This document shows positions 1 to 64,000 of a DNA stretch of 64,000 bases, in pieces. Each line of letters starts with the position of its first letter. Positions within the stretch are counted from its first letter, which is position 1. A program made the translations under genes and the position numbers. The stretch is from Dacryopinax spathularia (Eukaryota; Basidiomycota; Dacrymycetes; Dacrymycetales; Dacrymycetaceae), in NCBI GenBank assembly GCA_037974965.1, contig JBBPFI010000001.1, forward strand, positions 2,976,001-3,040,000. Reading direction: 5' to 3'. Under the pieces are notes generated by a model, which did not search any database, was not told where the DNA came from, and saw only the letters and a list, made by a program, of their open reading frames with translations.

Positions 1-2
1 GT

Positions 3-1580
3 CGTCGTCGGCAAGCCGCTTCCGGGCACGGAGGAGGAGCGCATGAGGATGGGATCTTCCCGCCTAGCCCGCCGTTGAGGCAGATCGAGCGGCTTGAAGC
101 GCTTTCGAAGTTGCCACCGCTTGTTACGGCTAGGAATGTGGGATCGGAGAACTCTCTGGAGAGAGGGGAGAAGGACGACTTCCACGACGACGAGCTGGAT
201 CACCTGGAGTACGTGAAAGGAGCTGAGCATGCGAGGTATGCTGCGAAAGACAAAGACCTTCCTCCTCCTCCGCCGGCATACGACAGCCCCCTCCAGCGCA
301 GACCAACGCTGCATGGAGAGCTCGAGCGAGCTATCCTCACGCTCGGCCGGGTTCTTTCGGATACAGCACTTGTCCGGCTGCCGAGCTTACGATCTTCTTC
401 TCGCCCGCCGATGCAGGAGCAAGCGAGGTCCGAGCCAGCTTTGCCGGCGCAGGCGGTGTTGAGGAACGTGCAGAGGAAACCTGTTCCTCCTCTCATGGGT
501 GGCAAACGAGTCTCATTCTCCGTCCCGCATCCAACGCCTCGTCTAGCGCATGCTGAGCCGCTCTCCTACCAGCATTACCAACCACAACCCGTGGCACCGC
601 GAGCAACCGTTCATGCAGCGAGCTACTGCTCCTCTTCGACGACAAGGGTAGACGATACCGTCTATGCCACGCCGCTCGAGTCCCCCTCGTATACTTTACC
701 ACTCAAGACGCCTGCTTACGGACTGGAAGCGCTAGGCGAGCAGTTCAGGGCGGAGAGGGAGATAGAACATGAGAGACAGGAGGGGTACTTTTACCCTGCT
801 GCCGCCCCAGCTCCATTCCTGCCTGTCGTCGCCGCTCCTAGTCGCGCACCTACCCCAGCTGCTCCAATAACAATGACACGAGCGACTCCGCCTCCCTGGT
901 CCCGCCCGCCGAGTACGACACCGGTATATCACACTCCGTATAGCGCACCACCTGGTCCGCCCCCTGCTCCTCCTGCTTTGTCTGCGAACCCAGTTTACGC
1001 ACCATGCTCGGGGCAGAGGAAGACGCCTGCTCTGCCCGAGATTAGGAGTCCAACGCCGATCGATATGGCTCAGCTGCAGCATCAGAATCAGCATCACTAC
1101 GTGCCCTCGACCCAGCCCGTACAGCCCGTGCGGCACGCATGCCAGCATCACGTTCCTCTGCCAGCCTCGGACCTGGTTCGACAGCCCGATACGGCTTGCG
1201 GCTGCTCATCTCACGGTACAGCACCGACTGGGATGGAGCAAGCTAGGCATGTACCGCCAGAGCAGAGATATCCGGTCGAGCCGGTCGAGAGATATTCGCC
1301 ACCCGGGGTTGGCGGGTGTAGTGCTCATCATTCGCAACCTCAACCACAACAGCCGCAGCTAGCACAATCGCATCCGTCTGCATATCAGGCCCAACCGGCA
1401 TACCAGCCTCATCCGCCGGTTCGGACGCTGACTCCTCTTTCCCGCCCTACATCAGGTATACAGTATGCCCCAGGGGCCGGGGCGCATAATGGCTGCGCCT
1501 GCCCGGCACATTCTTACTCGCAAGAGCCGATGGGAGTATCAGAACATGGTGGGATGTATGGGCCTAGGAGATTGACATGA
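3..1580 (+). CDS. Proline/glutamine/histidine-rich protein, 3' part only
   Basis: The reading frame is already open at base 3 and stays open to a TGA at 1578-1580, so this is the C-terminal part (about 525 codons) of a gene that begins upstream of the window; the first ATG in the window need not be a start. I do not recognise a family. The first 70 codons are charged (clusters of Glu, Asp and Lys). The rest is low complexity: long Pro/Ala/Ser/Thr stretches, then Gln/His-rich runs with scattered Cys-containing motifs such as ACGCSSHG and GCACPAHS. No membrane segment, zinc finger or enzyme motif is evident. Such a composition fits a disordered regulatory or scaffold tail. No intron is needed in the visible part. 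The open frame and codon use make it very likely coding; function unknown. Confidence 0.7.
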   Translation, partial: RRRQAASGHGGGAHEDGIFPPSPPLRQIERLEALSKLPPLVTARNVGSENSLERGEKDDFHDDELDHLEYVKGAEHARYAAKDKDLPPPPPAYDSPLQRRPTLHGELERAILTLGRVLSDTALVRLPSLRSSSRPPMQEQARSEPALPAQAVLRNVQRKPVPPLMGGKRVSFSVPHPTPRLAHAEPLSYQHYQPQPVAPRATVHAASYCSSSTTRVDDTVYATPLESPSYTLPLKTPAYGLEALGEQFRAEREIEHERQEGYFYPAAAPAPFLPVVAAPSRAPTPAAPITMTRATPPPWSRPPSTTPVYHTPYSAPPGPPPAPPALSANPVYAPCSGQRKTPALPEIRSPTPIDMAQLQHQNQHHYVPSTQPVQPVRHACQHHVPLPASDLVRQPDTACGCSSHGTAPTGMEQARHVPPEQRYPVEPVERYSPPGVGGCSAHHSQPQPQQPQLAQSHPSAYQAQPAYQPHPPVRTLTPLSRPTSGIQYAPGAGAHNGCACPAHSYSQEPMGVSEHGGMYGPRRLT

Positions 1581-1945
1581 CGCATATCGGCGTAGTTGCG
1601 TTGCGAAAGGACTTTCGGAATTGCTGAAGTCGGGAAAGTAAACATGCGTAGAAACACATGGACGGGAGGCGATATCATGTAGCATGCACATGCACTGTAG
1701 CATAGAAAAGAAGGTTGCCGGGTAGGAACATAATCATAATCGACGTTCTTTCTCTCCGAATGCGAGGGCGGACACGTTTTACTGGCAAATAGGTTTGAAT
1801 ATTAAGCTTGCTACGAGACCACAACAACGAAAGAAAGGTATTGCGACAACAACAAAAGGGGTATAAGTATATTGCACGGGCGCGGTCCCTCCGACATTCC
1901 GTCGAATCCGGACAAACACGCCCGCACGTTTTTGACGAACAGTAC
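1581..1945. other. Convergent intergenic region
   Basis: Spacer between the 3' ends of the proline-rich gene (+) and the secreted-protein gene (-). It should hold both terminators. I see no further gene. Confidence 0.5.
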
Positions 1946-2953
1946 CTAGAGGAGCGCAAACACCGCTGCTACTGCGCCGATAAGAAGCCCAGCCCCAGGG
2001 ACGATGCCGCGCATCGCCCCGCTCGCGGGAGTCGCGCTTGGGCTAGAAGACGGGATATTCCCAGCCGGGACTGAGTGCGAGGTCGTGCTGGGCGAAGCGG
2101 ACGGGAAGGACTGAGATGCCGGGATGGTGGATGTAGTGCTCGAGGAGGTGCTCGAGCTGGTCGAGGTGCTGGTCGTGCTCGTGCTTGATGAGGATGAGGT
2201 GGAGCTGCTCGTCGAGGAGGTCGTACCGGCTACCAGGGCGGTGTTGCCCGATGCGCTGTTTACGAGTTAGTACTGGTGGAATAAGAGGAGGTAGTAGGAA
2301 GAAAAGGGGACGAACCTCGCGCTCACCCCCGACAGGACAAACGCATCAATCGTGATCTGTCCATACGTCCCATGCCTATCGTCGAACTGGTTGGAGATCT
2401 TAACCGTATGGATGCCCATGTCCAGCTGCGTAGAGTAAAGGACGACGGGAGGGTCGTTCCCCGTTGAACTCGTGTTGAGCGCGTCGACCGTAGCGGACTG
2501 GGGGTTGGAGCCGTCGCAGTCGAAGCAGATTGTGTAGAGGCCGGCGTCGGACCGCTGGAAGCCGTACCATGCGAAGCCGGAGCTGTGATGTTTGGTCAGT
2601 ATGATGGTCCTTGGTGGCTAAGAAGGGGAAGGGAGTAGACGTACGCTGCGACCGGGAACGTCCAGGTTGCTGTGGCTTGCGCGACGCCCGAGCCGGGGTC
2701 GCTCGTGTTTCCCGACAGGGCGGTGAAGTGGAACGTTCCGTTATAGGCGTCCAGGTTGGCAGCGCTGGGGAAGAGTGCCCATTCCCCTGCGGGTTCGTAG
2801 TCGATCCCCCTGCCCGTCGTTGTCAGCCGAAAGATTTAGCAAGGATAGAGGAAGGACGCACGGGTCGGTGTCATCGTACACCAGCTGGTCCTGAGCCCGA
2901 GCGGTGCTCGCGAGAGCAAGGAAAGCAGCGAAAGCAGCAGCAGAGGAGAGCAT
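1946..2953 (-). CDS. Secreted, probably GPI-anchored surface protein with beta-sandwich-like domain
   Basis: Four exons on the minus strand: 2862-2953, 2645-2809, 2316-2582 and 1946-2255; lengths sum to 278 codons including the stop (277 aa). Each intron has GT/AG ends. The N terminus is a clean signal peptide (MLSSAAAFAAFLALASTARA, then QDQ). A folded part of about 165 residues follows, with Trp/Tyr/Phe-rich strands and motifs such as ATWTFP, ICFDCDGS and ITIDAFVLSG, resembling the extracellular lectin-like or galactose-binding-like domains common in agaricomycete surface proteins. A Ser/Thr-rich stalk comes next, with long runs of S and T suited to O-mannosylation. The last 20 residues are hydrophobic after a small-residue site (ATPASGAM), typical of a GPI signal. 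Probably cell-wall or plasma-membrane exposed; ligand unknown. Exon structure is well supported, function is inference. Confidence 0.8.
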
Positions 2954-3405
2954 TGTTCAAGCGAGCGTCGGGAGAGAGACTGGTCGACAGTCCTAAGCAG
3001 AGAGAGACGACGAGAGAGAGGCAAGAAAAGTCCTCAAACGATTGAAACGCGACCTCCCCCTCTTATTCATATAGTCGTCGCGTCCCCCGTTTGTATCGAG
3101 TCGCAATCCAATTCATCGCCTCATCTCGAACAGCGCTGAGCACCCGCATCAAAGTTCTGAGAGACCCTGGAGGTCGGGGAGAAGAAGGAACAAGGGAAGT
3201 TCGACGAGGTTCCTTGGTTCCGGCGTTTCGTCTTTCCCCCCTCTTTCCCCCTCAACTCGGACCGCGGCTGGGCTGTGAGACTTGATGCACACATTATTAC
3301 ACCAAGAAGTACAGCACCAGTTTTTCCAAGATTAGGACGATACTACTGTATCGGTTGAGGTCTGGACACTCAGCCGGCCGCGGGGATGAGACGCGGATCT
3401 ATCTA
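2954..3405. promoter_or_regulatory. Upstream region of the secreted-protein gene
   Basis: About 450 bp between the secreted-protein start and the first tandem repeat unit; presumably contains its promoter. No second gene is visible. Confidence 0.4.
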
Positions 3406-4688
3406 TAAGTTAAGGCTAGGGGAAAAAAGCGATGCAGAAACCGCGCGTGGCTGCCATGTGGCCACGCCACGTGGCAGCCGGAAGCAAAAACCCCGCGCGC
3501 GCATCCGGGCTAGGGACCAAGCTAGAAAAAAGGGTTAGGGTCCTGGGGGGCTTAAGAATGTACTTATTATTAGTGTTTGGGCGGAAATTGTGAAAATAAA
3601 TTAGGAAACATGTAATATAGAGTTAAATAAGCATACAAAACATTGTGCAAACTAAATACATTAGGATAAACTCATGCAAATGTAGTAGATCATATGATAC
3701 TGAGTGATTTTGGACAGGAATTGGGGAACAGGAAATGGGGTGCCGGGAAGTGCAGATGTGAAACCCACTTGCTCGGGCTACCTTCTTAAGCGGGCCCTGG
3801 ACATCGTCCTGCTGCTCAAAGCACAGGATCATATTTTCCCCTGATTTGCTAAATAAACACTCTGGGATCAAAAGACTTGGCATAGTGATTGGGTAACAGG
3901 GTAATGGAGGTAGGAGATGTGAAACACATGGGAGACAGGGATGTGGGGATGGGGGGACGGGAGATGGGAGACAAAAGAGAGGAGACAGGCAATGGGACAT
4001 GGGACATGGGACACGGGACACAGTACACAGTACACAGTACACAGTACATGGGAGACGGGAGACGGGAGACGGGAGACGGGAGACGGGGGACGGGAGACGG
4101 GAGACGGGGGCTTATTGGGAGATAGGTGGATTAAGGGAAAAGGAGGAAAAGTCGCAAGACACAGTAGATGCGGAGAATTAAGGGAAAATGAGGTTCTATC
4201 AGAAGGGAAATCCCCCTTATCATGGAGTGGAGCATTTTCCAAAGCAAGAAGTTGATTATCGGAAGGAGGAAGAGTCATGAAAGAGGAAGTTACTCGAGAT
4301 GAGCCACCATGAACAGGCAGTTATTTACGCCACGTACAATGCCGTATCCAAGGGTAGAGGATTTTACGAGCAAAGCACGGCAGAGGTGTGCATGCATGAG
4401 CCTGAGAGACATAAGCCACCTAAAGAGTAATCTACCACTATTCTTGCTCAGTTAGCTGATTCACTTTGCATACTTGACAAATACCACCATGCGCCACCGG
4501 AGCGCAGCAGAGGTGTGCAAGCATGGACCTGAAAGAAATAATCTACCTAAAAGGAAAATTTACAATTGGATGGTTAGCTAACTTATCTTGCATACTTAAT
4601 GACTTAAGTGGAATTGCTAAATAAAAAGGGAAATTGGCAGAAAAATCACATTGAGGAACGATGAGCGAAGCGAGACGGGTTAACCTCG
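3406..4688 (+). repeat. Tandem repeat unit A (1.28 kb)
   Basis: First of two head-to-tail units. It begins TAAGTTAAGG and ends just before the next TAAGTTAAGG at 4689. Landmarks in order: a hairpin near 3449-3479 (GGCTGCCATGTGGC / GCCACGTGGCAGCC); a GGGTTAGGGTC block; an AT-rich region with AACATGTAATATAGAG; a 7-bp minisatellite of four ACACAGT copies (4018-4045) followed by eight GGGAGAC-type copies (4050-4105); and an internal degenerate duplication of about 130 bp near 4380-4610. Reading frames across it are products of the 7-bp array and are not genes. No transposase, terminal inverted repeats or target-site duplication are evident, so the family is unknown. Confidence 0.8.
4018..4105 (+). 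repeat. 7-bp minisatellites (ACACAGT)4 and (GGGAGAC)8
   Basis: Two adjacent arrays, both with a 7-bp period: four perfect ACACAGT copies, a four-base linker, then eight GGGAGAC copies, one with an A-to-G change. They lie inside unit A. Confidence 0.9.
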
Positions 4689-6105
4689 TAAGTTAAGGAA
4701 AACCGGGTCAAGGCGATGCAGAAACCGCGCGTGGCTGCCACGTTCTAGCGCCACGTGGCAGCGGAAGCAAATCCGCCCGGGGCGCGCCTGCTGGCTAGGG
4801 ACCAGGCCAAAAAAATGGGTTAGGGTCTTGGGGGCCTTAAGCAGACACTTAATTAGTAGGGTTTTTGCGCAAATTGTAAAATAAATTAGAAAACATGTAA
4901 TATAGAGTTAAATAAGCATGCAAAACATTGTGCAAACTAAATATAGAATAAACTCATGCAAATGTAGTAGATAATATGATACTGAGCAATTTTGGACAGG
5001 AATTGGGGAACAGGAAATGGAGTGCCGTGAAGTGCAGATGTGAAACCCACTTGCTCGGGCTACCTTCTTAAGCTGGCCCTGGACATTGTCCTGCTGCTCA
5101 AAGCATGGGATCATATTTACCCCTGATTTGCTAAATAAACACTATGGGATCAAAAGACTTGGCATAGTGATTGGGTAAAAGGGTAATGGAGGTAGGAGAT
5201 GTGAAACACATGGGAAACAGGGATATGGGATGGGGGGATGGGAGATTGGAGACAAGAGACGGGAGACAGGCAATGGGACATGGGACATGGGAGAAGGGAC
5301 ACGGGAGACGGGAGACGGGAGACGGGAGACGGGAGACGGGAGACGGGAGACGGGAGACGGGAGACGGGAGACGGGAGACGGGAGACGGGAGACGGGAGAC
5401 GGGAGACGGGAGACGGGAGACGGGAGACGGGAGACGGGAGACGGGAGATGGGAGACGGGAGACGGGAGACGGGAGACGGGAGACGGGAGACGGGAGACAG
5501 GAGGATTGGGGAAAAGGGGCTTATTGGCAGATAGGTGGATTAAGGGAAAAGGGGGAAAAGTCGCAAGACACAGTAACTGCGGAGAATTAAGGGAAAATGA
5601 GGTTCTGTCAGAATGGAAATCCTCCTTATCATGGAGTGGAGCATTTTCTGATGCAAGAAGTCGATCATGAGAAGGAGGAAGAGTCATGAAAGAGGAAGTT
5701 ACTTAAGATAAATCACCAAGAACAGGCAGTTATTTACGCCACATACAATGTTCTATCCAAGGGTAGGGGATTTTACGAGCAAAGCACAGCAGAGGTGTGT
5801 ATGCATGAGCCTGGGAGACATAAGCTACCTAAAGAGTAATCTACCACTATTCTTGCTCAGTTAGCTGATTCACTTTGCATACTTGACAAATACCACCATG
5901 CGCCACCGGAGCGCAGCGGAGGTGTGCAAGCATGGACCTGAAAGAAATAATAACCCTAAAAGAAGATTTACATTACAATTGGATGGTTAGCCAACTTACC
6001 TTGCATGCTTAACTAATGACTTAAGTGGAATTGCTCAAGAAAAAGGGAAACCGACAAAAAAATCACATTGAGGAACGATGAGCGAAGCGAGACGGGCTAA
6101 CCTCG
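4689..6105 (+). repeat. Tandem repeat unit B (1.42 kb)
   Basis: Second unit, collinear with unit A from the TAAGTTAAGG start to the CGAGACGGGCTAACCTCG end, with scattered substitutions and small indels, so the duplication is not brand new. The 134-bp size difference is explained mainly by the GGGAGAC array (28 copies here, 8 in unit A). The palindrome near the start and the internal ~130-bp duplication are both present. Non-coding as far as I can see. Confidence 0.8.
5303..5498 (+). repeat. (GGGAGAC)28 minisatellite
   Basis: Twenty-eight in-register copies of a purine-rich 7-mer, with a single GGGAGAT variant. All three plus-strand frames stay open and yield artificial GDGRRET-type repeat proteins. 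Confidence 0.95.
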
Positions 6106-6695
6106 TTGAATTGATGGCGGTCGGGAAGATGACTGAATTGGCCCTGCTTCACGTGGATTCTGGGTTCTGTGTTCGGGCAATGCCATCCACCGCATCGCCA
6201 CGCTCCCTCGTACCTTGCCGACGAACGACAACGACCTTCCATAACCTCGAAAGGAAGTGATTATGGGAAAATTGGTGGTTGTATGAAGGAAATTGATGTG
6301 TATAGCCTTATCGACAATATGAGTTCGAGCTGTGTTACTGTGAAGATTGATGATTGGTGCTGAGGTTCTGACGAACGGCGGAAGGCGGAACGTTCTTCCG
6401 CAAGCGGTTGTATGCGGTTGTAGTTCACCGCCTAGGACGATGGGCTCCCGTGTTTGGGCTATGGTGCGACCAACCAGACCGTACTATCTTTAGATGCTGT
6501 CCAGGTGATGCATCGGTCGTCGTACTCCGCCTTCATCAGCTTAAGTATGTCGCCATTCCAGTTAACAACTCCAAACAGCCAGATATATGCGCGGAAAGGT
6601 CGTTCAATTGCACAGAAGTTATTGATAGATACAGTATTGTCATCCCTACATCATTTCATCCCCCACCGCCTCGTCCATCAAGCATCGAAGCTCGC
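6106..6695. other. Intergenic, no gene seen
   Basis: Between repeat unit B and the stop codon of the small minus-strand gene. I see short open frames only. Confidence 0.4.
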
Positions 6696-7056
6696 TCAGT
6701 GGCTCTTAACATCGGACTTCGCCTTCTCAGCCTGCAACTGCGCCTCCGTCAACTTCTCCTTAGCACCCGCAGCAGCCTGGGGCGCCTTCTCCTGTGCAGT
6801 GCCTAACGTCTCCTTCACAGACTCAGCGGCATTCTGAGCGCTCTCGAGCCCGGAAGCGAGTGTACGGCCTGCGGCTTTGTCGACCTGCGTTCTCGGGTTA
6901 GCTACTGTTCGATAAGGTAGTGGATGGGATGGGGCAACGCACCTCCTTAACGGTCTCCTTCACCTTCCCAGCGATCGTCTCCGCCCGAGCGGGGCGAGTA
7001 GTGCTCAACAGCCTCGCCTGGCGAGGAACAGCGCGTGCGATCTGGCGAGTGAACAT
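6696..7056 (-). CDS. Small mitochondrial-type, LEA-like helical protein (100 aa)
   Basis: Two exons: 6943-7056 (38 codons) and 6696-6884 (62 codons plus stop), separated by a 58-bp intron with a GTGCGT donor and CGCAG acceptor, phase 0. The N terminus (MFTRQIARAVPRQARLLSTT) is basic, hydroxylated and lacks acidic residues, as in a mitochondrial presequence. The remainder is an amphipathic helix rich in Ala, Lys and Glu, with repeated VKET/AKEK-type segments like those of late-embryogenesis-abundant or prohibitin-regulated small stress proteins. It ends KSDVKSH. No catalytic motif. Similar short proteins are common and poorly characterised in basidiomycetes; a matrix or inner-membrane stress role is inference. 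The start is the only in-frame ATG that gives the presequence. Confidence 0.72.
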
Positions 7057-9920
7057 CGTGACGGTTCGTGTATGCGTGTGTTTTGGTTGTGAGTTGCAGG
7101 GCTTTTTGGCTTTTGGTATGCGGTCGTTTATCCTTCACCGTGCAGACAGGTTCAGTGGGTATTTAAGGCCCTCCAACGACAGAGAGCGAGAGATGAGCGG
7201 GCCATGACGTCTTTCGGCCTCTTTTGGAGTGGGAGCCTTCGCGAAAGAGTCGAGGAGAGGGACAAGCTTCGTGCACGGGCGCTGATGTCATGGCCTCGTC
7301 CTTTCAATTGGACGCGGCAAGGTGCGGCTCGGCGTTAGGGAGGTTAGGGGATTGTCGGCGATAGAAGGGGCATTGTTTACTTGGCATTCCAGGCGCGATG
7401 CCTGCGCTACAATTTCTGACCTCGACGGCTTTATGGGTGTTTACTGCCTCCAGTCTCTACGGGAGGCTCTGCCAGGACAACAGTGTACTGATGAGCCTCC
7501 AGGGAATGCAATCTAGAGGCTAGGTGGAGATCATCATGTTGCATTCCCTAGCAACCCATAACATTCCGATCGACACTTCCCGCCGATCCCACTGAATACG
7601 ACGTCCGAACAGCGAATCCAGTCTGACAGCGCAACTCGCCAAAATTCTTGAGTAAACAACGCCTGGTTGCATGAGGAGGACGCGAAATGGAGATGTGAGG
7701 ATCCATCAAGTGTGTCGGTGGGATGTGAAGTTGAGCCTAGTGACAGGAGGTGCTTGCGGTCAACGAACGTGCGCGCGAACGTTGCGCTCTACGAGCTCAT
7801 TGCAGCCATAATAACATGAAGGACACTTGCATTCTTTTAGAGAGGCGACAGGCTTCTCCTAATCGCCGGCGAAAATATAGCGCATCTCTGAAATTCAACG
7901 TAAAACTTCAGAACAATAAGCAACAAGCGCCCACTCATGCCCATCCTCCCCATCGAGCTTCTCGCAGGCCAGGGCAAAGCTGTACAGGCCCACCTCTCAA
8001 GCACGCATGCGCACACGCGTTCCTATGCGACCCAGGTGTGGCACAACGAGCGGCTGAGCGTGATTGCAGTCACGCAGGCCGACCCCGAATAAGAATGCCA
8101 CTGCTCAGCCTTCGTTTACTTCCGCTTGGTTAGGGCTTCATCTCGCATCGCACAAGCCCTGCTCGTCGTGGTTGGTTGCTTGTTGTCTCGATCTGCTTGC
8201 TGGTTTTCACCGCTGTGTATTTCTGTGATGCTGTCTGTCACCTTTATCTCCTGTGCCTTTGGGAGGGGGAATCTGCCGCAGCTAAGGCTGTCAGGATAGC
8301 GCTTCTTGCGCTACATCCCATCAGGAGTCCATGCAGACCAAACATCGGTCGTCATCCTGAGCAGCGGCCACAACCACTCCGCAGCCCTTGCTACGCCTCC
8401 TTCTCTCTCTTCCTCCACGCCATCCTAATGTGAAGAATCCAATGCCAAAGCTATGACAGTGCGCCCAAGTTTTTCTCCTTTTCCGAGTCGCCTTTTCTAA
8501 CCCAGGCTCTGCAAGCAGATTTTCAGGGGTTGACAAACCTGCTCCTGACGGGAATGCGGCGTACGGCCTAAAGAGGAGGCCTCTCACTGCTTCCCACGCG
8601 CGGTGGGATAGAGTGGGATGGCTCGTCTGCGGGCTGGATGTCTTGTGCTCGTTCTGGTGCAGGGTGTGGTTCATCGTTGGATGGATGCTCGCACTGGCTG
8701 CTCCGGAGCAATCTGCCTGCTTGTCATCCGTTCGCGATGCGTCATCAGCTCTTCCACCTCCGACGACGACACCCACTGCTGGGATCTCATTGGAGGCCAC
8801 GTCTTGTGGAGAAGGTCCGTGAGAGGTGGATGCTGTCGCCTTTTCCGACGCTGTACCTTATCTGCTGCGCTTGGTGGTCTGAGCAGATCTGAAACGCCTC
8901 TACATCCCTTCCGCGATGACAAGGCCTACGGGAGGTGGAGACACGGTGTGATTACATGGCTATCAGGAGGCGTACGGTGCGCATTGCAATATTTTCTGTT
9001 CTTTGCGCCTCATTGACCTGCAATCAGCATATCCGGAGGGGATGAGGTGTCGCCGCGCAACGCGGGCGTCACTCCATGCTACTCTACAGGAGGTAGAGTA
9101 ACTGACGCGCTAGGGATGTTGTTGATCGGTGCGTCCTATCCCGGCTACAATGTGTATGCCTCTGATGATATTCTTCACTGCAAGGCACCGCATATTGCGA
9201 GCTCAAGGCATTTCCCAGTGATCCAGCTGTGCTGCCCGGCTATATATCGTCGTCTGCAATGTCACGGCTTGGCAGGCTCGACGTTTATCAGCTCCGACGA
9301 CTGCCTGAACATGGCTACGGCGGAACGGCCTATTTCCTCCATGAAGACCAACATGTCGCCTTTTCGCCCGATATGGCAACTCTGTCGGCCAGGACATGCT
9401 CGCTGAGCAGAACGTGACGCGGATGATCAGTAGCGGCTGATCTGGAGGTGGGGTTACCAAACTGTAAGTATCGGTCATTTCCGGTAAGATGATCTCGTTC
9501 AACCAATACTTTCGGATAGGTAGTAGATTCTCGGACACTGACCGTTCCAGCTTGCTGCCCTCGCCGCAGAACTTCCGCCTGCTGCTCAGAAGGGCCGCAG
9601 GCCGAAACGTTGGCCAAGGATTTCCTTATAGGGTCCTCTCACCGTCATCACGGACGCGTCGGGAAGGAAGCAGACGTGTTGAGATGCTTCCGTTAGAGAG
9701 GGTGATCATCTGAGTCCGAACACGATGCAAGTCGGAAGCAAACCTCTGCCGGCCTACGCCCCGCCCCTCCAAGCGTGGTCGTCGTCGCCGTCGTCGCCCG
9801 GTGGTGCCCCGTTCGAGCGCTGCATAGACGGGCACCGCACATCATCACCGAATTCTGTAACCCCCCCTTCCCCTGCCTTCCTTCCATCCTTGCTGGCCTC
9901 GGTCTCCTGCGTAGGATGAT
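7057..9920. other. Gene-poor stretch without a supportable gene
   Basis: About 2.9 kb. The longest frame is a 159-codon minus-strand ORF at 8321-8800 whose translation has no recognisable domain and no convincing splice partners. An 11-bp inverted repeat (AGGGAATGCAA / TTGCATTCCCT) lies at 7501-7511 and 7539-7549. The right end should hold the EPL1 promoter and the left end that of the small mitochondrial gene. Part may be decayed repeat or gene sequence, but I cannot name it. Confidence 0.45.
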
Positions 9921-12900
9921 ATGCCACCGATCGGAAAATCGACCCAACCTCCTCGTGGCCCAGGCGGCAGGGTGCGCGTCACCAACCGCAGCCGTCTCAA
10001 GATCTACCATGGGTCGATCGATGCGGACAACGTCGTGCTGGAGGAGGATGGGTCAGGCAAGGGGATGTCGACGGCTGGTGTCGACGCTGAGGACGCCAAT
10101 GTGAGTAGAACGTCTCGTTTGGACGTCGTCCACGCCAGCCCAAATTTTGCTTGCAACGTGGAGGCCTCTGATTGGCTCGGCTGGTGCCGGGATTTGTCTC
10201 CGTCTGCTTAGGTCACGTGACTTACGTTCAACCGTATAGGAACATCACTTGCAAGTCGTGCTGTCCCTCCAGACGTTGGATGGAGACCAGGGCAAAGAAG
10301 CTCAGAAAGCACACATTCCTGTTCCAGATGCCACCGGTATTGTGCCGAATTATGAATCATTGTACGGTCCCCATAAGTGGCAAGATACCGAGGGCTACCT
10401 CAAGTTCTCGGACGTTATGGACGAGACGCTTGAGGGCGGTCTTGCCGATGGCTACACATACGATCTCGATGAGGAAGACCTTGCGTGGTTGGAGCGGAAC
10501 ACGCAAGCCGCAAAGAACCCCTACACTACGATTAATGGTGCCCGGTCTATGCGGAAGAAGCTTGGTAAAGACGGTGTCGAAGCGAAGGACGCTCCTCCAG
10601 CACCGTTCATCATCTCCGAGTGGGAGTTCGAGCTCGTCATGGGCTTGTTCGACATGCTCTGCGACCAGATCAGACCGATGCTGCACACCGACCTGTCTTC
10701 CATGCCTGCGCTCACCGACTTCGAGGAGGTCCTCACACATGAGCTGCCAGAGTCATTCTTTGCCATGTATGAGCGACCTCCGAACCTTCCAAAGCCTGAG
10801 CAAGTGTGGACGCTTGCAAGAGCGATCTATCCACACTGGAAGGAGCGAAAGACGGAGCGCGGCGGACTCCGCATTATGGCTCAGCTCAATGTATGCGCGC
10901 TCCATCAGCTTGTCCTATGTTTGCTAACTTCTACCTCAGACCGACGAGACAAACGAAGGAGACGCCTTCGTCTGTTTCCGACGACGAGATCCAAAGCCCG
11001 TCCGGAAGACTCGTCGCTCCGACAACTCTCAGCTCGACCGTATGGCACGGTTGCTCGCAGAGATGGAGCAGGCGGCCGACCTCGCCAAATACACTCTCGA
11101 GCGAGAGCAGAAGAAAGGCGAGCAGGTCGAGGCGGAGCATAAGGTGTTCGAAGCTAGACGCCGGTTTGCTACTGTTCGCGTGCAGCATCCCGAGTTCGGA
11201 TCAGCTTTGGAAGACGAGAAGTATCTGTTCTCCAAGGACCCGTCTGCCGTTGCACCAAAGTATGATGCTTTGGTTCGTTATTGTCGTACGATGGCTGACG
11301 GTTTGCGCAGGATCGTACTTACGGTCGGTTCACGGAAGCCAAGCACGGACACGGGTCTGCGCACCGCCGAGCCAGGCGAGGCAGACCCTGTGGACCTTGT
11401 GCAAGCCAAGTTCGAAGAGAACTACCGCAAGCGCAAACTAGGAGAGGACGGATGGGAGAACCAAACCGATTCTGCCGTACAACCAGGCTGGAAGCAGATC
11501 GGCCCGTTCAAGTTCTCCCGCGTACCTCATCTTCCCGTTCCGCCTCTTCCTCCTCTTGTGCCCCAGAAAGCCGTCAACGAAACGGAGCGCGATCGGCCAA
11601 GTGTTGGCTTTCGTACTCGCCGTGGACGTGGCGGCTTTGTTCGGCTCGATCGTCTCCTCCCTCGCCGTCCCCGCACGCCCCTGGACAATCCCTTTACTCG
11701 CAAACCTCTTCCCAGCGCGTACCCTGCGCCTTCTCATCAACGCAGTCCTTCGAAAGCCGCGCACACTTTAGAGGATGAAGGACCTAAGACACCGCCCGAC
11801 GGTGACATGAAGACTGATAATCCGAATATGCCAATATGGAATACTATGCCACTCAAAGAGTATGTCAAAGAAAACTGTTTCAAACCTGAACCAACCTACA
11901 ACGACCCGGAGATGGAAGTCAACGGGATCCGAGTGGTGGATGACTTCGAAATTTCGTAAGTTCTGACGCTTGTGTCATCTGCGCGCCGCTCATGTCGTGC
12001 AGTTATGAACTCTTCCGAGCGGATCTCTTTGAGCCGGAGCATCCACATCCGATGCGCGTGAATTCTACCTACCTCAATCAAGTACTAGAATACAACCGCG
12101 AGATCCGATCGAAAGAGCTCAAGGAAGCGCCTCTCTTTGCGCCTTACAAGCCTCCAAGCTCGAACGCTCTCCGCCTCACCACTCAAGCTAACCCTTCTCC
12201 CTCTTCAGGCTCCGCCCCACAACCCGGTCAAGCGCAATTACCGCCAAGTGCTGCAAACCTTATGCGTGTTGCCCAGCAGGCACAGGCGCAAGCACAGCAA
12301 GCTATGGCGAACCAGCAAGCTGTTGCGCAGGCTATGTCGCAAGGACAAGCACGCTATCCACAGCAACAGCTTCCCGTCCCTGTCCGTGGACCGCAGACAC
12401 CCGTCGGTGCTACAGGCAGCGCAACATCCGTTTCTCCGACCCCGCCTCGTCCAATTTCACATCCGTCACAAGGTGCGATGCCCAATTCCATGGCGGGCAA
12501 TTTGCCGAACGGAAACTCCGGTCAAGTAAATGGAACGGGTCAACCGGGACCCAATGTCTCGCCTCTTCAGATGCAGGCTCAGCCCATCAACGGTGATCTT
12601 AACCATGCCCTTCCCCGCCCAACATCAGCAATGCAAGGTGCTCAACGCCCGCAGTACCCCGGCATGCCAGTCGTCCCACCAAGCGGGATGCCAGTCAACG
12701 GCCTTGCCAACGGCATGCCCGGCTACCCCCGTGTCCATCCCAACGCAGCCACAGCCGCCGCATACGCAGCAGCATACGCCAACAATCCGCAAATGATGGC
12801 CGCGATGCAACAATACCAGCGTCAGCTAAACGGCCAGAAACAGCCGCAGGCCCAGCCGCCATACGGTACCTCGCCCCTACCAGCGGGGATGCAGATGCCC

Positions 12901-13536
12901 TACCAGATGCCGCCGAACTTTGCGGGCATGGGGATGGATGTGCAGAATATGAACCTTCAGCTCGGGCCGCAGAACTTGAACTTGAAGTTGCCTGCAGGGA
13001 GGGGGAATCGGCAGAACCCCATGGCAGCGCATCAAGGGATGAACGGCATGAACGGCATGAGCGGGATGGAGGGTATGCCTGGCACCTCGGCTGGGCAAGG
13101 GCAGGGAGGCAATCCGAACGCCAATGCCGCTGCGGCAGCTGCGTTCTTGCAAATGGGCATCCCGCCTATCGCCCGTGCACCATCTGCAAATGGGCAGAAA
13201 CATCTTATGCCCGTACAGATGGGAGACGGGAGCGGCGGAATGACTCAAGCTCAGGCGGCAGCCCAAGCCCAAGCCCAAGCCCAGGCTCAGGCGCAGGCAG
13301 CGTATTTGGCCTATGTGCAGAACGCGACGTCGCCGATGATGCAGCCTGTGCCTGGCAGCAGCGCTGGAGCGAACGGGGCCAACCCAGCCGCTGGGGTCGG
13401 AGCGGCAGGGCAGGGGCAGCAGATGCCCGTCCCTACGCCCATGTTGCGCCCCTCGAAGTCGCCGTTCGAGCCGGCTAACAGTAGGCCAGGGAGCAGCTCG
13501 CCTCTACTTCACAGGCCCCAGAGCGTCGCTCGTTGA
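9921..13536 (+). CDS. EPL1: Enhancer of polycomb-like protein, NuA4 histone acetyltransferase subunit
   Basis: Four exons: 9921-10100, 10240-10890, 10940-11955 and 12003-13536; total 1,126 aa with phases that all close. EPL1 is the scaffold of the piccolo NuA4 module (with Esa1, Yng2 and Eaf6) that acetylates histones H4 and H2A. Evidence: an N-terminal basic segment (SRLKIYHG), then the diagnostic EHHLQ at residues 61-65 opening exon 2, the EPcA region with VMDETLEGG and DEEDLAWLER, the region around FELVMGLFDML, and the signature FRRRDPKPVRKTRRSD near residue 290, followed by a coiled coil. Later come RTRRGRGGF and the GIRVVDDFEIS block. The C-terminal 500 residues are Gln/Ala/Pro/Met-rich and disordered, as in fungal homologues. 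Residual doubt: a possible extra 38-nt intron near 11270, which I left as coding because the read-through sequence looks more natural. Confidence 0.93.
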
Positions 13537-14414
13537 TCCCTTCCCCGCGCCTCTGTATGGGCTCATCTTGTCTTGGCCAGTTCTGGACGGCGCCGTTTTC
13601 TTTTGACCTGTGTATGGGTAGTGTAGTTGTTTTGTGCGTAAGGACGGGTATTGGTATTTATTCTCTTTCCTTCTCTTATTGCTTTCTCCTAAGTGCCTGT
13701 TGGTACCGCTCTCGTTGTCGCTGTCGCTGTAGTCTTGCTTGTGTTCTTCCCCAACTCCTCGTAGTCAATTTGTATCAATGCAATGTTTTACTGGAACAGT
13801 CCGTGGTCCTGGCTCGCGTTGCAATCCCAATCCCAACTCTCCGGTTCCATCACCACGCATTTTCAGCCAGGAGTACATGACGCCCGAAGCTGAACAGAAG
13901 CAAATCAAAAGCACCTTCTGCGATGACTTGAAACCACGCGGCATCAATCCCCCACCCATTTTCGGAAAGCCTCCGACGGACCCGAGTACTCCTGACGTTC
14001 GGCAACGAAAGGTGAGCGTCACCACATCATCAAGGCCGCGTCGTCGGCTGCAGTAAGAGGCGTACAACTCCTAGTCTCCTAACTCTGCATATTCTCCTGC
14101 TTACTACTATCTTTACTGCTTGCTACTTGTTGCTGGTAGTGGGGAGCAGGGGCTGCAGTAGCCTCCAAGCTCAACGGAAAAGGAAGACAACGACGAGGGT
14201 GCGAGGCGGGCGATCTCTAGACCTGCTAGGCTGCTGCTGGTCGACCCTGAGGTCAGTAGGGTTTCAAGCGACTGAACATCCGACTCACACACTCGTTCAA
14301 CCTCAACCCCTGCAATCTTTCCTCTATCTACCGATTGCCTCTTCACCTGCTCGCTCAGCCAATTCAGCCGAAGCACTCGTACAACCGCTAATACTGCACT
14401 CGTAGACGCCCACC
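13537..14414. promoter_or_regulatory. EPL1 3' region and MAPKKK promoter
   Basis: About 880 bp between two plus-strand genes. The stretch just upstream of the MAPKKK start is pyrimidine-rich and the start has a good CACCATG context. A 105-codon plus-strand ORF (13739-14056) has no recognisable content. Confidence 0.5.
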
Positions 14415-17400
14415 ATGCCGCATCGTCAACGTGCCCCGCACGCGCCTATCCTCTACCCTCACCCTGAGGCCGCTGATGACGAAGATGACTACGCTCCCGG
14501 CGGTGGGGGCACCGAGTCGACCCCTCGCCGTCCCAGGCCAAACACATACGCAAGCACCAGCTCCGTCGGGTCTGTCGCCAGCCACGCTTCTTCCTCCAGC
14601 CTGCGCTCGCAGCGCTCCAGACCGAGGCAGACAGTCTCGTATGGGGCTACGACCGTCATGGGCGGCGGTGGCGTCGGTGCTGCCGGAGGGCTGGGGAGCG
14701 CCGAGTCTGGAGGGTCCAGTTCCGGGAGCGGGAAAGTGGGGAAAGACGGGATGCCGCTGAGCAAGTACCAGAGTGCATTTGCGAGTTTCGCCACGCGGTA
14801 TCGGCGTGATCCCGGAGCGTACGACGAGTACGGCGACGACGGGAGCGGAGGGGGGTTCAGCGCTGCCTGGAATGTGGGAGCGCTGGATGTGGAGAGCGAC
14901 GACGAAGATGGTCGGCCCTCCGGCTTGAGAGCGAGTGCAGGAGGCGTACCGGTTTTTGACAGGTTCGCGGCGGATCTTGGGGAGGGTACGCCTGTGATTC
15001 CGAGGACGGACGAGGAGAGGGAAAGGCTGGAGTGGCAGGCTATGCTCGCTAGTGTCCTGGAGGGGGACGTGCTGAGGATGGAGAAGACCCGGATTGCAAG
15101 TACGTCCGACGAAAGCCGGGACGAGGCCAAGCGTCGGACACTGGACATCTGGCTCGGATTCCGTGCACGCTTGCGAGGTCGGACAGAGGAAGAAGAGCGA
15201 AAGAGGCTCGAGGAGAGAAGAGTGCGAACGGTCCAACCGGCCATTGACGAGATCCTGTCTTTTACGGTCTCTACCGCTCCTGGCGCCCCTGCACCCCTGG
15301 ATCAAGCCCTAGCCCTGCTCGACAAACTGGACGTAGCCGAGTCCCTCTACCCGGACCTGAAAAGCATGCGTGCCGAATACCCCGATTCCGAAAAGCCCGA
15401 GTTCCTCGAACGCACCGCCGCGCTACTCGCATACGTGCGGATGGTCAGTACACTCAGGGCACGAATTCAAGGGATCCAGAAATGGACAGGGAGCGAGACG
15501 ATGGATGTTTGGCAGCGGCATACCTCGCGAGAAGAGCCCGTGAGACGCTCTGGCCCCGCGGGGCACTTGCTGGGTCCGGGCCAGGAGTTGCAGGACGAGA
15601 GCAGTTTTGTGGAGCGCGTGTTGAAGGAAGACTCGATCCAGAAGACTTTGGAGCGCGCTACGCTCGTTACTTCTCATTGGGTGGTCGATAATGCCCGGGA
15701 GACTATGATGACGTACGGCCCGCTCTTCCGAGAAATGCAGCTCCCCGGCGTGGAAAAGGAGCTGGTGGCGCTCATCGCTTTTCCGACCAAACTCATGGAG
15801 GCCACCTTACGGGTGCGACTCGACTACGGCAAGAAAGTGAACGAGCCGAGCGTCCTAGTGGTCGATCAGATGTTGGACGACTTCTCCCTCTCCATCGCCC
15901 TCGCGTGTACGATCAAGCAGGAATACGAAGAGTTCATGCGGCCGGACGAGATGGGCTGGTGGGACCTCCCGAGCTGTATTTCCGACGGGTACGACGAGGT
16001 GTTGCTGGAGGCGCTCAGGTTCCTGTTCAAGCTCATTCATTGGAAGTTGAAGACGGCGAGCAGGATCTACTTTAAGGAGGTGGACGTGTTGGAGGCTCAG
16101 TGGCCGTTGTTTACCCATGTGAGCCTGGTTACGGAGGGGGGGAGTCTGTTGGTTGCGGAACATGTTTGGTGCGTTTCTGCTTCACTTGCACTTGTTTGAA
16201 TCACTGCTGATACGCGTCCTGCCCTGGGCAGCTCGGTGACGAACAAGCTCATGGCGCGCGTTGTCAACTTGTTCGAGGCGCAGTTGAGTCTCCCGGTATA
16301 CAAGCCCTCGCTCGACTCCCGATCCCGCCAATCGCCTCGAAACGTCCTCCATCGCCCGCGTCTCGAGCGCGCCAATGCCGCTCCGATCGTCAACCAGCGC
16401 GAGCGACCAATGGACGAAGCGCAGATCCTAGACTGGTACAACACGGTGCTCGACAGCGTGCGTCTGCGATACCGAAAACTGCAGCGCTTCGGGCGCGTCC
16501 TCACTCAAAGGTTCACGAACGCTGCGGAGTACACGATCGCCCAGCTCCCCGTGGACAGGTTCATCAATGCCCTCGTGAGGACTGATCACTTGCTCGTCTA
16601 CTGCGAGAACTACGAACAGGACGGGATCTACATTATTGCCGATACGTCACTGCGGAACAGGCCGTACATGATACACGATATCCTTCAGCGGACGTTCCAG
16701 CCTGTTGACGCTCTGCCCAAGCAGCACAACGCTACGGATACGAGCGGTGCAGAGGAGGAGGAAGAGGAGGACACGGACAGCACGCCCTATATCCTGCTTA
16801 TTACGCCTGGAGAGCGGTTCGTCTGGACGGGGGACGTGATGGTGTTCGAGACGCCTAAACTCGACTTTGAGCTCACGGAGAAACGCGTCCGGCTCGTAGC
16901 GGATGGACCGCAGCCGCGTCTCGCGAGGGCGAAAGACAGGTTCGGAGAGATAATGCGCAGTATCCGCCCGGAGAGCGTCATGTCCCCCACCAGCACGGAC
17001 GGCGCCGAGCCGAGCATGAACGGAAACGGGGTGGACGGCAGTTTCGATGGGGGCAATGACTACTGTATCATCCCCCAACAAGCGCACCATCCACGTGTCG
17101 ACAGGCAAATGCGGCGCATCACCCGCTCCACCAATCGGCTCGCAGAGGCTATCACCAAGTCCGTCCACAAGGTTTCGGAAACGCTCGATGGCGTCGAGCA
17201 CCGGCAAGAGCTGCTCGCGAACTGGTACGCGTTCGCGGCGGAGAACGGGCAGCAAGCGCAGAAACACATGGACTACACGACGTGGCAGAAGTTTAATCGC
17301 GAGCTTATGAAACTTGCCATCGCGTATGTAAGCTTCATCTGCGACGAGTGCGATCCGACCGATCGGAGAACCTTCCGCTGGGCTGTGAACGCGCTAGAGT

Positions 17401-19078
17401 TTGCCACACTCAGGACGAGGGGGAGCAATATCCTAAACTTGCCTGAGTCGGATTTCAACCTACTGCGGAGCAAGGTCGCGACATGCATGACTCTGCTCAT
17501 AAGCCACTTTGATATTCTCGGAGCTCGCTCGAATTTGGAAGCGTCTCAGCGCGAACAGGAACGGCTCAGTCAGATCAAGCAGAGACAGGAGGAGGCTGAA
17601 GCGAAACGGGAGGACGATGAGATGGTGACTCAACCAGGCACCCAATACGACCCGCTGACGGTCTCGAATTGGGCGAAAGATCGTAGCATTCGTCTAAATC
17701 GGGACGAGAGTTGGTTGCGGCAGCTCCAAGAGCTTGACGCGCGCCGCGCGCAGATGGAGTTTGAGCAGAGGCTCGCCGGCAAAGTCATCAACGAGGAGCG
17801 CCCCGAGGACAAGTCACTCGTCTTCCTCGCTTCATCATCTTCCAATATCGCGCTGCGCTGGCAGCAAGGAAGGTTAATCGGGACTGGCGCTTTCGGCAGC
17901 GTCTACCTCGGCGTCAATCTTGATTCTGGCAGCCTCATGGCCGTCAAGGAAATCAGATTCAGCGACGTGAACAGCTTGACCACGCTATACAAGAACGTGA
18001 AGGACGAGCTGTCCGTTATGGAAATGCTTTCCCACCCGAACATCGTCGAATACTACGGAATCGAGGTGCATCGGGACAAGGTTTACATATTCGAAGAGTA
18101 CTGTCAGGGCGGTAGCTTGGCGAGCTTGCTGGAACATGGCCGAATCGAGGACGAGAGCGTGATTCAGGTGTACACGCTTCAGATGCTCGAAGGTTTGCAG
18201 TATCTTCACTCCAAGGGGGTCGTACACCGCGACATCAAACCAGACAGTAAGTCAGCCCCATTTCGTGTGTGTGTAGCGTCTAATCTCGGATGCAGATATT
18301 CTTCTCGACCATATGGGCGTCATCAAATATGTGGACTTTGGCGCGGCCAAGATCCTCGGTAAAAAGCAAAAGACGCTAGCGAGTCGGAAGCACCAGCACC
18401 CTGTTGGGCATCATTCGCACGAGCGCCCGCATGGCCATGTGCCGCCGGCACCTCCACCCGGCTTCCCGTCTGGGTTCGGTGCGAACAGTCTAACGGGAAC
18501 GCCAATGTACATGTCTCCTGAGGTGATCAAGAACGACCGAAGAGGTCGACAGGGGGCTATGGATATCTGGTCGCTCGGTTGCGTGGTACTCGAAATGTCG
18601 ACAGGGAAGAAGCCGTGGAGCAATCTGGATAACGAATGGTGAGTGACACTCCGCAAATCCGTTTTGGGCGACGCCCCTGATAAGGCTGTGCAGGGCCATT
18701 ATGTTCCACATTGGTGTGGCGGCGAAGCCACCCCCTCTCCCTGATCCCAGCCAGCTGAGCGAACTAGGCATCGACTTTATCCGACGATGTTTAACGATCG
18801 ACCCGATGCACAGGCCTACAGCTGCCGAACTAATGGAGCATCCATGGATTGCGGCGTTCAGGGCAGAGATGCTGGAGTACGAGGAAGAAGAAGCGACAAG
18901 CATGACTACGCCGAGCATGACGACAACGCACACGTCTGTCAGCGAACAATTCGAGCTAGCGACTGTGGCGCACCAGGCACAGCGAATAGAGGAGCAGGAT
19001 GCGGCCGCCATGAAGAGCGAATCGCCTCCTGATATCACGCCGGGCGAATCCGAGGATGGCATCCTCGCCCATCCGTAA
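14415..19078 (+). CDS. SSK2: MAP kinase kinase kinase of the HOG osmostress pathway (SSK2/Wis4 type)
   Basis: Exons 14415-16168, 16232-18246, 18296-18638 and 18694-19078; 1,498 aa. It should phosphorylate the MAPKK (Pbs2-like) upstream of Hog1 after activation by an Ssk1-type response regulator. The first ~150 residues are disordered (Ser/Gly-rich); a large helical regulatory region of about 950 residues follows, with blocks such as TWQKFNRELMKLAIAYVSF that match the Ssk2/Wis4 family. The kinase domain is C-terminal: glycine loop GTGAFGSVY near residue 1135, VAIK-type Lys in MAVKEI near 1158, HRDIKPDN near 1250, DFG near 1268 and an APE-equivalent SPE. The activation segment carries a long His/Pro-rich insert between GAAKILGKK and the TGTPMYMSPE block. 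The tail is acidic. Intron 2 splits the HRDIKPDN codons. Locally duplicated: a decayed copy lies at 36.7-38.8 kb on the other strand. Confidence 0.93.
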
Positions 19079-19889
19079 TTTTGCTCTTGTCATCTCCTCC
19101 ATGAACTATTGTATGTATCAGTACAACATACCCTGAATTTGTAGCAGTATCACTCAATATACACGTTGCCCTCCGGTCCTGTTCGCAGCGTCCAAGCACT
19201 AAAGCAGCGCCTCAATTGCATGGTCAACGGACTGAACGGATTGAATACGCCGTGCTACCGAATTGGGGCGCCGCAAAGGGCCTCGTGTTCAGACAGGGGC
19301 ACCTCGTGCTGATTCCGAATCGCCGAAACTCTGCACCGCGCGGAGCAGTCGTTAGGGTTTTCGGCAGCAGGCAAACCTTTGTCCGGCGCAAGCTGTCCCC
19401 GAGGCGAACAAGGTTGACAGCTGTCAGATCCGGCAAAGAACGATTCTTTCGCAGAATACGTCAGAAGAACTGTCAAGCAAGGGTCTTCTTTGATCGATTC
19501 TCGCGCTTATTCGCCTTCCATCAGAACGCCCCCTATCTGCTGCAGGCTCCATCGAGATGGCCCATCTCGATAACCTACAGCGGAAGCGAACGCGAACCGC
19601 GCCTGAAAAGAGTAGGAGACATCGCGTTATTCCCTTAACGGGAAACTCTAAATGAGTGAGGAGGTCGCGGCTATGGATGGCAGCGGTCCGGTTCCTCGCG
19701 CTCTCAATGATGACTAGTGACCCCCTGAGTCTGCCAGGATGGAGACAAGATGGACGCCGGGGGAACTGGCGCTCCAGGTTAAAAGGCAGAAGGAAACCAG
19801 ATCCTCACCCCCTGAGGTTGTTATAACGACAATCTAGTCTACGCTCATACTCCGTACTACTGCTCCCCGAGTATCATCATCTGACAACA
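19079..19889. promoter_or_regulatory. Spacer upstream of P1, shared with the right duplication arm
   Basis: Between the MAPKKK stop and the P1 start (811 bp). Segments at about 19410-19600 match the reverse complement of about 36230-36430, for example GAACAAGGTTG, TCCGGCAAAGAA, TTCTTTGATCGAT, CGCTTATTCG and GGAAGCGAAC, in the same order. It probably holds the P1 promoter. The 140-codon frame at 19216-19638 is not conserved as a frame in the other copy and is not called a gene. Confidence 0.6.
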
Positions 19890-22301
19890 ATGTCGAGCCA
19901 TTCCGAAAGCGACATGGATCCCATCACTCCTATGGAAGAAGACATCGTCCCATCCCAGGGCGGATTCCCACTCGACAGCGACGATGAGCCCATGGAGGAA
20001 GAGGGGCTCGAACACGATCCCCAGATGGACGTGGACGATGAGGACGAGTCCATGGTGGAGAACGCGCTCGACCCTGAAGTTCAGATGGAGGTCGATACGG
20101 AATTATACGACGACGACGACGACGAGAGCGACATCGAGAAGCCGGAGCTCACCTGCCGCTGCTTGCCCGAGGAACAGCCGGCCGCCGGGCCCGCTGTTGT
20201 CGAGGTACCCTCCCCTAGCTCCTCCGTCTCGAGCTATCACTTTGAGACGGCGTTCAATGACTCCGACGACGACGAGGAGATGGAGCCCGAGCAGTCCAGC
20301 TCGATGTCTGAACCTGTCCCGCAGGTTTCGAACGCACCACCCCTTGCTCCGCAAGCCGTACCGCCTGTGCCACCGCTGTCGCTGCCCACGGGTGAAGAGA
20401 TTCAGCAAGATGCCCAGACGCCACCTCCGGCTCAGCAGGAGGCACCTCCTAGCCCGCCGGCCTTGCAACATGCTGACGAGACGGGGCAAGCTGTTCAAGC
20501 GCCGCCTTCCCCTCAGCGGGAGACACCACCCGCCCCAACGCCGCCTGCCCTGACGCCGCCCGTCCCGACGCCGCCCGTCCCGACGCCGCCCGCCCCGACG
20601 CCGCCCGCCCCGACGCCGCCTGTCGAACAGGAAACGCAACGGGCCCCTTCCCCAGGCCCCAGCCGCACGAGGACGACCAGGAAGCCGGCTAGGCAAGCCA
20701 AGGGCAAGGCCTCGGGTGAGAAGAAGACCAGCACCGTCCCTGGACGGGAAGCGAGGCTTGAACAAGTCGAACAAGCCGCGACAGTCGCCATCCGTCGCTC
20801 CGCTCGGCTGCAAGCCCGCGCTGCTGTCCAGCATGCTCCACCCGCAGCAGTGTCCCGTCCTTCGCTTCCCCGTCCTCAGCGCCGCACGGGGACTTCCGGG
20901 CCCGAAGTCGTCCAAGCCACCGCCTCCAGCTCCAAGGGCAAAGGCAAGATGCCTGCGACGGAGCAAATCGCTCAGACCGAGGATGGTCCCAACCAACTCA
21001 GCCCAGACGCGGTCGACGAGCCCGCACAACCCTCCGCACCAGGCAGAGAGACTTCCCGGAAGTCGAACGTCGCTCCAAAGACAGCTGGTACCAGCAAGGG
21101 CAAGGGCAAGGAAACCGCCACGAAGAAGACGTCTACAGCACGGGCGACTCGGGGAAAGGAGGCGAAGGTGAAGGAGGCCGCCGTCAAGGAGGCCGCCAAG
21201 GCAACGCGTGCCACCCGAGGGCGATCTACCGCCGCTGCCGGCCCTTCAAGGCCTGTGACACGCAGCTCTGCGCGTGCTCTGAAGGAAACGCCGCCCGAAC
21301 CAGAGGAACGAAAAACGAGGGGACGGGGGAGAAGGCCTACCGGGTCGAGAGCGGACGAGGAGGACGCTGCGTCGATCACTCCTGATGAGCCGGCCTGGAT
21401 CCCGGAGATCCCGTTCGAGGATCCGATTCCCAGACGGATGACACGCAGCGCTTCTCGCGCTGCACAGGCGGCGACACAAGAAAAAGAGGAGACGACGGGC
21501 AAAGGGAAAGGGAGGGCGGCTGCCCAACCCACCCCTCGTGCCCCTTCGAGACGCAAGCCTGCTCCGGCCAAGGGCAAGGCGAGCGGGAAGAAGACGCCGG
21601 CGGCTGCCACCAAGCAGCCCGTCTCGCCTCGGAAGTCGACGCGTGCCAACAGGGGCAAGGCGCTCGTGGATCCTACTCCCGGCCCAAGCCAACCCAAGTC
21701 CCTGCGAAATGCCACCGCAAAGAGGGCCGCTGCTGGGCAGCGTGCTGACGAGGAGACGACCGGCGGCAGGAGGGATTCCGCACCCTCCCCATCTACCATT
21801 AGCAACCCCACTCCACCCCTCGACGCAGACGAGGTGGCGGAGCATGGGAATGCAACTGTGGGCGGTGTCCCAGCTCAGCGCACGGAGCTCTCAAACCCCG
21901 ATGGCCTAACGAGTGTGGCCGCACACGAATCGATTGACCAGGCGAACGTGCCTGCAACAGACGTCAACGTGGACACCAGCGTTGACGTCCTTCAGCAGAG
22001 CGGCGAAGGTCCGTCTGCACAGACCATCGAGGCCCCGACGGAGGAGACGGAGCAAGAGGATCCACAAACCGAGGCGGGTGTCGAACAGGAAGAAGCGCCC
22101 CAGCCGGGTCCATTCCGTGTAAGTGCTCCTTGATTCAACGGTCGTCTTTTCCTGTCCGTCCATATCAACTCACAAGCATCTTAGGAGTCGCCACCAGCGG
22201 CCCCCCTTCAGCGGCAGCCTACTGTTTGGGCTCTGGAGGGCAATCCCCCGTGGGAAGCGGTGGGCTGGAACGACGAGGAGATTCACCTCTGGCAGTACTG
22301 A
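19890..22301 (+). CDS. P1: Lys/Ala-rich, acidic-N-terminal nuclear-type protein
   Basis: Two exons, 19890-22118 and 22185-22301, joined by a 66-bp intron (GTAAGT donor, TTAG acceptor), giving 743 + 38 residues (781 aa). I do not recognise a named family. Residues 1-135 are strongly acidic with DDDDDES-type runs and alternating MEVD/MDVD motifs. A Pro-rich segment with PTPPAPTPP repeats follows. The bulk is basic and disordered: RRSARLQARAA, RATRGKEAK, RATRGRS, and SPRKSTRANRGKALVD. The last exon encodes a conserved-looking tail, with GNPPWEAVGWNDEE and final WQY. Charge layout and RATRGR motifs suggest a DNA- or chromatin-associated protein. Paralogues P2 (33846-35945, -) and P3 (41330-45520, -) share the SPRK[ST]TxAxRGKA block. 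P1 and P2 sit in the two arms of an inverted duplication. Confidence 0.85.
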
Positions 22302-22429
22302 GAGGTCGTGGGGAAGGAGAGGATGGAGGATGGGGGAATTGGAATTGGACGACGCCGGCACGCGTACGACATCCACCCGACACGTCGTCGACACCATCTC
22401 AAGACAAACCGACTCAAGACGCTCGACAA

Positions 22430-22730
22430 GCACGCTCCAGCAACAGCCCCACCGAGTGTGCGCTTGCCAAGGAAGACGGCAGTGCACACGGGCGGATCGG
22501 CCTCCCCCCCCTTCATGGCGGTTCTGCTGACCCCACCGCTGAAAGCCTGGGTTGTCAGCAAACCTGGCAAGCATGCCTTCCATGGAGGGGCGGAGGCGAC
22601 CAGTTCGACAGGAGCGGCGGAGCTTCGTGGGTCGGTTTATTGAGGAGAAGGGGAACATCAGTCTCAGTCAACGCGCACCACCGATGTTTGGTGGTGCGTA
22701 CGGCTGGTGTATCCAGACGACGACGATCGG
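22430..22730 (+). repeat. Dispersed repeat copy 1
   Basis: Core landmarks in order: GCCAAGGAAGACGGCAG, TGCTGACCCCACCGCTGAAA, GCCTGGGTT, a CCATGGAGGGGCGGA block, and a terminal hairpin CGCACCACC..GGTGGTGCG. The same order is found at 23130-23430 (+), and inverted at 33290-33600 and 32650-32905. Boundaries are approximate. No coding capacity is credible; it behaves like a small non-autonomous element or a duplicated spacer. Confidence 0.7.
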
Positions 22731-22819
22731 CTGGCAGCACGGAAGCCCGACCTTTGCTGCCTGGTGGTCTGCGCATAGTTCGGTCAAGGCGGTGGGGATC
22801 GGTGGTCGGAGAGGTGGGA

Positions 22820-22837
22820 GGGGGGGGGGGGGGGGGG
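22820..22837 (+). repeat. Poly(G) run, 18 bases
   Basis: Uninterrupted G18 in a purine-rich context. Confidence 0.9.
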
Positions 22838-23129
22838 AAAGGGGCGATGGGAGGATGAGAGGAAGAGGGAGAGGTGGGTAGGCGGGGGTGGGAGCGCGTG
22901 TGCCACAGCTCATGGTCTCGTGGAAGGGGGTTATCCGTACGCCGTATCCATTCTTCATGTTCCCCTTTGCTAACATGCTGAACAGGACTGCGCCATACTG
23001 AGAGGGACGAAGCCAAGCAGCGAAGACTTGCAGCGACCTCGCGAGCCTCACCCACCCCTTCCCCACCGACAAGTCGAAGATACCGACCCAGCAACTCGAT
23101 CGACACGATCTCAACTACCACTCCTAGAC

Positions 23130-23430
23130 GCTTTTTGTTTCCCAGCGACGGCCCTACCGAGTGCAGGTCTGCCAAGGAAGACGGCAGGGCGCACGGGTGG
23201 CTCGCCTCCCACCGCCTCCATGACAGGTCCTGCTGACCCCACCGCTGAAAGCCTGGGTTTGTCAGCGGACCTGGTAAGCATACATTCATGGAGGGGCGGA
23301 GTGAGAGCCTGTTCGACGGGACAGCGACATACTAGGAGAATGGGATTGAGATTTGGAGGGACGGCCTTTCTCGACGCGCACCACCGATGTGGGGTGGTGT
23401 GCTGGACTTGTCTCCCACGATCGGGTATTG
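23130..23430 (+). repeat. Dispersed repeat copy 2
   Basis: Second copy, about 700 bp downstream of copy 1 in the same orientation, with GCCAAGGAAGACGGCAG, CCTGCTGACCCCACCGCTGA, a CATGGAGGGGCGGA block and the hairpin CGCACCACC..GGTGGTG. Spacing between the pair matches that of the inverted pair at 33.5 and 32.8 kb. Confidence 0.7.
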
Positions 23431-23977
23431 GCAAGGTATCGACGGCAACTTCAGTTTCGCAGCCAAGAGCGAAGCATGCGGCAGTTGGTGGGGCCCACCC
23501 GGAGGAGGAGCTGCAGTTGGAGATGCGGTACGGAGAGGGGAGGAGCCTGCCGGTGAGAGCTGAGGAAGGGTGCGTTGTCGTCCATACCGTTTCTTTCCAA
23601 CTTATGCTGACATGTCGTGTAGGAGGATGGAGACGCGGACGATGCGGTACACTGCCCGTGAGGTAGTGTGTATATAGGTTTCTCGACCCAAAAGTACATA
23701 GACTGCCGGATTGTGATAGTTTCGTGAGTGCTGTAATACAAGCAGGTCTTGTATTCTCTTTCATTATTCCGTACATACTGCGCGCCCGGGCCGGCTCCTC
23801 ACAGCGCTACTCACTTAAGACGGCGAGCCATACCCTCACCTGCGACCAGCATTCCATACCCACGCCCTCATGTCCCAGCCTACTCATCCGCGTGTCTATC
23901 TGGGCGTCGAACTCGCTCGACCTAACCAGCACGCGCTGCTCGTCCATCTCCACCACTTCCGCATCCAGCCTCATCCC

Positions 23978-26280
23978 CTACTTCGTAAATACTACATCAA
24001 CACCATCAGCTCTCCCCTCCAACCAGAAGGAAACCCCCAGCCAAACTCACTACTAACGACATCCTCATCCGCGACCAAATGCCCCAGCCCGACCTTCTGC
24101 GCATGCGGGTTAAACTTGCTCGATTTCCCCCACACGAGCGCGTATCTGAACTTGCTCGCGAGGGAACGGTGGATGCCGTGGCAGACATGCTCGATCGTTG
24201 CCCCCCTCCGCAAGCAAATGGGGTCGGAGAGGTCGGGGTGCTCGCCGCGTTTTTTGGTGTAGATCTTGACGAGGCCGAGTTCCTACAGTTACCGTATTCC
24301 GTCTATCAGCGTTCGGGCCTAGGGGGAAGGGGGGAAGGGCGGCGGACCTCCCACATCCGATCGAGCAGATAGTCCAGACTGTGCCCCGTTTAGGATCATG
24401 CGTTGTAAGAGGGAGGAGGGGACCAGGACGCACTTCAAACCCATCTCGCAGCTGATCACGACGGAATGATCTTCCTCCGCGAGCTGCTCGAGCCTCTCGA
24501 GGGTGATAGAGTCGATCTTGTTGTAGACGTATAGGCAGGGGATATATTTCCGGTTACCGATGAGGACGTCGATGAATTCGTCTATTGTTATCTGTGAACA
24601 AGTCAGCCAAGAGTTCGGTGTATTCGTGCCCCGCCTTGCGGGCCGTGGGTGCGGGTGGCGAGAGAGGACAGGTAGAGAGAAGAGGGAAGAGGGAAGAGGG
24701 AAGGTGAGAGGCGGACGCACGTCTTCCCGGATCATGACGTCGCAGTTATGGATCTTGTACCCTGACAGGACGGTCCGGACGGCCTTCTCGTCAATCTTCG
24801 TCAGCTTGACCGTCGCGTTGATCTGTATCGTTCCTGATAAGGCTTGGTCAAAACGAGATGGGCCAAGCAGGACATACGACGATCCCCCCTCCGGACTTTT
24901 GCTTGAACACCACTGTGCGCACATTATCAGCCCAGCTCTGAAGCATTCACACACAGGGAGCGATGGAGTAGGAGAGAACGGATGAGGAGGGGCGCACCAT
25001 CCGGTTTCTTCCTATTCAGCCTTATCCCCACCGCCTCCAGCTCGATCTCCAACAGCCTTCTCTGCTCATGCGACTTTGTCGCGTCGAGCATCATGATGAT
25101 CAAATCCGCGGTCTTCGCCACTACAACCCAACATCAGCATCAGCATCAGCATCAGCTCACCGCCCTTCGCCCTTGTCCCTCAAAGAAGGGAGAAGGGGAG
25201 GGAAGTAGGAGGCTGGAAGGAGACGGATCGGAGGGCATGGAAAGGGAGGGAAGGGAGGCCAGGGAGAGATGGACGAACCGCTCACGACTTGTCGACCCCG
25301 ACCCCGACCCTGCGCAGCACCCTCGACAATGCCAGGCAAATCGAGCAGCTGGATCCGGGCTCCTTGGTAGTCCACCACTCCTGGGATAGCCTACGTACAC
25401 ATCAGCCCTGCTCACTTGCATACATCCCCTCACTTGCACACATCCCCTCGATAGGATGCCCCGAGAAAGAGGAAGGGAAGGGGATGGAGGGGCAGGATGG
25501 AGGGCCAGAATGGAGGAAAAACGTGGAGGGGAATGAAGGGATGGTAGGGACAGAGCGGGAAGGGCAGAAAAGGAAGGGAAAGGGACGTACGGTGAGAGTC
25601 GTGAACTCGTAAGCGGCAACAGCGCTCTCCGTATGCGTCATCTTGCTCAGAAACGTAGATTTCCCGACGGAGGGGAATCCGATCAGAGCTACTCGGGCAT
25701 CTAGTCACGCAGATCAGCACGGGTTCCTCTTCCTTTCTTCCTAGCTCCCGGGGCGAGCCTAACGGCTGGGAAGACTGGGCCGAGAAGGGCCGGGAAGGGA
25801 ATGGGAATGGGAATGGGATGGGAGTGAAAGCGCGAGGATGGGACGGAATGGGAAGGGGAAGGGGAAGGGGAAGCAAAGGCAGTGGGAAGGAGAGGAGGCA
25901 GAAGGGAGAGGAGGGACGCACCACCACTCTTCATAACATCAAACCCCTCTCCCGGCTTCCCGCTCTTCGTCGTCGGCTCAAGCAGCTGCGCCCTATACCG
26001 GGCCAACTTGGCTTTTAGGAGACCGAGATGATATTCCGTCGCTTTGTTCTTCTGCGCTGCGGGGGTTGTTAGGAAGATTGGATGTGGAGGCGGGAAGACG
26101 TACTCCGGGCCATCTCCTCTGTGAGATTTGGACATGTTAGTTTACCCAGGGGGGGGAGAGGGGGGGGGGGGGGGGGCAGGGATGTGTAGGGGCGTACCCT
26201 CGATCTCCTTGATCTACCCATCGTTATGAGCATAGATCTCCCCATTGAGTGAGCAGGCGCACCTTTTCTAACACACCCAT
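23978..26280 (-). CDS. DRG2: Developmentally regulated GTP-binding protein DRG2 (yeast Rbg2)
   Basis: Thirteen exons, high to low: 26263-26280, 26198-26213, 26104-26118, 25922-26056, 25591-25700, 25279-25390, 24998-25120, 24878-24912, 24721-24822, 24434-24591, 24348-24378, 24054-24282, 23978-23991. They sum to exactly 366 codons (365 aa; human DRG2 is 364). It is an OBG-HflX-type GTPase working with a Gir2/RWDD1-type partner on translating ribosomes. Seen: [20 protein letters not shown] near the N terminus, G1 GFPSVGKST near residue 69, [18 protein letters not shown] (G3) near 114, NKID (G4) near 242, and a C-terminal TGS domain with ALVWG and HLVADEDVV. Four exons are 14-18 nt. The protein ends VVIFTK. 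Introns carry purine-rich simple repeats (G17 at 26160-26176; an ATCAGC array near 25132-25163). Identification is secure; the exon 11 donor (GTCCGC) is the weakest splice site. Confidence 0.95.
26160..26176 (+). repeat. Poly(G) run, 17 bases, in a DRG2 intron
   Basis: G17 within the second intron, on the strand opposite the gene. Confidence 0.85.
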
Positions 26281-26555
26281 GATTACTATACAGATGAAAA
26301 GACAAAGCAGACAACCACCAATAAAACGAGTCGAGAGCGCCCAGCTGCAGGTGATGAACCAGACCAGTCACTGCGAGCAGAAACGATGATGACCCTCTGT
26401 TCGGCGTTTACATTCTGACAATGCCGAGGTGCTTATCGCCGAGTTCTTTACTCGCGCCACCCGACAACGAACAGCGACAGTCGCTCTCCCCGCATCATCA
26501 TCCTCGCCATCTCCCCCAAACAGAGATTAAGTAGATGAATGCTTGAGCAGGGAGG
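26281..26555. promoter_or_regulatory. Bidirectional promoter, DRG2 / MED16
   Basis: 275 bp between two divergent start codons; must serve both housekeeping genes. No clear TATA box. Confidence 0.6.
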
Positions 26556-29500
26556 ATGACGCCCATGTCCTCTCTCGGCCACCCAACGCCCACCAACAGC
26601 CTCAAGCGAAAACGGCTGTCGGGCGACCACACGCATTCGCATTCGAGGTCGTTAGGGTGGGAAGACGTCCAATGTCTCATCGACGGTGAACAGCGGTTCG
26701 TCCATTTCCCTCCTCTCTCATTCTACCTTCCTGCGTATATATGCTCATCTTGATGGGTGTGTAGACCGATCGTATGGACTAAATCGAACACCATCCTCTC
26801 TGCTCACCCGACCCAGCCGTATATAACGGGTCGGGTGCCTGTCCTTTCCCCTCCTTCCTCATCTTCCACCACCACCGCCAACCACGCAGCAGCCCCGCAC
26901 ACCCACTCCCAACCGCCCCCTAAACCTCTGGTGCAATTCACACTCCCCTCCCCCGACTCCATCTCCCTCAACCCATCCTCCTTCTCACCCGCTACGACCC
27001 TCCTCCTCTCCCCGTCCGACCAGCACTTGTTCGCTTATTTCCCTAGTGCGAGAACGGGCGAGACAGTAGGCATAGAAGGGGACCCGACGAATAACCTGCA
27101 GAGCGGGAGCGAGAATGGGGTTGCTGTTATTTGGGAACGCGGCGGCGGCGGCGGCGGCGTGGGTGCGAGCGGGCCTGGGACTGGGACTGGGGCGGGGAAT
27201 GGAGGGCTGCAGGACCGGGCTGGGGAAGTGGACGCCTGGGCTGTGGTGGCCGTATGGACCGTCGTACCCGCCGATGCTATAGTAGGGGGAAAATGGATAG
27301 GTCCGGATCGAGAGGTTCGCTCTTCCCCTCCTCCTCCTTCTCTCCCCATCCCTTCCACTCCCTTCCCACTCCTTACTCTTACTCCCACTCCTATGTATGG
27401 TGCGAGTACTGATAAAGACGAACGGATAGTACTACACCACCCCCTCCCCCTCCTCCTCCCCAGCCGGGTTCACAGTGCACCGACCCCCTCCCTCCGGCCC
27501 ACTACACGCACCAACCACATCCCACCTCCTCCTAATCCTCCAATCTAACAACCTCCTACTCTGTTCCCGCACAATCGGGCTCCAATCCGGGCGTATAACG
27601 CTCACTCGCGCCCCCTTAGGGCAGGCATACGAACGCTATTCCTCCCCCTCCCCTTCTCCCTCCTCTGGCGGCACCGCAGGCCCGGGAGAACAAGGACAAA
27701 AAGCTGACGATGAAGCACTCGCGAAGCTCACCCCCCGGTCAGCCCGCATAACCCGCTCTGCTATCGGCTTTGTGCCATCAGACCAAACCCTCCTAATAGC
27801 CACCCAGCTCTCCCCGCTCCCCCGCCCTCCCGCACTCAACGGGCTGAGCCTTACCCTGCTCGATCCTTCCTTCACCGACTCTACCGGAGGACCGGCTGGC
27901 GGGCTACTAGGGGCGGGTAAGGGGAGGGAAGTGGGGTTGGGGATGAGTAGTGGGCTGGAGAGGGGGTGGAGGGGGAGGGTGGAGGTGTGTGAGGTTAGGC
28001 TGCATTTGATGGGCGGTGCGGGTGGGAAGTTCTGTGAGCCTTTGTTCATGGTTGCGTCTGTTTGTGAAGAGATACTGAAGTTGCGTGGGTAGATGTGTCG
28101 TGTGCGCCGCTAGAGCCCATAGAACTTCAGATACCCCCAAGCGCCCGGCTAACAGCGCTGGAGTTTGTCCCGCTTCCTGCCTCTCCCTCCCCTCCAGCTC
28201 CAGGCTCGGGCTCGGGCTTAGGCTCGGGCTCAGGAGAGGGTGGGGAAGGGGAGGAGAAAGAGGAGGAGGAGGAAAAGGAGGAGGATATGTTCACTCCTGC
28301 TGCTGAACCCCCGCTTCCTCCACCCGATCAAGGACAAGGACAAGGGCAGGGACAAGGGCTAGATGGCGGCGGTGCAGAGCAAGGGGATAGGAAAGAAGGT
28401 CTGGCGCTCTTAGTGACGTTTGTGGATGATCGGTTTCGTACGTCTTTCTCCTCTCCTCCTCTCCTCTCCTCTCCTCTCTTCTCGTCTCGTTCCTCGATGG
28501 AGTGGGAATGTGGGCCAGAGCTGATGGGGAGACAGAAACGGCCACCCCGAGCAGTACGATCCAGCTGTGGAAGTTCGACCGGCGGCCTGTGCAGCTGTGC
28601 GATGCATTTTTGGAGCTTGTAGGGGAGGGGCAGATGGCGGAGAAGGACAACTTAACAGATTGGGTACGTTCCCCCTTCCTCCACTACTGCTCGTCTCCAA
28701 GCCAAAAAAGAAAAAGAAAAAGGAAGTCGATGCTGACTAGCCTGGGTATGTTTAGGCTCCGACGCTCCTCGCCCAACGCACCTTCCCAGACCACATAATC
28801 AACCTCCTCCCGCACCCCTCCTCCCCTCGCACCGGCCGGCTCCTCCTAGGTCTAATCTCCACCCTCCCAGAAACGCGTCTCTCCAAATCCCACGACCTGC
28901 GCGGTCGGCGAGGCGAGCTCCGCCTGCTGTACCCCCATACGCTCGCTGACGACCTAACGACCCGCCCGACCCCGCTGGGGTATACACGGGATTTACCGCT
29001 CTCGCTGTCGGCGGCTTGTTCGCCTAATAGGCTGTTTATCACTCTGACTACGCCGCCGCACGTGCAGGCTAAGACGTTGTTTGCGCCTTATCCGGGGCGG
29101 GCAGCAGCCATCTCCTGGTCCACCTCTACCTCCACCTCCATCGATAGCACCGCCCTCAACACGGGAGGAGGAGCGGGAGGAGCAGGACAAGGGGCAGAAC
29201 AACCAGCAGCAGCCCTAGTCCGTGCGTTCCTCAATATTGCCGATTGCTCGGACGTCGCTCGTGCGCTTTGGCTATACGCGACCAGCCCGCAGGGGACGAA
29301 GAAGGATGCGGTTGTCGATCAGCTCAGGACGTGCTGGGACGTTTTGGATGAGGTGAGGGGGAAGGGGGAGGGGACGTACCCTATGCCTATGAGTATGGGC
29401 TTGCCGGATGGTCCGCGCGAAAGTGGAGCGGAGAAGGACAAGTCGGGGGAAAAGGAGTCGGCGAGCGGACCTGGACAACGGGCGACCGCTTCGCCGGAAG

Positions 29501-30832
29501 CGAAGAAGAGCCCGAGTAAGACACCGGCTGCTGCTGCTGCTAGGAGTCCGGAGACTGCTTTGACTGGTCCTGGGTCTGGGACTGCTGCTGCGGGGAATGC
29601 TGGTGCCACTGCGGGACCGAATGGAGGACAAGCGGGAGGCGCGCCTGCGGCCAGGTCGGTGGAGCTGGATTGTTCGTCTTGGACTGCGCGGTTTGTCGAG
29701 TACTTGGTTGGGATCTACCGGTACGCTTTGCTAGGGTTTTTTGTTGCATTGAGTGCAGGCTGATGGGGTTTGGTAGGGCCTGCCCCGATCCGGAAATTGC
29801 GAAAGCTTGGGAGACATGCTACGACATTACGAAGCTCGTAGCGTGCGAACGGGCCTTCCTGGTCTCTAGACAAAAGAGGGAGGAGAAGGCGCCTGACGGG
29901 AGCCGGATCGCTTCAGTTATCTATGAGACTAGTGCGTTCCCACTCCTCCCCTGTATCCAGCGCTTCTGATGTGATCGATGTGTAGAGAATACCTGGTACC
30001 TGATCGCTTGGGCCGACTGGTTCCTCGATCTCTGCAGGCGCATCGTTGCGGACGCCATCGTCAAGCGCGCCTGGGAGCTATGGGACGAACAATCCCCTTC
30101 CCCTTCCTCTCCGTCTCCCTCAGACGAGCTCAAGCCATCCCCTACTCCAGCTCGCGTCCCGCCGCCTATCACTCTCCTGCTTGTGCACCCTATGAGCTTG
30201 TCGCTCATTGTGTTTACGCTTAAGTATGTGAGGGAGTTTATTGCGTGGATGGCGAGGATACCGCCTACGAGCGAACAGGCGTATATCGTCCAGTGTTCGC
30301 TGCAGGACGCGGTTGATCGGAGTTTCTTGGACTTGTCGGCGTTGGAAGAAGCGCTGGGCGGGATCCAGGGCCTGTGCAAGGTCCATTTCACCAGTAAGTC
30401 CGAGGGCACCCAATGCCAGAAGCTTTGCTGACCCATAGGACAGACTCGACCAGCCCGCTGAACGATTTCCGGGAAGCCTTCATCTCTGTCTCTGTCCCAA
30501 AGTCGCTTTGCCCCCTCTCGCTCGATATCGCCAAGCTCCTCACCAACCACCCATCGCTGGCGAACAAGATCGCACTCCTGATCTCCCCCTCCGACCTCCT
30601 TCAGTCCATGCTCCTCCCGCCAGCCGACGCAACGCAAGACGAGTCAAAGAAGGACGTCATCACGCGGGTCACCCTCAAGCCCGGTACGCCAGTTCGGACT
30701 TGCTTGCGCTGCGGTGGGAGGACGGAGGCGGGTCGGAGGCCGCAGAGTCTCACGTGGATCTTTTATGAGGAGATGTTTGCCAAACGTTGCGTCTGCGGCG
30801 GGCTGTGGTTCCGGGGTGGACTCAAGGCGTAG
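26556..30832 (+). CDS. MED16: Mediator of RNA polymerase II transcription subunit 16 (Sin4-type)
   Basis: Nine exons: 26556-26695, 26765-27314, 27430-28015, 28093-28437, 28503-28663, 28756-29720, 29777-29931, 29986-30393, 30444-30832; 1,232 aa, all phases close. MED16 belongs to the Mediator tail, which links activators to RNA polymerase II. Evidence: N-terminal motif LGWEDVQCLIDG followed by IVWTKSNTILSAHP, a beta-propeller-like first half interrupted by Pro/Ser/Gly-rich inserts, the helical motif NTWYLIAWADWFLDLCRR, and the family's C-terminal cysteine motif with TCLRCGGR and CVCGGLW (Cys near 1189, 1192, 1218 and 1220). Several introns use TACTGAT- or TGCTGAC-like branch sites. Introns 4 and 3 acceptors/donors (GGAG at 28502, GTGCGG at 28016) are chosen by frame and are the least certain. 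Converges with the HAD phosphatase gene 89 bp downstream. Confidence 0.88.
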
Positions 30833-30921
30833 ATGGTCAATCTTGCTCTTGCATGCTTGGTAGACTCACACTGTACTCTATTCAATCTATTATTTTGCCT
30901 AGATCTATACGCAACGCAGCG

Positions 30922-32038
30922 CTACGGTGACTCATCAATAGTCAGCTCCAATTCCTCCCCATCCCACCTAACATCCACCTTCCTCAAATCCGTAACAATC
31001 CAATCCGGCGCACTGCTCTCCAGCGCCTCCCTTGTATGGCTCGTACACACCGCCAGTACCCTCGACCCAGCCGCATGGCCCGAACGGATCCCGTTCGGCG
31101 CATCCTCAACGACAATACAGTCCTGCGGGTCGAGCTGGCAGGCTTTAGCGCCCGCGAGGTACGGCTCGGGGTGGGGCTTGCCCTTGGAGACTTTGTCGGC
31201 CGTGATGAGCTTGTCGGGGAGGGGGACGCCAGCAGCCTCGAGCGCGTCTGGCGCATAGCCCGAAGTTGCTGCACTCTGATCAGCACGGTACTCTCAATGC
31301 TGGAGATAGATAGGGCGGGCGTACCACTAGTGACAATAGCCCAGATAGGCCGGGAATGCTTTACGGCCGTGATCTCCGCCAGAAGCTGCTTAACGCCCGG
31401 GAGGACGGCGACCCCCTGCCCCTTGCGCGTAGCATCGAGCACCTCATCCTCGAACCTGCGTACTTCGGCCTACACCAACCATCATGTCAGGACAAGCATG
31501 AGCGTGTAAGATAGCAGGGCGCACGTTGAGCTCATCGTCGTCCGTGATGTGGCAGTAGAGCCGTAAGCTGTCGACGAGCCGAGCGCCGTGCGTTGCTGTC
31601 CGTATCCATCTGTCAGCTGTTGTCCCGGTCTGCAAGGGGGGTGAAGGGGCGCACCATCCGCCACAGTCTTAGCGTCAAACCCGTACTTATTGCTGAAGTT
31701 CTTCCATGCCTGAATTGCAGAGTAGACTGGTTAGCAGAGATCCGTCATCGGGGCTGTGACGAGGACGCACCCGGATGACCCCGGGTGTCGAGTCTACCAA
31801 CGTCTGCGGGTGTCCTCAGCCTCTTCCTCTCCCTATGGCGTACGAGGTACATACACCATCCATGTCGAACAGCAGCGCCTTGGTTCGCACTAAGAGATGT
31901 CCAATACGATTCATCAGTGACTGCCAGTTCCTCTCCGTTGGCTCTGCGTACCCTTCACCGGCGTTGTCTGATATCTGATGTCAGCGTCTTTTCCAACCAT
32001 AATACAAGCGAACGCACTTCCTTATGATCTACAGACAT
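30922..32038 (-). CDS. HAD-superfamily sugar/glycerol phosphatase (GPP/DOG type)
   Basis: Eight exons, high to low: 32018-32038, 31952-31967, 31855-31889, 31771-31803, 31655-31709, 31525-31595, 31325-31469, 30922-31268; 240 aa, as expected for the family. Motif I is FDMDGTLVDS near residue 20, the cap domain starts at once after it, motif II is AIVTSATSG, motif III is the Lys in KGKPHPEPY, and motif IV is VVEDAPNG. This combination marks the Gpp1/Gpp2 (glycerol-3-phosphate phosphatase) and Dog1/Dog2 (2-deoxyglucose-6-phosphate phosphatase) group, and the sequence cannot separate the two. If it is the glycerol enzyme it would act at the end of the HOG response, whose MAPKKK lies 12 kb away; that link is speculation. 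The first exon encodes only MSVDHKE; no upstream in-frame alternative seen. Confidence 0.9.
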
Positions 32039-32640
32039 CGGGTGGGCAAATGTACAAGATCAAGAGATGGTCAGAGGGAGACTATGGCAGGTCCGGGTAT
32101 ATGTCGCCGTAGGCGACGTGGACGCGTTTCAGTCGCCCGCAACGATGTCCGACCAGCATACACAGAAGGCGAAACTGCGACATTCGATCGGGGACCATGA
32201 AGGTCGTCCTAGTAAGTCTTGCTCTTGCGCAAGCTTGCGTTGAGAGGTGGGGGGCGCCATATGCAACGTCATTCTCTAACTGAATCAACTTGAATATGAT
32301 ATGTTGTACAACGGCGTAACACTGTCTATGTACTTTGGCGGAGTATATACAAACACGGCTGTGGGCATTTTGCGTGGCCGCCATGTCAAATCTCCCATCA
32401 GCGAGCTTCCTGTGGTAGGAGTTAGCCTAATTGAATAACGAAATATTTGGTCGAACAACGCACAATTATCCGGGCAAACCTATGGGCATCCTCCTCTTTG
32501 CAGCTGCCCAACTCCACACCTCATAAGTGTCCCGCCCCAACACCTTCGCCGAATACCCCCTCCCCCCTCCCCCTCCCACTACGGCTTCATTCAGACTGCC
32601 AGAGCGAACTCGCCCATCGATACCGGTTGATGCTCATCGA
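32039..32640. other. Intergenic, HAD gene promoter side
   Basis: A 100-codon minus-strand frame at 32082-32384 has no recognisable features. Otherwise nothing gene-like; a pyrimidine-rich patch lies near 32555-32585. Confidence 0.4.
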
Positions 32641-32649
32641 CAATGGAGA

Positions 32650-32905
32650 GAAGCCCTGCACACCACCATACATTGGTCGTGCGCGTTGACAATGGCTTGC
32701 TCTCCCAAACCTCATTCCGGTCTCCTAGTTATGTCGCATGTCCCGTCGAACTGGTCGACTCCGCCCCTCCATGGGTGTATACATACCGGTTGGCTGACAA
32801 CTCCGGGCTTTCAGCGGCAGGGTCAGTACAACCGTCCATGGAGGTGGGGGGAGAACGATCCGCCATGTTCACTGCCGTCTTCCTTGGCAAGCTGAACATT
32901 CTATG
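32650..32905 (-). repeat. Dispersed repeat copy 4 (inverted)
   Basis: Reverse-complement match to copies 1 and 2: a CACACCACC..GGTCGTGCG hairpin remnant, GACTCCGCCCCTCCATGG, GGCTTTCAGCGG, then CTGCCGTCTTCCTTGGCAAG at about 32873-32892. It is the outer copy of the right-arm pair. Boundaries approximate. Confidence 0.65.
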
Positions 32906-33289
32906 TGGGTGTCGCGGGACTTCTTAGCGTCTAGGAGTCGTCCTGAGATCATATTGATGAGTTGCTGCTTGGTATCATCACGTTGTCGATGGGTCGGAAT
33001 CGAGGTTCGACCAGCGTGCTGCCTGTTCGTACTTCACCGCTCGAATCCGGGACTTCTTGTCATCCTGACTATGCTTGAGGAGTCCTGGGGGAAGGTCAGG
33101 ACATTATAATTTTGATGTTATGCAAGTGGACGCACGGATGACCTCCTTGACCTTCCCCAGCCCTCTGCTCTGGTCTGTCCTCTCCTCGTTCGGCACCTCT
33201 CATCCACCCCTCCGGCTCATATCTCTGCAACGCGTCCGCACGCCGCTTCATTGAGCTATGCTCGGACAGCATATCTTCGTGGCCTTGGA

Positions 33290-33600
33290 AACCGGTCGAT
33301 CGTGGTCGTGGAGACACCAGCCATGCCGCACCACCAAACATCGGCGATGCGGATTGACGCCACTGGTCATGCCCCTAATCTCAAGCACCTTCTCCTAGTG
33401 TGTCGATTGTCCCATCGAACAGGTCGTGTCTCTGCCCCTTCATGGGAGTATACTTTACCAGGTTGCACCGACAATCCCAGGCTTTCAGCGGTGGGGTCAG
33501 TGCAGCCTGCCATAGAGATGGTGGGAGAACGATCCGCCTTGCGCCCCGGCAGGGCGCAAGGCGGATCGTTCTCCCATTCCTTGGCAGAGGCGCACACGTT
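33290..33600 (-). repeat. Dispersed repeat copy 3 (inverted), interrupted by a palindrome
   Basis: Reverse-complement match: CGCACCACCAAACATCGGCG hairpin remnant, GCCCCTTCATGGGAG, CCCAGGCTTTCAGCGG, then TTCCTTGGCAGAGG. Between the last two landmarks sits a perfect 25-bp inverted repeat absent from the other copies. Confidence 0.68.
33522..33576. repeat. Perfect 25-bp inverted repeat with 5-nt loop
   Basis: Left arm 33522-33546 (starting TGGGAGAACGATCCGCC) and right arm 33552-33576 are exact reverse complements around the loop CGGCA. Confidence 0.95.
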
Positions 33601-33845
33601 AGGTTGTTGCTGGGACTTCATTAGCGTCTAGGAGCGGTCTTGAGGTTGAATCGACCCGCGGTCTTGGTATCTTCAACTTCTGGACGTCGTGCGAAGCTGC
33701 TTCCTCAACCCTCAACCCTCCATTCTCTTATCTCCTCCTCCTGTCCTTTCTGTGAACCCGGCCGCCCTCATTCCTTCGCTCACGCCTGCCTCCCCTTCAA
33801 GTAACGGCCACTCTTCTCCCCCCCTTGCCCCCCCTCCCGGGGGTC

Positions 33846-35945
33846 CTAGTCCTCAATGTCATCATCCGAGTCGATCACTTCGGCCCGACTATGCCGCCAC
33901 TGCCATGGGTGAGGTTGTTGTGGGCCGATGGGTAGACGCTCCCATGAAGGCCCTCCATGCGATGCGGCTGCACTGATCCAGGTAGGTGCGCTTTGCTGGG
34001 CAGGCCGTTCAGTCTCGATGTCGTCCAGCTGGTGTTCGCTCTCCTCCGGCGGGTAGCTCAGCCGATCAAGCCAATCCCCGCCGTACGGAGGAGCGACTGG
34101 CTCAGTCATCGCATGATGCTGTGCTTCCTGCTCCTCCTGCTGACCCGGTGCTTGAACTCCGTTGTCGACATCACCAATCGTGCCTGGCCCAAGCGCGTCC
34201 TCCTCATCATCCGAGTCGCCCTCGGCCACTTGTTCCCTGTGGTCTGGCTCCAGGGTTGCACTGCTAGCGGGGGGAGGTGGGACGGGATCCGCGTTGGCAA
34301 TGTCGGAATGCCGTACCTCCTCGGCTTCAGCCGGAGGGGCCTGAGTGGCAGTGGTGGTCTGCAACGTCGTGGCCTTCTTTGTGGGAGGCTTTCGGGCAGG
34401 CTTGCGTCGGCTCGGGGCGGGAGAGGGATCCACCAGCGCTTTGCCCCTCTTTGCACCTGTCGACTTCCGCGGAGAGGCAGGCTGCTTGGTAGCAGCAGCG
34501 GGAGTCTTCTTGCCGGTACCCTTTGCCTTTCGTGGAGCCGACTTGGGTGCTGGAGCACTTTGAGACGTGCCCTGGGCTGCTGCGGTCCTTGCAGCTGTCG
34601 CCTTTGCTTGTCCCGTTGTCGGCTTAGGCGGCTCAGGATGGGGAGCAGTTTCCTTTGCAGCACGAGTAGCGCTGCGAGTCATGCGCTTGATGATATCGGC
34701 CGGCTTAGCAGCAGCGTCCAGACCAGGGACATGCTCCTGGACTTTCGTCGAAGCGCGACCTCCTTTGCCCCTTGTCTTCGGCTCCTCCGGCTCGGGTTCA
34801 CTCGCCTTTGCGCCCCGTGTAGCACGGCGCGCCGCACGCTCCGTCCTGGCGGCCTCCTTGACAGCGGCCTCCTTAGCTTTTGCCTCCTTGCCCGGAGCTG
34901 TGCGCGCGATAGACGTCTTCTTGCCGGCTGATTCCTTGCGGGTTGCCTTAGAAGCTGGCTTCCGCTTCTGGCTCGCCTTTGTTGTAGGTGCGGAAGGACG
35001 GGCCGCGGGTTTCTCGACGGTGTCGGATTTGAGTGCGGGAGATGGCGCGGTCTGCGCCTGAATGACTGGTGCGACCTTCCTGGACGGCTTGCCTTTGCCC
35101 TTCGAGGCGCCGTTGGCATCTTGGGCTCCTTTGGTGGGACCGGAGGCACCGGTTTGGCCTGGAGCAACTGGATGGGTAGCGGTGGGGACGGTTGATGCTG
35201 CAGCTTGTTGCGCGGCGACGCGCGCTTGCAGCCGAGCCGAACGGCGGACTGCGGGCGCGGCGGCTTGTTTGACTTTCTTGTCCTTCACTTTCCGTGCACG
35301 GGCGGTGCTTGGCTTCTTTCCGGCTGCAGGGTTGGCCTTGGTCTGCTTTTCCGGTTTGCTGGTGACCGGTGGGGCGCGGTGACTGGTGGACAGCGGCTGA
35401 ATGGTTTCCTCTGGCGACGCAGGGGCTGGCGTTAGGGGCGATGGCGACTTCGGTGCAGGCGATACATCTTGGTGAGCTGAGGGCGGCGCTTGCGCAACGT
35501 GCTGAACGGGTTGCGAAGACCCGGCGCTCTGCGAAGGAGCAGGCGCCTCGTCAAATGAGATTTCGTCGAGGCATTTGAGGGGATAATCTGATATGGATTC
35601 GTTGATTTCCCCAACCTGATACGAATGGGGGAATGCCGTTGGAGTGATCTGTTGTGCCGTGGTAGAAATTCCGCTCGTCAAGTCGGGTATGTCAACGTCG
35701 TCGTCGTCGTCGTCGTCGTCGACGTCGATGGGGTCATCCGGCTCCATATCAGCCGGAAGAGGCTGATCCATCTCGACGTCATCAACCTCGTCGTGAGCCG
35801 TCATGAGATTGTCCATCTCGATGTCGTCGACTTCTGTCTGCATGTTAGATGGTGACGGGGCGGCCAGCGATTGCGGCTCACCGCCATGAGAGGTTGGCAT
35901 GCTTTCAAGCAAGCGCTCAAGGTTGTTTGCCGAGTTTGTCGACAT
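33846..35945 (-). CDS. P2: paralogue of P1 in the right duplication arm
   Basis: Single uninterrupted frame of 699 aa from ATG at 35945 to TAG. Layout equals P1: an acidic N-terminal third (DIEMD and DVEMD motifs and a run of nine Asp), a Pro/Ser segment, then a basic disordered region with VRRSARLQARVA, ATRGAKAS, and a block KKTPAAATKQPASPRKST that is nearly identical to P1 (KKTPAAATKQPVSPRKST). The C terminus keeps the P1 tail pattern (HGGPSWE..., WQW), then adds DSDDDIED. P1 has a 66-bp intron before its tail; here the corresponding region is read without a clear intron. No known domain. The frame is intact although the neighbouring MAPKKK copy is decayed, which suggests selection on P2 but not on the kinase copy. 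Confidence 0.82.
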   Translation of the reverse strand: MSTNSANNLERLLESMPTSHGGEPQSLAAPSPSNMQTEVDDIEMDNLMTAHDEVDDVEMDQPLPADMEPDDPIDVDDDDDDDDVDIPDLTSGISTTAQQITPTAFPHSYQVGEINESISDYPLKCLDEISFDEAPAPSQSAGSSQPVQHVAQAPPSAHQDVSPAPKSPSPLTPAPASPEETIQPLSTSHRAPPVTSKPEKQTKANPAAGKKPSTARARKVKDKKVKQAAAPAVRRSARLQARVAAQQAAASTVPTATHPVAPGQTGASGPTKGAQDANGASKGKGKPSRKVAPVIQAQTAPSPALKSDTVEKPAARPSAPTTKASQKRKPASKATRKESAGKKTSIARTAPGKEAKAKEAAVKEAARTERAARRATRGAKASEPEPEEPKTRGKGGRASTKVQEHVPGLDAAAKPADIIKRMTRSATRAAKETAPHPEPPKPTTGQAKATAARTAAAQGTSQSAPAPKSAPRKAKGTGKKTPAAATKQPASPRKSTGAKRGKALVDPSPAPSRRKPARKPPTKKATTLQTTTATQAPPAEAEEVRHSDIANADPVPPPPASSATLEPDHREQVAEGDSDDEEDALGPGTIGDVDNGVQAPGQQEEQEAQHHAMTEPVAPPYGGDWLDRLSYPPEESEHQLDDIETERPAQQSAPTWISAAASHGGPSWERLPIGPQQPHPWQWRHSRAEVIDSDDDIED

Positions 35946-36742
35946 ACTTTGTGATTCGAGTTGAGTAGAAATGTGTGGGGACAGAGAGCACTAGGCGTTT
36001 TTCGAAAGAGCCTCAGAAGGATAAGGCCGGAGAGCGGCAAGGTACTTATAAGAAACGGAAGCGCCTCCTCCCACCCTGCCTACGCCGCGAGGCCCACGAA
36101 CAATGGGAGGAACCACCAATTGAGTTCATGCAGTAATCTGATGCTTGGCGCGGAAGGGCGAACGGGACTTCTATGATTCCCAATTAAGGAACCGTTCTGA
36201 CTGCACTAGCGCCTCCACGATCAGATCGTGACAGCATCCAGTTCTTACGGCTGGCACCAGTTCGCTTCCACTGAAAGTTGTCCGAGGATGTGTTATCGAG
36301 ATCCAGCGTGCCGATCGAGCGTGACCCGAATAAGCGCTGCTATCGATCAAAGAAGGAATCCACATTTTCCCCAGAATTTCTTCAAGAAGACTTCTTTGCC
36401 GGAAGCTGATTCACTGCCAACCTTGTTCCCGCTTGACAGGAGAAGACATGCCGAAAACCCTATCCACTGCTCCGCGTGGTAAAAGGTTTCGGGGTCTTGT
36501 GACCCGAGGCACTGGGTCCTGTCACCCGGATACACAGGGCAGTTCGATGGGCACGCTACTCTACTCTAGCGCGCCCCACAACCGAGCGTGACAGCTCCGA
36601 GAGGATGACTAGAGTTTGCCAGCGTGCGTGCTAACAGATAATCACTCCCCCTTGTCGGGAAAGTGGACCAGATTCATACCGCAAGTACAGTGTATTGCAC
36701 AGTGATACGTTGTAACTGGTTACCAGTTACAACGTATCACTG
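35946..36742. promoter_or_regulatory. Spacer upstream of P2, homologous to the P1 upstream spacer
   Basis: 797 bp, almost the same length as the P1 spacer (811 bp). Matches in the same order when reverse-complemented. It ends in a perfect hairpin (see separate entry). Confidence 0.6.
36700..36742. repeat. Perfect 20-bp inverted repeat with 3-nt loop
   Basis: Left arm CAGTGATACGTTGTAACTGG at 36700-36719, loop TTA, right arm the exact reverse complement at 36723-36742; a partial further copy (GTTACTGGTTGTAACC) follows. It sits where the MAPKKK copy meets the P2 upstream spacer. Confidence 0.95.
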
Positions 36743-38800
36743 TTACTGGTTGTAACCCCGGTACAAAACGGTTGGTAAAGGGGTAATAACGGGAACAATA
36801 CTGATGTGGAAGGATACCACCTTCCAATGGGTAGCGCCGCTCGCCCGCTCCTCAATTGGCTGTGCCTGGTGCACCACAGGGACCAGCTGACCTAGTCCTC
36901 TGCGTGATGTCGCCTTCTCGTCGTACTCGAGCACCTAGACCCCAACGCCGCAGCGCATGGATACTGCATTACTTCGGGAGCTGTAAATGGCCGCATTGGG
37001 TTGATGGTCCTTGGAATCAGGGAGAGGAGGCGCCCTCGCAGCCACACCCAATACGGAGCGTGATGGTCCGGCACAGCCTTATCAGGGGCGTTGCCCGAAG
37101 CGAATTCGGGGCTCGCCATAGGCATTCCATGTCTTCCATGTCGGTCGACATTTCAAGTACGACTCAACCGGGTAATTGGATGGTTACAGCGGCGGTGTAT
37201 TCTTGACCGCTTCCGAACAGAGGCGCCCGCGCATCTTCATTCGCATCAAACCATCCACACCAAACCAAGAGGGGAAGTGGGGTGGAGGAAGCGGTTGGAG
37301 ATGGTACATGCTCATGCCATGTCGTCTCGCGTGCTCGTGCATCCTTGCTAGCGTATTTGTGCTTTCCCGAGGATCCTGGTGGCGCCATAAGTCAAGACGG
37401 CGTAAAGGGCCTATCCCAATCTAGTATTTTAGTATTACTTCTACAGTAAATCGAGTGAATTGCAATAAACCCTTTTTTTAGGGAAATCTGCAGCTAAATC
37501 CTATATTTATAAGCTACAACGGCAGCGAGATATTGGAGGATGGAGACGCCGCCAGTGGTAATGACTCTTCGGCGAGCGGATCGAGTCTCAGGGGCCGATG
37601 GTCCCTCTGAACTCAATCCGTGCGAGATGGGCTTGGAGCTCTTGTTGCTGTCACAACCAGCTCTCGTCTTGATTCGGACAGAGCGTAAGCGGATCCTGTG
37701 GGTCGCCGGTTTGAGTCACCAGCTCGGCAACTTCCTGTCGCTGCTTGAATCATCCGTTACTCTTCGCGCCAGGAACCTTCCGCATTTGATCAGGTTCGGA
37801 GAACATCCAATTGACTCACGAACAGAGTCATGCCTTTGTAGACTCACCTCCGCAGCAGGTCGACATCCGATTCCGGTCATCCAACGAACCTTCTCCCCCT
37901 CGTTATGAGCGTGCCTGTGCATGCGTACCCCAGCAGAAGGTTCCCCGATCGGCCGGATCGCTCTTTTCGCAGATGAAGCTTATGCGGACGATCGCGCGTT
38001 TCACAAGCTCGCGAACAAAGTTCTGCCACGTCGCTGTAATCCATGCCGTTGTAGGTTCGTTCGCTCTTCCCCGCCGCGAACGCGTGGACCGTGGCAGTTC
38101 GCGAGTAACTCCGGCCGAGGCGGTACTTGATGCCTTTCGGCGAAACTCTGTGAATGGATTTGGGACGGCCTTGGCAGCGGATTGATGGAGCGGACGTGCA
38201 TCGCAGTTGGCGGACGGCGCGAGGATGATGTGCTTAGTGGGCAATACTGTAATCACCATTACCATCCTCAAAACGCTTGCACCCCGTTTCCGCGAACTGT
38301 TCGCTCCCCGTCGTTCGAACTCGAAGAGACGGATGTTCTTCGTGTTCATAGTGCGCAGTCTCGTACCAGTCGCGCCCTTAGAGGGCATTCATCGTCCGCT
38401 GGCGCTGGCGCTGGCGCTGGTCCGCAAGTGGGTCGCCGTTCGCGCGCTCAAGACGACGTCGACGCAGTTACGGTATGCGGCGGCATGGGAAACGGAATTC
38501 GGCGAGCGGCCTCTACCTCTTCTAAAGGAGGTTGACAATGCGTGATATTATTAGGGTGCTTGCGACCGAGCTGCAGTACACGAATTAGCAATGATTTAGA
38601 GGTGCAGATGAGCCGAACGCACCAGAGATGCCATCCTACCGTGACAATCAGCCTCTCTCCTTCCTTGACAAGATCCCGCCCCGTAAATCGCTCTCCAAAA
38701 CGCCCACCTCCCTACAACAGCTCCGAGTCTCCATCTTCAACACGCCGTGAGAAGGTTTCAGCAACAGACTGAGCACTTCAGCATAGCCGCGAGGAGTACG
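36743..38800 (-). pseudogene. Decayed copy of the SSK2-type MAPKKK
   Basis: Minus-strand segments match the functional gene at 14415-19078 in the same order. From the far end: an intron-1 region near 38590-38640 (AATCATTGCTAATTCGTG against AATCACTGCTGATACGCG); TWQNFVRELVKRAIVRISF near 37950-38035 against TWQKFNRELMKLAIAYVSF; a GTGACTCAA..GACGAGAGCTGGTTG segment near 37620-37760; the DFG/activation-loop start near 37390; a GAAATGTCGAC segment near 37145; a MHRPTAAE-equivalent near 36985; and MLEYDEKATS near 36905-36934 against MLEYEEEEATS. Frames shift repeatedly, stops occur, and the kinase N-lobe is missing, replaced by an AT-rich insert at about 37424-37520. Retention of an intron shows DNA-level duplication, not a retrocopy. 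The left limit is approximate; similarity fades above 38.8 kb. Confidence 0.85.
37424..37520. other. AT-rich insert inside the MAPKKK copy
   Basis: About 97 bp of AT-rich sequence (TAGTATTTTAGTATTAC, CCCTTTTTTTAGG, TATATTTATAAGC), unlike the G+C-rich surroundings, at the place where the kinase N-lobe should be. Confidence 0.55.
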
Positions 38801-39538
38801 TCACGGCCTGGCGAGTCGTTTGCCGACCCAGCTCGTTGGGATGCATGAAAGCGGAGTGCTGTGTTGCTACTTGACTTGCATGCCGGTGCGAGGGACAACT
38901 GCGAGTCGTCACGCTAGTCACGGCAAAATCGAGGTGGGTTCGTTCAGTTTCTCAGCGAGGTCGAGTTGTGGCACCTTCAGGGCAGCATCTATCAGCCTGC
39001 TAGGGAATTGACCCTGGGACGGGCTAGGTATGACAATCGAGACAGTGACAGTGGACATGCCGCTTCTTTCGAGCGTTCAAAGTATAGCGTCTCTTGCACA
39101 TACTCAGAATGGGTGAGGAGGCAGGGCGCGTTGAAGGTGCGAGGCACAGCGGACAGGCGGTAGAGGGGTGGACGCTCTGGTGCAGGGTTGAGGTCCGCAC
39201 GGGCTGGCAGCGGAGACGCCGGGTCGAGTGTTTCGGTTACTTTGGACATGATAGCCAACATTTGGAACACAGACTCGTTCAGAACTGTCTCAATGCCGAT
39301 CACTGCAATGGTGTCTAGGCATTGGAAATTCCACACAAGGAAGCGACAATATGGCTCGAACATTATCGGACTTGGACGCGCAAGTGTTCCGGCTGTTGTT
39401 CATATCCTCAACTCACACACGGGCGGTCTTTATTGCAGAAAGAATTGCATTGCTACTATGTTACAATTGCGAATCCCTTATCCTACCACAGTCCCTTGCA
39501 TTGCGTTGCATAGCTGTCATGTATTGTGTTGTTGTCGT
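38801..39538. other. Intergenic
   Basis: Between the MAPKKK copy and the HSP20 stop codon. The 123-codon minus-strand frame (38992-39363) and the plus-strand frame overlapping HSP20 show no recognisable content. It may include more distant remnants of the kinase copy. Confidence 0.4.
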
Positions 39539-40165
39539 TCACTCCACGTTGATCTTGACGCTCTGGCTGTCCTCCAAGAAAGGCACAACCAGCGTGAGGA
39601 CACCGTCCTCCAGGCGGGCAACGACCCTGCTGCCGTCAACTGGGCGAGGCAGGGTGAAGCTCTGCGAGAACGTAGTCGAGAAGGTCTGTTCCTCCGCTTT
39701 GGCTACTTCGCCCGCCGACTTCTGGGCGACTTCGGTGCTTGTCGATTCGGGAGCCTTCTCTGCGGGCTTCTCAGTCGAAGAGGACTCGGCAGCGGCGGTC
39801 TGGCCAGCAGCGGGTTGTTGTGTGCCCTGGCTCTGCTGACCAGCACCTTCAGGCTGGAACCGCTTGTACGCCTTGCCCTCGATGCGGATCGTCTTGCCTC
39901 CTTCACCAATCGTGACGTCCAAGTCCTCCTTCTTCACACCCGGCAGCTCCGCCTCAAGCAAGTAACCGTTAGCGACTTCCCTTAGCTCCGTCTTGGGTGT
40001 GCGAACTGAGAAGTCGCTAGTGAGACCGTCGAAGATGTCGCTGAAGGCATTCAACAGCTGAGCCTGCTGTTGTGCCAGCTGGCGATAGGCAGCTTGCCGG
40101 CGCGCGAGCGAGCGAGAGGAGACGGGGGCGAAGATCGGGTCGTCGAACAGGCTGATCAGAGACAT
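39539..40165 (-). CDS. Small heat-shock protein (HSP20 / alpha-crystallin family)
   Basis: Single-exon gene, 208 aa. Small HSPs are ATP-independent holdases that bind unfolding proteins. The N terminus (MSLISLFDDPIFAP) is followed by a Gln/Ala/Arg-rich helix. The alpha-crystallin domain starts with TELREVANGYLLEAELPGVKKEDLD and closes with the diagnostic LEDGVLTLVVPF, then a short tail KINVE. The domain is split by about 60 residues of Gln/Ala/Ser/Glu-rich sequence between KAYKRFQPEG and TFSTTFSQSFTLPRPVD, an insertion position common in fungal Hsp30/Hsp20 proteins. Heat induction is suggested by HSE-like sites 360-500 bp upstream. Lack of introns is typical of stress-induced genes. Confidence 0.95.
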   Translation of the reverse strand: MSLISLFDDPIFAPVSSRSLARRQAAYRQLAQQQAQLLNAFSDIFDGLTSDFSVRTPKTELREVANGYLLEAELPGVKKEDLDVTIGEGGKTIRIEGKAYKRFQPEGAGQQSQGTQQPAAGQTAAAESSSTEKPAEKAPESTSTEVAQKSAGEVAKAEEQTFSTTFSQSFTLPRPVDGSRVVARLEDGVLTLVVPFLEDSQSVKINVE

Positions 40166-40509
40166 TGCGCTTTGTTGTTGAGGTTGTTGTGTGGGTATTG
40201 AGCGCTTAGAGTGGGTAGTCGTGTGAGTCGTGTGCTTGTTGTGTTGTTTGTCTGTGTGTCTGCTGGTCCACTAAGTGCACGACAGGTGGTGGTTATATAC
40301 CCTTCCAACCCGCCCAGACTAGCGACCAGGACAGGCAGTCTATCCGCCTCGAAGGCACAGCCGATTACGCATTACCCAGACTAGAAAGAGCGTCACGAGA
40401 CTAGAAAGCACGCGCGGTACAAGCCGAGAGAGTGCGAGAAAGCCATTAATGAGCGAGAGACGCGGAAAGGTGCGGAGAAGGACAAGGGAACGCTAAGCGC
40501 CCAACACAG

Positions 40510-40514
40510 CCAAT
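40510..40514 (+). promoter_or_regulatory. CCAAT box
   Basis: CAGCCAATAGG context, about 350 bp upstream of the HSP20 start, next to the first HSE-like site. Confidence 0.4.
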
Positions 40515-40527
40515 AGGCGCCGGAAGG

Positions 40528-40540
40528 TCCTGGAACGTTC
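40528..40540. promoter_or_regulatory. Heat-shock-element-like site 1
   Basis: TCCTGGAACGTTC: alternating nGAAn/nTTCn-type units at 5-bp spacing, with one mismatch in the first unit. Confidence 0.6.
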
Positions 40541-40626
40541 TGGCACGTGATTATGGCGGGGGCGGGAATCACGTTCCTCTCTGCCCCGCATTGCGGAATG
40601 AACGATCTCGAACAGAATGACAGGCG

Positions 40627-40666
40627 TTCTGGAACGTCAATATGAGTGGTCCATTCCGGACGTTCC
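40627..40666. promoter_or_regulatory. Heat-shock-element-like sites 2 and 3
   Basis: TTCTGGAACGTC at 40627-40638 and TTCCGGACGTTCC at 40654-40666 both show inverted GAA/TTC units. Three such sites within 140 bp upstream of an HSP20 gene support HSF control. Confidence 0.6.
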
Positions 40667-41329
40667 TTTATCTGGAATTTACGAGACACAGGGAACGTGA
40701 TGCGGGGGAGGATGATGACAGCTCTGCTTGCCACTTCAGGCAACAGAGGCACCATGCCGTACATTGCCGCTGTTGCAAGTCTCGCACTGACTCCACACCA
40801 AATTGCACAATTTTGACACGCCAGCCAGCAGTCGCGATCGCACGATATCACACGCAGTTGTAGAGAGCAGAACCAATCGGCAGCCAACAGGCCGCTATTA
40901 GATTCGAAATTCAGACCAGAAAGTAAAAACGGAAAACAACACAGACAGACACAGAACACGAAGCACATCGACACGACACGACACGACACGACAGTCCCAA
41001 CAAACCACATGCACCCGAAAGCGGACAGGGACACAGATACAAAAGATGCTACAGGAAAAAGGAAATTGAAACGAGATATTCAGAGAGACAAAGGAGAAGC
41101 CAGCCCGTGCGCAGAGGGCGGTGAGCTGGATTATACACTGCGATCGCACGATGTACGATCAATGACTGGAAACGAGATCCAGGATACTGCTCCGAAGAGC
41201 TTTTGCGAAGGGATATACCCTCGATAGAGATCGACAGTTTCGTCGCCCTTGCCGTCTCCAGTAATCAGTTCGTCCCCGTGCCAGCAAGCTCACCGCCTTG
41301 CCGGCTCTAAATGCAGCAGTTCGTCCCCG

Positions 41330-44300
41330 TTAGAGCATCATCATCTCGGCGTTGACGTCGATCGGACCGGCATCATCCTCATCGTCCGAGTCGACCATCT
41401 GGACCTCAATGGTCGGAACTGAGGCAGACGCAGGAATCTGAGTCTCATGCACGTAGTCCGGATCGTCGTCCGAATCAACAAGGTCGCCCTGCGGCGCAGG
41501 TTCCGCATCCTGATCATCGTTCTCTGAGGATTGCATGTCCTCCTCAGGCGGCGCTTGAAGGTCCTGGGGAGGAACGGAACCGCTCAGGCGTCGAACGAGC
41601 TCGCGCTCTTCATGCTCCCGAACAATGCTGTCCAGAATTGCCTGTCCCTCAGCCTCGAGCTCAGCCAGTGTCTGCGGAACAGCGACCTCATCCTCGTCCA
41701 TATCCTGATCCTGGCCCTGGTCGAGCACGCTTTCAACATCAGGGCCGTCGACGTCCTCGTCCTCACCTTCCTGGACCGCAGCCTCGAGCTCGACAGTCGC
41801 GCTCCTCTCCCTCACATCCTGAGATCCGGCACGCACGACAGGGGTGCTATCGTCGGCGTTCTCGTCGGCGTTGAACTCCTCGGTGATCTCGAGCTGCTCT
41901 TGGATCACCTCTATCGACTCTGATTCTTCCTCGAGAACCTCGACGTCCGGAGCGTCGTCGACTTCCATCGCGTCTCCCGCAGGCTGAGGCTGAGGCATGG
42001 CAATTTCCTCTTCGACTTCGATCCCGACTTGGACGGCTATCGTCTCAGCTGCACCGGCGTCAGCTGGGGCGGCCTCTGCATCCTCATCGTCGGAGTCGTC
42101 ATCGTCCAGGAAGACCTGCCTTCCGTCAGGTGCCAGCAGTCCCTTGCCAGAAGGATGCGGGACGTAGCCCTCAAGGGGATCAGCGGTCTCGGTCGTCTTT
42201 CCGGGCCTGGCGGCCTGCTTCGCAGGCGAACTCTTCGACGCAGAAGCAGCTTTGGAAGTCGAAGCGGCCTTCTTCGCCTTAGGCTTCTTCTCTTCAGCTG
42301 GCTGAGCAGCCTTTTTGGCCGTAGGCTTCCGACTCCGCTTGGGAGGGCTCGGCGGAGGCGGCGGAACTACTGCGGCCTTGCCCCTCGTTGCACGAGTCGT
42401 CTTGCGAGGCGAAGCAGGCTTCTTCGCAGCGGCAGCCTTCTTAGCAGGCGCTTTCGCCTTGGCCGGGGCACGCTTAGGAGCAGCGAGCTTAGACTTCTCC
42501 TCAGCAGGAGCAGGAGCAGCTTTCTTGCCCCTTCCCCTCGTTGCCTTTGGCGCCTCCGGTTCGGGTTCAGACTCCTTGGCCGTACGCGACGAACCGCGCG
42601 TCGCTCGCTTCCCAGCAGGAGCCTCAGCGGGCTCCGCAGCCTGCTTCGATGCAGCAGCACCGCGACCGCGAGTGGCACGGGTCGTCTTGACAGCTTCCTT
42701 GGCCATCTGCTCCTCGACCGCCTCTTTCGCTTTCGCCTGTTTGGTAGCACGACCACTGGAGGGCTTCTTCTCCACCGCCGAGACGCCCTTTCCCTTCCCC
42801 GTGCCGGCAGCTTTCGAAGCGGGAGCAGCCTTCGAGGCACCCTTGGACGCAGCCTTCGAAGGTCCAGCGTCCTTACTCGCAGGAGCAGAAGACTGAGCCC
42901 GCAGTTGACTAGGCCGGTTGGGAGGATGATCAATCTCGATCACGAGCTCGAACTTGGCTTTGGACGGCTTCGCTGCGGCGGCCTTGCCTTTGCCTTTGTC
43001 TTTCGCCTTGGAGGCGGGGACGGGGACGTCGGCGTCGTCGACTTCGTCTGCAGGGGCAGCAGCGCGAGTGCGGCGTTTTGTAGGCTCAGGTTCTGGGGCG
43101 GCAGAGGCGGTAGCGCGGGTAGAACGGGTTGCGCGGCCTGTATTTTCTTGTGCAGGAGCAGGAGCAGCCTGTCGACCACGAGTAGTCCGAGTGGCACGTG
43201 TTCCAGGCTCTTCGACAGACTCAGGAGCAGCAGCCTTCCTCCCTCGAGTCGCACGAGCAGGAAGCTCAACGACAACCTCAGGCTGCGCGCGCGCTCCGCG
43301 GCGTGTCGTCCTTGGTGCCGGCTCAGGAGCAGCAGCAGCAGCAGAACGACCACGTCCACGGGTCTTCGGAGCAGGCTCTTCTTCTTCTTCTTCTTCTTCT
43401 TCTTCGTCCTCCTCCTGCCCTTCGTCATCGTCATCAGCAGCAGCGCGGGAAGCAGCACCGCTCCTCGTCCTCTGACGCGCTGCAGCGGGCTTCTTCTCCG
43501 CTGCTTTGGAGCGGGTCGCTCGGCCCTTCGACTTGGGCTCGGGCTCGGGCTCGTCGTCCTCCTCATCGTCCTTCGCAGCAGCGCGGCCCCGGGTAGCTCT
43601 CGTCGCCCTAGAAGCCTTCGTCGCCGGCACCTCCTTCCCCTTCGCCTGCGCACCACGCGTAGCCCTCGTACCGCGCTTCGCCTGCTCAGGCTCTTCCTCC
43701 TCCTCTTCATCGTCATCATCATCGTCATCGTCAGCCTCGTCCTCATCCTCATCCACATCCATCTCCTCAGCCGCAATAGCCTCCCTATACCTGCCCGACA
43801 TCCTCCCCTTCCGTGCCGACCTCCTCACCGGCTCCTGCTCTCCCCTCCCCGCATCACTTTCCTCGTCGGAGGAAGAAGCGTCGCGCGCGTCTTTTTCGGG
43901 CGCGTAGTCCGAGTCGGCTCCTTTATCCACTTCGGCCTGAGCGAGCAACTCGTCGTCCGTTTCGCCTTCGGCGTCTTCGTCCTCTTCCCCTTCTTCGTCC
44001 TCTTCCTCCTGGATGACGTTCTTCGCGGGGGCTTTGCCCTTCCCACTCCCGGCTGGGCGGCCCCGCTTGGGCTTCTCGACAGCCTCGCGCTCTTTCTGCA
44101 GCGCCTTGGCAGGACGGCCACGTTTTCCCTTCACAGCCGGAGCGGCACGAGCGGGCGTACGAGCGGGAGTGCGCGTGGGGGTGGGGGTGCGGAGGTCGAT
44201 CATGTCGATCTCGTCCGCGCTTTCTTCATCGTCGGGCAGTTGCACATCCGGGTCCGATTCAGGCGAGGTGAGCTCCTCATCCACCGCTTTAGCTTTGCCT

Positions 44301-45520
44301 TTGCCTTTCCCCTTTGCCTTGCCGCTGACAGCAGCGGACTTGGGCGGCCTTCCCCTCCTTTTGGGAGCGGGGGCGGGCTCCATCTCTTCGTCTTCGTCCT
44401 CCTCTTCTTCTGCGCGGGTACGACGCGCACGCTTCCTCGCCGGAGGGTGCACTTCGGGCGAACGGGAGCGGACGGGCGTGTTCGCGCCGGACGAAGAGGG
44501 CGAGATGGGGATCTTACCCGTCGGCGCGCGCGGCTGGGATTCCTTTTCCCACACCGTTAGTGTATGCACGCAAGAGAGAGACGAAAAGAGAAATGAAAAA
44601 GGACGTACCTCGCCTTCCCTCCTAAACACCGTTCCTCCTCTCGCAGCTCCTCTTCCTCCACGCGCAGCAGCACCACGTCCACGTCCGCGTCCGCGTCCGC
44701 GGCCTCTACCTCTCGTGGCAGCGGGTGGGTGGGAGAGCATGATAACGTCGTCGTCGTCTTCGTCCTCCTCATCGAGCAGTTGTTTGCTCCTTCTCGTAGA
44801 GGTAGTAGGCAGAGGCTCAATATCGGCATCACTCTCCACATCCGATCTCTCCGACGCTAACCTCTTGCCCTTTCCCTTTCCCTTACCATTTCCTTTTCCG
44901 GGTGCTGCGGCGACGTACCCATTTTGAACAGGAAGAGGGTCGTACGTCAATGCTGTCGCTGTGCCCGTAGCGGTGAGGATGGCAGCCGAGATGGAGTTTG
45001 TGAGGGCGGCGTCGGGCGCTACGGTGACGTGGGCCGTAGCGGCGGCGGCGGCGAGGATGCTGGCCGCTGTCTGCGGGACGGGGACCTCTGCCGCTTGGCT
45101 TCCATTCGCCTGGCTGGCGGGAGCAGCAGCAGCAGGTGCAGGTGGCGGAGGTGGGTTCGGATCGGTAGCCTTCAAGAACGCCTCAATATACTCCGGCGTC
45201 ACTTCCTCGGGCCTCGTAACGAGGAACTTGGCGTCCTTCCTCCCCGCCCAGCGTTTCCGCTGTTCGGCCTTAGACAGGCCGAGCTCGCCGCCGTCGTCGG
45301 CGTTGTAGAACTCGAAAGAGGCGAGTACGTCGGGCGGGATGACTTGTTTGGTCGTTGCGCGGGGAGGTGGGGTGAGGAGACGGTGGGTGGGGGAACGGGA
45401 CCGGGAGTGGCCGTTGGGGACTGTGGAGGTGGGCGCGGAGGCGGAGGGGGCGGCGACGACGGCCGGGGTAGGGGTGTGAGTGGGAGCGGGGGAAGGACGG
45501 GCGGAGAAGGTGGAGAACAT
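41330..45520 (-). CDS. P3: large AT-hook, Lys/Ala/Glu-rich chromatin-type protein
   Basis: The minus-strand frame spans 1,396 codons from ATG at 45520, and a 66-bp in-frame segment at 44543-44608 (GTACGT donor, ACTAAC branch, AAAAG acceptor) is probably an intron, giving exons 44609-45520 and 41330-44542 (1,374 aa). Near the N terminus is a short folded-looking segment (SFEFYNADDGGELG, RWAGRKDAKFL, EVTPEYIEAFL). AT-hook motifs follow: a RGRGRGRGRG run and three K/R-RGRP cores (KRRGRPPK, KRGRPAKA, KRGRPAGS). The rest alternates acidic runs with dozens of RATRG/RTTRG motifs, then SPRKTTRATRGKA as in P1 and P2, and an acidic C terminus rich in DSDDE. Likely a DNA-binding nuclear protein; specific role unknown. 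It is the longest member of the local family. Confidence 0.85.
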   Translation of the reverse strand: MFSTFSARPSPAPTHTPTPAVVAAPSASAPTSTVPNGHSRSRSPTHRLLTPPPRATTKQVIPPDVLASFEFYNADDGGELGLSKAEQRKRWAGRKDAKFLVTRPEEVTPEYIEAFLKATDPNPPPPPAPAAAAPASQANGSQAAEVPVPQTAASILAAAAATAHVTVAPDAALTNSISAAILTATGTATALTYDPLPVQNGYVAAAPGKGNGKGKGKGKRLASERSDVESDADIEPLPTTSTRRSKQLLDEEDEDDDDVIMLSHPPAATRGRGRGRGRGRGRGAAARGGRGAARGGTVFRREGEVRPFSFLFSSLSCVHTLTVWEKESQPRAPTGKIPISPSSSGANTPVRSRSPEVHPPARKRARRTRAEEEEDEDEEMEPAPAPKRRGRPPKSAAVSGKAKGKGKGKAKAVDEELTSPESDPDVQLPDDEESADEIDMIDLRTPTPTRTPARTPARAAPAVKGKRGRPAKALQKEREAVEKPKRGRPAGSGKGKAPAKNVIQEEEDEEGEEDEDAEGETDDELLAQAEVDKGADSDYAPEKDARDASSSDEESDAGRGEQEPVRRSARKGRMSGRYREAIAAEEMDVDEDEDEADDDDDDDDEEEEEEPEQAKRGTRATRGAQAKGKEVPATKASRATRATRGRAAAKDDEEDDEPEPEPKSKGRATRSKAAEKKPAAARQRTRSGAASRAAADDDDEGQEEDEEEEEEEEEEPAPKTRGRGRSAAAAAPEPAPRTTRRGARAQPEVVVELPARATRGRKAAAPESVEEPGTRATRTTRGRQAAPAPAQENTGRATRSTRATASAAPEPEPTKRRTRAAAPADEVDDADVPVPASKAKDKGKGKAAAAKPSKAKFELVIEIDHPPNRPSQLRAQSSAPASKDAGPSKAASKGASKAAPASKAAGTGKGKGVSAVEKKPSSGRATKQAKAKEAVEEQMAKEAVKTTRATRGRGAAASKQAAEPAEAPAGKRATRGSSRTAKESEPEPEAPKATRGRGKKAAPAPAEEKSKLAAPKRAPAKAKAPAKKAAAAKKPASPRKTTRATRGKAAVVPPPPPSPPKRSRKPTAKKAAQPAEEKKPKAKKAASTSKAASASKSSPAKQAARPGKTTETADPLEGYVPHPSGKGLLAPDGRQVFLDDDDSDDEDAEAAPADAGAAETIAVQVGIEVEEEIAMPQPQPAGDAMEVDDAPDVEVLEEESESIEVIQEQLEITEEFNADENADDSTPVVRAGSQDVRERSATVELEAAVQEGEDEDVDGPDVESVLDQGQDQDMDEDEVAVPQTLAELEAEGQAILDSIVREHEERELVRRLSGSVPPQDLQAPPEEDMQSSENDDQDAEPAPQGDLVDSDDDPDYVHETQIPASASVPTIEVQMVDSDDEDDAGPIDVNAEMMML

Positions 45521-46969
45521 TTTGTTTGGGTGGTGGTGGTGGTAGTGGTGAGGTGTTGTGGTATCGGATATCGATGGTTTGGGTTGTCGGGTTCCGTGGC
45601 GAAGACGTTAGACGCCTTCTTTTGTCGGTCGGTAGACGTTGAGTCGAGTCACCTCTTCGTCGTCGTCAACAGTCGCGAACACTCTCCAGCTAACAGCAAG
45701 AGAGAAGTGCAGAAAAGTCGGTCCGTACACGCTGAACAAGTTCAAGGGTGGACGTTCGCTCTTAACCTCTCCCTCCCTCTGTCCGTCCGAGCGCGCGGGC
45801 TTTTGTACCTCCGCAGATCGGGGGGTGCACGGACTGGGGGCGGTACACGAACAGAATTTGCGCGCGCGGTTGCTCAGGGCCGGTACGCGCTTTTTGGTAT
45901 TGATAGAGTGGGAAGACGAGGATGGTTTGTGGGGAGTGATCAGTCTCGTCCGCACAGTTTAGGAACGAGGGAGGAAGCGAAGGGGCAGAGAGGGCCAAGT
46001 TGGGGGAAGGTTGGACGCGCTTTGTTAGCGGAGGCAGAAAACCGGGTGCTGTTGCGAGGGAAGCTGGAGAAGCCAGGGGGCGGAAATGTTGATGTCTTTG
46101 ATCGTCCTTCTCAAACTCAATTCAGCGTTGTCCGCTTCCCTTCCAAGGGAAAGGTCCGACTTCGGGCGGAGTTAGAGGGCCGGGAAGAGGTTGGAAGATG
46201 AGCGACACACGCAGGGCGGAGATCGGCGCTGGGTGTCCGAGTCGAGTCGGATTCGGACAAAGGGGGAGGTCGACGACTCACAGTGCGAGAGTCGAGAGAG
46301 CCTGTCTCGGATAACGATGCGAGTCAGAGACTGATTGACTCGGGATGCTTGGGCAGAGCCTACAGCCCGCTAAGGCAGAACTCTACACTAGGTTATGCAG
46401 AGTTATCACGCTCAACAAAGTGCGGTTTCAAGCTCCATCGATAACGATCTCTATGCCAAAGCCAAATGAGTACTTACCAGTTCTTCGTATTCCATTTGTG
46501 CGTGCGTACACGTTGCGCGGCATTTGCCGGGCAACTCCGGGGAGTTCCCAGTTCCTCGTCCCATGACTCTGTGACCGAAATGACTCACATCATCAGCCAC
46601 GTAACCATCCCCCCCACTGGCGTGAGTCCACACCATCACCGCGATCTCCAATTCCCAACTCCCCCTCCGACGCCCAAGTCGTCGTCCATCAACCTGCGCA
46701 CGTCGGTGTACGGAGCAAAGAGCAAAGACGCTCCAAGTTAAGACCTCCAAGTGGAAGACGGACGGCGAAAAAAGTAAGAAATATAGATTTCACTAGCAGT
46801 ACAGCCCAGTTCCACTTCCTGGTATACACGTCCTCATCTTCCCTCCCGCCTCTGTCTCTTTCGGTGTCTCTGTGCCCCTGACGCCCTCTCCGCGGTCTTC
46901 CCCTCAACACCCTGTCCTTCTCCACAAAGATCCTCTACAGTACCAGACAGTACAGTACGAAAACGCGTA
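45521..46969. promoter_or_regulatory. P3 promoter and VPS4 3' region
   Basis: About 1.45 kb between two minus-strand genes. The plus-strand frame crossing it (44924-46201) is antisense to P3 and not supported. No other gene seen. Confidence 0.45.
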
Positions 46970-49084
46970 CTACGCGCCCTCCAGCCCTGGCCGTAGCGTC
47001 AGCCACGGTCAGCGCCAGAGCAGACGCAAGCAAACACAAAAGCACAACCCAGCACACACGTCACAGAAGAACAGAACCACACAGAACGAAGATAAAGAGG
47101 TAAAGACGTAGTTTCAGCTAAGACTCACCACTCTCGTTAGTCCACTCAATCTGCCTCCTAATATCCTCCTCACTAACAGTCGGCCTCACCGCCGCAACAG
47201 CCCTCACAAAATCGTTCACGCCCAACACAGGCTCCAACAGCTCTTCCCCGGAAATATCAGTCCAGGACTTCTCGACCGCCTCTGGGTCTCCTGGAGAACA
47301 GGGCGTCCATTTGGTTATTGTCTCGGGTGGAGGGGAGGGGTTCGGGATGGGGACGGGCTTGAAGTGCGTTGCGCTGAGGACTTTGCGGACGGGCTCCATT
47401 AGGGCGTCTCGGACTACTATGGCTATGTCTGAGCCGGAGTATCTGTGCGCAGGCGGGCGGGCGGAGGTCAGCATCAACTTCCTCATGTATGCGGGCGAAA
47501 GAGAAGAAAAGAAGCAGGAAAGGCGAAGAGAGGGGAATAGAAGGCACAGAAGGCGAAAGAAGGAAGCAGCACGGACACGCACCCATTGGTCATATCCGCC
47601 AACGTCCTATAATCCTCCTTCCTGAGCGCATTCGGCGTGCTCCCAATATTCAGCTCAAACATCCTCCTCCTCGCCTCCGGCCCCGGCAGCGGGATATATA
47701 TCCGTCTCTCGAACCGTCTCTTGATAGCCGGGTCCAGCATCCAGGGGATGTTAGTGGCGCCGAGGACGAGGACCCCGCCGCCATCGTTCCCTACTCCGTC
47801 CATTTGGACCAGGAACTCGGTTTTTATGCGGCGGGAGGCTTCGGATTCGCCTTCGCCACGCGTGCCGCAGAGCGAGTCGACTTCGTCGATGAAGATGATC
47901 GAGGGCTTCGCTTCGCGGGCCATAGTGAACAGCTGCTTGACCAATCTGCGCACGCACGGATGATTGAGCACACTCCCATTTAGGAGAATGCAGAGTACGC
48001 ACCGCTCCGACTCGCCCATCCACTTACTCACCAAATCCGAACTGCTCACGCTAAAAAACGTGCTCTTCGCCTCCGTCGCGACCGCCTTCGCAAGATAACT
48101 CTTCCCCGTCCCCGGCGGGCCATAGAGCAAAATGCCCCTCCAAGGGGTCCGTTTGCCCGTGAAGAGGTGAGGGAACTTGATGGGGAGAATGACGGCTTCT
48201 TTTAGCGCTTCCTTGGCGCCTTCGAGCCCGGCCACGTCGTCCCATCGTACGTTGGGCGTTTCGGTCAGGATGGCGGATGTGAGGCCTGCGCGGAGTTTTT
48301 TGGTCTCGGGGTCGTCGTCATCTTCCCTACAATACACCAGTCAACAAAGTCAACAATCTGCCCTTGTGCATCGCACCCCTGCCCCGAGCAACCCCCGGCC
48401 TAGCCGGAGAACTAGGAGAGCTCTGCCCACACCCGGAGATGGAGAGAGCCCGAAGATGAAGAGTGAGACGCACTTATTCTTCCCCACCCCACCCCCACCA
48501 CCCGACGCCTTCCCATCCGCGCCCATCGCGGACCGCTGTCGTTTCTCCTGGGCTTGGGCGAGGTGCTCTTTCAGACGCTCGGCGCGGTCGAGGTAGGATG
48601 TGAGCTTGGCTTTGATGAGTTCTTTGAGCTTTTCGTTTTTCTCATCTGTCTTGCGCGTTAGTACCAGTCTCAATCGTGTATGACCAATGCTCTGGTCCAA
48701 GATGGCGTCGAACTGTGTGATAAGGGCTAGAAGGGGGATGGGAGTGGAGGGAATACAAGGACTGAAGGCGAGGGGCGGGGAAGTAGCAAGGCAAGGAGAG
48801 AGGGACGCACACTTCAAAGCCATCATAAAGTAGTCCAGCGCATTCTGGTACAGCTTATACGCCTCGGCATAGTTCTGCGCCACGTCCTCGTCGATCGCCT
48901 TCTGGACGAGGTCGATCGCTTTCTGCAGAACGGTGTTATTGTCAGTCATGTGCCGCAAGTTGTCGTCGTCGGAGACTAGCAGTGAAAGGATAGGAGAGGC
49001 AGATGACAGGCGAGGAGGCAGCAAGTAGGAAGTCAAGGACGAGGACGAGGGACGTACGTCAAGAAAGTTACTGTTGGCGCCCAT
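46970..49084 (-). CDS. VPS4: Vacuolar protein sorting ATPase VPS4 (ESCRT-III disassembly)
   Basis: Seven exons: 49058-49084, 48811-48922, 48474-48645, 48003-48326, 47583-47945, 47129-47442 and a 17-nt last exon 46970-46986; 442 aa (yeast 437). VPS4 is the AAA ATPase that remodels ESCRT-III at endosomes, at the bud neck during cytokinesis and at the nuclear envelope. Seen: an N-terminal MIT domain ([17 protein letters not shown], residues 10-80), a linker, Walker A GPPGTGKS at 173-180, Walker B IIFIDE with the catalytic Glu near 233, arginine-finger region [12 protein letters not shown], and the VPS4 C-terminal signature TPCSPGDP followed by the terminal helix. The frame would also close in the sixth exon at 47118, but a GTGAGT donor there and a perfect-phase last exon encoding GLEGA restore the family's usual C terminus. 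Divergent from the gene at 49574. Confidence 0.95.
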
Positions 49085-49573
49085 CTCTGCTCTCTCGGCT
49101 CAGACAGCGCAAGCTTATGCAATCCCTCACTCCTATCTCGCAAGTCCACTCTAGTCCCAATAGTCTAATGCTCCGTCGATGAGTCGCTCGTCGCTCGTCG
49201 CGTGAACGCGCGTTCACACCCCTTCCCGGAAAAGGTAGGCTGCGCTTGACGGAGTAAGGACGGATATGCTGAGTCTTGCTGCTGCTGCGACCAACCGTCG
49301 TTCGCTGACGATGCCAACGGGGAACGCTCGAGCGGAAGCACACCGGGGGCGCTGCTCGCATAACGCCGGTCGGAGCCGATGTATCTCTCACGTGACTGGG
49401 TTCTTGAGTGGGCCGTGCGCCCTTTTCGGGGACCCTATCAAAAAATAGCACATCTGCATAAATTCGCACACGACCACTGCGCTCTCCCTCGTAGCCCATT
49501 TGTGCAGTGCATATACCCAGCTTGTCGAGCCTTTCTCTTCTGCGCAGACGAGATTGGTCGATGTGCGAGGGTG
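49085..49573. promoter_or_regulatory. Bidirectional promoter, VPS4 / unknown mitochondrial gene
   Basis: 489 bp between divergent start codons. Tandem CGTCG/CTCGT-type motifs near 49175-49205; no TATA box recognised. Confidence 0.5.
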
Positions 49574-51422
49574 ATGCGCCCCGGCCTATCCGGGATACTC
49601 ACACACCCAACCATCACAGTCCATAGCACACCTCGTACGTCCCCCCTCCTTCCCTCTCCTTCTCCCTCTCCTTCCCTCTCTCCGGCTCTCTCCGCCTCAA
49701 CAAGCTAACCCCCTCTGCCAGACTCATGCACCCCCGTTCTGAGGAGAGCGTTCCACCTCACTCGCCCCGCGAAGGATGAACGACCGCCAAAGGCGCTCTA
49801 TACCGGTCCGGCCATTGCTGGGATCGGGAAGGCCGTTGCTCGGAGGCCGGAGCCGGTGAGGGAATTTAAGGGACTTCCGAGGTCGGGGAGGGAGTTGGTC
49901 GTACGTCCTCTTCCCCCGGGCCCGCCCTCCTTGCTCTGCAGGGTATGGTATGTTGATGGCACGGTGCTGATCTGGCGGAACAGATCAAATCCCGCACCTA
50001 TCTCGGCAACCCCGAGCACCTCCTCTTCCTCCCCACGTTCCGCGGCCCCCCGCCCGTCCTCACCCCCGCCTACCCAGTCCTCCTCCGTCCTCGTCTCCCA
50101 AACCCCACCAACGCGGGCGATCTCCCACCATGGACCGCCAACGCCCCCTTTTACAGCTGTGACCTCTTCACGATCCGCGCCTATCCGAGGGAGATGTTGG
50201 TACAGGAGAAGAGGGAGATGGAGCGGCTTGGGTATGGGGTGAGGTGGGGCGAGCCGGGGGAGAGGAGGCCCTGGGGGTTGGAGGGAGGGGGGAAGATGAA
50301 GATGCGGTGGAAGGAGTGGAAGGAGCAGAGGAGACGGATCAAGGAGGTTGAGAGGCTGGAGGCGGCTCGTTTGGCTCTTGGCCAGTCCGAACCGGTGGAG
50401 GACGACTCGCTCTCTGTGGGAAAAGACCTGGATGGAGAGCTGGAGCTGGATGAGCTGGCGGAAGGGCTGGACGATGGGTTCGAGGATGAGTGGGACACGG
50501 ACCAAATCCCACCTCAGTCCCTCGTTCGCGCATTCTCGCGCGCCACGGCTCCTCTCACTTCCCGCTCCTCTTACCCCTACTCCCCATCCCCCCCTGCCTC
50601 ATCCTCACCCTCACCCGCCTCAGCCCCATCCTCAGACTCAGCATCCCCATCCCCCACCCCATCCCCAACCCCGTCCTCCCGCTCGCCCATCTCGCCCATC
50701 TCGCCAGCGACAGCAGCCCCCCCATCCTACTTCGCCCACACCCTCCAAACCCGCTCCCTCCTCTCCCTCCGCATCATCCTCTCCAAAAAGAAAATCAACA
50801 AATCCGGTGTTATACGGCAAAAAGTGGCTAAGAAGTTGAGGGCGGGGGTGAAGATGATTGTGGAGAGGGGGCTGGATTTTGATCCGCTTGGGAGGGTTGT
50901 TTGGCGGGGTGGGGGGGAGGAGGGCGGGGTTGGGGGGTGGGTCTTGTTGGGTGGGTAGTTTCCTCCGTCTTCCTTGTTCAGATTTTGTTTCTTCTGCCTT
51001 TTCGTCGTCGTCTTTCTCCAATGCTTCTTCCCGCCTCGCCTCGCTCTAGCTCTTCCTTCCTTCCTCTTGCTCCTGCTCTTGCTCTCTGCCACTCCCGCCT
51101 CCACGTCCCTGCCCTTCCTCCAGACAGCCCGTTCACCCAGAACTAACGCTCCCCCTCCCGCCCAGACTGGTACTACATAATAAACGCCCAACTCCCAACC
51201 TACCGCCACCCCTGGCCCTCCCTCATCTCCCACCTCCGACACGGCCTCAAAGCCGTCAAGTCCAAAGCCGACCGGCTGAGTATGGAATACGAAGCGTCCG
51301 ATCACCTGCTGGAGGAGGTGGGGGAGCTGAGGGGGTTCGAGAGGGAGAGGAGGGCCGAGTGGGGGGAGATGAGGGAGTGGATGGGGGAGTTGGGGGGGAG
51401 GCAGGTTGGGGGGGCGCGCTGA
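49574..51422 (+). CDS. Unrecognised protein, probably mitochondrial (487 aa)
   Basis: Exons 49574-49634, 49722-49900, 49984-50950 and 51166-51422; all phases close to 487 aa. I cannot assign a family. The N terminus (MRPGLSGILTHPTITVHS, then VLRRAFHLTRPAKDE) is Arg/Ser/Thr-rich with an RAFHLTRP motif that looks like a mitochondrial presequence cleavage region. Features: GNPEHLLFLPTFRGPPP, an aromatic PFYSCDLFTIRAYP stretch, a charged coiled segment (KMRWKEWKEQRRRIKEVERL), a long Ser/Pro low-complexity insert, then a basic SKKKINKSGVIRQKVAKKL helix and a final WYYIINAQLPTYRHPWPSL block. This mixture of basic helices and a presequence would suit a mitochondrial ribosome- or membrane-associated factor, which is inference only. 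The exon 3 donor (GTGGGT at 50951) is inferred from frame continuity. Confidence 0.72.
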
Positions 51423-51868
51423 CTTGACCTCTCGCCTCGGGGCGGTCCCCGCATCTCCTGGCTTCTCTCTCCCCGGGCATCTCCCTCCACCGGCTTCGTA
51501 CTGCCTTGGCGGTGAGTTCACAAATCGTGAGTGTCCTGATCTTGTTGGAGTGGTTTTCGTGATGAGTGTCGAGTATTCGACCACAATGGCACCTCTTAGC
51601 CGAGGGCGGACCGCTGTGACCTTAGGGCTCATGTCCGTTCCTATGACTTAGTTGACATGCTGATCTTTCTCCTTCCGCCTCCTCTCCGCTCTCCCGGAAT
51701 TCATACTAATTTCGTCCTCAGATCGTGCTCCTGCGAATGTGCGGCGCTTTCTCCGACTTCGGGGCTTGCGAGTTCATCGTTGCATTTTCCGCCTGTTGGG
51801 GGAAATCACTGTATCACTAGTCACTCCTCTATCAATCTAATACAGTACATCAAGTACAGTCACCACCA
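51423..51868. other. Convergent intergenic region
   Basis: Between the unknown mitochondrial gene (+) and amidase 1 (-); expected to hold both terminators. No gene seen. Confidence 0.5.
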
Positions 51869-53726
51869 TCAGTAGCTCCCGATCACGTCGCTCAGCTGCG
51901 TAGTAGGAACAGCATACGGCTTCCCCTCCAAGCGCGTCATCGTCTTCTGCTCATAAGCGTACGCATACCCCACCAGCTTGTACTCGCTATACGCCGTCCC
52001 CAACCACGCCAGTCCAAACGGCACCCCCGGAGCCGGATAAACAGTCACCGGTCCCGCCGATTGAATGGTAACATTCTGCGGGTAAAAGCCCAGGGGAACT
52101 GTTATAATTGGATACCCCGCGATGGCTGCTGGCACGGTGGTGTACCCCGGGCTGGGCATGATGAGTGCGTCGAGGTTGTATGCTTTGAGAGCGGCGTCGA
52201 TCCCGTTTGTTCGGCCGAGGGAGTAGTCGGAGTAGAGTGCGGTGTAGTAGGACGAGTTGAACCCTGTTGTCGCTTCTGCGGCGATGAAGATGCTTTGGTC
52301 GGAGTAGTTGGTCGGGAGCTCGAGTTCCCTACACGTGGATTAGCCGGACACAGGCGGAGAGACGGGGCAGAGAAGAGAGAGGGGAAGCGGGGAAGGGAGG
52401 ACGCACGGGTGGGCAGAGTTGAAGGCTATTATGTCTGCTAGGGTGCGGACGCCGGTGGGAACTTCGACAAGGTTGGCGAGGTAGCGATTAAGGTCGATCT
52501 GCCATCCTGGGTTCAGCCTTGCACCAGGCGGGAAGGACAGCAGCATACCTTGAAGTCGGTATCAAGCACGATAGTCTCATTGTTGCTCATCGTTATCTCG
52601 ACCGCATCGGGCAAATCAGCAGGGTCGACGATCGTAGCTCCCAAGCTCTTGATAATCTCGATAGCCTGGTTGAACACCACGTTCACGTAGGGATCGTTAC
52701 CCGTGTAGTTGTCCTGGTCGAAGACGATCCTTGGTACCCCGATACGAGCGCCTTGGAGCGCGTTCGGGTTGAGGGCGGTGGTGTAGTCGGGTACGAGGGG
52801 GGGAGCGGCGAGGGTATAGTTGTCTCGTACGTCGCGGCCCGCGATGACTGTCAACAAGGCAGCGGAGTCCGCGACCCAACGACACATCGGGCCGACTGTG
52901 TCTTGATGCTCGGAGATTGGGATCACTGGTAAATACAGTTGTCTTTACGATCACTACCGACAAAGGAGAGACTGACCTCCAGACCGACTGACCAAGCCAA
53001 CGGTAGGTTTGATCCCCACAAGGTTATTCTGGTTACTTGGACATACGATGCTACCGTCTGTCTCGCTGCCTAAAGCGCCCGCAGCAAGACCGATCGCGCT
53101 GGACACTCCAGATCCGGAGGATGACCCACAGGGATCGGCGTTCGGATAGTACGGGTTGGTGCATTGACCGCCCCGACCGGACCAGCCGGAAGCGAGATTA
53201 CCGCGGAAGTGCGCCCATTCGGACTACGGAGAAGGGTGAGCACAGGCTAAGTATGGCCGCAACATCCCATGTCACATACTAGATTCGCCTTGCCGAGAAT
53301 GATAGCACCGGCTCGACGCAGCTTCTCAGCCACGGTCGAGTCACCCGGAACAATGGACCCAAGCAGCGCGTAGCTGCCGGCCGTTGTGTTCATTCCCTCA
53401 ATAGCCATGGTCGCAATGTTGTCCTTTACGATGATAGGGATCCCATGCAACGGTCCGCGTTTGCCATACACCTGCCGTTCAAAGTCCAGTTCGGCAGCCT
53501 GGGCGAGCGCAGAAGGGTTCGTCTCGATCACCGCCCGAAGGGTCGGGCCTTGCAGGTTGACCTCCTCAATTCGTGCTAGGTATGCTTTGACCAGATCAAC
53601 ACTCGTGAAGTCGCCGTAGTCAAGCCCGTTCTGTAGCTCCACGAAGCTGGCTTGCATGAGATCTGGAAGAGGCCATGCCGAAGCCAGCCCGAGGCAGACG
53701 ACGAGGAAAGCAAGAAAGGCAACCAT
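51869..53726 (-). CDS. Secreted amidase-signature hydrolase, copy 1
   Basis: Exons 53280-53726, 52977-53223, 52549-52925, 52407-52498, 51869-52328; 540 aa. Amidase-signature enzymes hydrolyse C-N amide bonds through a Ser-cisSer-Lys triad; the substrate here is unknown. The start at 53726 is the first in-frame ATG after an upstream stop and opens a good signal peptide (MVAFLAFLVVCLGLASA). Lys101 lies in IPIIVKDN, the cis-Ser is 183/184 in CGSSSGSG, and the nucleophile is Ser207 in ETDGSIV, so the triad is complete. Many NxS/T sites in the second half fit a secreted glycoprotein. The C-terminal block PGVPFGLAWLGTAYSEY is typical of fungal members. It is a close paralogue of the next upstream gene, same strand, 370 bp away. 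Confidence 0.92.
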
Positions 53727-54096
53727 AGCAAACCAGTGAGCGCGTACGGCCGGTCGCGTTGAGGTCAACAGTCATTATATCTGTAAGCACATATTCCAGC
53801 AAGATGCAGCACGGCATAATTGGAAGGCCGATAACTCGTTATGGACGCCATCGAGCTCGTGGGATACAGGAAGGAAGCGCGCGAAAGAAGCCTCGTCGAG
53901 CGGAACAACGCAGAATTCGGTGCCAGCACGAGTATCGTCAAGACAGGGATCAGGACGGATGGCTTATCTGGCGCCAATGGGAATGTCTGGAGTAAGTATT
54001 CTGCTATCCGGTTTCATTAGATCGACCGATATCGGATCTCTGCTCACACGGGTATAGTGACCTCTAGGAACATACCGCGCCCCGAACCCTCCCTCT
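53727..54096. promoter_or_regulatory. Amidase 1 promoter / amidase 2 3' flank
   Basis: 370 bp between the tandem amidases. A short upstream frame beginning MTVDLNATG overlaps the amidase 1 start in another frame; it may be a chance ORF. Confidence 0.4.
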
Positions 54097-56123
54097 CTAG
54101 CCCAGGCAGCAGGCAGACAGAAGCAGGCGCATCGGCGATGTCGTCCGCCTCACTACGCCTTGCAGCGCGCGTCGTATTCTCGAGCTCACAGACGTAGCAA
54201 AGTCGGAGATCTGAGTCTTTGGAAGAGCATACGGCTTCTTCCAAAGCCTCGTCTTTGTCTTCTGCTCGAATGCGTATGCGTAGCCCATAAGGGTATACTC
54301 GCTGTATGCCGTACCCAAGAAGCTAAGCCCGAAGGGTACGTTTGGTGCTGGGTAGACGGTCGTAGGTCCGGAGGGCTTGATCGTCACGTCATCTGGATAG
54401 AAGCCGAGCGGGACGGTGATGATGGGATAGCCGGCTATTGCTGCTGGTTGAGTGGTCCTCCCTGAATGACATTAGCTTTCGTCTCTGCGAGAAACGCAGT
54501 ACACGCACCAACGCTTGGAAGAACGAGCGCATCTAGATTGTACGTCTTCAAGGCATAGTCAATCCCGTCTTCCCTGCCCATGCGATAGTCGTTCTGCAGA
54601 AGTTCGTAATACGTCGAATTGAACCCCGTAGTCGCCTGCGCCTCAATAAGCGCATCCTGATTCGTATAATTCGTCGGCAGTTCCAGCTCCGCATGTTCCT
54701 CGTTGAACTTGATGATATCCTCCAGCGTCCTTACTCCCGTAGGCACCTCGACAAGGTTCGCGAGATAGCGGTTCATGTCGACTTTCATATCGGTGTACCC
54801 GACGATCATCTCCCCTTTGTTCTCGGCGATCTCGTATGCACTTGGGAGGTCAGCGGGGTCGACGATCTCCGCTCCGAGCTGCTTGAGGACTTCGATGGCT
54901 TGCTCGAAGGCGGCGTACACGGATGGGTCGGTATGGGTGTAGTTCAACTCCATGAAGAATTTGCGGGGTATGCCGAGCCGTGCACCCTTGAGTGCGTTGG
55001 GGTCGAGTGCTTTGCTATAGTTGGGTACGAGGGCAGGCGAGGCAAGTGTGTAGTTGTCTCGAATGTCCCGGCCGGCCATTATGCTGAGTATGGTGGCAGA
55101 GTCGGAAACCCAGCGTGTCATCGGCCCGATCGTGTCCTGATGCTCGGAGATGGGGATCACTACAGAGTTGTAAGCCGTAGCTCTCCAAAAGAGTTGTCGC
55201 ATTCGTACCTCCCCATCGACTAGTCAGACCTACAGTAGGCTTGACACCAACAAGATTGTTCGCCGAGCTAGGGCAGATAATGCTCCCATCCGTCTCCGTC
55301 CCCAGCGTAGCAGCCGCAAGTCCAATAGCGCTCACCACCCCCGAGCCCGCAGAAGAGCCACACGGATCCGCTATAGGGTAATACGGATTCGTACACTGTC
55401 CGCCTCGCGCCGACCAGCCAGAGGGAAGCATCCCCTTCGCGTGCGAGAACTCCGAGAGGTTTGCCTTGCCCAGTATGATAGCGCCTTTCGCCCGTAAGCG
55501 CTCGACGACGCCCGCGTCGCCGGGAACGATAGACCCGACCAGGGCGTATGACCCGGCGGTGGTGTTCATCCCGTCTTCGTACCGGGTCGCGACGTTGTCC
55601 TTGACGATGATGGGGATCCCGTGCAGGGGCGAGCGAGAACCGGTTACGCTCCGTTCCCAGTCGAGTGAGGCGGCTTGTGCGAGCGCATTGGTGTTGACTT
55701 CGATCACGGCGCGGAGGGAGGGGCCGCGGAGGTTGACTTCCTCTATACGGGCCAAATATGCCTAGATGAGGACCGGTGGTTAGGTTAGAGCGAGATGGTA
55801 AGAAGATGACTCACGTTCACTAGGTCGACGCTGGTGAAATCTCCACGTTCAAGTCCAGCCTGGAGCTCGGAGATGGATGCATCAAGCAGATCCGGGAGCT
55901 CATGGTTTGTGAAAACAGATGAAAGTGCGGGGATGAAGCAGAGCAGCACGAAAGCAGTCAAGCATATAACGATCAAGCGCCGGAGGAGGGCGGATTTCCG
56001 GTGCTTGGATCTTGATGTCGTCAGATGGTGCGGCAGAGTGCTCTTTTCGTCCCAGTCCCATTCTAATAGCGGTCGCATTCCATCCCGAATCAACTTCTGG
56101 TCCGCATGAGATGGAAGGGACAT
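54097..56123 (-). CDS. Membrane-anchored amidase-signature hydrolase, copy 2
   Basis: Exons 55815-56123, 55209-55761, 54509-55159, 54097-54461; 625 aa. Same fold and triad as copy 1: Lys157 in IPIIVKDN, cis-Ser 239/240 in CGSSAGSG, nucleophile Ser263 in ETDGSII. It differs at both ends. The N terminus has about 48 polar residues before one strongly hydrophobic segment (LIVICLTAFVLLCFIPAL, about 50-67), giving a type II membrane anchor instead of a cleaved signal peptide. The C terminus runs about 35 residues beyond copy 1, with a basic RIRRALQGVVRRT segment; an unseen 3' intron could alter this end. The shared introns (after GL[VT]SR and at PS[VP]G) differ partly in position. Tandem duplication followed by divergence in localisation is the simplest reading. 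Confidence 0.9.
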
Positions 56124-56393
56124 CCTGCTTGTACCGAAAGAGAGCAGACAGAGGTAAGAAGACGAAATGGACCTGGCGCAATAATCGGAATGCGGTCCCT
56201 TATCTTGGCTGCGCGGAATGCCGAGTCTCACCCGACTCGGGAACGGGGGAGTTGTTCCGGTCCACCTGCAACCAGAAAGGAATGATCGGTTTCCGCTGTG
56301 TTTCACAAAGAATCATGCGTGGTAGTAGTACTTATACAACACTGAGGTATATGATCTGATCACGTCCCTGTTCCCCCACCTGCATAGGAACGC
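56124..56393. other. Short spacer, amidase 2 promoter
   Basis: 270 bp between two minus-strand genes; no further feature seen. Confidence 0.4.
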
Positions 56394-57567
56394 TCATCCC
56401 CGTTTCCCCTGCTTCCACGACATAGCCCTTAACGCCCAACTCCTCGGCAACAGCCCAAGCAACCAGTACATCCAAATCATCCCTCCCTCGACATACCTCT
56501 GCCCTAGCGTCCTCCCCCCCCAACCCCTCAAAACCTGGTTAACAGTCTTCCGCGCAAAAACCGTAGTGTCCATCGTCACCCCTTCTTTCTGGCTCGCCAC
56601 CATCCGCGCACGGATCGCCTTTTCCCAGGAGAGCCAGTATGAGTCTGGGGGAAGACCGGGCCAGCGCGCTGCTTCGTGCACTGAGAGGTTGGACCGCACT
56701 GCGCCGGGGCAGAGGACTTGCACGCGGACGTTGAACGGCGAACATTCGATGTCGAGCGTTTCGCCGTAGTTGAGCAGGGCGGCTTTGCCAGCGGAGTAAA
56801 TACCGTGCCACGGTCTGTGTCAACCCATCAGCCTCCGCCCCCAGCTACCACCTCCTCATGCTACAGCCCTACTCTCCCAGCAATGTGGGAGAAGCGCGCA
56901 GAAAGGAGCGGGACTTACCCAGGTATTAAAGCGGTAATGCTGCTCACGATGACGAACAACCCGTGTCGGCGCTCGATCATCCCCGGTATCGTAGCTCTCG
57001 CGAGCCTATGCGCGCCAAACACGTTTGTCTCGAATGATCGCCTGATCTCGGCCATATCCGCGTCCAGTATTGGTCCTGTCTTCCATCAGCCTCATGTCCA
57101 TCATCTGTCCTGCCATGCTGGCGCCTGCTGACCAGGTGCCAGACAGAAGAAGGGGAGGGAAGAGGGAAGGAAGGCAAGGGGAAGGACGCACCAACACTCA
57201 TCCCCCCCGCATTACTCACAACCAAGTCAATCCGTCCCTCTTCCCTCAAGATCGTCTTCACGGCACTCTCAACGCTCTCGTCGCTGCTCACGTCCAGCTC
57301 GAGCGTCTTGATGTTCCCCCTCGGAAGGGGTTCCATGCTGGAGAGCCGGCGGGAGGTGGCATATACCACGGAGGCGTGGGGGGAGAACTGTTCGGCTCTG
57401 TTATGGTGGAGAGTCTGTCAGGAGGGGATTGTGGGATGATGTGACAGTTGGACTGGAGGAGACGGGTGGGTGGGAGGATGGGGAGAAGGGGAGACGTACA
57501 GCGCATACCCGATCCCGCCGTCCGTGCATCCCGTGATGAGGACGACCGGCTTCCTGTCAGTGGTCAT
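56394..57567 (-). CDS. Short-chain dehydrogenase/reductase, AYR1-like
   Basis: Exons 57500-57567, 57192-57397, 56919-57075, 56394-56814; 283 aa. The N terminus VVLITGCTDGGIG is a classical SDR TGxxxGIG cofactor site at residues 12-20, LDVSSDESV and SNAGG follow, the catalytic Ser is 136/137 in VSSITALIPG and the YxxxK pair is Tyr150-Lys154 in IYSAGK. The pattern GCxxGGIG, VYATSRR and FNVRVQVLCPGAV resembles NADPH-dependent 1-acyl-dihydroxyacetone-phosphate reductase (yeast Ayr1) of lipid droplets and ER, which makes lysophosphatidate. A C-terminal hydrophobic stretch (MIWMYWLLGLLP) fits membrane or lipid-droplet association. Other classical SDR activities cannot be excluded from sequence alone. 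Confidence 0.9.
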
Positions 57568-58079
57568 GATGTACTTGATTTGCTGGTGCTCGCTGGTACC
57601 GCTTCAGCGGTACTCGCAGGATAGTAAGACGGGGCTGAAGATATGGATGGATCGGTTGGAGTGAAGAGTGCAAGTGCTTTTATATGCGTTGCTGTATGCG
57701 GTTGTGCTGGAGGATTCGGATTGTACTACCCCGCAAAGTTCAGGGACTAGTAGCCTAAAATACACATTGACGCCACACCCAGAAGGTTTCAACGTCGACC
57801 GCGGCGACAAGACTGCCTCCTCCTTCCGGAGGTCCGCTCGGTACCCAGCTTGAGACGGACCATCAGAGCGCAATCAGAGGGAAAACACGCTTTGGAGAAG
57901 GATTACATCCTGCAATCTGATAGTCCGCAGCCATATTTACGCTATGTACATCGCCTACCCAGCCTCCCAGCCTCCCAGCCTCCCAGCACACGTCGGCACT
58001 CTCCTCGCCTGTCTTTTCTGCTGCGTATTTGCCTGCGGGATCCAAGGTTAAATGGTTGCTGCAGGTGGCCAGTGGCAAC
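57568..58079. other. Intergenic between SDR and EI24-like genes
   Basis: About 510 bp. A short CAGCCTCC array (AGCCTCCC repeated) lies near 57960-57987. No gene seen. Confidence 0.45.
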
Positions 58080-59194
58080 TCATTTCTTTACGGCACCTGC
58101 ACCGTCGTCCATCCTCCCGACCAACCCGCCTCGCCTCTCCTCGTCGCAAGCCCAGAGCGCCGCTCCAACCTCACTCGTGAACGTGAAGAACAGACTCGCA
58201 AGCGGTACAAGGTTGAGCGCCAATGCCGTTGCTCCAAAGCTGTTCGCCGCGTCAATCTCCCTGCCAAACTCGACAAAGGGTGAGAGATTAGAGGACGTAC
58301 CTAGAATAAGCGCCCCTCCTCTCCCTAACCCACTGTTGCTTCTCCCCGGGGCCAAACTTCTTCAGCTGGAAATAGCGATCATGCCACCCCGGCCCGCTCT
58401 TCGTCCCGTTATACATGATGAAGAACACCGTCCCGACGAGAGGGATAAGGTTGAGCGGGAGGGAGATGAGGTATGTTATTATTGCCTGTGGGGAGAACCG
58501 GGCGAGAGGTTTGGTGAGGGCTGCGCCGAGCTTCTTGCCTGTGGAGCCGGACTTGATCTCTCGGCCGCGGGAGACGAGCGAGTCGAGGTCGTGTTCCAGC
58601 AAGACCTGTCCTGACGTCAGCGAACACAGCACAGGAATGATTAAAGGAAAGGGGAGTAAGAACGCACCTGGTCGAATACCCCGTCTAGCGCTCCTTGCAA
58701 GAACAAACTCCTCGCCAAAGCGTTCACGACCGTTCCCGAGAAGCTCAATAAAACCGTCACGGCGCTCACGAACCCAATAGGGCCATTAAAGATGCTCAGC
58801 ACGCCCGCTGTGGGGAGGTAGAGCGCGCCGAAGATAGCCATCGTTATGATGAGTGAGACGAATATGGAAAGGGCGATAGTCGGGATAAGTGGGCGGAGGA
58901 GCTTGGGGTGTCGGAGGAGGTAGAAGATTCCCTGTACCCATTCTTGTCAACCTACAATCCTTTCCTCACAGGCCGGAACAGGGCAGGGAAGAGAGATCGC
59001 ACCTTGATAGGATACCAATACGCCCCGCTCTTCAACCCCTCATCGGCAATCTGAACTGCTCGTGCAAACCCGTGCTTCGTAGTCTGCTTCGCGCTCTCGA
59101 CAGTCTCGGACGTCTTGGCCACCGCCTGGGAAGCAGCATTCTGTCCTCCGCCTCGTCGGCGAGTATAGACATCTTGGTTCGTGGATTCAGACAT
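58080..59194 (-). CDS. EI24-domain membrane protein (RRT8/LDS outer spore wall type)
   Basis: Exons 59003-59194, 58668-58931, 58301-58605, 58080-58260; 313 aa, all phases close. The N terminus is polar and Ser/Thr/Gln-rich, then GAYWYPIKGIFYLLRHP starts the domain. Hydrophobic segments: LIPTIALSIFVSLIITMAIF, a second around VSAVTVLLSFSGTVV, a third around IITYLISLPLNLIPLVGTVFF, and a fourth around ALALNLVPLASLFF. The loop GTKSGPGWHDRYFQLKKF is characteristic of fungal EI24/RRT8-family proteins. In yeast, Rrt8, Lds1 and Lds2 localise to lipid droplets and the spore wall and act in dityrosine-layer formation; in a basidiomycete the role is unknown. Assignment rests on topology and loop motif, so moderate-to-good confidence. 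Confidence 0.8.
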
Positions 59195-60062
59195 TTTGTG
59201 GTCGTTATAGGTCGTCACACTTTGAGATAGATAGCCTGAGGGGAAGAGAAAGATGAGGAGAACGAGCAGGTTAGCCACCCATGACCCTTTTCATACCCCT
59301 CCCTCCAGTCACAGGCGCCTACACCCCGCGCTACGTCTGCAACCTCTGCACGCTGATGACGTCGCGCAACGTAACGCCAACGGAACCGAGCGCATCACCC
59401 TTTCACTCCGAGTGGCAGTGCCCCTCCGAGTCCTCCCTGCCCAAGAACCCTCCCCGAGTCGAAATTTCACCTTTCAACCTCCGCGCCGCGTCTCCCTTCG
59501 AGGAGACGTAACTGCCCCCCTTCGCAGAGAGGGACGGTACCAGCGTTTGTGAGGGAGAAGAAGCCAGCTCTGCTTGCCTTTTTGCTACGGCTGAGGTGGG
59601 CAGAGGGGGCCCAATTAAGCCGGAGCCGCTTTCTGCGCTGGACTTATGGGAAGGCGCTTGGGAGATGTTGCTTGACTATGCGGCCCCGACAGCTCTTATT
59701 GCTTTCTTTGCGTCGTTCTGATCGAATGTCGAGTGACTTGTCGGCGTTCGTTCGCTGAATGTTCCAGCAAGTTCGATCTTGATTGACTTTGTCTGCTGGG
59801 AGGAGATGGAAATAGCGCGTTGCGGTTGAAGACGGTAACGAATGCATTGGGTTCTTTGCGTGCAAACTACAATCCGAAAAGAGATATATAAAGGTCGTTA
59901 CTGGTATGCATATTATCTGAAAAAGGTATTTGTCACCCACTCCCAGGTCAAAGGAAAGGAAAGGAAGGGAAAGGAAAGGAAGGGAAAGGAAAGGAAAGGA
60001 ACGTCTGTACATGCACGAAAACATGGCAACGAAAAAACGGTCCCCAAAGGGTAGAGTAGAGA
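59195..60062. other. Intergenic between EI24-like gene and dynein tail gene
   Basis: About 870 bp. Contains a purine tract of GGAAA/GGGAAA units at about 59951-60000. No gene; in particular no further dynein coding sequence, which matters for the split-dynein call. Confidence 0.6.
59951..60000 (+). repeat. GGAAA-type purine tandem array
   Basis: Alternating GGAAA and GGGAAA units, just downstream of the dynein stop codon. Confidence 0.85.
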
Positions 60063-63000
60063 TCAGAACCGCCTCCCACCACCCGCGCCAGCCATAAGCC
60101 CCTCAATCGAGTGATTCTCCAGATCATGTCTCGCCTTCGTTATGCTCGCGTGCATCTCCTTCATCGCATTACCCAGTTTCACCCCGAACCGGTTAAGAAT
60201 ATCTTTCTGCCACGCATCATATTTCGCGTTCACCCGGGACTGGACCTGCTCATAGTCGATCGTGCATACGCCAAAGGAGTGCGAGGTGTCCGAGTTGTCG
60301 AATGTCGCTCGGGTACGCTTGATCTCGATTAGGAGCTGTTGCCAGCTTGCGAGCGAGTCGCCCAGGCGGGCGAAGACGGCTTCGGGCTCGAGATCCCAGA
60401 GAGACTGGAATTGGAGCCATTTGGCAACGTAGTCTTTGATCTCTTGTACCTTCGATTCGACGAGGGCGAATGGTCGCTCGAGGGTTTTGGTATCAAGTCG
60501 TAGTAGCTGTATACTTTTCAGACATCAGATGTTGCAATATGGAGAAGTGTCTTACAAGAGAGGTATAGGTAGCATCAGCAGGCTGTGAACCGTTGGTCTG
60601 CAGGCCAATCTCGTAGCTCGAGCTATGGATTCGTCGAAGACCACAAATGACGCCTGTATGCTGGTCAGCTCGGATCCGATAACTAGGAGGCAGATGCTTA
60701 CCAAGCCATTCATGCAGTTGTCGAAGCCAGTTCTCTCTCGCATACTCAATCGGAGGATCCAGGAAGATAGTCTGGTTCTGTATCCGGATCTCGTGTACGA
60801 TTGGCTTGACATGCAGGTTTCCATCCTGTGCCATAGTCAGTGACAAGTCCCAAAGAGGTTGAGTAGAGTGACCTTATCCGCCTCTTTCCGCTTGTCCGCT
60901 CTTCGCTTTCCTTCTCGCGTTCGGGTCTCCTCTTCTCGAGCAGCGGCAGAACTGTCGAACTCTGTACACCATACCTCGACGATCCGCTCCAATCGCCTGA
61001 GAAGGGTTTCTTCTATGCGCGAATCTAATTGAAGCACCCAGTGTTCGAGATTTGCGTAACCTTCCAGGTTGAGCTTATCGATAACGGACTGAATGGCTCC
61101 CAGGTGAGCGGAGAACGTCTCAGATGTGTAGGCGCAGGTAGACAGCTCTTCCACCTCTTTGTTGATGCTGCGATAGAGTTCGATCGCATTGTTGGTCTTG
61201 TCCTAAGGGTACGCGTGAGCGTTGTCCGTCAAGCAATTATGGACGAGCTATACCTGCAGGAGATTGACTCCCGTCGCGAAGTTCCGTATGTACACCAGAT
61301 GCTTGCTCTCTGTCCCCTCTGCACCGAAGGCAGCACTGTCATACGTATTCACGTAGTATTCCCACTTGTAGTTGATACCTGCTGAGCGTCAGCTTACTAT
61401 ACGACCACCATTGGAATAGACTCGCCTCTTGCAATCATTTCCTGCGCTTGTATCCGGTACTCAGCAACAAGGGGACCCACGGGCTTGTTCTCCTCTCGCT
61501 CAACCAGTTCAACCGTCTGACCATACGTTCGGACAGTCTCCATCAAGCTTATCGCATGCGGGTATACGCGCTTCGCTTCCTTGGCTATATTGTTGATCGC
61601 ATGTGGTATTTGGACGTTCAGCCACAGAAGATTCCGAACTTCCTTGAACAACGATATTGTTTGCGGATCGTAGTTGACATGGAGGGTATATTGTTGTCCG
61701 CCGCCAAGACCAGTCCCTCTTGATCGGACAATATCGAAGAGCTTGCCTCGGATGGACATGTCCCGACGATTGATATCCCCGAGCCAGGCCTCGTACAGCT
61801 TTCTGACGTCCAGCTTCTTGCGGAAGCTTTCGCTTTCTTGCTGGAGTCTTTGGCCTTCAGCGTAATGGTGCCATTCCTTGCCTAAGACATCTTCAACGCG
61901 CTTCATGTACATTCGTAGCTGGCGCTCGATCTGCCTCGCCCATATGATGGTACTGCTGATCTCGGGAAGGTCTCGTAGTTGGGCCATATAGAAGGCTTCG
62001 GACTTGCGATATTGTCCTCTCATCTATTGCATATCAGTCAAACAAGCCCACCTCACGCCAGAACACACGTACTTTGGCATGCAGATGCTGGATGTCCTCC
62101 TTGACAGACTCGATGAGTTGTGTTTGATACTCCTGTATCGCACTCCGAATCTGGACGAAACTGTATTAGAAGGTATTCCTCGACAATGTGCCGAGTGACA
62201 AACCTTTGGTCGCACGAAGAGCGCGTTGAACTTGGAGAAAGCTCGGAACATCTCGCTGGCATTCCGTGCCATCCCAAGTCTATCTCGCATACGGGAGATG
62301 ATCTGATTCTCCACCCTTGCGATCCGCTCATTGTATGCGGTCTCCGCTTGCACCCAGATCTCGGTTCCCTCTGTGGGCTCTGATGAGCATGCGCATATAT
62401 TGAACTTCATGCCCATACATACCTGGTGAGACATCCAGAACGTCCACATTCCGCACTCCGTCGTACGCCGCTCGTACTTCCTCCTCCATCTCCGCGTCCA
62501 TTACACCTTCTACACCTCCTGGGCCACGTCTTCCAGGAGCCGTCATCACCCTCAATTGCTCGTGTCGCTCTCGAAATCCGCGGAGGAAGCCGATGCGCTC
62601 TTGCAACTTAACATGCTCGGCTTGTATTTTGATCGGGATAAAACGTTCGCTCCGCTTTCGAGTAACTTCTCGAGCGACATTGGTAAAGTCTTTCACCTAT
62701 CAACGCTGTAAGAGGCATGTCGCAGTTGCCATAAGGGGCGGCGGCTCACCTGCTCATCCCACATCTTGAAGACCTCTCCGGTTTGAGTCATGATATGCGC
62801 AAACGTGTCGTATGGCAGATACATTAATCGGTGAGAAGAGAGTACGTTGTGTAAAACGGAGGTAAAGTCCCGGGAGATAGCTTCGACGAGCGGTAGTGCG
62901 CGTCGTATTGGGTATGAGGACAAGCGGAGCTTCTTGTTCAGATGGGAGAATATCTGGTATAGAGCATCCTTGATCTTGTCAAGATCCGTGGCGGAAAGGA

Positions 63001-64000
63001 GCTCGTTCAACGGAAAGTCCTTCATCAGGTTGTTGTAGTTTTTCACTGAGCTACGATCAGATCTGACTGGGGACACGGGGTGTTATGTGTTATGTTCTCA
63101 CCTCGTGCCATATGGTCGTTGAGACCAGTGTCCGCATGGAACCCCACAGTAGCCCTGTACCGCTTGGCAGAACGCAGTACTTCCATGATCATCCTCACCC
63201 CGTCGTCGTTCAACTGGTTGTCGACGTGCTCCAGCTCACGCTCCAGACCAAGCCAGAAGTTGATCTCCTGAGATGCTGTTCCGGATGATACGTCTCGATC
63301 CAATCTTGTTAGAGTTTGAATCTGCTTGATCCAGGAGTTTACATCGGCTTGGAGACGGTTCAGGAAGGTTGAGTCAGTCAGCAAATGCTGAGGAAGGTCA
63401 TCGATGGTCGGCTTCTCTCCGCGTGCGTATGCCTGATACAGAGTCAGCAACAAGGTTGCCTCCAGCGAGGATGACCTACCTGGTCGACTACTCTTTGAAT
63501 CTGCGGGTTCACAGCAAGGTGGATCTCTGGTATCTCCACATTCTGCTGAAGATGCAGGAGACTGAGCTCAAGCTCTGCAAACTTCCGCTTTGCCAGTGGA
63601 ACACCCGCTTGTCGGTCTTCCTTCCCCATACCCGTCATTGCTCCACCACCCTTCAGCTCACGCCCACCACCTTTCCGGGATACATATGCATCGAACCAAG
63701 GTGCAACGCCGAGATGTACGAGGGAGTGAAGCGATTCATACGGTGCCGACCCTTCAGCTGGCGAGTACAGATTTAGCATATGTAGCTGCTGGGCAAGGGG
63801 TATAGATGAGTCGAGGGTGGGTTGGCGCTTGATCAAGGCTAAAGTGGCGCTTGGTGGCGGATCATAGGAGAGGTTAGAGGTGAGATGATAGGAGTAGGAG
63901 GGCGGTAATGTATCGTCTACATAGGACGGATTAGCGACAGATCCATGACGGAGATAACAGTAGTAATAATGCAAGCTCTCACACGCACCTTCGGTCGGTC
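60063..64000 (-). CDS. Cytoplasmic dynein heavy chain, tail part (5' end beyond window)
   Basis: Exons, high to low: 63989-64000 (partial), 63480-63916, 63102-63432, 62750-63066, 62423-62696, 62204-62379, 62073-62150, 61426-62023, 61254-61378, 60873-61202, 60702-60825, 60556-60653, 60063-60506; about 1,110 codons. The dynein-1 heavy-chain tail dimerises and binds intermediate and light-intermediate chains. Diagnostic blocks in order: [83 protein letters not shown], and [14 protein letters not shown]. It then ends [15 protein letters not shown], two Arg, Phe, stop. Full-length heavy chains continue from this exact region into the linker and six AAA modules (over 3,000 more residues), which are absent here: the next gene begins within 900 bp. 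The protein is therefore a separate tail subunit. One intron (61379-61425) has a GC donor. Confidence 0.93.

Follow-up and report, generated by a model that had tools for sequence, protein, structure and literature searches.

The window is a 64,000-nt stretch of the Dacryopinax spathularia genome (GCA_037974965.1, JBBPFI010000001.1:2,976,001-3,040,000, forward strand). Its left part carries, on the plus strand, a MAPKKK gene of the Ssk2/MEKK4 type (14439..19078, start uncertain within 14.4-15.0 kb) that is apparently intact, shares 46-60% identity with five relatives (tblastn) and has, in the second of its large frames, a Pkinase match (PF00069, 2e-33). This gene is followed by the P1 gene (19890..22301, +; in our model exon 1 spans 19890-22118, the intron 22119-22184, and exon 2 22185-22301), by two copies of a structured RNA defined by alignment and folding, A1 (core 22416..22631, +) and A2 (core 23120..23339, +), and by a 3'-end-like element, TGTATATA ... 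AAAGTACATAGAC (23669..23703, +; motif search). The right part reads in the same order on the minus strand, with a kinase copy (36844..38741, -; blastn chain), the P2 gene (33846..35945, -; an open reading frame of 699 aa), the RNA copies B1 (core 33391..33635, -) and B2 (core 32721..32938, -), and the same TGTATATA-type element (32324..32351, -; motif search and blastn). The enclosed segment contains the DRG (PF16897) and MED16 (PF20719) genes named in the first-pass annotation, and the HAD phosphatase also named there was not found among the subset of its frames that was scanned.

In place of a dot-plot, the window was compared with its own reverse complement by blastn, which gave a collinear inverted diagonal; the minus-strand pieces form one arm-to-arm chain, bearing out the inverted segmental duplication that had been proposed. 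The chain pairs ~16.05-23.7 kb on the left (+) with ~38.74-32.3 kb on the right (-), and includes 17021-17590/38292-37733 (68.9% identity), 21551-21728/34548-34371 (76.1%) and 23062-23415/32993-32645 (74.7%). Pieces with E < 1e-3 range from 68.9 to 88.9% identity, and the top two score 204 and 187 bits, compared to a maximum of 35.6 bits in 50 dinucleotide shuffles. The chain is secure from 17021/38292 to 23415/32645; its end pieces beyond these limits, 16046-16094/38741-38693 (35.6 bits) and 23691-23703/32336-32324 (24.7 bits), fall in line with it but taken alone do not rise above noise. In a tblastx self-comparison of the window, most rows were chance matches and E-values were pooled, so the result was set aside. 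Since the arms are at 69-89% identity, the duplication is old, and this divergence, together with a P1/P2 dS of 1.03-1.25, excludes an assembly artefact. We conclude from the sequence that this old inverted duplication is real and that the duplicated block is composed of the 3' two-thirds of the MAPKKK gene, P, RNA, and RNA.

The left kinase-P spacer is 811 bp, as annotated (kinase TAA at 19076-19078, P1 ATG at 19890); the 797 bp given for the right one is approximate only, since no stop codon can be assigned to the decayed kinase copy. A non-coding block upstream of P1 (19323..19513, +) is matched upstream of P2 (36327..36492, -; blastn), with 19323-19366 at 84% (49.1 bits) and two more collinear pieces, at 80% and 86%, at noise level (33.7 and 35.6 bits). 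A genome search with 36300-36520 returned only the self-match and missed even the left block. A palindrome lies at 36699-36743.

The right kinase copy is a pseudogene with many frameshifts that lacks the first kinase-domain exon (blastn and tblastn comparison). In the kinase alignment (left 17021-17762), 20 of the 25 gaps shift the frame, and stop codons occur within both matched pieces. Because homology begins inside the left gene, the right copy was 5'-truncated from the start; the earlier picture, in which the duplication is old, the kinase copy has decayed and P2 is open, is supported, except that it was not a whole gene that decayed. The right arm is the derived one, and its kinase copy is dead. 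P1 and P2 share 255 identical residues among 617 aligned, and the synonymous-site comparison suggested for them gave the dS quoted above, with dN of 0.37-0.52 and dN/dS of 0.35-0.42 (NG86); we conclude that P2 stayed open under constraint. Inverted segmental duplications with a partial gene copy likewise have collinear inverted arms flanking sequence without counterpart, and a truncated copy that becomes a pseudogene, whereas here the P gene and the structured-RNA pair appear to stay constrained.

The elements first annotated as repeats are real and paired in both arms, but each is a copy of a structured RNA, and the genome has another array of this RNA at a second locus. The four copies in the arms are non-coding and ~216-245 nt each; a coding origin was rejected: in the sense frames, the longest M-started stretch per core is 20-77 codons, each copy taken separately. 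The CCGCTGAAAGCC motif starts at 22536 and 23242 on the left (706 bp between) and at 33491 and 32817 on the minus strand (674 bp between), in agreement with the annotated spacings of ~700 and ~670 bp. A correspondence of A1 with B1 and A2 with B2 is favored by the flanks and not by the cores, so that the copies show no clean history of this kind.

The predicted common fold is closed by a long stem and includes a hairpin whose loop reads AAGGAAGAC, a long hairpin whose apex CCGCUGAAAGCC never varies, and a short GUUCGA hairpin. All seven RNA copies have the same apex CCGCTGAAAGCC, and six of them the same hairpin GCCAAGGAAGACGGC. Fold z-scores range from -3.1 to -9.2 across the seven cores (100 shuffles each), and a 261-nt B2 piece gives -2.07 (4/200 shuffles as good). 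Single folds depart from the consensus in hairpin d-e of B2, in C2, which has no helix f, and in B1, where a 55-bp near-perfect palindrome replaces hairpin b.

The second locus, 2.5 Mb away, sits behind a JmjC gene; its three copies (the C copies) lie in tandem and share the architecture of the A and B copies, but their helix letters differ. These copies keep 82, 81, and 82 of the 82 pairs of the C3 fold. Six pairs vary: two are full swaps (GC to AU and UA to AU), wobble preserves three, and one is broken, so that full swaps occur even though the copies are near-identical. Motif searches found seven copies in 29.2 Mb. A2 used as a DNA query missed the C copies, which suggests that still more diverged copies may exist. 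Two further candidates were judged chance matches: a viral-contig match (L018) to a 19-base core word, whose flanks are unlike the RNA, and an exact 15-base match at C6:1891474, which scored 13.2 bits with the model.

The covariation evidence comes from paralogues of one genome, with structures taken from the same copies (the A/B consensus for A/B, C3 for the C copies) and no test fully modelling phylogeny; on that basis, 93.0% of 256 cells are paired in the A/B consensus, compared to 41.2-47.3% after sliding by 1-3 columns. Changes on both sides occur in 9 of 64 A/B pairs (0-4 when slid, 4.1 when shuffled), and standard pairs fill 248 of 268 cells, against a null mean of 196.3 and maximum of 220 (0/5000 as high). 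Substitution in A/B is 11.8% in paired cells and 21.8% in unpaired ones. In A/B, double compensations by themselves are only moderately unusual (10 vs 4.83; 102/5000 as high) and the pair-type count is not unusual (22 vs 22.0); G-U pairs exceed A-C mismatches only twofold (20 vs 10). PMC11234323 also cautions that some paralogues may be pseudogenes. Compensating mutations appear to maintain the base-pairing of the RNA copies, and are already visible in seven paralogues of which some are near-identical and some strongly diverged.

Template-switch correction of DNA hairpins could produce compensation without RNA selection if the copies were a foldback or satellite-like DNA element. The tandem arrays would fit this explanation, as would the B1 palindrome, which resembles a template switch, the other palindrome mentioned above, and the antisense strand, predicted to fold more stably than the sense strand in 4/4 A/B copies (0/3 C copies). 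Nevertheless, such correction is expected to give perfect palindromes, not interrupted helices and fixed loops, and the retained wobble pairs, the conserved apex and hairpin, and the small number of copies found make this origin very improbable.

No Rfam family fits the RNA. RNase P and MRP RNAs are defined by a P4 pseudoknot formed from conserved regions I and V, and SRP RNA by helix 8 loops binding SRP54. No Rfam row for SRP, RNase P, MRP, or U3 appeared with lax filters, the limit being E 10 for the A/B regions and E 5 for the C array. Nine rows of the B region were rejected, six of them overlapping the B1 palindrome (best mir-3180, E 0.0054, 32 bits where the gathering score is 99). UGUNR is absent from four of seven copies (first 110 nt of the core, whose 5' end is approximate), and in six of seven the 200 nt that follow the core contain no T4 run. 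A telomerase template of at least 8 nt occurs in 0/7 copies (core with flanks of 100 nt on its 5' side and 200 nt on its 3' side, TTAGGG repeat assumed), and the C box RUGAUGA of C/D box snoRNAs is absent from six and lies upstream of the core in B2.

We consider it improbable that the RNA is a divergent known essential RNA missed by Rfam in Basidiomycota, most plausibly that of SRP, non-canonical in the phylum, or of RNase MRP. Its size and multi-helix fold are compatible with this, and a genome search with Rfam Fungi_SRP and Metazoa_SRP found no SRP RNA (26/268 and 26/957 first-look candidates scored, with models that may miss basidiomycete SRP RNA). However, seven diverged arrayed copies would be unusual, and the missing Rfam rows, the absence of UGUNR from four copies and that of T4 runs from six also argue against it. 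Basidiomycete SRP RNAs are reported to escape computational searches (PMC4605306), which favors this explanation and makes them similar to the present RNA as large structured RNAs missed by standard models; the latter differs in its arrayed copies, in lacking a conserved UGUNR in the 5' core, and in having no U tract in 6/7 copies, whereas yeast SRP RNA is described as terminating in one (PMC4176351).

The best reading is that the copies, set against Rfam models by sequence, represent a new structured-RNA family. Literature searches within open-licence PMC text listed no paper that fits this RNA or the duplication, judged by title and start of abstract. Fungal intergenic and UTR RNA structures (PMC8216456, PMC5640933) are likewise compensated and lie beside protein genes, whereas the present units are ~216-245 nt long and in tandem arrays, the sequences being compared via Rfam alone. 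Of these two studies, the 2021 screen is described as covering 1371 genomes, Ascomycota only, suggesting that little of the basidiomycete RNA repertoire has been explored, and the main text of the 2017 study has no word starting with basidiomyc. The small ncRNA inventory of Pleurotus ostreatus, with 254 ncRNAs reported (PMC5040776), also concerns a basidiomycete and could include this RNA.

All three arrays begin shortly after a same-strand stop codon, 114 nt past P1, 210 nt past P2, and 206 nt past JmjC, but only two of these placements are independent, because A and B stem from one duplication. Downstream of the last copy, TGTATATA occurs on the array strand in 3/3 arrays; the 13-base AAAGTACATAGAC match between the arms alone has E 3.5. 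TGTATRTA occurs four times in the window (0.58 expected; matched in 1/100 shuffles) and in L029 once (0.09 expected; matched in 17/200), and it is absent between stop codon and array in all three cases. The copies might instead be independent RNA genes, each driven from a promoter of its own, whose position 3' of P and JmjC is a coincidence, which we regard as plausible without favoring it: the two loci have unrelated upstream genes, and the copies can be aligned in part ahead of the core, but the shared strand, the spacing of 114-210 nt, and the position of these motifs speak against it.

The arrays are probably cotranscribed with the upstream gene. We consider likely the whole account of an old duplication, a dead kinase copy, a kept P-RNA-RNA unit, and a new RNA probably transcribed from the promoter of the upstream gene. 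Selection in the right arm would have kept the P-RNA-RNA unit, and the 3' part of the transcript would be long and structured and would end near TGTATATA, each copy in it possibly forming a protein-binding domain. Such domains could act as a 3'-UTR control element of the P and JmjC mRNAs or, alternatively, as a structural RNA released from the upstream-gene transcript. If transcribed, this is a new RNA family with tandem arrays and a recurrent neighbourhood. The case is also an example of how differential decay after a segmental duplication reveals which linked features matter.

More tentatively, and with considerable doubt, we suggest an undescribed class of large multi-helix RNAs that form tandem 3' modules in transcripts of nuclear proteins (P, JmjC demethylase-like) and an RNP with the Lys/Arg-rich P, the RNA-plus-protein unit having been duplicated and kept while the linked kinase died. 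The P1 protein is Lys/Arg-rich, and disordered by appearance only. No Pfam family matches its exon-1 frame, and neither P1 residues 345-665 nor P0003 (words from the first 500 residues), both low-complexity queries, had a homologue among the candidates listed. P had been annotated as a pair; P1 and P2 are indeed related, but a third P-related open frame of 1396 aa lies at 41330..45520 on the same minus strand as P2, with a blastn match between 34372-34499 and 42309-42436 (69.5%, E 9e-8).

The repeat pairs behind P1 and P2 are best described, from their sequence, as a predicted structured RNA. Two copies per arm had been proposed by the first-pass annotation and are indeed present, but they are not mere repeats, since A1, A2, B1 and B2 share one compensated fold. 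In a 64-pair structure over the four aligned copies, 93.0% of 256 cells are paired, dropping to 41.2-47.3% when one side is slid by 1-3 columns. Changes on both sides occur in 9 pairs, compared to 0-4 in the slid alignments and a mean of 4.1 after letter shuffling (1/500 as high); the pair-type count shows nothing unusual. When the substitutions of each copy were randomly moved among same-base columns (5000 trials), the 248 standard cells of 268 observed exceeded both the null mean of 196.3 and the maximum of 220, and the 10 double compensations compare with a null mean of 4.83 (102/5000 as high). These tests took in the four A/B copies without the C copies, and they are biased towards the structure, since it was derived from those very copies. 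In B1, hairpin b is replaced by a 55-bp palindrome (33522-33576, 52/55 letters matching the reverse complement), whose right half is native and left half its inverse, as from a template switch. By eye, a splice-donor-like GTAAG, GTAAAG or GTATGT lies just 3' of helix d in A2, B1 and B2 (three of seven copies) and is missing from A1 and the C copies.

The same RNA is found in a second array outside the window. With at most 3 mismatches, a 24-base core pattern occurs at seven places in the genome, four in the window and three at contig positions 504743-505735, and its reversed form at none. Against a model of the four window copies, the three new ones reach 53.7-54.6 bits (E roughly 1e-9). A 20-base pattern matches perfectly at exactly seven places, its two-mismatch rows numbering 6 versus 7 in the control, and a DNA search of the genome with a C copy gave no additional place. 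A similar search with A2 did not recover the C copies, which makes seven a lower bound. Whole helices are replaced in the C copies (hairpin c is CCCCUCUAAGU/ACUUAUGAGGGG, versus CCUCCAUGG/CCAUGGAGG in B2), and the apex CCGCUGAAAGCC is invariant in 7/7 copies. Of the 82 pairs in the C3 fold, 82, 81 and 82 stand in C1, C2 and C3, the six varying pairs comprising two complete swaps, three kept via wobble, and one broken in C2.

All seven cores are more stable than their shuffle means (z -3.1 to -9.2, 100 shuffles each). A separately folded piece of B2 reaches only -2.07, and among the single folds B2 deviates from the consensus at hairpin d-e, C2 at helix f and B1 at hairpin b. The antisense strand gives the more stable fold in 4/4 A/B copies, and fold stability, as modelled, does not determine the RNA strand.

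In lax Rfam searches up to E 10, the A region had three rows and the B region had nine, of which six fall on the B1 palindrome; none attained a gathering score. The C array had no row up to E 5. Motif tests on the seven copies failed for SRP RNA, telomerase RNA and C/D snoRNA. Rfam Fungi_SRP and Metazoa_SRP found no SRP RNA in the genome, few candidates being scored. Basidiomycete SRP RNAs are reported to be non-canonical (PMC4605306), so we rate an SRP identity as unlikely rather than rejected. A fungal structured-RNA screen (PMC8216456) covers Ascomycota genomes only, and the main text of PMC5640933 has no word starting "basidiomyc". On this evidence, the predicted RNA family carried by the duplication appears real and is without an Rfam match.

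The core starts 114 nt past the P1 stop, 210 nt past the P2 stop and, in the second array, 206 nt past the stop of a JmjC-domain gene (PF02373, 2.7e-17), always on the same strand. TGTATRTA, which may mark transcript ends, occurs four times in the window (0.58 expected) and once in the second-array piece (0.09 expected). One form, TGTATATA, lies downstream of all three arrays, another, TGTATGTA, lies 31 nt past the left kinase stop, and the fourth window match is at 31848 (-). The placement between stop and motif, seen in two independent settings, points to each array as the probable closing part of a transcript that also covers the upstream gene.

The inverted segmental duplication itself was recovered as annotated. 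Self-comparison of the window (contig positions 2976001-3040000; genome 29.2 Mb in 24 contigs) by blastn joins the arms in one collinear inverted chain, above noise from 17021/38292 to 23415/32645, and weak collinear pieces stretch it to 16046/38741 and 23703/32324. The top two pieces score 204 and 187 bits, against a maximum of 35.6 bits over 50 shuffles. Identity is 68.9-88.9% in pieces with E < 1e-3, which rules out the assembly duplicate for which a check had been advised. Taken alone, such a duplication is ordinary.

The right kinase copy has decayed, as claimed, but did not originate as a whole gene. In tblastn, alignments of five relatives span the left gene, starting at about 14.4-15.0 kb and reaching 19.06 kb, but the right copy is matched in short pieces only, inside 38034-37523. 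Right-arm DNA homology starts within the gene (left equivalent about 16046, at the latest 17021), indicating that the copy lacked the first part of the gene from the outset. Chain pieces 17761/37610 and 18334/37393 are separated by 572 bp on the left versus 216 bp on the right, and the match of the first kinase-domain exon (17862-18245) sits inside this gap. Between left 17021-17762 and the right copy, 20 of 25 alignment gaps are frame-shifting, and stops are present within the matched pieces. At the expected kinase-core site, 37400-37524 is AT-rich with a CCCTAAAAAAAGGG hairpin, possibly a small insertion. The ten organism-named rows among at least 120 kinase relatives listed are all mushroom-forming fungi, including Serpula, Rickenella, Agaricus and Coprinopsis.

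P1 (19890-22301, +; 781 aa, second exon placed at 22185-22301 in our own model) and P2 (33846-35945, -; 699 aa) are Lys/Arg-rich and, by appearance only, disordered. Nei-Gojobori estimates, rough because the proteins are repetitive, are dS 1.25 and dN 0.52 over all 617 aligned codons, and dS 1.03 and dN 0.37 over 303 codons of well-aligned blocks. With dN below dS, P2 was constrained during the decay of the linked kinase, in agreement with the annotation that it stayed open. Genome searches with P1 and P2 found one further relative, a frame at 41330-45520. The non-coding block 5' of P is partly retained (19323-19366 at 84%, two other pieces at noise level). The pseudokinase-P2 spacer holds a 45-bp palindrome (36699-36743, 44/45).

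The flanks of the RNA copies pair A1 with B1 (3' score 56, versus 22-29 in the other five pairs, A2-B2 being 29) and A2 with B2 (5' score 46, A1-B1 28, others 14-21). The RNA was therefore probably already present as a tandem pair when the segment was duplicated. The core tree, by contrast, places A2, B1 and B2 together (93/97, just below the tool's strong-support mark) and A1 on the C side, a grouping that we read as conversion between tandem copies; without C the quartet count is star-like (13/11/11). Elsewhere in the window, the tandem duplication at 3426-6106 is young (87-89%) and includes a GGGAGAC array that has expanded, and the amidase genes (PF01425) at 51906-55943 form an older tandem pair.
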